This document shows, piece after piece, positions 1 to 64,000 of a stretch of 64,000 bases of DNA (position 1 is the stretch's first letter; the number at the start of each line of letters is the position of its first letter). The notes beneath the pieces are model-generated. The model searched no databases and was not told where the DNA came from. It saw only the letters and a program-made list of their open reading frames with translations. The stretch spans positions 186,001 through 250,000 of the forward strand of contig CAXHUL010000214.1 in NCBI GenBank assembly GCA_964019695.1. The letters run 5' to 3'. Both the position numbers and the translations under genes were made by a program. The DNA comes from Loripinus fragilis. Its lineage: Eukaryota > Mollusca > Bivalvia > Lucinida > Lucinidae.

Positions 1-38
1 CTTCGGCTACAAGTGGCTCAAATAAGGGCGTGAAAATT

Positions 39-74
39 GTGCCGAAAGCCCTTTCAGGGGCTATTGCTCGGCAC
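39..74. repeat. Hairpin inside the satellite unit
   Basis: Outer stem GTGCCGA paired with TCGGCAC, with an inner AGCCC/GGGCT pairing. It recurs once per 818-bp unit (next copy 857-892). It could form a cruciform or a structured transcript; this is a structural reading only. Confidence 0.6.
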
Positions 75-3000
75 TCGGGGGACGGAAAATTTTACGCAAT
101 GCCTCACAATGAAGCACTGGTCGGGGGCTAACTTCTGGCACCAGTTTCGAGCCCGTCCGTGAAAGTGACCCGCGCAAGTTTTAGGCCGGTTCGGCTACTC
201 TGGCCTAATGGGGCCTAATGGGAAGATCTTCTAATGCTCATAACTTTTTAATTTTCCGATGGAACGCTTTGAAATTTTCACCATTTGTAGACGGCCTCCC
301 GTACTACAAACTGATGCCCGTGTGGGCATGATGAAAATAGTAGTTCGCGAGATGGAAGCGCGTAAAGCTTCGGGGCGGCAGACTTCCACACCCCGATAAC
401 TCGGTATCGAAACATTGTTGCGGGCGGGTGCGCATGGCAATACCTGCGCCTCTGTTGGCCCTATCAGCGTGCAAAATCTAAAAGCGATCAGAGCCTTAGA
501 AAGCGCGTACAACCGCTATCCCCATTTGCCTTGGGCCCTATGGGAAAACAGGAAATATCATAATTGCGGTCCGGGGCGCGCGCGCACAATGATAATTTTC
601 ACACCCGAGTAAGCTCTTTTATAGGTCAACATTTTGGAAAAAAAATTGGATTGCTGCCCACAGCAGGAGCTGAGAACCATGCATTCGGAGGTTTTCACAC
701 CCCACCCACTAATGCCCTCAAAGTTTGAGAAAACGCGACCTTCGCGAAAAGCCCCGGAACCTATTGCAAAGTGATGAGCAGTGCCCAGGAGCACCTCTCA
801 GTCATTTGCGCAAAATTCCTTCGGCTACAAGTGGCTCAAATAAGGGCGTGAAAATTGTGCCGAAAGCCCTTTCAGGGGCTATTGCTCGGCACTCGGGGGA
901 CGGAAAATTTTACGCAATGCCTCACAATGAAGCACTGGTCGGGGGCTAACTTCTGGCACCAGTTTCGAGCCCGTCCGTGAAAGTGACCTGCGCAAGTTTT
1001 AGGCCGGTTCGGCTACTCTGGCCTAATGGGGCCTAATGGGAAGATCTTCTAATGCTCATAACTTTTTAATTTTCCGATGGAACGCTTTGAAATTTTCACC
1101 ATTTGTAGACGGCCTCCCGTACTACAAACTGATGCCCGTGTGGGCATGATGAAAATAGTAGTTCGCGAGACGGAAGCGCGTAAAGCTTCGGGGCGGCAGA
1201 CTTCCACACCCCGATAACTCGGTATCGAAACATTGTTGCGGGCGGGTGCGCATGGCAATACCTGCGCCTCTGTTGGCCCTATCCGCGTGCAAAATTTAAA
1301 AGCGATCAGAGCCTTAGAAAGCGCGTACAACCGCTATCCCCATTTGCCTTGGGCCCTATGGGAAAACAGGAAATATCATAATTGCGGTCCGGGGCGCGCG
1401 CGCACAATGATAATTTTCACACCCGAGTAAGCTCTTTTATAGGTCAACATTTTGGAAAAAAAATTGGCTTGCTGCCCACAGCAGGAGCTGAGAACCATGC
1501 ATTCGGAGGTTTTCACACCCCACCCACTAATGCCCTCAAAGTTTGAGAAAACGCAACCTTCGCGAAAAGCCCCGGAACCTATTGCAAAGTGATGAGCAGT
1601 GCCCAGGAGCACCTCTCAGTCATTTGCGCAAAATTCCTTCGGCTACAAGTGGCTCAAATAAGGGCGTGAAAATTGTGCCGAAAGCCCTTTCAGGGGCTAT
1701 TGCTCGGCACTCGGGGGACGGAAAATTTTACCCAATGCCTCACAATGAAGCACTGGTCGGGGGCTAACTTCTGGCACCAGTTTTGAGCCCGTCCGTGAAA
1801 GTGACCCGCGCAAGTTTTAGGCCGGTTCGGCTACTCTGGCCTAATGGGGCCTAATGGGAAGATCTTCTAATGCTCATAACTTTTTAATTTTCCGATGGAA
1901 CGCTTTGAAATTTTCACCATTTGTAGACGGCCTCCCATACTACAAACTGATGCCCGTGTGGGCATGATGAAAATAGTAGTTCGCGAGACGGAAGCGCGTA
2001 AAGCTTCGGGGCGGCAGACTTCCACACCCCGATAACTCGGTATCGAAACATTGTTGCGGGCGGGTGCGCATGGCAATACCTGCGCCTCTGTTGGCCCTAT
2101 CCGCGTGCAAAATCTAAAAGCGATCAGAGCCTTAGAAAGCGCGTACAACCGCTATCACCATTTGCCTTGGGCCCTATGGGAAAACAGGAAATATCATAAT
2201 TGCGGTCCGGGGCGCGCGCGCACAATGATAATTTTCACACCCGAGTAAGCTCTTTTATAGGTCAACATTTTGGAAAAAAAATTGGCTTGCTGCCCACAGC
2301 AGGAGCTGAGAACCATGCATTCGGAGGTTTTCACACCCCACCCACTAATGCCCTCAAAGTTTGAGAAAATGCGACCTTCGCGAAAAGCCCCGGAACCTAT
2401 TGCAAAGTGATGAGCAGTGCCCAGGAGCACCTCTCAGTCATTTGCGCAAAATTCCTTCGGCTACAAGTGGCTCAAATAAGGGCGTGAAAATTGTGCCGAA
2501 AGCCCTTTCAGGGGCTATTGCTCGGCACTCGGGGGACGGAAAATTTTACGCAATGCCTCACAATGAAGCACTGGTCGGGGGCTAACTTCTGGCACCAGTT
2601 TCGAGCCCGTCCGTGAAAGTGACCCGCGCAAGTTTTAGGCCGGTTCGGCTACTCTGGCCTAATGGGGCCTAATGGGAAGATCTTCTAATGCTCATAACTT
2701 TTTAATTTTCCGATGGAACGCTTTGAAATTTTCACCATTTGTAGATGGCCTCCCGTACTACAAACTGATGCCCGTGTGGGCATGATGAAAATAGTAGTTT
2801 GCGAGACGGAAGCGCGTAAAGCTTCGGGGCGGCAGACTTCCACACCCCGATAACTCGGTATCGAAACATTGTTGCAGGCGGGTGCGCATGGCAATACCTG
2901 CGCCTCTGTTGGCCCTATCCGCGTGCAAAATCTAAAAGCGATCAGAGCCTTAGAAAGCGCGTACAACCGCTATCCCCATTTGCCTTGGGCCCTATGGGAA

Positions 3001-3502
3001 AACAGGAAATATCATAATTGCGGTCCGGGGCGCGCGCGCACAATGATAATTTTCACACCCGAGTAAGCTCTTTTATAGGTCAACATTTTGGAAAAAAATT
3101 GGCTTGCTGCCCACAGCAGGAGCTGAGAACCATGCATTCGGAGGTTTTCACACCCCACCCACTAATGCCCTCAAAGTTTGAGAAAACGCGACCTTCGCGA
3201 AAAGCCCCGGAACCTATTGCAAAGTGATGAGCAGTGTCCAGGAGCACCTCTCAGTCATTTGCGCAAAATTCCTTCGGCTACAAGTGGCTCAAATAAGGGC
3301 GTGAAAATTGTGCCGAAAGCCCTTTCAGGGGCTATTGCTCGGCACTCGGGGGACGGAAAATTTTACGCAATGCCTCACAATGAAGCACTGGTCGGGGGCT
3401 AACTTCTGGCACCAGTTTCGAGCCCGTCCGTGAAAGTGACCCGCGCAAGTTTTAGGCCGGTTCGGCTACTCTGGCCTAATGGGGCCTAATGGGAAGATCT
3501 TC

Positions 3503-3506
3503 TAAT
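3503..3506. other. Target-site duplication TAAT, left
   Basis: TAAT is the last satellite sequence before the insertion. In every uninterrupted unit this position reads TTC-TAAT-GCTC (for example 232-235). The second copy stands at 37463-37466, where the satellite continues with GCTCATAAC. The unit phase fits exactly: 2686 plus one 817-bp unit gives 3503. Confidence 0.88.
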
Positions 3507-4146
3507 AACAGCCACCAGTTTTTTTTTGCCACACCAGAATTTGGCAAAATCACATCATCTTTCTAGTGGTGCAAAAGACTCAAAACCACTAAAATACAAA
3601 AATACAGACATAAGGGAGCAAAACATATATAATTATGACTAAAAAAATATATGCCATCATAATGAAAAAAATGGTCAAAGTCAAAAACCCCGCGGGGTTT
3701 TCCAAAAACCCCGCGGGGTTTTTAAAACCCCGCGGGGTTTTTAAAACCCTGCGCGGGGTTTTTCCCCCACATTTTCAAATGGGGGAAAAACCCCGCAGGG
3801 TTTTTTCAAAAAAATAAATATCAAAATAAGTTCAAGAAATAAGTTTGTTTGATTGTAATTATTTCAGAAAATGATTGGTAAGGCTTAATTCCAACCTTTA
3901 ATTTCCCCCGCGGGGTTTTTCTCCCATTTCAGATTGTGGGGGAAAAACCCCGCAGGGTTTTTTGAAAAGCTGATGAAAGGTTTGTTTTTAATTGTATTGC
4001 TTTACAAAACAATATAGAAGCTGAATTGAAGTTTTTCTCATCATTTGAAGCCTTTCAAGCAAAATAAAAAAAAACCCGCGGGGGAAAACCCCCGCGGGGT
4101 TTTTCCCCCACAAAATGAAATGGGAGAAAAACCCTGCGGGGTTTTC
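3507..4146 (+). repeat. Left terminal inverted repeat of the giant element
   Basis: It pairs with 36842-37462 in inverted orientation. The outer 185 bp differ from the right arm at only four positions by eye, including identical 9-base T/A runs near the tip. The next portion (about 3805-3900) is more diverged, roughly one mismatch in ten. The spacer at about 3966-4070 has no visible counterpart in the right arm, although the hairpin block that follows matches again. This pattern suggests selection on, or homogenisation of, the tips. Confidence 0.9.
3683..4146. repeat. CCCCGCGGGG palindrome and hairpin modules, left arm
   Basis: Three blocks: 3683-3805, 3903-3962 and 4070-4146. Each contains the self-complementary core CCCCGCGGGG, or variants CCCTGCGGGG and CCCCGCAGGG, usually bounded by A-runs and T-runs. 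Within a block, GGGGTTTTTCCCCC is followed after a short spacer by GGGGGAAAAACCCC, which makes a near-perfect stem of about 15 bp. The first block has at least four consecutive palindromes, one more than the right arm. Such iterated palindromes are plausible recombinase-binding or structure-forming sites; that role is inferred. Confidence 0.85.
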
Positions 4147-5103
4147 ACCAAAGAGTGATTATCAGTTTTATTAATGATTGAGATCAGTTATACATTTAGA
4201 GCTCATATTATTTAAGTTTTTACAGTAATTAAAGGCCATAAAACAATTCTCTCGATGACCCCTCCCCCCACCCCCCCCCCCCCCCCCAACCCTTGTCCGC
4301 AACCCCCCCCCCCTCGTCCGCCATGCACTGCATCAGCGGTGATCACTACCAAGTTTGCACCACCGAACGGCCCAAAAAATATTGTTCAGGTAGCACTGAT
4401 ATTATTTGTTTAGCACATTTCATTACATCCCAGTCAACCATTTATCAGTCATGTTAGGATGCGTCTTATGGGTTGAAACAGTTCTAACAGCAGATAAAAG
4501 CACTAATATTAATAACGGCCATTGCAGTACCTGTCATACATAACTGCAATCTTATAAACTGGTTAATATGTAGTACATTGACAGACAGTGCAGACCAGGA
4601 TCAGATGCAGCAGAATGTAGCATCTGATCACGGTCTTCATTGATTGTTTAGGAATCATAGAATGGGCTGGGCATCAAGAAATTTGGGTCTTTTCTACAAC
4701 CCTGTGTGTATCCTATAGAAAGATCCTGGTCTAAAGCAGACCAATTTCACAGATCTTAATTGATGTACCTATTCCGGCTACACAGTGTCTTTCATGCATC
4801 CAAGGGTCCATGACGGGGGTCGCGCCTATAGCAATGCACCAAACTCCTGGGGAGTGTACAGGAAGATAGAGTACGGATTGGGTAGTTAAAAAAAACTAAG
4901 ATGGCAGATTGATGACATGCTATTTTCTACTAGTTACAGAGGTATAGTGAGATTTACAAGAAAAGTATTACTGGAATGTGCTCACTTTGACAACTAGCTG
5001 ATGAAAGGTAAATTGATTTTGCCTTGTCAATTAGTTTTTAGCTACTTTCATTTTGCCTACAAGCTGACAAGTTCCCCACCCCCTGGCCCTGCCTCTGTAG
5101 ACA
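4147..5103. other. No gene; internal sequence with C-rich tract
   Basis: This follows the left arm directly and I see no recognisable coding or RNA gene. It includes a C-rich run (4259-4313). It also holds GATC-containing short inverted repeats around 4590-4630 of the type common in the rest of the insertion. Confidence 0.6.
4259..4313 (+). repeat. Poly(C)-rich low-complexity tract
   Basis: Runs of C up to about 17 long, interrupted by CCAACCCTTGTCCG-type spacers. The run length is likely to be polymorphic or poorly resolved in sequencing. Confidence 0.9.
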
Positions 5104-5111
5104 GAAAATAA

Positions 5112-5676
5112 TAGGGCTGCAACGATTCATTGAAATCGTATCGTATCGCGATACGTTTTCTGACGATACGCGTATCGTATCGTGAGGTCGTCTCACGATA
5201 CGCTAACGATACAGCACTTGGTGTTATATATTAGAAATGATTTTTAAAAATATATGTTTTTGTACAAAAGGAATGCCTCCATTTTCCCTTTTAATTGTTC
5301 TGCTTTTATCAGTTAACCCTATTCCATGCTAAACACTTGATATATCCTGTTTTGAAACAATGTAGAACAAGATCAGCTGGCTTTTGAGAATCCAGCTGAT
5401 CTTAATCTATACAGTTTTTGGCTCTGCTTATAAATACATGCTAATAATTGAAATATTTTAAAAGAATTTGATACAAACTGGGGAAGAGTGTAGTACATAA
5501 AAACATCCAACATGACAAAGGTTAATATTTGAGTATTTACTTCTCCTAATTTCATAGATCTATGTTGTTTCTAAGGTTCTAAAGTTGTCAAAAATGTATC
5601 GCGATACGTATCGTATCATGAGGCAAATATCGTGATACGTATCGTATCGTGAGGTAACTGTATTGTTGCAGCCCTA
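5112..5676. mobile_element. hAT-type miniature element 1
   Basis: It starts TAGGGCTGCAAC and ends GTTGCAGCCCTA. It is flanked by an exact 8-bp duplication GAAAATAA (5104-5111 and 5677-5684). Both ends carry tandem palindromic runs built from TATCGTATCGCGATACG. The terminal sequence and 8-bp duplication fit the hAT superfamily. There is no transposase frame, so it is non-autonomous. Confidence 0.88.
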
Positions 5677-5958
5677 GAAAATAACCAGTGATTAACTGTG
5701 ATTTGCAAATAAATTTGTGTTGAGTTGAGTGAAAGAGTTGACTACTTGCGAGACAATACAGTCAAAGGGCTGTTAATAACAATAACAGCTTACATAAACT
5801 TTTGCACTGTCACATTTTTAAACAACAATTTTTAAGCCGGTACAGACAAACCATTGGCAGAACAGATAGAACGCGCCGACTGGGGACCGAGCCTGTTGTG
5901 TTAAAGTCAATTGTGACAGTACAATGTATCGATGTAGATGTATATGTACAGTCGATAG

Positions 5959-6515
5959 TAGTGGTAGGCCGATTTATCGAGCTCATCGATCATTGGTCAT
6001 TTTCAGTGAACTGATTAATTGATCGGTAGTTTTTCAATAATCGATTACTCAGTATAGACCTTCTGCTTCATTGGCCTTCAATTTTTAGCTTGGTGTATTT
6101 ATTTAATATGACCCTTTTCTGCATTTTCAGTTTCTGGTATGAACAGCATATGGTTCAAATAATGTACATAGCTAGGTTTAGATAAACAAAAGTTTTGAGT
6201 GTAAAATTGTAAATATATACTAATCCATCAGTTTGAACATATGTTTTGGGTGCTCAAAAGAACCGTCTTATTGAGATGGTTCTTTTGAGTACCCACAACA
6301 TATGTTTTGGTTGAGAAAATTAATTTTTTGGTACACACTCTGAACACCTAACATGGCTGGTCAATCAACTTGACCCCGTAAGGCATCTTAGACATACCTG
6401 GCATGATATGTACCATATATAATATGTATTTTATTTTAGTCGATTAATGATTGATCATTGGTCACTTGTTATTTTCAATGATCGATTATAAAAATCCAGC
6501 CGATTCCTACCACTA
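5959..6515. mobile_element. hAT-type miniature element 2
   Basis: It starts TAGTGGTAGG and ends CCTACCACTA, with an exact 8-bp duplication GTCGATAG (5951-5958 and 6516-6523). Its subterminal parts are rich in ATCGATTA motifs in both orientations. It has no transposase. It encloses a long hairpin at 6238-6304. Confidence 0.88.
6238..6304. repeat. Long hairpin with 31-bp stem
   Basis: The arms 6238-6268 and 6274-6304 pair over 31 positions with three mismatches around a TATTG loop. The inner part (GCTCAAAAGAACCGTCT) recurs as a second hairpin at 20935-20979, so it belongs to a dispersed family. Confidence 0.85.
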
Positions 6516-6603
6516 GTCGATAGAACCTCACAACCAGAAGAAATGATGCTGCATTCTCGGGACCGCCGTGACGTCACAGCCTTAGCGGCACATAAACAAA
6601 TGT

Positions 6604-6927
6604 TGGTTGGTTGGTTTTGTTGCTTTACGTCCCAAGTCAACAGCTATGGTCATTGCGGGACGGTCAGTTCACCTAACCACACTTTTTCCTGGGCAGACTT
6701 GAACAAGCGGTTAACCAGTAATTTGTGCACATACTTTCGCTTGTAACTGACAACAACCCTTCTTGAATGAATCAGCGGAAGGGAGGAGAATGACCGTAGA
6801 AGTTATTTCATGATCAATCTCCACGAAAGTATGGAACCGGGCCGGGATCGAACTTGCGACCCCTGGATCTGCAGTCAGACACGCATCTGTAGCCAGACAC
6901 GTTACCGACTGCGCTACGCGGCCCGGT
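6604..6927 (-). mobile_element. tRNA-derived SINE, full length
   Basis: Minus-strand retroposon flanked by a 12-bp duplication ATAAACAAATGT (6592-6603 and 6928-6939). Its 5' head lies at the high-coordinate end and carries both tRNA promoter boxes. The 3' end finishes in AAAGCAACAAAACCAACC-type tail repeats. A second, 5'-shortened copy is at 34119-34418. The 3' portion resembles the tails at 20188-20262, 21222-21421 and 22676-22765, so several SINEs here probably shared one LINE partner. Open frames crossing it are translations of the SINE and not genes. Confidence 0.88.
6845..6916 (-). promoter_or_regulatory. RNA polymerase III A and B boxes of the SINE
   Basis: On the minus strand, TAGCGCAGTCGG (6905-6916) matches the A-box consensus and GTTCGATCC (6845-6853) matches the B box. 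Both look intact in this copy. The copy at 34119-34418 has lost part of the A box and has a mutated B box. Confidence 0.75.
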
Positions 6928-6939
6928 ATAAACAAATGT

Positions 6940-7433
6940 ACCGAGGTGAATTGGACAGTGAATTTTAACATTACGGGTAACAGGAAAATGATGAAAAACG
7001 TGCTGCATTCATTCAAATTCTCTGATTTTTTCACCAGTCTGCGCTTAATTCGAAGGAAAAACATTGTCTTTTGTCCCACCATGATTAATTTAATTATAAT
7101 TTCACCGATTATTCACAAATTATTGAAAAACTTGGATGTGGGTGGGGTGAACGGCTATCGGTTTGCGATCATTTAGATGCGATCTCTAATGTCTTAGGAG
7201 CTTTAACAACAGTAGAACACTCAATGCCTTTGGTACAATATGCAGCCTGTCATAAAAGCTATCCTTTTCAAGAAAAGTTCCCAGCTATTGTTATAAGGAA
7301 TTCGAGCATAATCTCAAGATTTGTATCAATAGGCCTACATGCGGGGATCCAGGAATTTTCGTCAGGTGGGGCGTCCAGGTTTATCTGTCATAAAAAGATA
7401 AAAAATCTTAGACAACGTTTTTCTTTGGGTTTT
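6940..7433. other. No feature recognised
   Basis: AT-rich sequence between the SINE and the next repeat element. No gene, RNA or clear repeat boundary was seen. Confidence 0.5.
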
Positions 7434-8424
7434 TTATGCCCCTGAAGGAACTTTGGGAGGCATATAGTAATTGCACAGTCCGTCCGTGTGTCCGTCCGTC
7501 CGTCCCGCTTCGTGTCCGGTGCATATCTCCTAGATTCTTTGAGGTAGGGATTCCAAATTTGGTATGTGGATACATCTTGGGATGGCGGAGTGTCGCATAC
7601 CATTTTCGAGTCACTGTGACCTTGACCTCTGACCTAGTTTTTAGAATAATCATGTCCGGAGCATATCCCTTACATTATTTGAGGCAGGAATCTCAAATTT
7701 GGTGTGAGGATGCATCTTGGGATGACAAAGTGTCCCGTACCATAATTGGGTCACTGTGACCTTGAACTTGACCTCTGACCTAGTTTCTAGAAACTGCAAT
7801 GAGTCTGGTGCATATCTCCTATATTCTTAGAGATAGGAATTCCAGATTTGGTGTGTAAATGTATCTTGGGATGACAGAGTGTCACATATCATTTTCGGGT
7901 CACTGTGACCTTGACCTCTGACCTAGTTTTAAGAATTATTGCGGCCAGAGCCTAAATCCTAGGATGTGGATGCATCTTGGGATGGTGGAGTATTGTTTAC
8001 CATTTTCGGGTTACTGTGACCTTGACCTAACCTAGTTTTTAGAATAATCGTGTCTGGAGCATATCTCTTATATTATTTGGGTAAGGAATCTCAAATTTGG
8101 TAAGTGGATGCATCTTGAGATGACGAAGTGCCGTGTACCATAATCGGGTCACTGTGACTTTGAACTTGACCTCTGACCTAGTTTTTAGAAACTGCATTGA
8201 GTCTGGTGCATATCTCCTATATTATTTGATGTAGGAATCCCAAATTTGGGGTGATGATTCCTCTTGGGATGGCAGAGTGGTGCATACCATTTTGGGTCAC
8301 TTTGACCTTGACATTGACTTCTGGCCTCATTTCTAGGTTTTTCCTGTTTGGAGCATATCTCCTATATTACAGCTTACTTTCCTCAAATGTGTCTTATGCT
8401 AGACCAATTCCTTTGGGGGCATTC
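7434..8424. mobile_element. Mollusc-type element with internal ~200-bp tandem repeats
   Basis: The left end reads ATGCCCCTGAAGG and the right end CCTTTGGGGGCAT, which are imperfect inverted copies. After a CCGTCCGTCC microsatellite (about 7478-7504) come about five degenerate repeats with recurring phrases: GCATATCTCCTA, CAAATTTGGT, CATCTTGGGATG and CACTGTGACCTTGACCT. I know this layout from many bivalve repeats, but I do not assign a superfamily and no duplication is evident. Confidence 0.6.
7610..8335. promoter_or_regulatory. Six clusters of AGGTCA-type nuclear-receptor half-sites
   Basis: GACCTTGACCTCTGACCT or variants occur near 7616, 7756, 7905, 8016, 8154 and 8299. Read on the minus strand this gives AGGTCA, one base, AGGTCA (a DR1 arrangement) overlapping TCAAGGTCA, the extended half-site used by ERR/SF-1-type receptors. 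The spacing follows the tandem repeat. The sequence match is direct; receptor binding is not shown. Confidence 0.35.
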
Positions 8425-8551
8425 GTCACGTGTTTGTGACATTTCTTGTTTAGTCCTCAACTTATTTTACAGAAGTCCAATGGTTTATTTTAAAGAAAAT
8501 TGTAATTTTCCAAGGATCCAGAGGGGGTCTATCATTTTTTCCAAGGGGAGG

Positions 8552-9712
8552 CAGGGGCGTAGCTTGGCTTCAATTAATGTGTAGGCCTAATGGTAGGGGG
8601 GTCTGGGGGCTTGCTCCCCCAGAAAAATTTTCGGTCCTAGACTGTCCAAATATGTATTTTGCGATTATTTTGCACTTATAAATGTGTTCATGCGATTGTT
8701 AGAAATTACAGGTAGTTATCACCATCATCGCCCATATGGCCTAATATGCTTATCAAGTTTGATCAACTTACGGTGCTGAAATGCAAAAACAAAATCATCG
8801 ACCTGGGAGTCAGGGAGAGGTATCATACTCTTTTAACCATTAAATGGCCAATCACTACAAAAGTAGTCCGCTTTCTCATCTGCTGAATTGTTTTACAAGC
8901 GCCTTTGACAAACAGTGAGAGATCCAGATCTGGGTCTACACTGTTTGCCTCAATACTGACATTAGTCAATAATATTAGCAAATATATGCAACAGAGGACT
9001 TAGGCAGACGCGTCTTTCATTTGAAGTTTTTGGCTGGTGCTTTAGGGTTAGAAGGCTTATAGGAGCCTACATGGTTATATAGCAAGAAGACATGTGACAT
9101 TGTAATGATCATCCCAAATAAAAGATACAATGTACTGTACATGTATGTTGAAAAACAAGCGACATCAAGTTTCAATATCTAAATGCAGGTAGCAACAAAA
9201 CTATTAATCACAAGCCAACTTAGAAAAAAAACTAATTTTCTGCATTAAATTTGTCTGACGCAAACATGTTTATCACCCTGTCAACATCAAGTGTCTGTAG
9301 ATCATCGCTACGAAGGACAGCCTGGTAGACATCATTGTTGAGCGCAAGTAGTTTTTAATTCTTTTCATGCTACCTTTGGCATGTTGCGGACGTCAGTGGC
9401 ATGGTCAAAAGGACTCCAATTATGGTGAAAATGCAATTATACAGGCTGCAAAGCTTCATGCGATGGTTCATTTCCTATTTGGTAGGCTAGCAACATCACG
9501 TGACAGCTCGTCCTGGAACGCAAACAACCGTTCTTCTATAGTGGGTAATGGGTGACGTCTGATATCAGGATAATTTGGAATATCTTTCTGATTTACTCAC
9601 CCCCTACCCCCTCCCCCCTCCATTTTATTGCATTTTTGGCGTTTATATTTTTTTTACTTTCTGAAAAAGTGTAGGCCGCGGCCTACATGGCCTAAAGGAA
9701 GCTACGCCACTG
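8552..9712 (-). mobile_element. Degenerate hAT transposon
   Basis: The ends CAGGGGCGTAGCTTGG and GGAAGCTACGCCACTG are inverted copies of a hAT-like terminus (CAGTGGCGTAGC type). The flanks share only GGAGG, so the expected 8-bp duplication is not clear. A hAT transposase C-terminal remnant lies inside on the minus strand. The low-complexity stretch at 9600-9622 is pyrimidine-rich. Confidence 0.7.
9232..9368 (-). pseudogene. hAT transposase C-terminal fragment, frameshifted
   Basis: Reading the minus strand from 9368, one frame gives MKRIKNYLRSTM followed by TRLS, the pattern of the conserved hAT dimerisation region. After a frameshift near 9300 a second frame gives LDVDRVINMFASDKF and stops at 9232-9234, the usual acidic hAT C-terminus. 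No catalytic DDE region or BED finger is recognisable upstream. The remnant lies within the matching inverted termini of 8552-9712. It could not supply transposase. Confidence 0.7.
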
Positions 9713-10045
9713 GGAGGGGTCCAACTTTTTACAGGGGGGGAGGAGGGGCAATCGCTTATTCCCTATACCCATATCAGCAGTGTTTCCCCGAGAGTGTGTT
9801 TCTTGCGTTTTTGACGATTTATATTTTGTCATTTATAAGTTTCTCTAAAGTAACCCTTCGCCCGGAATATAAATTCGACAAATTTGTTCGACAAATTTGC
9901 CTTGATTGACTTCTGTTTGGCCAGGCGACACATCAGATTCTCGGAATTCTAGTGTTTTTTTCCTTATCTTATTGTTTCAAGCTGTATATACCATACATGT
10001 ACAAATTAATTTGAATAAAATATAATATTTGATCCAATTGAAACC
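9713..10045. other. No feature recognised
   Basis: G-rich start (about 9735-9750), then AT-rich sequence. No gene or clear element boundary. Confidence 0.5.
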
Positions 10046-11036
10046 GCTGATGGGTGATTTAAAAAAAAATGCATCCGAAGTGTGACATTGGGGGTCAAAT
10101 TTCAAAATTGCTCCATCATTATCTTTTTTACATCCTCTTAACCAGGGAACATCAAAATTTCAGAAACAAATACTGGTTTAAGAATAAAATTTAGGACAAT
10201 GCTTTAAATTTAATACTTTAATCATTTTTCCTTATTTTTTTACAATTCTATAAGCTACACTTAGCTTGATTATAAACAACACAGGTATGCAGAATTGTAA
10301 ATATTCTTTCATGAACTGATGAAGTAGTTATGTATACACATTTTCAAAGTGAAATTTAATCTTTCGGTCAAAATTTGCACTTGTAATAAAATTTTATGTG
10401 AAAATACACCCCTGGATTTTCACTGTGTAGAGGAAAAAGTTTTTCTAATTTAAATAGTAAGCATGATTTTTGTTAAAAATTGTTCTTAGATAACAAGTAG
10501 GGTATATGAAAAACATAGAACAAATTTCATTTGAATATATAGGATATAAAACATATTAAACACAATAACATATGTTGGTAATGGAATGTGTTACACTTGT
10601 GACAAAATCAGAAGAGGGAGTTTCTCCTTTGAATTTTTTATCTCTTATAGATTTTTTATAGGATGAAGTGAATTGGCTTCATGGAAATTGATTAAAATGT
10701 ATCAAAACATAAATCAATTCCCTTTTTTTAGCACAAGACTTTAAAAAATGAACTATTCAGATTTGTTTATTAAGCATAGTAAGGAGTTATAAAATGTTAA
10801 TGATCAGAAAACAGTTGACAGCACTCATTGTGGGATAAATTATCAATTGAATGATTTGATTGATACCATTTTTGCAATTCTAAAGAATCTGTAACAAATT
10901 TAAGGCTTAAATAGAAAGAAATAATTGTGTTACACTTGTGACATTACAAAGGAACTGATTATGACCCTTTTGTCCTTTTTATCTCTTATACTTTATGTAA
11001 CCTACTATAGTATGTACAACTTAGCATCTTTTTTGG

Positions 11037-11572
11037 TTTATGATAAATGTGATGACTTTGATTTTGAAATTGTCAATTTCCCATTTTTAGATGGTGATGT
11101 TCCTCGTTCTACATCCTATGGAGTCTATATCTCTCAACTCATTCGTTTTGCTAGAGCATCTAGCTATGTTGCTGACTTCAACACTCGCAATAAATTGTTA
11201 ACTCAGAAACTTCTTAAACAAGGCTATCGGTATCATAAACTTCGCAAAACATTTTCAAAATTTTATAGACGATACTATGATTTGATTTCTAAATTCCAAG
11301 TTGGACTTAAATCTCTCTTGCGCTAAGGACTTTCGGAACCTGATTTCTATGGTGACTTGGTGTATAAGTTGAAGAAGATTGTTGGCTCTAATAATTTTTC
11401 AGCGCAGTTCATTAAAATAATTTCCCATTATAAAAAGATTGGCTATAACATTAATGTATTGCAACAGACTGCATGCTTGGTAGTCAACCCAATCACGGTT
11501 GGCAACTTTGCTTTCCTCTTTAATTGCACGCCGGTGGGTCGGACTTCAGACTCTATGAAGGTTCCGACTTAA
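11037..11572 (+). pseudogene. Retrotransposon reverse transcriptase C-terminal remnant
   Basis: The translation contains FPFLDGDVPRSTSYGVYISQ, then RQGYRYHKLRK-like and FYGDLVYK segments. I recognise this as the region downstream of the RT domain in an abundant family of invertebrate retroelement proteins; I do not assign its clade. An in-frame TAA at 11324-11326 stands where relatives have Gln, and the same frame then continues to 11572 (ending near FLFNCTPVGRTSD). The RT catalytic domain is absent, so the copy is 5'-truncated and dead. It sits inside the inverted-repeat element at 10046-13631, followed by its own 3' untranslated region. Confidence 0.75.
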
Positions 11573-12110
11573 AGACTTATCTATTGATGAGATGGTAGGG
11601 GCCTGATGCTTTGGCTGTTTGTCGGGCCCACCGGGGTTTACCTGTTGGATTTCTTTTGCTCCGGTATTCAGTTTAATTTACTGTTGAGTCCTTATCCTTG
11701 CTTTATCTCCTTGTTATATCTTGATTTATATGTTTTAGGAGATGATGCATTGATAAGTTAGGGGTCTTTCATGCAAACCAAATATCTATGTGTCTTGATC
11801 CACATCTGAACTAAGGGTTAGGTTGGCGCCGTTAAACCGGTTTAAGCCCTCCAGTAAAATATTTTACTGACCGTTCCAAGGCGGTACTTCTTTTGTGGAT
11901 CTTTTATGTTTTTGTTCTGTCTTGTGTCTGCTATGTTTTGTGCACGTCTGTTTATATGTGCTTTGTGGTCACCTGCTGGGAAAGGGCTGACCTTTTGGCT
12001 CTCGTTTGTGGTGTCTTCTGTGAGTTTGTCACTTTCCCATTGGTATCCTGGGTCAGGTGTGGTACTTGATTGTATCGATTCCTGATCTTTGCACCATTAC
12101 TTACTTTTCT
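11573..12110 (+). mobile_element. Retrotransposon 3' untranslated region and tail
   Basis: It follows the RT remnant. It includes GGCGCCGTTAAACCGGTTT and a long T-rich segment, and ends in TTACTTACTT, the tetranucleotide tail typical of this kind of element. An AATAAA just past the tail (about 12114) belongs to the flank or is read-through. The final part, from about 11890, is repeated at 12966-13182. Confidence 0.7.
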
Positions 12111-12965
12111 TCAATAAATTCCTGTAAATATTTTTTGAATTGTGAAAAAATACCTTTCCCTCCTTGTGAGTGCATAATTTTATCCTTTTTGTTTACACCA
12201 TTTTGTGTTTTCTTTGTATCGAAAGAGTGAATAACTACCCTAAATACCAAAATATATCAAATTAATTGTTGAATAGATCATCCTTTGACCGAACACAGGA
12301 AAAAGTGAGATGAATTCAATCCATAATATATGTTACACTTGTGACACAAATTACATTTTAAAGTCTACCTGTCTAAATCAAGTTATAGTCTGGTTTAAGA
12401 TTGTCTGATTTCTTCAGTGTTGATTTTAGCATGATTCCTATCCCCGAATGTAGCTCAAGGATGGCCAGCTTCATAATGAAACTAGTATGAATGGGCTTGA
12501 GGAAGTATCTTTCCTGCTGGACCGTAACTAGTATTGACTACACATTTGGTGAAGTTGTTGACTTTTTGTTGTGTTTAAATTATATTTATGCATTCAAGAA
12601 TTATTAAAAAGACCAAATAAGATATATTTCATTTAAGATTTGCCATGTATATGCATTTATCACATATTCCTAAAATGTGTTACACTTGTGACATCAGTTA
12701 AAATCATGCCACAAAGTCAGCAGCTTAAGGATTTCACCACAATTCCTCATAATGTTTTTTGTGGGCTCCCTTGACCAGAAAAACAGCAAAAAAGCTATGA
12801 AATGCAAAACAAATTGAAATGCTGATGGTTGAAACCTTAAATGTTACACTTGTGACATATCTGGGTGGTTTTATTCAGTACTGGCTACATAAAATCATAC
12901 TTGTTGTTTTATAGGCAAGTTGGTTCCTTTAGAAAGCTTAAAGACAGCTAGTCATTAAAACAGCA

Positions 12966-13182
12966 TTCCTTTTGTGGATCTTTTATGTTTTTGTTCTGTC
13001 TTGTGTTTGCTATGTTTTGTGCGCGTCTGTTTATATGTGCTTCGTGGTCACCTGCTGGGAAAGGGCTGACCTCTTGGCTCTCGTTTGTGGTGTCTTCTGT
13101 GAGTTTGTCACTTTCCCATTGGTATCCTGGGTCAGGTGTGGTACTTGATTGTATCGATTCCTGATCTTTGCAACCTTACTTA
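12966..13182 (+). mobile_element. Second, heavily truncated copy of the same 3' UTR
   Basis: It matches 11890-12110 nearly base for base by eye (CTTTTGTGGATCTTTTATG to CTTACTTACTT) but lacks all coding sequence. It has the same orientation as the first copy. Severe 5' truncation is usual for target-primed reverse transcription. No target duplication is clear. Confidence 0.75.
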
Positions 13183-13993
13183 CTTTGTATATTTTATGAG
13201 GCAATTCACTTTACTCCAATCATATGAAATTCTGTATGATAAAAATTTGAAAGGGTGTGTTTATAAAAGGTTACAAATTTCCGATTTATCTGGTTTAAAA
13301 AAGATGAAAAGATTGTTTTCCTACAGCTTAAATGCTATATTTCAACTGCAATTCACCATTTGACTATACATGAATAGTGTTTAATACAATTTACAGTTGA
13401 ATTGAAGGTAAGGGAAAAAATGTCACAAAAAAGTGTTACCCTTGTGACAATTTGGATGACATTTTTCGATGTAAGTTTTGAACGGAACATTCTAAAGCGA
13501 TGAAACTTGGCATGATGCAAGAAAAACATTAATTACATATCTTAAAATTAATTTTAACAATAAATCTGCTTTAGATAGTCTATAAACATTGATTATAGAA
13601 ATGGATGCATTATTTTTGAAATCACCCTGATCCATTTAAGATTTTCATAGCTGGATATTTGGCCTAATAATACTTTTCCATTGTTCAATCTTGGAAATCT
13701 GGGTGATATTCATTTGATTTCACGTGATAATATAACTTAATATTTCCCCATCCACATACAATGTAATAGATGGCCCACTCTAGCTTTTCAGCAAGGGGTC
13801 AAAGGCTTTAGATTGAACACTGTTTTCCCTGACCTAATATAGGGCCTTGTATATTTTCAGACTGAAAAACAGTAAGGATTTTGCTCGGATAGCTCCACAG
13901 ACACCAGCTGATCTTAATTGACAGTACATGTATTTGAAAAAAAGGATAAATCCAGACTCAGCAGGACTTTGTTTATATTTAAATGTTCTTCAG

Positions 13994-14176
13994 AGCATCA
14001 ACATGCAACAGCTGCCATCCAGCAGTCCAAGTCATTCCAGAATTGCAGGATTAGTATGGCTATCAGTAGCCAGGAGGCTGTAGAGGCTTCTATGATGAAC
14101 ACATACTTCACTGACAAGAGGGACACCGCAGGCAGTTTGGTCCCTCAGCTGAACATGCTGAATGGTGATAAATGAG
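13994..14176 (+). other. Candidate exon-like segment (weak)
   Basis: A pyrimidine stretch ending TTCTTCAG precedes 13994, and GAG|GTAAGA follows 14176, giving plausible acceptor and donor sites 183 bp apart. Between them one frame is open with balanced codon use (SSQEAVEASMM, TGSLVPQ-like residues) and is less AT-rich than its surroundings. However, that frame meets TGA at 14173-14175, just before the donor, so it would have to be a last coding or untranslated exon. I recognise no protein family and no partner exon. Confidence 0.15.
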
Positions 14177-14389
14177 GTAAGATTTTGACCTTAGTATGAA
14201 CAGTAAATTTTTTTGCGCTGATGAGATTACTGCAATACATTGAGAGACTGACCCAGAATCTAGGTAGCTGTACAATTATCTAAATAAGTAAAACAGATGT
14301 GTTTAACACAAATCCCCCACCCACATTGTTCCAGAGCACTGCAAGTCACCAATTGTTATGTACTAAGTACTACTAGTCAATTGTATAGG

Positions 14390-15330
14390 CTCAAGGTGAG
14401 CTATTGTGATCATAGGATGTCCGTCGTCCGTCAACAATTTCCTTTAAATAATGTCTCCTTCTGTACCACTTGGTGGTATTTCACCAAACTACACAGAAAT
14501 CCTGCTTCAAGGCACTTGATGAGCTATTGTGATCGTTGGAAGTCAGTCGTCGTCTGTGGTCAACATTTGCATCAAAGGACATTTCCTAAACTACTAGCTG
14601 GATTTTGGCCAAACTTGGCAGGAATGATCTTTATATAGCCCTCTTTGATAATTGTTCAAATGATTTTGGTCAACACAGGCTAAAAATAGATTTTCAAGAT
14701 GAAAAATTAAAAAACGTTCTTGTCTGAAACCACAAGCCATATAGATTTGATATTTGGTATGTGCATCATCTAAGTGACCTCTACCAAGATTGTTCAAATT
14801 ATGCCCATTATGCCCATGGGTCATAAATGGGCCTGTCCCTGGGGTTACATGTGATACATAGGCTTATATAGGGAAAACATAAAAAAATATTCTTGTCTAA
14901 AACCACAAGGCATAGAGCTTTGATATTTGGTATGTAGCATCACCAAGACTAGTGGACCTCTACCAAGTTTGTTCAAATTATGATCCAGGTCCACCAAGTT
15001 TGTTCAAATTATGACCCTGGGGCCAAAAATGGTCCTGTCCCAAGGGGCCACATGTTTTACACAGGCTTATGGAAAACATGAAAAAATCTTCTTGTATGAA
15101 ACCACAAATCATAGAGCCTTGATATTTGATATGAAGTATAACCTAGTAGACCTCTACCAGCTTTGTTCAAGTTATACTCCTGGGGCCAAAAATGTTCCCG
15201 CCTCAGTGGTCACATGATTTACTATTTTACATAGGCTTTAATAAGGAAAACTTGAAAAAATATTCTTGTCTGAAATTACAAGGCTTAGAGCCTTGATATT
15301 TGGTATGTAGCATCACCTCACATTATGTCA
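14390..15330 (+). repeat. Degenerate tandem repeat, ~175-200-bp period
   Basis: It opens with GTGAGCTATTGTGATCATAG and GTCCGTCGTCCGTC, a phrase common in bivalve repeats, and a second version follows at about 14520. The phrase TCTTGTCTGAAACCACAAG then recurs near 14717, 14890, 15088 and 15262, together with CTTGATATTTGGTATG and CCTCTACCAAG. Copies have diverged considerably. No gene. Confidence 0.75.
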
Positions 15331-16118
15331 TAGGCTTATAAATATAAAATCAATTTTTTTCAGAATATAGTCATGTTGCATATTAAATTTAAGGGAATGA
15401 AGCATACAATTACATGCTAGCTAATATTTTGTGCCAACACACACCCTTGACCCCTGGGGTGTGGTCAAAAGATCATTTTTTTCTTTTCTGAAATTACACA
15501 CTGGGTAGGCGCAACAAGAATACAACCGAGGAACTGTGATCAATATTTACATTTTACAGCCACCGTTTTGGGTAAGTTTAATATTTTATTTTTTTCATTG
15601 GAATGCTCAGGTTTCAGTATAAGTAAGCATTATATCAGTTTTAGGTAAGATCAAAGAAATGTGCTTGGTGTTATATTTGTCCAAAAAATGTGTGAGAGTT
15701 GGCTGAAAAATAACATTTTATTTCTGATCATTACTTATTTCAACTTAAAACTGAAAAATATGTATATTTTTTCGCATTCATTGTCGTATTTCGATCTTTC
15801 AGAAACAGAAGGGTAAAATTAAATTATTGGTGGATATCCTGTGTGTATTCAATAATTTCTATCTGATAAGTGAAAAGCGCAGTATCTGTTTTAAAGGATG
15901 ATGGTAATGATACTAAGGCAATCGAAAACTTCATTAATGGCAATCGGTTATCGATAGCAATCAATGTTTTTGGCAATCAATGCGCAATTTTTTGTTTGCT
16001 TTTGTCCGATATATATATATCCGAGCTTTATAAGTATGTTTTCTGTTTTATATTGATCCATAAACTCAAATCGGACCTGGAAGGCTCAGGATCAAACCCT
16101 ATGTCACATGCCTACTGT

Positions 16119-16190
16119 GTGGCCCGACAGTTCAGTGGTAAACATACACCCACATTCTGAGAGGGTCCTGGGTTCAAGTTCAGGATGGGT
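16119..16190 (+). repeat. tRNA-like SINE head, plus strand
   Basis: GTGGCCCGACAGTTCAGTGG resembles a tRNA acceptor and D-arm start, and GGTTCAAGTTC at 16171-16181 is a B-box-like T-arm. The cloverleaf is degraded. It is homologous, in inverted orientation, to 16238-16308. Confidence 0.6.
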
Positions 16191-16237
16191 CATGGGGGGA
16201 TGTGTAGATGACACATGTGAAGAAAAAGCATATGACC

Positions 16238-16308
16238 AGATGGGGACTCGAACCTGGGACCTATCACAGACCGTGCAAATACTCTGACCACTTAGCTAAC
16301 GGGCCACA
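16238..16308 (-). repeat. tRNA-like SINE head, minus strand
   Basis: Minus-strand GTGGCCCGTTAGCTAAGTGG gives an A-box-like D-arm and AGGTTCGAGTCCC a well-kept B box. It is better preserved than its inverted partner 47 bp away. It is a SINE head and not a functional tRNA: the acceptor stem does not close in an obvious way and no anticodon arm is convincing. Confidence 0.6.
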
Positions 16309-16685
16309 CGATGAGCCTGCCAGTTCTACAATATATATGGCAGGGTAGTTGTACTCCTTCCAAGGTCTGTTTGGACATCACCAGACACATCGAAAAAAAG
16401 GTTTTCCTGTGACGGAGCTCGTATGAAAGAAAGCTAAGAACCCATTGTCTGCGATCGGCCGACTGTAAGTTCATTTTACTTGTTTATCAGAAACAACACC
16501 TGCATAGAACAAATCATGATTCATTTCAGAATAGATAGGCGAAACCAATTTTATTAAAATACTGCTATGAATTATAAAAAAAACCCAGATAAACTGACTT
16601 ATTTATAACAGCGGCTGTACATACATGTATTGATCGCAGTTCCTCGATTGTGTTCTGCGTTCGATGTTGCCGCCTACCCGGTGTG

Positions 16686-17282
16686 AATTAGTTGTGTTGC
16701 ATATCAAATTAAAGGGAATGAAACAGGGTAGATAATCCTTATGTCTACCGAAGTTGAAGTCAATAACTGTTTTGTTGTATGGCGTTTCAACTAAGAATGA
16801 AACTTTTCTACTTTTTGTTTTGTTGTTTAAGTTATGTTCAACCTTCAGCCTAAGGACTTTCTCATAAGTTTCATCAACTGTTATTAAAATATTTAAACAT
16901 AGTATTTTGCATGTTGAAAAGGATACTAATTCTCTGAGTGTGGAACGTAAAATTTAATTAATATAAAACTTTTTTTTATACTTTTTGTTTTTTCAAAACA
17001 AAGATAAATTAACAAACAAGATAATACAAAACTGTTTTCAAAAAGATCATGAAAGTCTTTAATTTACCTGTTGGGATATGAAACAGCAAATCATGTCAAT
17101 TTCATGCAGCACATGTTAGTTTTATATTAATCATGCTATTTTTAGCTCTACAGATGGTGATATAAGTGTCAAAATATTAACTTCTGGAAACTAGTTTGAG
17201 CTGGTTTTCATGCAATATTAACTTGTAGGCCAGTTTAGACCGGTTTTCAGGTAGACAGAGATTTATGAAGACAAATTGAGCC
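16686..17282. other. No gene; AT-rich sequence
   Basis: Mostly AT-rich with short paired phrases (AACTGGTTT/GGTTTTCA near 17190-17250). No RNA or coding feature seen. Confidence 0.5.
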
Positions 17283-17554
17283 AATCAGGAGGGTCCGATG
17301 ATTAACCGAAATCAGCAGAAATCACCAAGAAATCACCAGATAAAAATAAGAAAAAACTACCATTTTATTGTTAGTTTAATGTCATAATATAATAAGAATT
17401 AGTATAATAAGCTTATTTCTACTTTGATTTTAAAAAGAAATGAAAAAAATGTTACGATTTCACTTTCAAATTCAGTGCACAGTGAATTCACCGAAATCAC
17501 CAGATAAAAATAGGAAATCACAATTTTATTATAAATTTAATGCCATAATTGGAT

Positions 17555-17870
17555 AGTAAGTAAGTAAGTAAATAAGTAAGTAAGTAAGTCTTTATTTAAA
17601 GAGGGTGACAACATTTAGTAGCATGAGGCCCTCAAAATAAATAATATTTACACACATAAAAAAAAAACAAAAACAAAAAAACAACAACTCTACACAAACT
17701 ATCAAATTAAATTGTTTAACCCTGTACTGCTGAGCAAATATAGCTAAATTTTGGCAAGACCGTAAACTGAATGCAAAACTGTGGATCCCGATCAGCTGAT
17801 CAGTTTCCACACTGTTAGTGTTTCCAAAAACAGGATATATCTAGGTTCAGCAGGACAAGGGTTAATTTGA
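17555..17870 (-). mobile_element. Retroposon 3' end with (CTTA)n tail
   Basis: On the minus strand the sequence runs through AATAAAGACTTACTTACTT, a polyadenylation-like signal plus tetranucleotide tail. It is followed at higher coordinates by a block ending in TCAGCAGGACAAGGGTTAA. The same block recurs at 22814-23106. Where the retroposon stops and the adjacent MITE begins is uncertain. Confidence 0.55.
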
Positions 17871-18457
17871 TATTTACACAAGTGCATTTATTATAATATA
17901 GTAACCCTATTTATCTTGACAAGCATCCGTTTCTATTTTACTCTGCTTGCTGGAAATTTTTTGATATTTTTGTCATCTGCTGTCTTTTTTAAAATTAATT
18001 TACTATATAGTTCTCAGAGAGTCAAACAGTTTGGATTTAGATCTGGCCCAATATTTTGTTGGTCCTGATTTGGTTCCAAAACTGTTTGCAAAGGTTATCA
18101 GCAGACAACAATTGCAGGCAGAGTAACTTCAGCAGTGTTTATTTAACCAACTTGCAGGGTACCACTTATTTGTATGCCTTTGCAAGCAAAGTAGAAAACG
18201 ATATACATCCTGATCAGCTGGCTTCAGGACCAGGAAAATGTTTAGGTATTTTGTCATCTGCTGTCTTTTCTAAATCAATTTACTATATAGATTACCATAT
18301 AGATCACCATCAGAGAGTCAAACAGTTTGGATCCAGATCAGGTCTGACATTTTGTCGGTCCTGATCTGGCTTAAACTGTTTGCAAAGGTTATCAGCAGAC
18401 AACAATTGCAGGCAAAGAGTAACTTTAGCAGTGTATATCTAACCAACTTGCAGGGTA

Positions 18458-18541
18458 CGGTAAGCGCAATGTTTACCGCCGTCGCCCTGGGCCCTGTTAT
18501 CTGTTAAACTAACGGTACCGGAGCAAACATTGAAGGCATTA
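18458..18541. mobile_element. 84-bp micro-insertion flanked by TA
   Basis: Compared with copy 1 (GCAGGGTA-CCACTTATT near 18157), this copy has 84 extra bases between two TA dinucleotides (18456-18457 and 18542-18543). Its subterminal sequences GCAATGTTT and AAACATTG are inverted. This is consistent with a minute Tc1/mariner-like MITE, but the size is very small. Confidence 0.6.
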
Positions 18542-18839
18542 TACCACTTATTTGTATGCATTTACAAGCAGAGTAGAAAACAATATACATCCTGATCAGC
18601 TGACTTCAGGACCAGGCAAATGTTTAGGTATTTTGTCATCTGCTGTCTTTTCTAAATGAATTTACTATATAGTTCCTTAATGATCACCATCAGAGAGTCA
18701 TACAGTTTGGACCCAGATCAGGTCTGACATTTTGTCGGTCCTGATCTGGCTCTAAAACTGTTTGCAAAGGTTATCAGCAGACAACAATTGCAGGCAAAGA
18801 GTAACTTCAGCAGTGTATATCTAACCAACTTGCAGGGTA

Positions 18840-18924
18840 CAGTAAGCGCAATGTTTACCCTTGTCGCCCTGGACCCTGTTACCTGTTAAACTAACGGTAC
18901 CGGGAGCCAACATTGAAGGCATTA
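18840..18924. mobile_element. 85-bp micro-insertion, second copy
   Basis: Same insertion at the same place in the next tandem unit, one base longer in a G-run. It was therefore inserted once and copied with the tandem unit. The fourth unit (about 19216) is again empty. Confidence 0.6.
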
Positions 18925-19728
18925 TACCACTTATTTGTATGCATTTACAAGCAGAGTAGAAAACAATATACATCCTGATCAGCTGACTTCAGGACCAGGC
19001 AGATGTTTAGGTATTTTGTCATCTGCTGTCTTTTCTAAATGAATTTACTATATAGTTCCTTCATGATCACCATCAGAGAGTCATACAGTTTGGACCCAGA
19101 TCAGGCCTGACATTTTGTCAGTCCTGATCTGGTTCTTAAACTGTTTGCAAAGGTTATCAGCAGACAACAATTTCAGGCAAAGAGTAACTTCAGCAGTGTA
19201 TATCTAACCAACTTGCAGGGTTCCACTTAATAGTATGCATTAACAAGCAGAGTAGAAAACAATATGCATCCAGATCAGCTGGATAACAATTTGAATAATA
19301 AGCTTATTTCTACTTTGATTAAAATATGAAAAAAAATGTACATTTCAATTTCCAATTCAAGGTATGCCGAAATCACCAGAAAAAAAGGAAATATCCATTT
19401 TAATGTTAATTTTATGCCTTTATATGATATAAATGATAGTAGAATAATTGATATGTTTACAAAAGGCTTATATTTTAATGTGCCAGCAAATAAATATTTC
19501 AATAAAAAATATAGCAACACATTATAGCAATTTGAAAGTGATTTTTTTTATCAACATATTTTTAAAAACAGACTAGAAATAAGCATATTATACTAAATCT
19601 TATCATATTTTTGCATTAAGTAAACAATAAAAAGGTGATTTCTTACTTTTATCTTGTGATTTTGGTGATTTTCTGGTGTTTTCGATGATATCTGTTGATT
19701 TCGGTTAATCATGGCACCGAATCAGGAG

Positions 19729-20187
19729 ATAGGATTCTCTCCAGTTATATAACAATATGTCATATTGGTTTGTGCAATAATTTTTTCAGGGTGAACAGCA
19801 TCTCACAGATAAGATAGTTTGGTCTCAGAGAAAGTCCAGTTCTAAGGAGTCCATTGACCACAGTCACCAACTTACAGCAATATCTGATGTGATTCAAGGG
19901 AATTATCATTTTAATGTTTGATAAGAGTACAGATTTGTTACTCACTGAGCCAAATTTTAACTACTCAGTATGGTCTCAGCAAGAGTTGAACATATAACAT
20001 CTTTCTTGGCCATTAGGACTCTATTCCAATATTGAATCCCTAACCCAAATTCTGGATGTGATAAATATGGAACAAGTTCTGCTGGACAAACTGATTGGCT
20101 TGTCGAATGATGGCCAGTGATGGGCAGCTTCAATGTCAGCAGGAAATCAGGAGTGGTACAAGACACTTTAACCTGAGACTGATTGGT
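19729..20187. other. No feature recognised
   Basis: AT-rich sequence with no identifiable gene, RNA or repeat boundary. Confidence 0.5.
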
Positions 20188-20262
20188 ACTGGTTCAACAC
20201 AGAAGACCCATCCCCACATGACTGAAAAATTATTGACTGGTTGAAGAAACAAATCATCCATA
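20188..20262 (+). mobile_element. SINE 3'-tail fragment
   Basis: GACCCATCCCCACATGACTG followed by AAAAATTATTGACTGG and AAACAAATCATCC matches the 3' part of the SINE family also seen at 21222-21421 (minus) and 22676-22765. No tRNA head is present. Confidence 0.55.
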
Positions 20263-20540
20263 ATCAAACACTTTGGATCCAGATTAGGACCGACTTCAGT
20301 GTTAAATCCATTAAATTTTCAGTGGTCATTTTCATGTGATTTCAGATGGAAAAACACTGTCTAATATTTGCCCATTTGCATGATGTTGATGATGGCCAAC
20401 TCTTCCTTTAGCAAGGGGCCATTTGATACAAAAGGGGGCCACTTAAAGGGGGCCATTGACCGCCTCTAGATTTTGCAGAGGTAATCAGCAGACAACAATA
20501 ATAGGCAAAAAGTTAACTCATAAAGTGCCACATACAATTT

Positions 20541-20708
20541 GCAGCAGACGACAATTGCAAATTTTGCTGCTTTTTCAAAGAATAAAAAAACAAATAAGGC
20601 ACGACGTTTCATGAGAATAGTCTACTGGCAGACGATTCTCATGAAATATCATACCTTATTTTTTTCAAAAATTAGGAAAGTTGTCGCCATATTTGTCATC
20701 TGCTGCAG
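20541..20708. mobile_element. MITE with CAGCAGACGACAA termini
   Basis: The left end GCAGCAGACGACAATTGC is matched inverted by TTTGTCATCTGCTGC. This is the same terminal motif as the GTCATCTGCTG family elsewhere but in the opposite arrangement. The centre holds a 40-bp hairpin (about 20609-20648) with arms TTTCATGAGAAT and ATTCTCATGAAA. Confidence 0.6.
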
Positions 20709-20934
20709 TCGTGATTGGTGCTTTAAGGGTTAAATAGAAAAGACTGAAGAAATAATCAAATGTCATCTGTTTTAATAAAATGCATAATTTTAAGCTGTAT
20801 AACTTTTAAATATTGAAATAGATGAGTTTATATGTACATGGAGTTTGGTCTAACATAAGTCCAGATAAGTGAACTTTTATTGACAAAATTGTGAGAACAT
20901 ATGCAATTTTTCAATCATTTGAACATTTGTTTTT

Positions 20935-20979
20935 GGTGCTCAAAAGAACCGTCTCATTGAGACGGCTCTTTTGAGCATC
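20935..20979. repeat. Second copy of the AAAAGAACCGTCT hairpin
   Basis: The arms 20935-20955 and 20959-20979 pair at 19 of 21 positions around an ATT loop. The stem core is shared with the hairpin at 6238-6304, although the surrounding sequences differ. Confidence 0.8.
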
Positions 20980-21221
20980 AAGAAAATTGTTTTTTGATAT
21001 GATTTTTAAGCACATTCAACTGGATACCTAAAGTGTATTAGCAATTTTCTATAATGGACTTAACTGATAAGAGACTGCCTGCAGCCAAATCAAGGACAGG
21101 TGCCATACTGGGAATTTAGTCATACAGTACACAGGTATAGGTTAACCGCTCAATAGCCCTTCAAAAGCCTCTATATCACCAAATGAGAGTTTTTATCTAA
21201 ACATCCAGAATATCTGTTCTG

Positions 21222-21421
21222 GTTGTTTTATTTTATGTGATTCTTTACATCCCATGAACAATCTTTCAGCTATAAAGGGATGGGTCTTCCTGGGTTGAAC
21301 CAGGACTAAGCTAGGATTAATGTGTCGTGCTCAAGGACACAACGCAGTGATGCCGGTGATGCTCTAACCCGGGGGCCATCTGTCTCGAATCAAGCACTCT
21401 ACCACTGAGCCACTGCACTCC
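21222..21421 (-). mobile_element. tRNA-derived SINE (second family member)
   Basis: The minus strand begins near GTGGCTCAGTGGTAGAGTGC, a good A-box and D-arm, followed by a weak B box GGGTTAGAGC. It contains CAGGAAGACCCATCCC and ends TGTAAAGAATCACATAAAAT. The tail resembles that of the SINE at 6604-6927, while the head is a different tRNA. No clear target duplication. Confidence 0.65.
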
Positions 21422-21747
21422 TGGATTTGGTTTTGAAATAACAATTTGAAAATTATTTTCTTATAAGCACTTTCATCTGGAGGCCAAATAGTGGATTTGG
21501 AATTGGACATATTAAGTCACCTGGCTATTAAGTGCTCAAGTTGAGCTATACATTTAAAATTGCCTTCAAATATGTCTGCAAGATGTGAATGGTGTGTCTG
21601 TCATTTGTGTGTCAAGACAAGAGGCCCTTCTGAACACTAAACTTAGCATGTGCATTTTCAATTGACAGCACACCATGAGGTCAGGTCATAAATGTTTGCA
21701 TGCCGGATAGTTTTACAAGCTTTTGTTGTCCTCTGCTGATCAGTGCC

Positions 21748-21942
21748 TTAACCCTTGTTCTGCTGCATAAATATGAATATGGCACATTCACTTCTGTTTT
21801 CCAGTGGAATCTTATGCTGTCTGGAAAGCAGTCAGATCTAGATCTCATGTCCACAGATGTGTTCACTAGATTTAGCCAGCTGATTCTGGATTTACTCTCT
21901 TTTCTAAAGATGACATATCCGGTTTCAGCAGGACAAGGGTTT
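21748..21942. mobile_element. MITE with TTAACCCTTGTTCTGCTG termini
   Basis: The left end AACCCTTGTTCTGCTG is matched inverted by CAGCAGGACAAGGGTT. The same terminal pair bounds a segment at about 17716-17862 and 22972-23104. There is no coding capacity. Confidence 0.65.
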
Positions 21943-22675
21943 ATCCATCATTTTATGGGACATTGGTAAACAGTACATAACCAGATCAGATATGATAATG
22001 TGACCTCTGATCAGGTTCTGCACTGTTTCCTAACATTACATACTTTTAATATTTGAGTGTAATTATAATCCCAACTGGAGATGGATGCATTCAATTGGAA
22101 ATTCAATTTGTGACTGGGGAGGAATTATTGAAAATTTACAAGCCATTCTTTGTGGAAGTATGTATTAAATGGGTTAGTGCTATTATGTCCCCCAAAATGT
22201 TTGTTCCTGAAATGTCTACTGTGCCAAAATGTCTATTCCCATGATGTCTACTATGGCAACTTGCAAGACCGGGCGGATGTCCATGCCCGTTCAGCAATCT
22301 CCGATCCCCAGTATGCATCGTATTAACCTTTTTACCTGCTAGGGACAATTTGAAAACAGTTTGGATCTGGATAAAGACTGTCAAAACGGTAGGCCTGATC
22401 AGAATCCAAACTGTGTGCCACTCTGATGGTATTCCTGAAAATTCATTAGAGAAAAATATGACAATGGTCATCATGTTAACCCTCTATCTGCTAGTAACAG
22501 TTTGCAAACTGGTTGTAACCAGATCAGGAACATCAAAATGACTTCGCTGGGTCTGATCTGGATCCAAAATGGTTTGACAGTCTGGTATTCCTGAAAAAGT
22601 CATTAGAGTTACTTCAATCAAGGGTTATGATTGAAGCACTATCATTTAATTTGGACACTTTAATCCTTGCATTAG

Positions 22676-22765
22676 TACTGGTGCAATCCAGGTAGACCCA
22701 TCCCGCCATAACTGAAAAATTATTGACTGGGGCATAAAGAATCAAATCAAATCAAAAAAAAAAAA
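22676..22765 (+). mobile_element. SINE 3'-tail fragment with (ATCAA)n
   Basis: GTAGACCCATCCCGCCATAA, then ATTATTGACTGGGGCATAAAG and ATCAAATCAAATC before a poly(A). The tail is that of the SINEs above and the 5' part is missing. Confidence 0.6.
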
Positions 22766-22813
22766 TTGGAGAAATCAATTGTAATGATGGAATAGATCTT
22801 TCAGGAGTATATT

Positions 22814-23106
22814 GGTAAGTAAGCAAGTAAGTAAGTAAAGTCTTTATTTAAAGAGGGTGACAACATTTAGTGGTACAACTTATCTTCCATGAGGCCGTCA
22901 AAATAAAGAATATGTACACACACAAAAAAAAACAAACAATTCTACACAAACTATCAAATTTAAATTGTTTAACCCTGTACTGCTGAGCAAATATAGCTAA
23001 ATTTTGGCAAGACCGTAAACTGAATGCACTACTGTGGATCCTGATTAGCTGATCAGTTGTTTCCAAAAACAGGATATATCTAGGTTCAGCAGGACAAAGG
23101 TTAATT
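22814..23106 (-). mobile_element. Second copy of the (CTTA)n-tailed block
   Basis: Collinear with 17555-17870: AAGTAAGTAAAGTCTTTATTT, then GAGGGTGACAACATTTAGT, and ending GGTTCAGCAGGACAAAGG. It leads directly into tandem segment A, as the first copy leads into the 382-bp repeat, so the two regions are diverged duplicates. Confidence 0.7.
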
Positions 23107-26100
23107 TGATATTTATGCAAGTGCATTTATTATAACATAGTAACCCTATTTATCTGGACAAGCATCCATTTCTATTTTACTCTGCTTGTTGGAAATTATT
23201 TAGGTATTTTGTCATCTGCTGTCTTTTCTAAATTAATTTACTATATAGTTCCTTCATTATCACTATCAGAGAGTCAAACAGTTTGGATTCAGATCAGGTC
23301 TGGCATTTTGTCGGTCCTGATCTGGTTCTAAAACTGTTTGCAAAGGTTATCAGCAGACAACAATTGCAGGCAAAGAGAAACTTCAGCAGTGTATATCTAA
23401 CCCACTTGCAGGGTTCCACTTAGCAGTATGCATTTACAAGCAGAGTAGAAAACAATATGTATCCTGATCAGCTGGTTTCAGGCCAGCTGATTCAGATCTA
23501 TACTGTTTTCCAAACAAGTTAAACCCAGGTACAGCATGGTATGGGCCATTTTACATTATTTACAGGTCATCATATTTCTGTAATTTTTATTTTTGTTAAT
23601 TTTCTCCGAATTTTATGCACATAAAATTCGACAAAAACACAGAAGAAGAAATTTTGGATACTGCCTGATTATGACTATTCCCTATGAGTGTAGATACAGA
23701 TCAGCTAGCTTCTGAGAGTCCAGCTGATCAGGATCCACACTGTAAGGTACAAGAATTGTCATAGGTAAAATAATAAATCGGTAGAAGAGAAATGAACAAA
23801 ATATTCACTAAAAATATATACAAACTACAAACATGTACTTAAAATGAATAGTTTAGCATTTTAAAAGGATTTTTGCTTAGAAGTAGATATTGTGGGAGTA
23901 TCATTTTGGGAGCAGACATAGACGGCACCTTCAGGTGTGTAAAACAAAAACCTTACACCCTAGTGCACATTATGTTTACTAAGTTTAGACATAGAGTGCA
24001 TTAATAGTGAACATCATGCAATTCACATAACAACTTTAGTTATGATTCATTACTCAAATATTAAGCGAATAAAGAAATGTGCTTCATGCAAAATTGTCAT
24101 TTTGTATCCTGCTTGATAACTTATATCACTTTAACTATCCTTGTTAGCAAAGACTTTTGTCATCTGCTGATAACCTTTGCAAACAGTAAGGACCGAGATC
24201 TGGAACGAGAAGAATGTCGATCCTGATCTTGATCCAAAAGGATTGACACTCTAATAGTGTGTTCCTGAAAGAATTTATTGAAAAAAGTAATTTTTACAAA
24301 AAAAAGTCAGCAGACGACAAAAAAGTTTAAAGAAAAAGATCTTTCTAATTCTATTGTATTGTTATAATACATACCGCGAAAATATTAAGCGAATAAAGAA
24401 ATGTGCTTCATGCTAGATTGTCATTTTGTATCCTGCTTGATAACTTATGTTATTTTGAATAATATCATTTTAACTATCCTTGTTAACTAGGTTGCAAGGC
24501 AGTAGACATTAGAATAAAAACCCGTATTATTAGCTTTTGGATGAATATTGTGAATGGTAAACAAACAAAACTATCAAAATGGTTATACTTACTTCTACTA
24601 GGAGAATATGACGGTGGCATCCATCAACATAAATGGATCCATTTTATCAAACATATTCTATTATCTGTTGGGCGTCCCGCCCTTTAAAACAAGGAAGTCA
24701 TTGAAAACCCAAAATCAATCAAAAATCAAATCTCTAAAACTCTATCAGACCTTTATGTTCAGGGGTCGCATAACAAAGTAACTTCATCCTCTAAAGGAAA
24801 GAATTATACTCTTTTCAAGCAAGATTTAAATTTTGAAAATTACCTAATCAAATTAAATAGGAAACACTGTTCTTCATTGTTAAAGTTTAGGTTACGTAAT
24901 CATCGGCTTCCGGTTGAAACTGGTCGCTGGGAAAACACACCTTTAGAAGACAGAAAATGCACATTATGTAGCAAACATGATATCGGGTACGAATTTCACT
25001 ATCTTTTTGTTTGTGATCACTTTATATCTGACAGAAAGAAATATTTAAGTTTATATTTTTACAAAAGTCCTAACATTATAAAATTCGAAGAACTATTTTC
25101 TTCAGCAAAACCAGGAAGCTTGTAAAGTTATCAAGTTTTGTAGAAATTATAATGAATAAATTTTCATGTGCAGCCTAACCCTAAAAGAGTCAATCATTAC
25201 GATGATATACTTCTTACTATGTCTTGGCTTAATATTTCATGGGAATTGCCTGATTATAGACAACTCACATGATATGTCATATCATGCGAATTGTCTATAA
25301 TTAATAATGTGAAGCCTTATTTTGTTTCTTAATGAAGCAACAACAGTCGATTATGTTGCCTACTGTTAGTTATAGAAGGCTCTTTCAGGGTTGATTTTGC
25401 TCGCATTTTAATTTTCACCTTTTTCATGCTCTTTATACACTGTATTTTATGTATATCATGTATATGCTTTGTTTTTGTATCTTATGCTCTTACGCTATCT
25501 ATGAGTGGCCTGAGTTTTATGTCAATAAAGATATGTTCTGTTCTGTTAACAAAGACTTTTGTCATCTGCTGATAACCTTTGCAAACAGTAAGGACCCAGA
25601 TCAGGGCCAAGAAGAATGTTGATCCTTATCTTGATCCAAACCGACTGACACTCTAATAGTGTATTCCTGAAAGAATTTATTGAAAAAAGTTATTTTTACA
25701 AAAGTCAGCAGACGACAAAGAGTTTATAGAAAAAAGATCTTTCTGGTTCTATTGTATTGTATTTGAATTTGAGGTACAACTTGCATTTTATATTGTAGAA
25801 CAGTGACCTATGTCACTGTACAGAAATGTGTAGAAAGACCCTTGTTACTGTGTATAACATTTTATCAGACAGACAATGTCGTCTGCTGATAACCTTGCAA
25901 ACAGTTAGGACCAAGATCAGAACCAATTGAAAGTCATTCCTGGTCTGCATCCAAAATGTTTGACATTCTAATTGAGTTCCTGAAAGAATTTTTGCAAAAG
26001 ACATAAAAAGTATTCAACTAGTTAAAAAAGATCTTTTTGGTTTTAATGGTCAGCAGACCTCAAAACATTAATGTGGGCATGACTGGATTTGTTCATCTAA

Positions 26101-26588
26101 ATTGAAGTGTTCTTGTTACCCTGGCAACAAATAGCAGGCTTCTGACCACATGGTGAGGCTATTACCTGGTGACTTATCCCAATAAACACCGAAATTTCAG
26201 TTTTACACTGTCAATCACATACCAGCTTTAGCAAACAGTGTAGATACAGATGAGAAGCAGCTAATAAGGAAAGAGTTAAATCATTAAGGTCCTTTAAGAT
26301 AGTCTTCTGGAATTACCTTTTAGTGAATAAATTATTTTGTTCAAAGAACAAAAAAATAGTCCCTGATCAGACTGCATTGAATTTTTTATATAAATTTTTT
26401 CATGCGACATACTTAGTGATTTTGTTGTCGTCTGCTGACTCCTTTCAAAATAAATATTTTCAAGAAATTTCAGGAAAAAAATCAAGGTGTCAAATTGTAT
26501 GGATCCAGATCAGGACCAAACATACTGTTGGTCCTGATCTGACTCCAAACTGTTCATGAATGTTATCAGCAGATGACAAAAGTTTGAT
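23051..26588 (+). repeat. 3.54-kb tandem segment, copy A
   Basis: It begins GATCAGTTGTTTCC and ends before the next GATCAGTTG at 26589. It contains several GTCATCTGCTG-type MITEs (about 23207-23365, 24149-24322, 25558-25706, 25878-26053, 26423-26579) and a LINE 3' fragment. Copies B and C are collinear and very similar by eye. An internal duplication of about 320 bp (AATAAAGAAATGTGCTTCATG at about 24070 and 24382) predates the triplication. Confidence 0.9.
24488..25543 (+). pseudogene. LINE C-terminal fragment, copy A (two lesions)
   Basis: LINE 3' end inserted with a 7-bp duplication TGTTAAC (24481-24487 and 25544-25550). The coding part reads as in copy C, but a TAA at 24685-24687 replaces a Leu codon, and a 1-base deletion near 25107 shifts the frame before the C-terminus. 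The C-terminal CX2CX9HX4C knuckle is still encoded between the lesions. The 3' UTR has a stem-loop (25252-25302), then AATAAAG and a TGTTCTGTTC tail. The RT catalytic domain is missing through 5' truncation. Confidence 0.85.
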
Positions 26589-29500
26589 GATCAGTTGTTT
26601 CCAAAAACGGGATATATCTAGGTTCAGCAGGACAAAGATTGATTTGATATTTAAGCAAGTGCATTTATTATAACATAGTAACCCTATTTGTCTCGACAAG
26701 CATCCATTTCTATTTTACTCTGCTTGTTGGAAATTATTTAGGTATTTTGTCATCTGCTGTCTTTTCTAAATTAATTTACTATATAGTTCCTTCATTATCA
26801 CTATCAGAGAGTCAAACAGTTTGGATTCAGATCAGGTCTGACATTTTGTCGGTGCTGATCTGGTTCTAAAACTGTTTGCAAAGGTTATCAGCAGACAACA
26901 ATTGTAGGCAAAGAGAAACTTCAGCAGTGTATATCTATAAACTTGCAGGGTTCCACTTAGTAGTATGCATTTATAACCAAAGTAGAAAACAATATGTATC
27001 CTGATCAGCTGGTTTCAGGCCAGCTGATTCAGATCTATACTGTTTTCAAAACAAGTTATACCCAGGTACAGCATGGTATGGGCCATTTTACATTATTTAC
27101 AGGTCATCATATTTCTTTAATTTTTATTTTTGTTAATTTTCTCCTTATGCACATAAAATTCGACAAAAACACAGAAGAAATTTAGGATACTGCCTGATTA
27201 TGACTATTTCCTATGAGTGTAGATCCAGATCAGCTAGCTTATGAGAGGCCAGCTGATCAGGATCCACACTGTAAGGTGCAAGAATTGTCATAGGTAAAAT
27301 AATAAATCGATAGAAGAGAAATGAACAAAATATTCACTAAAAATATATATACAAACTACAAACATGTACTTAAAATGAATAGTTTAGCATTTTAAAAGGA
27401 TTTTTGCTTGGGAGTATATATTGTGGGAGTATCATTTTGGGAGCAGACATAGACGGCACCTTCAGGTGTGTAAAAACAAAAACCTTACACCCTAGTGCAC
27501 ATTATGTTTACTAAGTTTAGACATAGAGTGCATTAATAGTGAACATCATGCAATTCACATAACAACTTAAGTTATAATTCATTACTCGAATATTAAGCGA
27601 ATAAAGAAATGTGCTTCATGCAAGATTGTCATTTTGTATCCTGCTTGATAACTTATATCACTTTAACTATCCTTGTTAGCAAAGACTTTTGTCATCTGCT
27701 GATAACCTTTGCAAACAGTAAGGACCCAGATCTGGAACGAGAAGAATGTCGATCCTGATCTTGATCCAAAAGGATTGACACTCTAATAGTGCGTTCCTGA
27801 ACGAATTTATTGAAAAAGTAATTTAAAAAAAAAAAAGTCAGCAGACGACAAAAAAGTTTATAGATAAAGATCTTTCTGGTTCTATTGTATTGTTATAATT
27901 CATAACTCGAAAATATTAAGCGAATAAAGAAATGTGCTTCATGCTAGATTGTCATTTTGTATACTGCTTGATAACTTATGTTATTTTGAATTATATCATT
28001 TTAACTATCCTTGTTAACTAGGTTGCAAGGCAGTAGACATTAGAATAAAAACCCGTATTATTAGCTTTTGGATGAATATTGTGAATGGTAAACAAACAAA
28101 TCTATCAAAATGGTTATACTTACTTCTACTAGGAGAATATGATGGTGGCATCCATCAACATAAATGGATCCATTTTATTAAACATATTCTAATATCTGTA
28201 GGGCGTCCCGATCTTTTAAACAAGGAAGTCATTGAAAACCCAAAATCAATCAAAAATCAAATCTCTAAAACTCTATCAGACCTTTATGTTCAGGAGTGGC
28301 ATAACAAAGTAACTTCATCCTCTAAAGGAAAGAATTATACTCTTTTCAAGCAAGATTTAAATTTTGAAAATTACCTAATCAAATTAAATAGGAAACACTG
28401 TTCTTCATTGTTAAAGTTTAGGTAAAGTAATCATCGGCTTCCGGTTGAAACTGGTCGCTGGGAAAACACACCTTTAGAAGACAGAAAATGCACATTATGT
28501 AGCAAACATGATATCGGTGACAAATTTCACTATCTTTTTGTTGTTGATCACTTTATATCTGACAGAAAGAAATATTTAAGATCATATTTTTACAAAAGTC
28601 CTAACATTATAAAATTCAAAGAACTATTTTCTTCAGCAAATACCAGGAAGCTTGTAAAGTTATCAAGTTTTGTAGAAATTATAATGAATAAATGTTCATG
28701 TGCAGCCTAACCCTAATATAGTCAATCATTACGATAATATACTTCTTACTATGTCTTGGCTTAATATTTCATGGGAATAACCTGATTATAGACAACTCAC
28801 ATGATATGTCAAATCATGAGAATTGTCTATAATCAATAATGTGGAGCCTTATTTTGTTTCCTAATGAAGCAACAACAGTCGATTATGTTGCCTACTGTAA
28901 GTCATAGAAGGCTCTTTCAGGGTTGATTTTGCTTGCATTTTAACTTTCACCTTTTTCATGCTCTTTGTACTCATGTATTTTATGTATATCATGTATATGC
29001 TTTGTTTTTTTGTATCTTATGCCTTTACGCTATCTATGAGTGGTCTGAGTTTTATGTCAATAAAATATGTTCTGTTCTGTTAACAAAGACTTTTGTCATC
29101 TGCTGATAACCTTAGCAAACAGTAAGGACCCAGATCAGGGCCGAGAAGAATGTTGATCATTATCTTGATCCAAACCGACTGACACTCTAATAGTGTGTTT
29201 TTGAAAGAATTTATTGAAAAAAGTTATTTTAAAAAAAAAGTCAGCAGACAACAAAAAGTTTATAGAAAAAAGATCTTTCTGGTTCTATTGTATTGTATTT
29301 GAATTTAAGGTACAACTTGCATTTTATATTGTAGAACAGTGACCTATGTCACTGTACAGAAATGTGTAGAAAGACCCTTGTTACTGTGTATAACATTTTA
29401 TCAGACAGACAATGTCGTCTGCTGATAACCTTGCAAACAGTTAGGACCAAGATCAGAACCAATTGAAAGTCATTCCTGGTCTGCATCCAAAATGTTTGAC

Positions 29501-30127
29501 ATTCTAATTGAGTTCCTGAAAGAATTTTTGCAAAAGACATAAAAAGAATTCAACTAGTTAAAAAAGATCTTTTTGGTTTTAATGGTCAGCAGACCTCAAA
29601 ACATTAATGTGGGCATGACTGGATTTGTTCATCTAAATTGAAGTGTTCTTGTTACCCTGGCAACAAATAGCAGGCTTCTGACCACATGGTGAGGCTATTA
29701 CCTGGTGTCTTAATCCCAATAAACACAGAATTTTCAGTTTTACACTGTCAATCACATACCAGCTTTAGCAAACAGTGTAGATACAGATGAGAAGCAGCTA
29801 ATAAGGAAAGAGTTAAATCATTAAGGTCCTTTAAGATAGTCTTCTGGAATAACCTTTTAGTGAATAAATTATTTTCTTCAAAGAACAAAACAAATAGTCC
29901 CTGATCAGACTGCATTGATTTTTTTATATAAATCTTTACATGCAACATACTTAGTGATTTTGTTGTCGTCTGCTGACTCCTTTCAAAATAAATATTTTCA
30001 AGAAATTTCAGGAAAAAAAATCAAGGTGTCAAATTGTATGGATCCAGATCAGGACCAAACATACTGTTGGTCCTGATCTGACTCCAAACTGTTCATGAAT
30101 GTTATCAGCAGATGACAAAAGTTTGAT
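26589..30127 (+). repeat. 3.54-kb tandem segment, copy B
   Basis: Collinear with copy A over its whole length (3539 against 3538 bp). It differs by scattered substitutions and small A-run changes. Contents are the same MITEs and LINE fragment. Confidence 0.9.
28019..29077 (+). pseudogene. LINE C-terminal fragment, copy B (nonsense)
   Basis: Same insertion as in A and C, with TGTTAAC at 28012-28018 and 29078-29084. The frame starting at 28072 is open to a TAA at 28423-28425, a single T-to-A change against copy C, then continues in the same frame. One change further on replaces the last Cys of the zinc knuckle (VCDH to VVDH), which would disable it. The lesions differ from those of copy A, so each arose after the triplication or in separate lineages of copies. 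Confidence 0.85.
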
Positions 30128-30203
30128 GATCAGTTGTTTCCAAAAACGGGATATATCTAGGTTCAGCAGGACAAAGGTTAATTTGATATTTGAGCCAGTG
30201 CAT

Positions 30204-30428
30204 GAGATTTCCAACAATGTGGTATGTGCGACCAGCAAAGCCTCAGATCAGCCTGCGCATACGGGCAGTCTGATCAGAACCTTTGCTAGTCGCTTGAGTA
30301 TTCTATGATTGTTAAGCTACTGACTGAACACCATTTGGAGTTTCTAAGCTTAACAGGAGGCTGCAGAGGCTCTTCCGAGTCTACACTTGTCAAAATGCCA
30401 CATCGTTTGAACTCTCATGCCGCGGCTC
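30204..30428. mobile_element. Hairpin MITE inserted only in copy C
   Basis: The empty site is visible in copies A and B (TATTTATGCAAGTGCATTT). Here the insertion is flanked by imperfect copies of about 14 bp (TTTGAGCCAGTGCAT and TTATGCAAGTGCAT). The termini GAGATTTCCAACAATGTGG and CCACATCGTTTGAACTCTC are imperfect inverses. The centre is a strong hairpin (30228-30293) starting GCGACCAGCAAAG and ending CTTTGCTAGTCGC, a motif I associate with widespread bivalve repeats. Confidence 0.8.
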
Positions 30429-31807
30429 ATTTATGCAAGTGCATTTATTATATAACATAGTAACCCTATTTGTCTCGACAAGCATCCATTTCTATTTTAC
30501 TCTGCTTGTTGGAAATTATTTAGGTATTTTGTCATCTGCTGTATTTTCTAAATTAATTTACTATATAGTTCCTTCATTATCACTATCAGAGAGTCAAACA
30601 GTTTGGATTCAGATCAGGTCTGACATTTTGTCGGTGCTGATCTGGTTCTAAAACTGTTTGCAAAGGTTATCAGCAGACAACAATTGTAGGCAAAGAGAAA
30701 CTTCAGCAGTGTATATCTAACCAACTTGCAGGGTTCCACTTAGTAGTATGCATTTATAACCAAAGTAGAAAACAATATGTATCCTGATCAGCTGGTTTCA
30801 GGCCAGCTGATTCAGATCTATACTGTTTTCAAAACAAGTTATACCCAGGTACAACATGGTATGGGCCATTTTACATTATTTACAGGTCATCATATTTCTT
30901 TAATTTTTATTTTTGTTAATTTTCTCCGAATTTTATGCACATAAAATTCGACAAAAACACAGAAGAAATTTAGGATGCTGCCTGATTATGACTATTTCCT
31001 ATGGGTGTAGATCCAGATCAGCTAGCTTCTGAGAGGCCAGCTGATCAGGATCCACACTGTAAGGTGCAAGAATTGTCATAGGTAAAATAATAAATCGATA
31101 GAAGAGAAATGAACAAAATATTCACTAAAAATATATATACAAACTACAAACATGTACTTAAAATGAATAGTTTAGCATTTTAAAAGGATTTTTGCTTGGG
31201 AGTAGATATTGTGGGAGTATCATTTTGGGAGCAGACATAGACGGCACCTTCAGGTGTGTAAAAACAAAAACCTTACATCCTAGTGCACATTATGTTTACT
31301 AAGTTTAGACATAGAGTGCATTAATAGTGAACATCATGCAATTCACATAACAACTTAAGTTATAATTCATTACTCGAATATTAAGCGAGTAAAGAAATGT
31401 GCTTCATGCAAGATTGTCATTTTGTATCCTGCTTGATAACTTATATCACTTTAACTATCCTTGTTAGCAAAGACTTTTGTCATCTGCTGATAACCTTTGC
31501 AAACAGTATGGACCCAGATCTGGAACGAGAAGAATGTCGATCCTGATCTTGATCCAAAAGGATTGACACTCTAATAGTGCGTTCCTGAAAGAATTTATTG
31601 AAAAAGTAATTCAAAAAAAAAAAGTCAGCAGACGACAAAAAAGTTTATAGATAAAGATCTTTCTGGTTCTATTGTATTGTTATAATTCATAACTCGAAAA
31701 TATTAAGCGAATAAAGAAATGTGCTTCATGCTAGATTGTCATTTTGTATCCTGCTTGATAACTTATGTTATTTTGAATTATATCATTTTAACTATCCTTG
31801 TTAACTA

Positions 31808-32497
31808 GGTTGCAAGGCAGTAGACATTAGAATAAAAACCCGTATTATTAGCTTTTGGATGAATATTGTGAATGGTAAACAAACAAAACTATCAAAATGG
31901 TTATACTTACTTCTACTAGGAGAATATGATGGTGGCATCCATCAACATAAATGGATCCATTTTATTAAACATATTCTAATATCTGTTGGGCGTCCCGATC
32001 TTTTAAACAAGGAAGTCATTGAAAACCCAAAATCAATCAAAAATCAAATCTCTAAAACTCTATCAGACCTTTATGTTCAGGAGTGGCATAACAAAGTAAC
32101 TTCATCCTCTAAAGGAAAGAATTATACTCTTTTCAAGCAAGATTTAAATTTTGAAAATTACCTAATCAAATTAAATAGGAAACACTGTTCTTCATTGTTA
32201 AAGTTTAGGTTAAGTAATCATCGGCTTCCGGTTGAAACTGGTCGCTGGGAAAACACACCTTTAGAAGACAGAAAATGCACATTATGTAGCAAATATGATA
32301 TCGGTGACAAATTTCACTATCTTTTTGTTTGTGATCACTTTATATCTGACAGAAAGAAATATTTAAGATCATATTTTTACAAAAGTCCTAACATTATAAA
32401 ATTCAAAGAACTATTTTCTTCAGCAAATACCAGGAAGCTTGTAAAGTTATCAAGTTTTGTAGAAATTATAATGAATAAATTTTCATGTGCAGCCTAA
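31808..32497 (+). CDS. LINE polyprotein C-terminal fragment, open
   Basis: Open from the truncation point at 31808 to TAA at 32495-32497; the first Met is at 31859 (212 residues). It encodes the region behind the reverse transcriptase of a non-LTR element: a helical, Lys-rich stretch, then LPVETGRWENTP and a zinc knuckle CX2CX9HX4C at residues 140, 143, 153 and 158 counted from that Met (CTLC...HYLFVC), a known C-terminal feature of many LINE proteins. The RT and endonuclease domains are absent, so it cannot retrotranspose. The open frame is probably just the least damaged of three copies. Nothing in the sequence indicates a promoter or host use. LINE clade not assigned. Confidence 0.7.
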   Translation, partial: GCKAVDIRIKTRIISFWMNIVNGKQTKLSKWLYLLLLGEYDGGIHQHKWIHFIKHILISVGRPDLLNKEVIENPKSIKNQISKTLSDLYVQEWHNKVTSSSKGKNYTLFKQDLNFENYLIKLNRKHCSSLLKFRLSNHRLPVETGRWENTPLEDRKCTLCSKYDIGDKFHYLFVCDHFISDRKKYLRSYFYKSPNIIKFKELFSSANTRKLVKLSSFVEIIMNKFSCAA

Positions 32498-32570
32498 CCC
32501 TAAAAGAGTCAATCAGTACGATAATATACTTCTTACTATGTCTTGGCTTAATATTTCATGCGAATAACCT

Positions 32571-32621
32571 GATTATAGACAGTTCACATGATATGTCAAA
32601 TCATGCGAATTGTCTATAATC
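32571..32621. repeat. Stem-loop in the LINE 3' UTR
   Basis: GATTATAGACA pairs with TGTCTATAATC, with further pairing inside (TCACATGAT/ATCATGCGA). The same structure stands at 25252-25302 and 28784-28833. Structured 3' UTRs are used by some LINEs for template recognition; here that is inference. Confidence 0.7.
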
Positions 32622-32938
32622 AATAATGTGAAGCCTTATTTTGTTTCTTAATGAAGCAACAACAGTCGATTATGTTGCCTACTGTAAGTTATAGAAGGCT
32701 CTTTCAGGGTTGATTTTGCTCGCATTTTAATTTTCACCTTTTTCATGCTCTTTGTACTCATGTATTTTATGTATATCATGTATATGCTTTGTTTTTGTAT
32801 CTTATGCCTTTACGCTATCTATGAGTGGCCTGAGTTTTATGTCAATAAAGATATGTTCTGTTCTGTTAACAAAAGCTTTTGTCATCTGTTGATAATCTTT
32901 GCAAACAGTAAGGACCCAGATCAGGGCTGAGAAGAATG

Positions 32939-33358
32939 TTATAATCCCAAATAATTGGTATGTTCTAGAATGTTCTAGAAAGTCTCAGTCCAGTTCCAAT
33001 TCTGCTTGAATAGAACTTCCTGGGATTTTGTGGTACTTCACTTTACATGGTATTTAATGAAATTACATTAAATCCCAAAAGTTGGAACAATTGGTATTTT
33101 CTGTCACTATCTGGAACTGGAAAATCCCAGAAAGTCTCAAATAATTCTGCTTAAAATATAAGTGGGATTTTATGTTACTTTCTGGGATAAATATTCCATT
33201 TAATCCCAGAAAGTCCCAGTAGGTACTTTAAATGGGATTATTAAGATTTTCTGGGTCTTCATCAATTCAACACATCCATATAATTTGGGATTAAATGGAA
33301 TCTTTTGGTACTGCTAGTAAATAATTTGGTTCCATTTAATATCAAATAATCCCAACCT
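32939..33358. repeat. Repeat rich in AATCCCA/TGGGATT motifs
   Basis: It starts ATAATCCCAAATAATTGG and ends ATCAAATAATCCCAACC. AATCCCA occurs at about 32942, 33072, 33124, 33213 and 33346, and TGGGATT or GGGATT at about 33012, 33165, 33235 and 33288. Phrases such as AATCCCAGAAAGTC recur. It looks like a degraded fold-back element that truncated segment C. No gene. Confidence 0.5.
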
Positions 33359-33989
33359 AGATTTGCATAGGACCATTATATTCTGAACTCAGTCTGACCT
33401 TGAAATATGATATAACTGTGTTAACCTGGTTCTCTCATTTCAATGACCAAAGCTGAAATTCTTTAATCTTGCAGGAAACCAGAAAAAGATTCAAATAAAC
33501 CTCATGGTTTGCAAGGCTCTAACTATTTGATAAATCCTGTGTTAATTTTGGATATATACTGCATAAACTGCACAAAATAAATCCTACAACAGACAGTGTG
33601 AGTTAATAGAACATATTTCTATGCTTATAAATTATACTTGCATGAGACTTTTCATCATATAATTTAGTTTCTCAGAAACAAAGCCATTTGTAGTTGTTTC
33701 TTTCCTTAAATGCTGATGAAAGACGCTTAATACTGAATTGTGTTCATTATGGTTATACAATTTTACCATTATCATTATTATTTACAGCAGCATTTATGGC
33801 AGTACAACACTTAGTTAGTGTGGTACATGTAAGCAGGTTAATTACTGAATTTACAGGATAATCAGGCTGATCATTGGGGCTTATTTTTATTTGATTTTTT
33901 TTATCCATTCTCTTTTTAAAAGGTGTTGGAGATATTGCGATTGCCTTCGTCTGTATATCAGGTTTTTGTTTGTTACGCTATCTTCTAAA
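33359..33989. other. No feature recognised
   Basis: AT-rich, unremarkable sequence. No coding or RNA gene seen. Confidence 0.5.
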
Positions 33990-34745
33990 CAACTGGACAG
34001 ATTATCAAACCAAATTTGTTGAGCAACTGGTGTATGCAACTGGTGTATGCAACAGCAAAATTCCAATACCCCAATGATGTGGGATGTATGCCTGCAATAC
34101 TTTCACCTTGCAAACGGTTTGTTTGTTTTGTTGCTTTACGTCCCAATTCAACAGCTTAGGTCATGGCAGGACAGTTAGTTCACCTAACCACACTTTTTCC
34201 TGGGCAAGCTTTAACAAGCAGTTAACCAGTACTTCGTGCACATACTTTCACTTGTAACTGACAACAACCCTTCTTGAATGATTCAGCGGAAGGGAGGAGA
34301 ATGACCGTAGAAATTATTTCATGATCAATCTCCACGAAAGTACGGGACCGGGTTGGGATTCAATCTTGCGACCCCTGGATTCAGACTCACATCTGTTGCC
34401 AGACACGTTACCGACTGCGCAAACGGTCATACTGAATCCAACCGAATTTGTTTGGTGACTTACTTGCACAAGTGGGTGAGCAGGAGCATTACTGTTTTTT
34501 GCTTTTTGGATCCCCTTTGCATGGGCCTCAGAGAGTGTGCATTTTCTGGCTAAATTGCAGTCTCTTTCTGAATTGCTGGGTAGAACTCAACCAAATTTGT
34601 GCACAACTTAAACAAATTGTGTATACAAGAGCTTATTTTTGGGTACCCCACTCAGAGGCGCCCTATAATGGGGTCAAAAGTGTCTGCCCATTCTTCTTTT
34701 ATGCTAATCCAAACATGCTGGGCTGAATTCAACCTAATTTGTTGA
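33990..34745 (+). repeat. Degenerate ~140-bp tandem repeat split by a SINE
   Basis: Phrases of the type CTGGGTAGAACTCAACCAAATTTG occur at about 34002, 34433, 34579 and 34719. The first is separated from the others by the SINE at 34119-34418. Such phrases are frequent in bivalve repeats. Frames across the region are not conserved. Confidence 0.55.
34119..34418 (-). mobile_element. tRNA-derived SINE, 5'-truncated copy
   Basis: Same family as 6604-6927 and flanked by a 9-bp duplication GCAAACGGT (34110-34118 and 34419-34427). Compared with the first copy it lacks about 13 bases at the 5' end, including part of the A box. Its B box is mutated (GATTGAATCC), so it should be transcriptionally inactive. 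Confidence 0.85.
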
Positions 34746-35283
34746 AAGGTCGACTTTCTCACAAGTGGGGAGTGGTAAAGAACATTTATTTTTTTAACCT
34801 TCCAGCCAAATTTTCGATTATCCGAAACTACTGGGTTATTCGAAGACTACGGACAGTCCTGACTTTTTTCTCTATTATCTATTGCAATAAAACTACCTAT
34901 TATTCGAATTTCGATTATCTGAAAAATTCAATTTTTTGAAGTGATTTGTCGGTCCCGAGAAAAGAAATGGCTATTAAATTACCTTTCAAGATTCGAAGTC
35001 CAAATGTCACGCATGGTGATCATGATTTCTTTGTTGGGTCGAGTTTATTTTTATTATATAGATTAATAATAAGAAAAAAATAGGTGAATGCCATTACAAT
35101 AATACTTCATCAGTGTTGACGTGGTCTATTGTCATATACAGCATGGATGTTGGTGACCTGATTTTGAATGAAACGATTCAAATCTGAATATAGATATATA
35201 AACAAACAGGTTTTAAAATATTAAAACCAAACCAATAATGTATATGATGTATATATGTTCAATGTTTCTATCTTGATTTTGTA
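34746..35283. other. No gene; AT-rich with TTCGATTATC motifs
   Basis: The phrases TTCGATTATCCGAA (about 34818) and TTCGATTATCTGAA (about 34909) and several ATTCGAA motifs suggest a worn element around 34800-34945. The rest is featureless. Confidence 0.35.
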
Positions 35284-35346
35284 ATTGTGCTTTATTTGTA
35301 TGCTCTTCACATGTGGAGGAAATAAAGAATATTATTATTATCATTA

Positions 35347-35396
<50 letters not shown>

Positions 35397-35410
35397 ATTA
35401 TTATTATTTT
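35284..35410 (+). repeat. Retroposon 3' end with (ATT)n microsatellite
   Basis: GGAGGAAATAAAG followed by ATTATTATT repeats to about 35410. A polyadenylation-like signal directly in front of a trinucleotide tail is typical of a retroposon end. The upstream extent is not definable. Confidence 0.7.
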
Positions 35411-36841
35411 ATTAAGGTCGTCTGCAATGATGGTTTGGTTTGATGTTTTTTAAATGTCTAATTATGGGCAATAAATGAGCTAAACTTGATTTTAATTGGA
35501 TCTTCTCATCCTTTGATTTATTCTTGACCACTGTTTACATTATATTTAATATAGAATACAATTATGTCTACAGAATTCCAAAGGGCCCTTACTTAGACTA
35601 CAGTTATAATTCTGTCTGATTACTCTACTGGTTGTGATGAGATGAGACGAGCAATTATTTTGCCACACAAGCAGATATAATGATAGATATTGTATACGAC
35701 TTGGATAAGGATTAGTTAAGATATTTTAAAACATTTAACCAATTTAACAAATACTAAATTGTCATGTTAAAATAGAAACTATTATTTTCCACGCCCCTCT
35801 ATCTATATCGTAGTATTATACATATATGGAAATATTGAAAAAGTTTATATATAACATCTGTAAAAAAGGTCTTGATAATAGAGCAATGAATTGCTTCCTA
35901 AGATTAAAGCACCAAAGTTCAGAGATTTATAAGAAACCATGCGAAAAATATTCATTTCCTTTTGAAATATCATCTCTTACACCAAGTCGATGGCCTTGCT
36001 AATTTATTATGTTAGGTAACATAAGTTACAACCTGTAACACAACCTGTAACAAGTACTCCTATCTTGTTGTTTAACATGCAAAATCTATGATTCTTTATT
36101 ATATGAGCAAGACTATCAAAATATGGAAGATTTTATATAATTTTTACGTAAATAATACCTACCAAATTGGGCTCCTTAAAACTTGGGGTAGTGTTGTTTA
36201 ATTGCTTATATAAGGCAATGCATTTAAGATAGATAAACACACTTTTTTTTTCTATAAGCCAAATAAGTATGTTAGTACAACTAGATTAAAAGCATTTTAA
36301 AAATTCACAAATCAGCTGTAAAATTAAATGCTATTGGTCACAGTTACCGTTTTTGAAGGGTAGTTTTATGTAAGTAACGCACATAACACATTAGGATGCC
36401 GTAATTTTGCTTTAAAACTTTTATCTGCAGCTTAGGTATCCAGCAGGCAGACTATATGCGTGATTTAAATAGTTAGTTTAATGCCTTCTTTCTGTAGCAC
36501 AGCCTTTTAACTTTTCATTTTCTGAATTTTATATGGTAACATATGTAACAGACTGTCAGAGGCAAACACCAAATCGTACACATGCAAACATCTCTTATTC
36601 TACGCAGCTTGAAATGCTGTTTTAAGATACGATGTGTCTGCAAAATTCTTTAGCGGGGAGCAAAACATTCTCAGCCATCAGTCTAACAATGATACATTGC
36701 CATTTTGGTAACGTATATTTTAGGATTTCCCACCAAGGGAGAAATTGAAATCTCTCTGTTTTGATATAAAACTCTCACAACTTTGAACACAGAGTGTAAA
36801 ATGCTTCTTTGAGCTAAAAACTAAAAATATTATTTTTGGAT
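35411..36841. other. No gene; AT-rich inner flank of the right arm
   Basis: No open frame, RNA gene or clear repeat. Short inverted phrases GTAACATA and TGTAACA occur near 36012-36055 and 36535-36550. No similarity to the sequence inside the left arm was seen. Confidence 0.5.
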
Positions 36842-37286
36842 AAAAAACCCCGCAGGGTTTTTCTCCCATTTTATTTTGTGGGGGAAAAACCCCGCGGGGG
36901 AAAAACCCTGCGGGGGAATTTTCTTTTTCCTCTAGAGGCACAATATAATGCTGAAAGTTTTTTATATACCTTTTATTATGCATTGTGATGAATAATAATT
37001 CAAAAAAGTCAATTTGAATTTTTCAAAAAACCCTGCGGGGTTTTTCCCCCACAATCTGAAATGGGAGAAAAACCCCGCGGGGGAAATCAAAGTTTTGAAT
37101 TAAGCCATATCAATCATTTTCTGCAATAATTACAATCAAACAAACTTGTTTCTTGAACAAATTTTAATATTTATTTTTTTGAAAAAACCCTGCGGGGTTT
37201 TTCCCCCATTTGAAAATGTGGGGGAAAAACCCCGCGCGGGGTTTAAAAAAACCCGCGGGGTTTTCAAAAAACCCCGCGGGGTTTTT
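36842..37286. repeat. CCCCGCGGGG palindrome and hairpin modules, right arm
   Basis: Blocks at 36842-36919, 37026-37085 and 37181-37286 mirror the three left blocks in order and spacing. Stems again pair TTTTTCCCCC with GGGGGAAAAA. Short open frames that translate these repeats (NPAGF, PRGVF-like) are artefacts of the palindromes. Confidence 0.85.
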
Positions 37287-37462
37287 AACTTTGACCATTT
37301 TTTTCATTATGAAGGCATATATTTTTTTAGTCATAATCATATATGTTTTGCTCCCTTATGTCTGTATTTATGTATTTTAGTGGTTTTGAGTCTTTTGCAC
37401 CACTAGAAAGATGATGTGATTTTGCCAAATTCTGGTGTGGCAAAAAAAAACTGGTGGCTGTT
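36842..37462 (-). repeat. Right terminal inverted repeat of the giant element
   Basis: Inverted partner of 3507-4146. It is about 20 bp shorter, mainly because it has one fewer CCCCGCGGGG palindrome in the outermost block. It ends CTGGTGGCTGTT at 37462, directly against TAAT and the resumed satellite. The differences from the left arm in the outer 185 bp are at about 37282, 37314, 37338 and 37371. Confidence 0.9.
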
Positions 37463-37466
37463 TAAT
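37463..37466. other. Target-site duplication TAAT, right
   Basis: Second copy of the 4-bp satellite target. The satellite continues as GCTCATAACTTTTT from 37467, exactly where the left block broke off. Confidence 0.88.
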
Positions 37467-40400
37467 GCTCATAACTTTTTAATTTTCCGATGGAACGCTT
37501 TGAAATTTTCACCATTTGTAGACGGCCTCCCGTACTACAAACTGATGCCCGTGTGGGCATGATGAAAATAGTAGTTCGCGAGACGGAAGCGCGTAAAGCT
37601 TCGGGGCGGCAGACTTCCACACCCCGATAACTCGGTATCGAAACATTGTTGCGGGCGGGTGCGCATGGCAATACCTGCGCCTCTGTTGGCCCTATCCGCG
37701 TGCAAAATCTAAAAGCGATCAGAGCCTTAGAAAGCGCGTACAACCGCTATCCCCATTTGCCTTGGGCCCTATGGGAAAACAGGAAATATCATAATTGCGG
37801 TCCGGGGCTCGCGCGCACAATGATAATTTTCACACCCGAGTAAGCTCTTTTATAGGTCAACATTTTGGAAAAAAAATTGGCTTGCTGCCCACAGCAGGAG
37901 CTGAGAACCATGCATTCGGAGGTTTTCACACCCCACCCACTAACGCCCTCAAAGTTTGAGAAAACGCGACCTTCGCGAAAAGCCCCGGAACCTATTGCAA
38001 AGTGATGAGCAGTGCCCAGGAGCACCTCTCAGTCATTTGCGCAAAATTCCTTCGGCTACAAGTGGCTCAAATAAGGGCGTGAAAATTGTGCCGAAAGCCC
38101 TTTCAGGGGCTATTGCTCGGCACTCGGGGGACGGAAAATTTTACGCAATGCCTCACAATGAAGCACTGGTCGGGGGCTAACTTCTGGCACCAGTTTCGAG
38201 CCCGTCCGTGAAAGTGACCCGCGCAATTTTTAGGCCGGTTCGGCTACTCTGGCCTAATGGGGCCTAATGGGAAGATCTTCTAATGCTCATAACTTTTTAA
38301 TTTTCCGATGGAACGCTTTGAAATTTTCACCATTTGTAGACGGCCTCCCATACTACAAACTGATGCCCGTGTGGGCATGATGAAAATAGTAGTTCGCGAG
38401 ACGGAAGCGCGTAAAGCTTCGGGGCGGCAGACTTCCACACCCCGATAACTCGGTATCGAAACATTGTTGCGGGCGGGTGCGCATGGCAATACCTGCGCCT
38501 CTGTTGGCCCTATCCGTGTGCAAAATCTAAAAGCGATCAGAGCCTTAGAAAGCGCGTACAACCGCTATCCCCATTTGCCTTGGGCCCTATGGGAAAACAG
38601 GAAATATCATAATTGCGGTCCGGGGCGCGCGCGCACAATGATAATTTTCACACCCGAGTAAGCTCTTTTATAGGTCAACATTTTGGAAAAAAAATTGGCT
38701 TGCTGCCTACAGCAGGAGCTGTGAACCATGCATTCGGAGGTTTTCACACCCCACCCACTAATGCCCTCAAAGTTTGAGAAAACGCGACCTTCGCGAAAAG
38801 CCCCGGAACCTATTGCAAAGTGATGAGCAGTGCCCAGGAGCACCTCTCAGTCATTTGCGCAAAATTCCTTCGGCTACAAGTGGCTCAAATAAGGGCGTGA
38901 AAATTGTGCCGAAAGCCCTTTCAGGGGCTATTGCTCGGCACTCGGGGGACGGAAAATTTTACGCAATGCCTCACAATGAAGCACTGGTCGGGGGCTAACT
39001 TCTGGCACCAGTTTCGAGCCCGTCTGTGAAAGTGACCCGCGCAAGTTTTAGGCCGGTTCGGCTACTCTGGCCTAATGGGGCCTAATGGGAAGATCTTCTA
39101 ATGCTCATAACTTTTTAATTTTCCGATGGAACGCTTTGAAATTTTCACCATTTGTAGACGGCCTCCCGTACTACAAACTGATGCCCGTGTGGGCATGATG
39201 AAAATAGTAGTTCGCGAGACGGAAGCGCGTAAAGCTTCGGGGCGGCAGACTTCCACACCCCGATAACTCGGTATCGAAACATTGTTGCGGGCGGGTGCGC
39301 ATGGCAATACCTGCGCCTCTGTTGGTCCTATCCGCGTGCAAAATCTAAAAGCGATCAGAGCCTTAGAAAGCGCGTACAACCGCTATCCCCATTTGCCTTG
39401 GGCCCTATGGGAAAACAGGAAATATCATAATTGCGGTCCGGGGCGCGCGCGCACAATGATAATTTTCACACCCGAGTAAGCTCTTTTATAGGTCAACATT
39501 TTGGAAAAAAATTGGCTTGCTGCCCACAGCAGGAGCTGAGAACCATGCATTCGGAGGTTTTCACACCCCACCCACTAATGCCCTCAAAGTTTGAGAAAAC
39601 GCGACCTTCGCGAAAAGCCCCGGAACCTATTGCAAAGTGATGAGCAGTGCCCAGGAGCACCTCTCAGTCATTTGCGCAAAATTCCTTCGGCTACAAGTGG
39701 CTCAAATAAGGGCGTGAAAATTGTGCCGAAAGCCCTTTCAGGGGCTATTGCTCGGCACTCGGGGGACGGAAAATTTTACGCAATGCCTCACAATGAAGCA
39801 TTGGTCGGGGGCTAACTTCTGGCACCAGTTTCGAGCCCGTCCGTGAAAGTGACCCGCGCAAGTTTTAGGCCGGTTCGGCTACTCTGGCCTAATGGGGCCT
39901 AATGGGAAGATCTTCTAATGCTCATAACTTTTTAATTTTCCGATGGAACGCTTTGAAATTTTCACCATTTGTAGACGGCCTCCCGTACTACAAACTGATG
40001 CCCGTGTGGGCATGATGAAAATAGTAGTTCGCGAGACGGAAGCGCGTAAAGCTTCGGGGCGGCAGACTTCCACACCCCGATAACTCGGTATCGAAACATT
40101 GTTGCGGGCGGGTGCGCATGGCAATACCTGCGCCTCTGTTGGCCCTATCCGCGTGCAAAATCTAAAAGCGATCAGAGCCTTAGAAAGCGCGTACAACCGC
40201 TATCCCCATTTGCCTTGGGCCCTATGGGAAAACAGGAAATATCATAATTGCGGTCCGGGGCGTGCGCGCACAATGATAATTTTCACACCCGAGTAAGCTC
40301 TTTTATAGGTCAACATTTTGGAAAAAAAATTGGCTTGCTGCCCACAGCAGGAGCTGAGAACCATGCATTCGGAGGTTTTCACACCCCACCCACTAATGCC

Positions 40401-40873
40401 CTCAAAGTTTGAGAAAACGCGACCTTCGCGAAAAGCCCCGGAACCTATTGCAAAGTGATGAGCAGTGCCCAGGAGCACCTCTCAGTCATTTGCGCAAAAT
40501 TCCTTCGGCTACAAGTGGCTCAAATAAGGGCGTGAAAATTGTGCCGAAAGCCCTTTCAGGGGCTATTGCTCGGCACTCGGGGGACGGAAAATTTTACGCA
40601 ATGCCTCACAATGAAGCACTGGTCGGGGGCTAACTTCTGGCACCAGTTTCGAGCCCGTCCGTGAAAGTGACCCGCGCAAGTTTTAGGCCGGTTCGGCTAC
40701 TCTGGCCTAATGGGGCCTAATGGGAAGATCTTCTAATGCTTATAACTTTTTAATTTTCCGATGGAACGCTTTGAAATTTTCACCATTTGTAGACGGCCTC
40801 CCGTACTACAAACTGATGCCCGTGTGGGCATGATGAAAATAGTAGTTCGCGAGACGGAAGCGCGTAAAGCTTC

Positions 40874-43800
40874 AGGGCGGCAGACTTCCACACCCCGATA
40901 ACTCGGTATCGAAACATTGTTGCGGGCGGGTGTGCATGGCAATACCTGCGCCTCTGTTGGCCCTATCCGCGTGCAAAATCTAAAAGCGATCAGAGCCTTA
41001 GAAAGCGCGTACAACCGCTATCCCCATTTGCCTTGGGCCCTATGGGAAAACAGGAAATATCATAATTGCGGTCCGGGGCGCGCGCGCACAATGATAATTT
41101 TCACACCCGAGTAAGCTCTTTTATAGGTCAACATTTTGGAAAAAAAATTGGCTTGCTGCCCACAGCAGGAGCTGAGAACCATGCATTCGGAGGTTTTCAC
41201 ACCCCACCCACTAATGCCCTCAAAGTTTGAGAAAACGCGACCTTCGCGAAAAGCCCCGGAACCTATTGCAAAGTGATGAGCAGTGCCCAGGAGCACCTCT
41301 CAGTCATTTGCGCAAAATTCCTTCGGCTACAAGTGGCTCAAATAAGGGCGTGAAAATTGTGCCGAAAGCCCTTTCAGGGGCTATTGCTCGGCACTCGGGG
41401 GACGGAAAATTTTACGCAATGCCTCACAATGAAGCACTGGTCGGGGGCTAACTTCTGGCACCAGTTTCGAGCCCGTCCGTGAAAGTGACCCGCGCAAGTT
41501 TTAGGCCGGTTCGGCTACTCTGGTCTAATGGGGCCTAATGGGAAGATCTTCTAATGCTCATAACTTTTTAATTTTCCGATGGTACGCTTTGAAATTTTCA
41601 CCATTTGTAGACGGCCTCCCGTACTACAAACTGATGCCCGTGTGGGCATGATGAAAATAGTAGTTCGCGAGACGGAAGCGCGTAAAGCTTCGGGGCGGCA
41701 GACTTCCACACCCCGATAACTCGGTATCGGCACATTGTTGCGGGCGGGTGCGCATGGCAATACCTGCGCCTCTGTTGGCCCTATCCGCGTGCAAAATCTA
41801 AAAGCGATCAGAGCCTTAGAAAGCGCGTACAACCGCTATCCCCATTTGCCTTGGGCCCTATGGGAAAACAGGAAATATCATAATTGCGGTCCGGGGCGCG
41901 CGCGCACAATGATAATTTTCACACCCGAGTAAGCTCTTTTATAGGTCAACATTTTGGAAAAAAAATTGGCTTGCTGCCCACAGCAGGAGCTGAGAACCAT
42001 GCATTCGGAGGTTTTCACACCCCACCCACTAATGCCCTCAAAGTTTGAGAAAACGCGACCTTCGCGAAAAGCCCCGGAACCTATTGCAAAGTGATGAGCA
42101 GTGCCCAGGAGCACCTCTCAGTCATTTGCGCAAAATTCCTTCGGCTACAAGTGGCTCAAATAAGGGCGTGAAAATTGTGCCGAAAGCCCTTTCAGGGGCT
42201 ATTGCTCGGCACTCGGGGGACGGAAAATTTTACGCAATGCCTCACAATGAAGCACTGGTCGGGGGCTAACTTCTGGCACCAGTTTCGAGCCCGTCCGTGA
42301 AAGTGACCCGCGCAAGTTTTAGGCCGGTTCGGCTACTCTGGCCTAATGGGGCCTAATGGGAAGATCTTCTAATGCTCATAACTTTTTAATTTTCCGATGG
42401 AACGCTTTGAAATTTTCACCATTTGTAGACGGCCTCCCGTACTACAAACTGATGCCCGTGTGGGCATGATGAAAATAGTAGTTCGCGAGACGGAAGCGCG
42501 TAAAGCTTCGGGGCGGCAGACTTCCACACCCGATAACTCGGTATCGAAACATTGTTGCAGGCGGGTGCGCATGGCAATACCTGCGCCTCTGTTGGCCCTA
42601 TCTGCATGCAAAATCTAAAAGCGATCAGAACCTTAGAAAGCGCGTACAACCGTTATCCCCATTTGCCTTGGGCCCTATGGGAAAACAGGAAATATCATAA
42701 TTGCGGTCCGGGGCGCGCGCGCACAATGATAATTTTCACACCCGAGTAAGCTCTTTTATAGGTCAACATTTTGGAAAAAAAATTGGCTTGCTGCCCACAG
42801 CAGGAGCTGAGAACCATGCATTCGGAGGTTTTCACACCCCACCCACTAATGCCCTCAAAGTTTGAGAAAACGCGACCTTCGCGAAAAGCCCCGGAACCTA
42901 TTGCAAAGTGATGAGCAGTGCCCAGGAGCACCTCTCAGTCATTTGCGCAAAATTCCTTCGGCTACAAGTGGCTCAAATAAGGGCGTGAAAATTGTGCCGA
43001 AAGCCCTTTCAGGGGCTATTGCTCGGCACTCGGGGGACGGAAAATTTTACGCAATGCCTCACAATGAAGCACTGGTCGGGGGCTAACTTCTGGCACCAGT
43101 TTCGAGCCCGTCCGTGAAAGTGACCCGCGCAAGTTTTAGGCCGGTTCGGCTACTCTGGCCTAATGGGGCCTAATGGGAAGATCTTCTAATGCTCATAACT
43201 TTTTAATTTTCCGATGGAACGCTTTGAAATTTTCACCATTTGTAGACGGCCTCCCGTACTACAAACTGATGCCCGTGTGGGCATGATGAAAATAGTAGTT
43301 CGCGAGACGGAAGCGCGTAAAGCTTCGGGGCGGCAGACTTCCACACCCCGATAACTCGGTATCGAAACATTGTTGCGGGCGGGTGCGCATGGCAATACCT
43401 GCGCCTCTGTTGGCCCTATCCGCGTGCAAAATCTAAAAGCGATCAGAGCCTTAGAAAGCGCGTACAACCGCTATCCCCATTTGCCTTGGGCCCTATGGGA
43501 AAACAGGAAATATCATAATTGCGGTCCGGGGCGCGCGCGCACAATGATAATTTTCACACCCGAGTAAGCTCTTTTATAGGTCAACATTTTGGAAAAAAAA
43601 TTGGCTTGCTGCCCACAGCAGGAGCTGAGAACCATGCATTCGGAGGTTTTCACACCCCACCCACTAATGCCCTCAAAGTTTGAGAAAACGCGACCTTCGC
43701 GAAAAGCCCCGGAACCTATTGCAAAGTGATGAGCAGTGCCCAGGAGCACCTCTCAGTCATTTGCGCAAAATTCCTTTGGCTACAAGTGGCTCAAATAAGA

Positions 43801-46800
43801 GCGTGAAAATTGTGCCGAAAGCCCTTTCAGGGGCTATTGCTCGGCACTCGGGGGACAGAAAATTTTACGCAATGCCTCACAATGAAGCACTGGTCGGGGG
43901 CTAACTTCTGGCACCAGTTTCGAGCCCGTCCGTGAAAGTGACCCGCGCAAGTTTTAGGCCGGTTCGGCTACTCTGGCCTAATGGGGCCTAATGGGAAGAT
44001 CTTCTAATGCTCATAACTTTTTAATTTTCCGATGGAACGCTTTGAAATTTTCACCATTTGTAGACGGCCTCCCGTACTACAAACTGATGCCCGTGTGGGC
44101 ATGATGAAAATAGTAGTTCGCGAGACGGAAGCGCGTAAAGCTTCGGGGCGGCAGACTTCCACACCCCGATAACTCGGTATCGAAACATTGTTGCGGGCGG
44201 GTGCGCATGGCAATACCTGCGCCTCTGTTGGCCCTATCCGCGTGCAAAATCTAAAAGCGATCAGAGCCTTAGAAAGCGCGTACAACCGCTATCCCCATTT
44301 GCCTTGGGCCCTATGGGAAAACAGGAAATATCATAATTGCGGTCCGGGGCGCGCGCGCACAATGATAATTTTCACACCCGAGTAAGCTCTTTTATAGGTC
44401 AACATTTTGGAAAAAAAATTGGCTTGCTGCCCACAGCAGGAGCTGAGAACCATGCATTCGGAGGTTTTCACACCCCACCCACTAATGCCCTCAAAGTTTG
44501 AGAAAACGCGACCTTCGCGAAAAGCCCCGGAACCTATTGCAAAGTGATGAGCAGTGCCCAGGAGCACCTCTCAGTCATTTGCGCAAAATTCCTTCGGCTA
44601 CAAGTGGCTCAAATAAGGGCGTGAAAATTGTGCCGAAAGCCCTTTCAGGGGCTATTGCTCGGCACTCGGGGGACGGAAAATTTTACGCAATGCCTCACAA
44701 TGAAGCACTGGTCGGGGGCTAACTTCTGGCACCAGTTTCGAGCCCGTCCGTGAAAGTGACCCGCGCAAGTTTTAGGCCGGTTCGGCTACTCTTGCCTAAT
44801 GGGGCCTAATGGGAAGATCTTCTAATGCTCATAACTTTTTAATTTTCCGATGGAACGCTTTGAAATTTTCACCATTTGTAGACGGCCTCCCGTACTACAA
44901 ACTGATGCCCGTGTGGGCATGATGAAAATAGTAGTTCGCGAGACGGAAGCGCGTAAAGCTTCGGGGCGGCAGACTTCCACACCCCGATAACTCGGTATCG
45001 AAACATTGTTGCGGGCGGGTGCGCATGGCAATACCTGCGCCTCTGTTGGCCCTATCCGCGTGCAAAATCTAAAAGCGATCAGAGCCTTAGAAAGCGCGTA
45101 CAACCGCTATCCCCATTTGCCTTGGGCCCTATGGGAAAACAGGAAATATCATAATTGCGGTCCGGGGCGCGCGCGCACAATGATAATTTTCACACCCGAG
45201 TAAGCTCTTTTATAGGTCAACATTTTGGAAAAAAAATTGGCTTGCTGCCCACAGCAGGAGCTGAGAACCATGCATTCGGAGGTTTTCACACCCCACCCAC
45301 TAATGCCCTCAAAGTTTGAGAAAACGCGACCTTCGCGAAAAGCCCCGGAACCTATTGCAAAGTGATGAGCAGTGCCCAGGAGCACCTCTCAGTCATTTGC
45401 GCAAAATTCCTTCGGCTACAAGTGGCTCAAATAAGGGCGTGAAAATTGTGCCGAAAGCCCTTTCAGGGGCTATTGCTCGGCACTCGGGGGACGGAAAATT
45501 TTACGCAATGCCTCACAATGAAGCACTGGTCGGGGGCTAACTTCTGGCACCAGTTTCGAGCCCGTCCGTGAAAGTGACCCGCGCAAGTTTTAGGCCGGTT
45601 CGGCTACTCTGGCCTAATGGGGCCTAATGGGAAGATCTTCTAATGCTCATAACTTTTTAATTTTCCGATGGAACGCTTTGAAATTTTCACCATTTGTAGA
45701 CGGCCTCCCGTACTACAAACTGATGCCCGTGTGGGCATGATGAAAATAGTAGTTCGCGAGACGGAAGCGCGTAAAGCTTCGGGGCGGCAGACTTCCACAC
45801 CCCGATAACTCGGTATCGAAACATTGTTGCGGGCGGGTGCGTATGGCAATACCTGCGCCTCTGTTGGCCCTATCCGCGTGCAAAATCTAAAAGCGATCAG
45901 AGCCTTAGAAAGCGCGTACAACCGCTATCCCCATTTGCCTTGGGCCCTATGGGAAAACAGGAAATATCATAATTGCGGTCTGGGGCGCGCGCGCACAATG
46001 ATAATTTTCACACCCGAGTAAGCTCTTTTATAGGTCAACATTTTGGAAAAAAAATTGGCTTGCTGCCCACAGCAGGAGCTGAGAACCATGCATTCGGAGG
46101 TTTTCACACCCCACCCACTAATGCCCTCAAAGTTTGAGAAAACGCGACCTTCGCGAAAAGCCCCGGAACCTATTGCAAAGTGATGAGCAGTGCCCAGGAG
46201 CACCTCTCAGTCATTTGCGCAAAATTCCTTCGGCTACAAGTGGCTCAAATAAGGGCGTGAAAATTGTGCCGAAAGCCCTTTCAGGGGCTATTGCTCGGCA
46301 CTCGGGGGACGGAAAATTTTACGCAATGCCTCACAATGAAGCACTGGTCGGGGGCTAACTTCTGGCACCAGTTTCGAGCCCGTCCGTGAAAGTGACCCGC
46401 GCAAGTTTTAGGCCGGTTCGGCTACTCTGGCCTAATGGGGCCTAATGGGAAGATCTTCTAATGCTCATAACTTTTTAATTTTCCGATGGAACGCTTTGAA
46501 ATTTTCACCATTTGTAGACGGCCTCCCATACTACAAACTGATGCCCGTGTGGGCATGATGAAAATAGTAGTTCGCGAGACGGAAGCGCGTAAAGCTTCGG
46601 GGCGGCAGACTTCCACACCCCGATAACTCGGTATCGAAACATTGTTGCGGGCGGGTGCGCATGGCAATACCTGCGCCTCTGTTGGCCCTATCCGCGTGCA
46701 AAATCTAAAAGCGATCAGAGCCTGAGAAAGCGCGTACAACCGCTATCCCCATTTGCCTTGGGCCCTATGGGAAAACAGGAAATATCATAATTGCGGTCCG

Positions 46801-49800
46801 GGGCGCGCGCGCACAATGATAATTTTCACACCCGAGTAAGCTCTTTTATAGGTCAACATTTTGGAAAAAAATTGGCTTGCTGCCCACAGCAGGAGCTGAG
46901 AACCATGCATTCGGAGGTTTTCACACCCCACCCACTAATGCCCTCAAAGTTTAAGAAAACGCGACCTTCGCGAAAAGCCCCGGAACCTATTGCAAAGTGA
47001 TGAGCAGTGCCCAGGAGCACCTCTCAGTCATTTGCGCAAAATTCCTTCGGCTACAAGTGGCTCAAATAAGGGCGTGAAAATTGTGCCGAAAGCCCTTTCA
47101 GGGGCTATTGCTCGGCACTCTGGGGACGGAAAATTTTACGCAATGCCTCACAATGAAGCAATGGTCGGGGGCTAACTTCTGGCACCAGTTTCGAGCCCGT
47201 CCGTGAAAGTGACCCGCGCAAGTTTTAGGCCGGTTCGGCTACTCTGGCCTAATGGGGCCTAATGGGAAGATCTTCTAATGCTCATAACTTTTTAATTTTC
47301 CGATGGAACGCTTTGAAATTTTCACCATTTGTAGACGGCCTCCCGTACTACAAACTGATGCCCGTGTGGGCATGATGAAAATAGTAGTTCGCGAGACGGA
47401 AGCGCGTAAAGCTTCGGGGCGGCAGACTTCCACACCCCGATAACTCGGTATCGAAACATTGTTGCGGGCGGGTGCGCATGGCAATACCTGCGCCTCTGTT
47501 GGCCCTATCCGCGTGCAAAATCTAAAAGCGATCAGAGCCTTAGAAAGGGCGTACAACCGCTATCCCCATTTGCCTTGGGCCCTATGGGAAAACAGGAAAT
47601 ATCATAATTGCGGTCCGGGGCGCGCGCGCACAATGATAATTTTCACACCCGAGTAAGCTCTTTTATAGGTCAACATTTTGGAAAAAAAATTGGCTTGCTG
47701 CCCACGGCAGGAGCTGAGAACCATGCATTCGGAGGTTTTCACACCCCACCCACTAATGCCCTCAAAGTTTGAGAAAACGCGACCTTCGCGAAAAGCCCCG
47801 GAACCTATTGCAAAGTGATGAGCAGTGCCCAGGAGCACCTCTCAGTCATTTGCGCAAAATTCCTTCGGCTACAAGTGGCTCAAATAAGGGCGTGAAAATT
47901 GTGCCGAAAGCCCTTTCAGGGGCTATTGCTCGGCACTCGGGGGACGGAAAATTTTATGCAATGCCTCACAATGAAGCACTGGTCGGGGGCTAACTTCTGG
48001 CACCAGTTTCGAGCCCGTCCGTGAAAGTGACCCGCGCAAGTTTTAGGCCGGTTCGGCTACTCTGGCCTAATGGGGCCTAATGGGAAGATCTTCTAATGCT
48101 CATAACTTTTTAATTTTCCGATGGAACGCTTTGAAATTTTCACCATTTGTAGACGGCCTCCCGTACTACAAACTGATGCCCGTGTGGGCATGATGAAAAT
48201 AGTAGTTCGCGAGACGGAAGCGCGTAAAGCTTCCGGGCGGCAGACTTCCACACCCCGATAACTCGGTATTGAAACATTGTTGCGGGCGGGTGCGCATGGC
48301 AATACCTGCGCCTCTGTTGGCCCTATCCGCGTGCAAAATCTAAAAGCGATCAGAGCCTTAGAAAACGCGTACAACCGCTATCCCCATTTGCCTTGGGCCC
48401 TATGGGAAAACAGGAAATATCATAATTGCGGTCCGGGGCGCGCGCGCACAATGATAATTTTCACACCCGAGTAAGCTCTTTTATAGGTCAACATTTTGGA
48501 AAAAAAATTGGCTTGCTGCCCACAGCAGGAGCTGAGAACCATGCATTCGGAGGTTTTCACACCCCACCCACTAATGCCCTCAAAGTTTGAGAAAACGCGA
48601 CCTTCGCGAAAAGCCCCGGAACCTATTGCAAAGTGATGAGCAGTGCCCAGGAGCACCTCTCAGTCATTTGCGCAAAATTCCTTCGGCTACAAGTGGCTCA
48701 AATAAGGGCGTGAAAATTGTGCTGAAAGCCCTTTCAGGGGCTATTGCTCGGCACTCGGGGGACGGAAAATTTTACGCAATGCCTCACAATGAAGCACTGG
48801 TCGGGGGCTAACTTCTGGCACCAGTTTCGAGCCCGTCCGTGAAAGTGACCCGCGCAAGTTTTAGGCCGGTTCGGCTACTCTGGCCTAATGGGGCCAAATG
48901 GGAAGATCTTCTAATGCTCATAACTTTTTAATTTTCCGATGGAACGCTTTGAAATTTTCACCATTTGTAGACGGCCTCCCGTACTACAAACTGATGCCCG
49001 TGTGGGCATGATGAAAATAGTAGTTCGCGAGACGGAAGCGCGTAAAGCTTCGGGGCGGCAGACTTCCACACCCCGATAACTCGGTATCGAAACATTGTTG
49101 CGGGCGGGTGCGCATGGCAATACCTGCGCCTCTGTTGGCCCTATCCGCGTGCAAAATCTAAAAGCGATCAGAGCCTTAGAAAGCGCGTACAACCGCTATC
49201 CCCATTTGCCTTGGGCCCTATGGGAAAACAGGAAATATCATAATTGCGGTCCGGGGCGCGCGCGCACAATGATAATTTTCACACCCGAGTAAGCTCTTTT
49301 ATAGGTCAACATTTTGGAAAAAAAAATTGGCTTGCTGCCCACAGCAGGAGCTGAGAACCATGCATTCGGAGGTTTTCACACCCCACCCACTAATGCCCTC
49401 AAAGTTTGAGAAAACGCGACCTTCGCGAAAAGCCCCGGAACCTATTGCAAAGTGATGAGCAGTGCCCAAGAGCACCTCTCAGTCATTTGCGCAAAATTCC
49501 TTCGGCTACAAGTGGCTCAAATAAGGGCGTGAAAATTGTGCCGAAAGCCCTTTCAGGGGCTATTGCTCGGCACTCGGGGGACGGAAAATTTTACGCAATG
49601 CCTCACAATAAAGCACTGGTCGGGGGCTAACTTCTGGCACCAGTTTCGAGCCCGTCCGTGAAAGTGACCCGCGCAAGTTTTAGGCCGGTTCGGCTACTCT
49701 GGCCTAATGGGGCCTAATGGGAAGATCTTCTAATGCTCATAACTTTTTAATTTTCCGATGGAACGCTTTGAAATTTTCACCATTTGTAGACGGCCTCCCG

Positions 49801-52800
49801 TACTACAAACTGATGCCCGTGTGGGCATGATGAAAATAGTAGTTCGCGAGACGGAAGCGCGTAAAGCTTCGGGGCGGCAGACTTCCACACCCCGATAACT
49901 CGGTATCGAAACATTGTTGCGGGCGGGTGCGCATGGCAATACCTGCGCCTCTGTTGGCCCTATCCGCGTGCAAAATCTAAAAGCGATCAGAGCCTTAGAA
50001 AGCGCGTACAACCGCTATCCCCATTTGCCTTGGGCCCTATGGGAAAACAGGAAATATCATAATTGCGGTCCGGGGCGCGCGCGCACAATGATAATTTTCA
50101 CACCCGAGTAAGCTCTTTTATAGGTCAACATTTTGGAAAAAAAATTGGCTTGCTGCCCACAGCAGGAGCTGAGAACCATGCATTCGGAGGTTTTCACACC
50201 CCACCCACTAATGCCCTCAAAGTTTGAGAAAACGCGACCTTCGCGAAAAGCCCCGGAACCTATTGCAAAGTGATGAGCAGTGCCCAGGAGCACCTCTCAG
50301 TCATTTGCGCAAAATTCCTTCGGCTACAAGTGGCTCAAATAAGGGCGTGAAAATTGTGCCGAAAGCCCTTTCAGGGGCTATTGCTCGGCACTCGGGGGAC
50401 GGAAAATTTTACGCAATGCCTCACAATGAAGCACTGGTCGGGGGCTAACTTCTGGCACCAGTTTCGAGCCCGTCCGTGAAAGTGACCCGCGCAAGTTTTA
50501 GGCCGGTTCGGCTACTCTGGCCTAATGGGAAGATCTTCTAATGCTCATAACTTTTTAATTTTCCGATGGAACGCTTTGAAATTTTCACCATTAGTAGACG
50601 GCCTCCCGTACTACAAACTGATGCCCGTGTGGGCATGATGAAAATAGTAGTTCGCGAGACGGAAGCGCGTAAAGCTTCGGGGCGGCAGACTTCCACACCC
50701 CGATAACTCGGTATCGAAACATTGTTGCGGGCGGGTGCGCATGGCAATACCTGCGCCTCTGTTGGCCCTATCCGCGTGCAAAATCTAAAAGCGATCAGAG
50801 CCTTAGAAAGCGCGTACAACCGCTATCCCCATTTGCCTTGGGCCCTATGGGAAAACAGGAAATATCATAATTGCGGTCCGGGGCGCGCGCGCACAATGAT
50901 AATTTTCACACCCGAGTAAGCTCTTTTATAGGTCAACATTTTGGAAAAAAAATTGGCTTGCTGCCCACAGCAGGAGCTGAGAACCATGCATTCGGAGGTT
51001 TTCACACCCCACCCACTAATGCCCTCAAAGTTTGAGAAAACGCGACCTTCGCGAAAAGCCACGGAACCTATTGCAAAGTGATGAGCAGTGCCCAGGAGCA
51101 CCTCTCAGTCATTTGCGCAAAATTCCTTCGGCTACAAGTGGCTCAAATAAGGGCGTGAAAATTGTGCCGAAAGCCCTTTCAGGGGCTATTGCTCGGCACT
51201 CGGGGGACGGAAAATTTTACGCAATGCCTCACAATGAAGCACTGGTCGGGGGCTAACTTCTGGCACCAGTTTCGAGCCCGTCCGTGAAAGTGACCCGCGC
51301 AAGTTTTAGGCCGGTTCGGCTACTCTGGCCTAATGGGGCCTAATGGGAAGATCTTCTAATGCTCATAACTTTTTAATTTTCCGATGGAACGCTTTGAAAT
51401 TTTCACCATTTGTAGACGGCCTCCCGTACTACAAACTGATGCCCGTGTGGGCATGATGAAAATAGTAGTTCGCGAGACGGAAGCGCGTAAAGCTTCGGGG
51501 CGGCAGACTTCCACACCCCGATAACTCGGTATCGAAACATTGTTGCGGGCGGGTGCGCATGGCAATACCTGCGCCTCTGTTGGCCCTATCCGCGTGCAAA
51601 ATCTAAAAGCGATCAGAGCCTTAGAAAGCGCGTACAACCGCTATCCCCATTTGCCTTGGGCCCTATGGGAAAACAGGAAATATCATAATTGCGGTCCGGG
51701 GCGCGCGCGCACAATGATAATTTTCACACCCGAGTAAGCTCTTTTATAGGTCAACATTTTGGAAAAAAAATTGGCTTGCTGCCCACAGCAGGAGCTGAGA
51801 ACCATGCATTCGGAGGTTTTCACACCCCACCCACTAATGCCCTCAAAGTTTGAGAAAACGCGACCTTCGCGAAAAGCCCCGGAACCTATTGCAAAGTGAT
51901 GAGCAGTGCCCAGGAGCACCTCTCAGTCATTTGCGCAAAATTCCTTCGGCTACAAGTGGCTCAAATAAAGGCGTGAAAATTGTGCCGAAAGCCCTTTCAG
52001 GGGCTATTGCTCGGCACTCGGGGGACGGAAAATTTTACGCAATGCCTCACAATGAAGCACTGGTCGGGGGCTAACTTCTGGCACCAGTTTCGAGCCCGTC
52101 CGTGAAAGTGACCCGCGCAAGTTTTAGGCCGGTTCGGCTACTCTGGCCTAATGGGGCCTAATGGGAAGATCTTCTAATGCTCATAACTTTTTAATTTTCC
52201 GATGGAACGCTTTGAAATTTTCACCATTTGTAGACGGCCTCCCGTACTACAAACTGATGCCCGTGTGGGCATGATGAAAATAGTAGTTCGCGAGACGGAA
52301 GCGCGTAAAGCTTCAGGGCGGCAGACTTCCACACCCCGATAACTCGGTATTGAAACATTGTTGCGGGTGGGTGCGCATGGCAATACCTGCGCCTCTGTTG
52401 GCCCTATCCGCGTGCAAAATCTAAAAGCGATCAGAGCCTTAGAAAGCGCGTACAACCGCTATCCCCATTTGCCTTGGGCCCTATGGGAAAACAGGAAATA
52501 TCATAATTGCGGTCCGGGGCGCGCGCGCACAATGATAATTTTCACACCCGAGTAAGCTCTTTTATAGGTCAACATTTTGGAAAAAAAATTGGCTTGCTGC
52601 CCACAGCAGGAGCTGAGAACCATGCATTCGGAGGTTTTCACACCCCACCCACTAATGCCCTCAAAGTTTGAGAAAACGCGACCTTCGCGAAAAGCCCCGG
52701 AACCTATTGCAAAGTGATGAGCAGTGCCCAGGAGCACCTCTCAGTCATTTGCGCAAAATTCCTTCGGCTACAAGTGGCTCAAATAAGGGCGTGAAAATTG

Positions 52801-54072
52801 TGCCGAAAGCCCTTTCAGGGGCTATTGCTCGGCACTCGGGGGACGGAAAATTTTACGCAATGCCTCACAATGAAGCACTGGTCGGGGGCTAACTTCTGGC
52901 ACCAGTTTCGAGCCCGTCCGTGAAAGTGACCCGCGCAAGTTTTAGGCCGGTTCGGCTACTCTGGCCTAATGGGGCCTTATGGGAAGATCTTCTAATGCTC
53001 ATAACTTTTTAATTTTCCGATGGTACGCTTTGAAATTTTCACCATTTGTAGACGGCCTCCCGTACTACAAACTGATGCCCGTGTGGGCATGATGAAAATA
53101 GTTGTTCGCGAGACGGAAGCGCGTAAAGCTTCGGGGCGGCAGACTTCCACACCCCGATAACTCGGTATCGAAACATTGTTGCGGGCGGGTGCGCATGGCA
53201 ATACCTGCGCCTCTGTTGGCCCTATCCGCGTGCAAAATCTAAAAGCGATCAGAGCCTTAGAAAGCGCGTACAACCGCTATCCCCATTTGCCTTGGGCCCT
53301 ATGGGAAAACAGGAAATATCATAATTGCGGTCCGGGGCGCGCGCGCACAATGATAATTTTCACACCCGAGTAAGCTCTTTTATAGGTCAACATTTTGGAA
53401 AAAAAATTGGCTTGCTGCCCACAGCAGGAGCTGAGAACCATGCATTCGGAGGTTTTCACACCCCACCCACTAATGCCCTCAAAGTTTGAGAAAACGCGAC
53501 CTTCGCGAAAAGCCCCGGAACCTATTGCAAAGTGATGAGCAGTGCCCAGGAGCACCTCTCAGTCATTTGCGCAAAATTCCTTCGGCTACAAGTGGCTCAA
53601 ATAAGGGCGTGAAAATTGTGCCGAAAGCCCTTTCAGGGGCTATTGCTCGGCACTCGGGGGACGGAAAATTTTACGCAATGCCTCACAATGAAGCACTGGT
53701 CGGGGGCTAACTTCTGGCACCAGTTTCGAGCCCGTCCGTGAAAGTGACCCGCGCAAGTTTTAGGCCGGTTCGGCTACTCTGGCCTAATGGGGCCTAATGG
53801 GAAGATCTTCTAATGCTCATAACTTTTTAATTTTCCGATGGAACGCTTTGAAATTTTCACCATTTGTAGACGGCCTCCCGTACTACAAACTGATGCCCGT
53901 GTGGGCATGATGAAAATAGTAGTTCGCGAGACGGAAGCGCGTAAAGCTTCGGGGCGGCAGACTTCCACACCCCGATAACTCGGTATCGAAACATTGTTGC
54001 GGGCGGGTGCGCATGGCAATACCTGCGCCTCTGTTGGCCCTATCCGCGTGCAAAATCTAAAAGCGATCAGAA
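40874..54072. repeat. Fourteen-unit block copy within the satellite
   Basis: Three rare variants in consecutive units recur in the same order 14 units later: A at 40874 and 52315 (CTTCAGGG), T at 41583 and 53024 (GGTACGC), A at 42630 and 54072 (CAGAACC). The spacings are 11441, 11441 and 11442 bp; the extra base matches the 1-bp deletion upstream of the third site. This marks an ancestral duplication of at least three adjacent units, probably a larger block. Confidence 0.7.
50512..50530. other. 10-bp deletion in one satellite unit
   Basis: All other units read GGCCTAATGGGGCCTAATGG; here one of the two 10-bp direct repeats GGCCTAATGG is missing, giving an 808-bp unit. Replication slippage explains it. 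Confidence 0.85.
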
Positions 54073-57000
54073 CCTTAGAAAGCGCGTACAACCGCTATCC
54101 CCATTTGCCTTGGGCCCTATGGGAAAACAGGAAATATCATAATTGCGGTCCGGGGCGCGCGCGCACAATGATAATTTTCACACCCGAGTAAGCTCTTTTA
54201 TAGGTCAACATTTTGGAAAAAAATTGGCTTGCTGCCCACAGCAGGAGCTGAGAACCATGCATTCGGAGGTTTTCACACCCCACCCACTCATGCCCTCAAA
54301 GTTTGAGAAAACGCGACCTTCGCGAAAAGCCCCGGAACCTATTGCAAAGTGATGAGCAGTGCCCAGGAGCACCTCTCAGTCATTTGCGCAAAATTCCTTC
54401 GGCTACAAGTGGCTCAAATAAGGGCGTGAAAATTGTGCCGAAAGCCCTTTCAGGGGCTATTGCTCGGCACTCGGGGGACGGAAAATTTTACGCAATGCCT
54501 CACAATGAAGCACTGGTCGGGGGCTAACTTCTGGCACCAGTTTCGAGCCTGTCCGTGAAAGTGACCCGCGCAAGTTTTAGGCCGGTTCGGCTACTCTGGC
54601 CTAATGGGGCCTAATGGGAAGATCTTCTAATGCTCATAACTTTTTAATTTTCCGATGGAACGCTTTGAAATTTTCACCATTTGTAGACGGCCTCCCGTAC
54701 TACAAACTGATGCCCGTGTGGGCATGATGAAAATAGTAGTTTGCGAGACGGAAGCGCGTAAAGCTTCGGGGCGGCAGACTTCCACACCCCGATAACTCGG
54801 TATCGAAACATTGTTGCGGGCGGGTGCGCATGGCAATACCTGCGCCTCTGTTGGCCCTATCCGCGTGCAAAATCTAAAAGCGATCAGAGCCTTAGAAAGC
54901 GCGTACAACCGCTATCCCCATTTGCCTTGGGCCCTATGGGAAAACAGGAAATATCATAATTGCGGTCCGGGGCGCGCGCGCACAATGATAATTTTCACAC
55001 CCGAGTAAGCTCTTTTATAGGTCAACATTTTGGAAAAAAAATTGGCTTGCTGCCCACGGCAGGAGCTGAGAACCATGCATTCGGAGGTTTTCACACCCCA
55101 CCCACTAATGCCCTCAAAGTTTGAGAAAACGCGACCTTCGCGAAAAGCCCCGGAACCTATTGCAAAGTGATGAGCAGTGCCCAGGAGCACCTCTCAGTCA
55201 TTTGCGCAAAATTCCTTCGGCTACAAGTGGCTCAAATAAGGGCGTGAAAATTGTGCCGAAAGCCCTTTCAGGGGCTATTGCTCGGCACTCGGGGGACGGA
55301 AAATTTTACGCAATGCCTCACAATGAAGCACTGGTCGGGGGCTAACTTCTGGCACCAGTTTCGAGCCCGTCCGTGAAAGTGACCCGCGCAAGTTTTAGGC
55401 CGGTTCGGCTACTCTGGCCTAATGGGGCCTAATGGGAAGATCTTCTAATGCTCATAACTTTTTAATTTTCCGATGGAACGCTTTGAAATTTTCACCATTT
55501 GTAGACGGCCTCCCGTACTACAAACTGATGCCCGTGTGGGCATGATGAAAATAGTAGTTCGCGAGACGGAAGCGCGTAAAGCTTCGGGGCGGCAGACTTC
55601 CACACCCCGATAACTCGGTATCGAAACATTGTTGCGGGCGGGTGCGCATGGCAATACCTGCGCCTCTGTTGGCCCTATCCGCGTGCAAAATCTAAAAGCG
55701 ATCAGAGCCTTAGAAAGCGCGTACAACCGCTATCCCCATTTGCCTTGGGCCCTATGGGAAAACAGGAAATATCATAATTGCGGTCCGGGGCGCGCGCGCA
55801 CAATGATAATTTTCACACCCGAGTAAGCTCTTTTATAGGTCAACATTTTGGAAAAAAAATTGGCTTGCTGCCCACAGCAGGAGCTGAGAACCATGCATTC
55901 GGAGGTTTTCACACCCCACCCACTAATGCCCTCAAAGTTTGAGAAAACGCGACCTTCGCGAAAAGCCCCGGAACCTATTGCAAAGTGATGAGCAGTGCCC
56001 AGGAGCACCTCTCGGTCATTTGCGCAAAATTCCTTCGGCTACAAGTGGCTCAAATAAGGGCGTGAAAATTGTGCCGAAAGCCCTTTCAGGGGCTATTGCT
56101 CCGCACTCGGGGGACGGAAAATTTTACGCAATGCCTCACAATGAAGCACTGGTCGGGGGCTAACTTCTGGCACCAGTTTCGAGCCCGTCCGTGAAAGTGA
56201 CCCGCGCAAGTTTTAGGCCGGTTCGGCTACTCTGGCCTAATGGGGCCTAATGGGAAGATCTTCTAATGCTCATAACTTTTTAATTTTCCGATGGAACGCT
56301 TTGAAATTTTCACCATTTGTAGACGGCCTCCCGTACTACAAACTGATGCCCGTGTGGGCATGATGAAAATAGTAGTTCGCGAGACGGAAGCGCGTAAAGC
56401 TTCGGGGCGGCAGACTTCCACACCCCGATAACTCGGTATCGAAACATTGTTGCGGGCGGGTGCGCATGGCAATACCTGCGCCTCTGTTGGCCCTATCCGC
56501 GTGCAAAATCTAAAAGCGATCAGAGCCTTAGAAAGCGCGTACAACCGCTATCCCCATTTGCCTTGGGCCCTATGGGAAAACAGGAAATATCATAATTGCG
56601 GTCCGGGGCGCGCGCGCACAATGATAATTTTCACACCCGAGTAAGCTCTTTTATAGGTCAACATTTTGGAAAAAAAATTGGCTTGCTGCCCACAGCAGGA
56701 GCTGAGAACCATGCATTCGGAGGTTTTCACACCCCACCCACTAATGCCCTCAAAGTTTGAGAAAACGCGACCTTCGCGAAAAGCCCCGGAACCTATTGCA
56801 AAGTGATGAGCAGTGCCCAGGAGCACCTCTCAGTCATTTGCGCAAAATTCCTTCGGCTACAAGTGGCTCAAATAAGGGCGTGAAAATTGTGCCAAAAGCC
56901 CTTTCAGGGGCTATTGCTCGGCACTCGGGGGACGGAAAATTTTACGCAATGCCTCACAATGAAGCACTGGTCGGGGGCTAACTTCTGGCACCAGTTTCGA

Positions 57001-60000
57001 GCCCGTCCGTGAAAGTGACCCGCGCAAGTTTTAGGCTGGTTCGGCTACTCTGGCCTAATGGGGCCTAATGGGAAGATCTTCTAATGCTCATAACTTTTTA
57101 ATTTTCCGATGGAACGCTTTGAAATTTTCACCATTTGTAGACGGCCTCCTGTACTACAAACTGATGCCCGTGTGGGCATGATGAAAATAGTAGTTCGCGA
57201 GACGGAAGCGCGTAAAGCTTCGGGGCGGCAGACTTCCACACCCCGATAACTCGGTATCGAAACATTGTTGCGGGCGGGTGCGCATGGCAATACCTGCGCC
57301 TCTGTTGGCCCTATCCGCGTGCAAAATCTAAAAGCGATCAGAGCCTTAGAAAGCGCGTACAACCGCTATCCCCATTTGCCTTGGGCCCTATGGGAAAACA
57401 GGAAATATCATAATTGCGGTCCGGGGCGCGCGCGCACAATGATAATTTTCACACCCGAGTAAGCTCTTTTATAGGTCAACATTTTGGAAAAAAAATTGGC
57501 TTGCTGCCCACAGCAGGAGCTGAGAACCATGCATTTGGAGGTTTTCACACCCCACCCACTAATGCCCTCAAAGTTTGAGAAAACGCGACCTTCGCGAAAA
57601 GCCCCGGAACCTATTGCAAAGTGATGAGCAGTGCCCAGGAGCACCTCTCAGTCATTTGCGCAAAATTCCTTCGGCTACAAGTGGCTCAAATAAGGGCGTG
57701 AAAATTGTGCCGAAAGCCCTTTCAGGGGCTATTGCTCTGCACTCGGGGGACGGAAAATTTTACGCAATGCCTCACAATGAAGCACTGGTCGGGGGCTAAC
57801 TTCTGGCACCAGTTTCGAGCCCGTCCGTGAAAGTGACCCGCGCAAGTTTTAGGCCGGTTCGGCTACTCTGGCCTAATGGGGCCTAATGGGAAGATCTTCT
57901 AATGCTCATAACTTTTTAATTTTCCGATGGAACGCTTTGAAATTTTCACCATTTGTAGACGGCCTCCCGTACTACAAACTGATGCCCGTGTGGGCATGAT
58001 GAAAATAGTAGTTCGCGAGACGGAAGCGCGTAAAGCTTCGGGGCGGCAGACTTCCACACCCCGATAACTCGGTATCAAAACATTGTTGCGGGCGGGTGCG
58101 CATGGCAATACCTGCGCCTCTGTTGGCCCTATCCGCGTGCAAAATCTAAAAGCGATCAGAGCCTTAGAAAACGCGTACAACCGCTATCCCCATTTGCCTT
58201 GGGCCCTATGGGAAAACAGGAAATATCATAATTGCGGTCCGGGGCGCGCGCGCACAATGATAATTTTCACACCCGAGTAAGCTCTTTTATAGGTCAACAT
58301 TTTGGAAAAAAAATTGGCTTGCTGCCCACAGCAGGAGCTGAGAACCATGCATTCGGAGGTTTTCACACCCCACCCACTAATGCCCTCAAAGTTTGAGAAA
58401 ACGCGACCTTCGCGAAAAGCCCCGGAACCTATTGCAAAGTGATGAGCAGTGCCCAGGAGCACCTCTCAGTCATTTGCGCAAAATTCCTTCGGCTACAAGT
58501 GGCTCAAATAAGGGCGCGAAAATTGTGCCGAAAGCCCTTTCAGGGGCTATTGCTCGGCACTCGGGGGACGGAAAATTTTACGCAATGCCTCACAATGAAG
58601 CACTGGCCGGGGGCTAACTTCTGGCACCAGTTTCGAGCCCGTCCGTGAAAGTGACCCGCGCAAGTTTTAGGCCGGTTCGGCTACTCTGGCCTAATGGGGC
58701 CTAATGGGAAGATCTTCTAATGCTCATAACTTTTTAATTTTCCGATGGAACGCTTTGAAATTTTCACCATTTGTAGACGGCCTCCCGTACTACAAACTGA
58801 TGCCCGTGTGGGCATGATGAAAATAGTAGTTCGCGAGACGGAAGCGCGTAAAGCTTCGGGGCGGCAGACTTCCACACCCCGATAACTCGGTATCGAAACA
58901 TTGTTGCGGGCGGGTGCGCATGGCAATACCTGCGCCTCTGTTGGCCCTATCCGCGTGCAAAATCTAAAAGCGATCAGAGCCTTAGAAAGCGCGTACAACC
59001 GCTATCCCCATTTGCCTTGGGCCCTATGGGAAAACAGGAAATATCATAATTGCGGTCCGGGGCGCGCGCGCACAATGATAATTTTCACACCCGAGTAAGC
59101 TCTTTTATAGGTCAACATTTTGGAAAAAAAATTGGCTTGCTGCCCACAGCAGGAGCTGAGAACCATGCATTCGGAGGTTTTCACACCCCACCCACTAATG
59201 CCCTCAAAGTTTGAGAAAACGCGACCTTCGCGAAAAGCCCCGGAACCTATTGCAAAGTGATGAGCAGTGCCCAGGAGCACCTCTCAGTCATTTGCGCAAA
59301 ATTCCTTCGGCTACAAGTGGCTCAAATAAGGGCGTGAAAATTGTGCCGAAAGCCCTTTCAGGGGCTATTGCTCGGCACTCGGGGGACGGAAAATTTTACG
59401 CAATGCCTCACAATGAAGCACTGGTTGGGGGCTAACTTCTGGCACCAGTTTCGAGCCCGTCCGTGAAAGTGACCCGCGCAAGTTTTAGGCCGGTTCGGCT
59501 ACTCTGGCCTAATGGGGCCTAATGGGAAGATCTTCTAATGCTCATAACTTTTTAATTTTCCGATGGAACGCTTTGAAATTTTCACCATTTGTAGACGGCC
59601 TCCCGTACTACAAACTGATGCCCGTGTGGGCATGATGAAAATAGTAGTTCGCGAGACGGAAGCGCATAAAGCTTCGGGGCGGCAGACTTCCACACCCCGA
59701 TAACTCGGTATCGAAACATTGTTGCGGGCGGGTGCGCATGGCAATACCTGCGCCTCTGTTGGCCCTATCCGCGTGCAAAATCTAAAAGCGATCAGAGCCT
59801 TAGAAAGCGCGTACAACCGCTATCCCCATTTGCCTTGGGCCCTATGGGAAAACAGGAAATATCATAATTGCGGTCCGGGGCGCGCGTGCACAATGATAAT
59901 TTTCACACCCGAGTAAGCTCTTTTATAGGTCAACATTTTGGAAAAAAAATTGGCTTGCTGCCCACAGCAGGAGCTGAGAACCATGCATTCGGAGGTTTTC

Positions 60001-63000
60001 ACACCCCACCCACTAATGCCCTCAAAGTTTGAGAAAACGCGACCTTCGCGAAAAGCCCCGGAACCTATTGCAAAGTGATGAGCAGTGCCCAGGAGCACCT
60101 CTCAGTCATTTGCGCAAAATTCCTTCGGCTACAAGTGGCTCAAATAAGGGTGTGAAAATTGTGCCGAAAGCCCTTTCAGGGGCTATTGCTCGGCACTCGG
60201 GGGACGGAAAATTTTAAGCAATGCCTCACAATGAAGCACTGGTCGGGGGCTAACTTCTGGCACCAGTTTCGAGCCCGTCCGTGAAAGTGACCCGCGCAAG
60301 TTTTAGGCCGGTTCGGCTACTCTGGCCTAATGGGGCCTAATGGGAAGATCTTCTAATGCTCATAACTTTTTAATTTTCCGATGGAACGCTTTGAAATTTT
60401 CACCATTTGTAGACGGCCTCCCGTACTACAAACTGATGCCCGTGTGGGCATGATGAAAATAGTAGTTCGCGAGACGGAAGCGCGTAAAGCTTCGGGGCGG
60501 CAGACTTCCACACCCCGATAACTCGGTATCGAAACATTGTTGCGGGCGGGTGCGCATGGCAATACCTGCGCCTCTGTTGGCCCTATCCGCGTGCAAAATC
60601 TAAAAGCGATCAGAGCCTTAGAAAGCGCGTACAACCGCTATCCCCATTTGCCTTGGGCCCTATGGGAAAACAGGAAATATCATAATTGCGGTCCGGGGCG
60701 CGCGCGCACAATGATAATTTTCACACCTGAGTAAGCTCTTTTATAGGTCAACATTTTGGAAAAAAAATTGGCTTGCTGCCCACAGCAGGAGCTGAGAACC
60801 ATGCATTCGGAGGTTTTCACACCCCACCCACTAATGCCTTCAAAGTTTGAGAAAACGCGACCTTCGCGAAAAGCCCCGGAACCTATTGCAAAGTGATGAG
60901 CAGTGCCCAGGAGCACCTCTCAGTCATTTGCGCAAAATTCCTTCGGCTACAAGTGGCTCAAATAAGGGCGTGAAAATTGTGCCGAAAGCCCTTTCAGGGG
61001 CTATTGCTCGGCACTCGGGGGACGGAAAATTTTACGCAATGCCTCACAATGAAGCACTGGTCGGGGGCTAACTTCTGGCACCAGTTTCGAGCCCGTCCGT
61101 GAAAGTGACCCGCGCAAGTTTTAGGCCGGTTCGGCTACTCTGGCCTAATGGGGCCTAATGGGAAGATCTTCTAATGCTCATAACTTTTTAATTTTCCGAT
61201 GGAACGCTTTGAAATTTTCACCATTTGTAGACGGCCTCCCGTACTACAAACTGATGCCCGTGTGGGCATGATGAAAATAGTAGTTCGCGAGACGGAAGCG
61301 CGTAAAGCTTCGGGGCGGCAGACTTCCACACCCCGATAACTCGGTATCGAAACATTGTTGCGGGCGGGTGCGCATGGCAATACCTGCGCCTCTGTTGGCC
61401 CTATCCGCGTGCAAAATCTAAAAGCGATCAGAGCCTTAGAAAGCGCGTACAACCGCTATCCCCATTTGCCTTGGGCCCTATGGGAAAACAGGAAATATCA
61501 TAATTGCGGTCCGGGGCGCGCGCGCACAATGATAATTTTCACACCCGAGTAAGCTCTTTTATAGGTCAACATTTTGGAAAAAAAATTGGCTTGCTGCCCA
61601 CAGCAGGAGCTGAGAACCATGCATTCGGAGGTTTTCACACCCCACCCACTAATGCCCTCAAAGTTTGAGAAAACGCGACCTTCGCGAAAAGCCCCGGAAC
61701 CTATTGCAAAGTGATGAGCAGTGCCCAGGAGCACCTCTCAGTCATTTGCGCAAAATTCCTTCGGCTACAAGTGGCTCAAATAAGGGCGTGAAAATTGTGC
61801 CGAAAGCCCTTTCAGGGGCTATTGCTCGGCATTCAGGGGACGGAAAATTTTACGCAATGCCTCACAATGAAGCACTGGTCGGGGGCTAACTTCTGGCACC
61901 AGTTTCGAGCCCGTCCGTGAAAGTGACCCGCGCAAGTTTTAGGCCGGTTCGGCTACTCTGGCCTAATGGGGCCTAATGGGAAGATCTTCTAATGCTCATA
62001 ACTTTTTAATTTTCCGATGGAACGCTTTGAAATTTTCACCATTTGTAGACGGCCTCCCGTACTACAAACTGATGCCCGTGTGGGCATGATGAAAATAGTA
62101 GTTCGCGAGACGGAAGCGCGTAAAGCTTCGGGGCGGCAGACTTCCACACCCCGATAACTCGGTATCGAAACATTGTTGCGGGCGGGTGCGCATGGCAATA
62201 CCTGCGCCTCTGTTGGCCCTATCCGCGTGCAAAATCTAAAAGCGATCAGAGCCTTAGAAAGCGCATACAACCGCTATCCCCATTTGCCTTGGGCCCTATG
62301 GGAAAACAGGAAATATCATAATTGCGGTCCGGGGCGCGCGCGCACAATGATAATTTTCACACCCGAGTAAGCTCTTTTATAGGTCAACATTTTGGAAAAA
62401 AAAATGGCTTGCTGCCCACAGCAGGAGCTGAGAACCATGCATTCGGAGGTTTTCACACCCCACCCACTAATGCCCTCAAAGTTTGAGAAAACGCAACCTT
62501 CGCGAAAAGCCCCGGAACCTATTGCAAAGTGATGAGCAGTGCCCAGGAGCACCTCTCAGTCATTTGCGCAAAATTCCTTCGGCTACAAGTGGCTCAAATA
62601 AGGGCGTGAAAATTGTGCCGAAAGCCCTTTCAGGGGCTATTGCTCGGCACTCGGGGGACGGAAAATTTTACGCAATGCCTCACAATGAAGCACTGGTCGG
62701 GGGCTAACTTCTGGCACCAGTTTCGAGCCCGTCCGTGAAAGTGACCCGCGCAAGTTTTAGGCCGGTTCGGCTACTCTGGCCTAATGGGGCCTAATGGGAA
62801 GATCTTCTAATGCTCATAACTTTTTAATTTTCCGATGGAACGCTTTGAAATTTTCACCATTTGTAGACGGCCTCCCGTACTACAAACTGATGCCCGTGTG
62901 GGCATGATGAAAATAGTAGTTCGCGAGACGGAAGCGCGTAAAGCTTCGGGGCGGCAGACTTCCACACCCCGATAACTCGGTATCGAAACATTGTTGCGGG

Positions 63001-64000
63001 CGGGTGCGCATGGCAATACCTGCGCCTCTGTTGGCCCTATCCGCGTGCAAAATCTAAAAGCGATCAGAGCCTTAGAAAGCGCGTACAACCGCTATCCCCA
63101 TTTGCCTTGGGCCCTATGGGAAAACAGGAAATATCATAATTGCGGTCCGGGGCGCGCGCGCACAATGATAATTTTCACACCCGAGTAAGCTCTTTTATAG
63201 GTCAACATTTTGGAAAAAAAATTGGCTTGCTGCCCACAGCAGGAGCTGAGAACCATGCATTCGGAGGTTTTCACACCCCACCCACTAATGCCCTCAAAGT
63301 TTGAGAAAACGCGACCTTCGCGAAAAGCCCCGGAACCTATTGCAAAGTGATGAGCAGTGCCCAGGAGCACCTCTCAGTCATTTGCGCAAAATTCCTTCGG
63401 CTACAAGTGGCTCAAATAAGGGAGTGAAAATTGTGCCGAAAGCCCTTTCAGGGGCTATTGCTCGGCACTCGGGGGACGGAAAATTTTACGCAATGCCTCA
63501 CAATGAAGCACTGGTCGGGGGCTAACTTCTGGCACCAGTTTCGAGCCCGTCCGTGAAAGTGACCCGCGCAAGTTTTAGGCCGGTTCGGCTACTCTGGCCT
63601 AATGGGGCCTAATGGGAAGATCTTCTAATGCTCATAACTTTTTAATTTTCCGATGTAACGCTTTGAAATTTTCACCATTTGTAGACGGCCTCCCGTACTA
63701 CAAACTGATGCCTGTGTGGGCATGATGAAAATAGTAGTTCGCGAGACGGAAGCGCGTAAAGCTTCGGGGCGGCAGACTTCCACACCCCGATAACTCGGTA
63801 TCGAAACATTGTTGCGGGCGGGTGCGCATGGCAATACCTGCGCCTCTGTTGGCCCTATCCGCGTGCAAAATCTAAAAGCGATCAGAGCCTTAGAAAGCGC
63901 GTACAACCGCTATCCCCATTTGCCTTGGGCCCTATGGGAAAACAGGAAATATTATAATTGCGGTCCGGGGCGCGCGCGCACAATGATAATTTTCACACCC

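What the first reader, a model, noticed from the sequence alone, without database searches (positions are those of the whole stretch)
3507..37462. A 34-kb TIR-bounded giant element inserted cleanly into a satellite array
Seen directly: inverted termini AACAGCCACCAG/CTGGTGGCTGTT, arms of about 640 and 620 bp, an exact TAAT duplication, and the satellite resuming in register. DNA transposons of this size in animals are unusual outside gene-rich Polintons or virus-transposon fusions, and this one shows no such genes. The terminal sequence, the 4-bp TAAT duplication and the arm structure together match no family I can name. I consider it the best candidate here for an undescribed element family.
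Basis: partly seen in the sequence, partly recalled or inferred. Interest (0 to 1): 0.9.

Follow-up and report, generated by a model that had tools for sequence, protein, structure and literature searches.

The report
Giant 34-kb passenger transposon with hairpin arms
A 34-kb block of DNA bounded by two matching inverted arms of about 640 bases sits in a satellite array with its 4-base target duplicated, and the same arm tip abuts 50 different flanking sequences in public data, so it is likely a giant passenger transposon, predicted to be moved by an enzyme made elsewhere and to carry about 33 kb of ordinary host DNA.

Summary
Tips at 3507 and 37462 are perfect inverted 12-mers; the arms pair over 3507-4145 / 36844-37462 (86%; 1 mismatch in the first 120 bp); TAAT is duplicated; the flanks joined without one TAAT restore the 818-bp satellite in register. 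Two protein-level censuses show the arms to be a dispersed repeat family: an ORF inside the arm matches 98 other clusters (96 at E 0.001 or less); an ORF crossing the tip matches 51, of which 50 have different flanks ending at the tip. The base beside the tip varies, so TAAT is not a fixed target. Two clusters look like short foldback relatives. No transposase, viral or other gene was recognised in 300 interior ORFs; the longest is a LINE tail whose best cluster lists 851 members. Best reading: a giant non-autonomous foldback-type TIR transposon, moved in trans, carrying host DNA. Superfamily unassigned. The genome itself could not be searched, so the size of other copies is unknown. The papers searched hold foldback elements and maize macrotransposons as nearest kinds, but no description of this family was seen.

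The parts
3507..4145 (+). Left arm (terminal inverted repeat, about 640 bp) with palindromic CCCCGCGGGG hairpin modules
36844..37462 (-). Right arm (inverted copy, about 620 bp)
3507..3518 (+). Left tip AACAGCCACCAG
   Evidence: same tip next to 50 other flanks
37451..37462 (-). Right tip, inverted
3503..3506 (+). Left copy of the 4-bp target duplication TAAT
37463..37466 (+). Right copy of TAAT
4146..36843 (.). Interior, 32.7 kb, GC about 0.32-0.41, no recognised gene in the 300 ORFs scanned; read as captured or accumulated host DNA (inferred)
23050..32940 (+). Tandem unit of 3.5-3.8 kb spacing, two whole copies and a third of about 2.5 kb, 96-98% alike, each with a LINE 3'-tail coding region
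   Evidence: relatives of the third copy's ORF
31805..32494 (+). Longest ORF of the interior (230 aa), C-terminal part of a non-LTR reverse transcriptase protein
   Evidence: (119 relatives; P0005 and P0017 carry PF00078)
1..3506 (+). Left satellite flank, 818-bp unit
37463..64000 (+). Right satellite flank, 818-bp unit

Best explanation
The 34-kb block ends in inverted arms of a multi-copy repeat family and duplicated 4 bp of the satellite it sits in, so it is likely a giant non-autonomous transposon that was cut and pasted as one unit by a transposase predicted to be encoded elsewhere. Shown: two arms, exact tips, 4-bp duplication, intact empty site in the other satellite units, and the same tip next to 50 other flanks. 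Inferred: a DDE-type transposase acting in trans binds the tip and the palindromic CCCCGCGGGG modules, pairs the two ends 34 kb apart, excises the block and joins it to a target cut with a 4-bp stagger. Inferred: the interior is host DNA, enclosed either because the ends of two neighbouring copies were used as one transposon (a macrotransposon) or because an internal region grew by nested insertions and local duplications before the last jump.
For: Tips, arms, duplication and in-register empty site. An arm ORF matches 98 clusters other than the window's own at E 10 or less, 96 of them at 0.001 or less. A tip-crossing ORF matches 51 clusters (50 at 0.001 or less); in 50 a flank ends at the tip, all 50 flanks differ in their last six residues, and 1 of 1225 flank pairs reaches the similarity cut-off, which the 4 flanks under 10 residues could not reach. 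Left-type (13 clusters) and right-type (21) tip signatures both recur (12 mixed, 4 unclassified); in the arm census 33 are left-type and 42 right-type of 99 (1 both, 23 neither). All 8 CCCCGCGGGG sites of the window lie in the arms; four left-arm stretches that I chose fold better than shuffles (z -3.8 to -9.1). No transposase recognised in 300 ORFs. The interior carries dispersed repeats, e.g. a LINE tail whose best cluster lists 851 member sequences. A 26-kb array of 99.4% identical units was assembled, which suggests long reads that would span the arms (inference).
Against: Only this one copy could be seen as DNA, so the 34-kb span, the duplication length and the interior cannot be compared with other copies. 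Two clusters suggest short foldback relatives, so a short element that later acquired a 33-kb insert is possible. 12 of the 50 tip clusters mix left and right signatures. No autonomous partner or transposase was found. A multi-exon gene with very short or novel exons could hide in the interior.
Confidence: 0.62

Rival explanations
1. A short foldback element (arm plus arm, about 1.3 kb or less) first inserted in the satellite, and the 32.7 kb were added to its middle afterwards by nested insertions, tandem duplication or a segmental duplication; the whole never jumped as one unit.
For: Short relatives with directly joined arms appear to exist (2 of 99 clusters). The interior contains local tandem duplications.
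Against: The interior was not resolved into a set of nested elements that would account for 33 kb, while the outer arms and the duplication look fresh; growth on this scale between fresh ends is less simple than capture before the jump (inference).
Confidence: 0.18
2. The element is autonomous or semi-autonomous: the interior holds its own fast-evolving, intron-split transposase that Pfam does not recognise.
For: Animal DNA transposons can have introns (recalled). Short stretches that look like exons exist near 14000 and 19790 (read by eye; no Pfam match, no PDB match).
Against: 300 of the 312 ORFs of 40 aa or more gave only chance-level Pfam matches, best E 0.0062. The recognisable interior sequence is LINE tail and tandem repeats.
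Confidence: 0.1
3. Assembly artefact: short arms of different copies were joined through their repeats, bringing unrelated host DNA between the two ends of a short element in the satellite.
For: The arms are a repeat family, so mis-joins inside them are possible in principle.
Against: It needs two independent false joins that return to the same satellite position with one exact 4-bp duplication. The assembly resolves a 26-kb array of near-identical units, which suggests long reads (inference).
Confidence: 0.07
4. Integrated virus or virus-like element (Polinton, herpesvirus fusion, adintovirus) with decayed genes.
For: The size fits; the review on giant eukaryotic transposons heads its large DNA transposons Helitrons, Polintons/Mavericks and Teratorn (PMC6431247, outline).
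Against: No viral, polymerase, integrase or capsid domain above chance in 300 ORFs (a Vp20_capsid match at E 0.045 is chance level); the longest interior ORF is a LINE tail; no relative of the arms in IMG/VR by one exact 25-mer and one protein probe; the single 19-mer match is chance.
Confidence: 0.03

Closest known systems
Foldback-type elements such as Tetris of Drosophila virilis (PMC4079207, passages seen)
   Same: Long inverted arms with internal repeats, variable middle domain without coding capacity, a short relative that shares the arm ends (DAIBAM), no known autonomous copy.
   Different: Tetris has 8-10 bp duplications; here the duplication is 4 bp, the arm modules are CCCCGCGGGG hairpins, and the middle is 32.7 kb.
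Ac macrotransposons of maize (PMC9910405, passages seen)
   Same: Two transposon ends far apart act as one transposon and carry the host DNA between them (10.3 kb reinserted and 28 kb excised there), with target duplications.
   Different: Plant Ac elements with 8-bp duplication and ends from known nearby elements; here a different end sequence and duplication, a single arm at each end, and an unknown donor.
KolobokP composite-like transposons, especially rich in bivalves (PMC9587614, passages seen)
   Same: Long repeats at both ends, 4-bp duplication, RR...YY type termini (AA...TT here).
   Different: KolobokP ends are direct repeats with their own short inverted tips, target TTAA, and the internal region encodes a transposase and a His-Me nuclease; here arms are inverted, the duplication is TAAT, and neither gene was found.
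Polintons/Mavericks and Teratorn (PMC6431247, abstract, outline and part 1 of section 6; PMC10175614, two passages)
   Same: Animal DNA transposons of tens of kilobases or more (Teratorn 180 kb).
   Different: Those carry viral or virus-like genes (Polintons recalled; Teratorn from the abstract passage); no such gene was found here.

Membership tests
TIR (cut-and-paste) DNA transposon, non-autonomous | Terminal inverted repeats with exact tips | tested here: met
TIR (cut-and-paste) DNA transposon, non-autonomous | Short target-site duplication at a formerly empty site | tested here: met
   TAAT; empty site in 36 satellite units, 35 exact
TIR (cut-and-paste) DNA transposon, non-autonomous | Further copies with the same tips at other sites | tested here: met
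   50 of 51 clusters with different flanks ending at the tip; protein-level evidence only, one end per copy
TIR (cut-and-paste) DNA transposon, non-autonomous | Mobilised by the transposase of a relative | not testable with these tools
   no autonomous relative seen; the own-genome search did not complete
Foldback element (structural group) | Long inverted arms with internal repeated modules | tested here: met
Foldback element (structural group) | Middle domain variable between copies | not testable with these tools
   only one copy available as DNA; short relatives suggested by P0203 and P0218
Kolobok, piggyBac, Sola3 (TTAA superfamilies; Kolobok and piggyBac from PMC9587614, Sola3 recalled) | TTAA target duplication | tested here: not met
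   duplication is TAAT; codons next to other tips vary
KolobokP | Long terminal DIRECT repeats | tested here: not met
   arms are inverted
Polinton/Maverick | Protein-primed polymerase, integrase and capsid genes (recalled) | tested here: not met
   none recognised among the 300 ORFs scanned of 312 of 40 aa or more
Macrotransposon (two nearby copies acting as one) | Host DNA between the two ends | tested here: inconclusive
   interior recognisable only in part, as repeats common elsewhere; donor locus not seen
Macrotransposon (two nearby copies acting as one) | A complete or fractured element at each end | tested here: inconclusive
   one arm at each end and no second good tip; a fractured element would look like this
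Sola1, Sola2, Academ, Chapaev (recalled as giving 3-4 bp duplications) | Family-specific terminal sequence | not tested
   no consensus library on hand; duplication lengths recalled

The most novel reading that the evidence does not exclude
An undescribed animal transposon family whose ends, built of palindromic CCCCGCGGGG hairpin modules, can synapse over more than 30 kb and so lift whole blocks of host genome from one place to another, including into satellite arrays: a natural large-cargo transposition system in animals that needs no viral genes.
Probability: 0.3. Interest if true: 0.8.

Novelty: new variant of a known kind. Interest (0 to 1): 0.55.

Why it matters
A review states that the efficiency of DNA transposition drops with increasing distance between the inverted repeats (PMC6431247, part 1 of section 6), and heads its large DNA transposons Helitrons, Polintons/Mavericks and Teratorn (outline). 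A 34-kb passenger element with fresh ends and no recognised genes of its own would suggest that ordinary inverted-repeat ends can move tens of kilobases of host DNA in animals. It would give a way to duplicate or relocate genes and to seed other DNA inside satellite arrays, and the arm family would be a starting point for finding an enzyme with unusually long reach.

Tried and rejected
Second tips inside the arms (two complete short elements at the two ends): no match with 0 or 1 mismatch other than the two tips. TTAA superfamilies: duplication is TAAT. TAAT as fixed target: rejected, since the base next to the tip is T in 22, A in 11, G in 6 and C in 1 of the 40 clusters read in that frame, and none of the 7 clusters in the second frame has the Asn codon that TAAT would give. 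Viral origin: no domain above chance; no IMG/VR relative of the arms or of the LINE tail; the one IMG/VR match to a 19-base arm module (L001) shares only 20 bp and is chance. Prokaryote contigs, exact 22-mer: none. Phage records, left arm: none. Rfam, tRNA: none. The weak Pfam matches (RAG1 0.043, Vp20_capsid 0.045, DUF2614 0.0074, PRP9_N 0.0062 and others; 10 and 5 families at 0.05 or less in two sets of 150) are about what 300 searches give by chance. Two exon-like peptides near 14000 and 19790: no PDB match. A first sorting of the arm census into left and right types used a string that belongs to the other arm; I dropped it and recounted. The tip 12-mer in papers: 71 papers, 20 listed and seen by title and start of abstract only; none of these 20 is on transposons by its title. 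Paper searches, seen as listings, showed no description of this family; only open-licence papers are held.
Full report
Observation. The two 12-bp tips occur exactly once each, at 3507-3518 and 37451-37462. The arms align over 3507-4145 and 36844-37462 at 85.8%. There is one mismatch in the first 120 bp, about 95% identity over the outer 236 bp, a divergent stretch of roughly 110 bp, and again a conserved hairpin module near the inner end. The satellite unit is 818 bp. The target site is present in 36 units (35 exact), and the two flanks together make two units to within 1 bp once one TAAT is removed. The extra DNA is element plus 4 bp; by sequence alone the 4 bp could be drawn at five neighbouring positions. 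Chance and a simple mis-join are poor explanations of tips, arms, duplication and register together.

The arms are a repeat family. No animal genome could be searched at DNA level: the own-genome search was busy nine times. I therefore used ORFs that happen to run through the arms as probes in the protein collection. An arm ORF (3614-3814) matched 99 clusters at E 10 or less, one of them the window itself (P0133); all but P0217 (0.0016) and P0218 (0.16) are at 0.001 or less. An ORF that enters the element from outside (3490-3639) matched 51 clusters, all but one (P0269, 0.0011) at 0.001 or less. In 50 of 51 a different sequence precedes the tip: 40 in the reading frame of the query, 7 and 3 in the two other frames; P0264 does not fit. 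All 50 flanks differ in their last six residues; 1 of 1225 flank pairs passed the similarity cut-off, which the 4 flanks under 10 residues could not reach. Two flanks (P0235, P0236) look somewhat alike by eye. So the tip is a true end next to many different flanks. Copies without an open frame across the tip are missed, so the counts are lower bounds.

Target. In the 40 clusters of the first frame the last flank base can be read from the codon: T 22, A 11, G 6, C 1. The target is therefore not a fixed TAAT, and the bases outside AACAG do not belong to the element, which supports the 4-bp reading. The 4-bp length itself rests on the window copy alone.

Two arm types. The window's arms differ at coding positions: KYKNT and NYD on the left, KYINT and DYD on the right. 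Among the 50 tip clusters 13 are left-type, 21 right-type, 12 mixed and 4 unclassified. In the arm census, 33 of 99 carry left-arm strings, 42 right-arm strings, 1 both and 23 neither (an earlier sorting was faulty and is dropped). Recurring left and right types fit an element with two distinct ends; the mixed ones blur this. Four contigs, judged by equal length only, hold two of 21 clusters that I picked by eye from the 150; distances are unknown.

Short relatives. P0203 and P0218 read inward along the arm and then directly outward along it, as a short foldback would. This is 2 of 99 clusters, both diverged from the window's arms, the second a weak hit. They suggest that the ends need not enclose 33 kb.

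Arm modules. All 8 CCCCGCGGGG palindromes of the window lie in the arms. Four left-arm stretches that I chose, folded as single-stranded DNA, give z-scores of -9.1, -7.6, -5.1 and -3.8. The number of modules seems to vary between clusters (by eye). That they bind a transposase is inferred, by analogy with the Galileo arms discussed in PMC4079207 (passages).

Interior. Of 312 stop-to-stop ORFs of 40 aa or more within 4000-37000, the 300 longest were scanned against Pfam (593 have 30 aa or more). Families matched at E 0.05 or less number 10 in the first 150 and 5 in the second, best 0.0062, about what chance gives; earlier small sets gave nothing better than 0.016. The longest ORF, 31805-32494, has 119 relatives at E 0.001 or less, two with a precomputed reverse-transcriptase domain (P0005, P0017), and its best cluster lists 851 member sequences. 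It lies in a tandem unit of 3.5-3.8 kb spacing, two whole copies and a third of about 2.5 kb, 96-98% alike. A 310-bp repeat at 6605 and 34116 (89%) and other tandem arrays were also found. I read the interior as host DNA; most of its length remains unassigned. That the genome is a bivalve's is recalled from the style of its repeats, not tested.

Mechanism. Shown: ends, duplication, empty site, family. Inferred: a DDE transposase in trans, pairing of ends 34 kb apart, cut and paste. How the interior came between the ends is open: use of the ends of two neighbouring copies (compare Ac macrotransposons, 10.3 kb reinserted and 28 kb excised, PMC9910405, passages), or growth of an internal region before the last jump, both fit. 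Later growth inside a short element already in the satellite is the main rival.

Place among the known. The structure is that of foldback elements. TTAA families and KolobokP fail on target or arm orientation; Polintons fail on genes as far as scanned. Superfamilies recalled as giving 3-4 bp duplications (Sola1, Sola2, Academ, Chapaev) were not tested. Novelty is therefore put at new variant of a known kind, with the open possibility of a new family.

Noticed in passing
23050-32940: Tandem unit of 3.5-3.8 kb spacing (two whole copies and a 2.5-kb third, 96-98% alike) with a LINE 3'-tail coding region; the third copy keeps a 230-aa ORF.
   Followed up: partly
1-3506 and 37463-64000: Highly homogeneous 818-bp satellite (34 units compared, mean pairwise identity 99.4%), GC 0.51 against 0.32-0.41 for the element's interior; one unit of 808 bp near 50000.
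   Followed up: partly
6605-6914 and 34116-34420: Two direct copies (89%) of a 310-bp repeat that looks like a tRNA-derived SINE (by eye; no tRNA called by ARAGORN).
   Followed up: no
10925-11323: ORF that I recall as a fragment of a widespread invertebrate reverse-transcriptase protein; no Pfam match beyond a chance-level one (0.016) and no PDB match better than E 0.12.
   Followed up: partly
about 5110-5680: Possible hAT-like short element with ends AGGGCTGCAAC / GTTGCAGCCCT (by eye).
   Followed up: no
10590, 10929, 12332, 12679, 12843: GTTACACTTGTGAC occurs five times on the + strand within 2.3 kb and nowhere else in the window on either strand.
   Followed up: no
about 13995-14172 and 19790-19915 (+): Stretches that look like exons behind acceptor-like sites, each ending at a stop (by eye); no Pfam match and no PDB match.
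   Followed up: partly
18160-19221: Tandem array of a 383-bp unit, 2.8 copies, whose parts recur in the 23-33 kb units.
   Followed up: no
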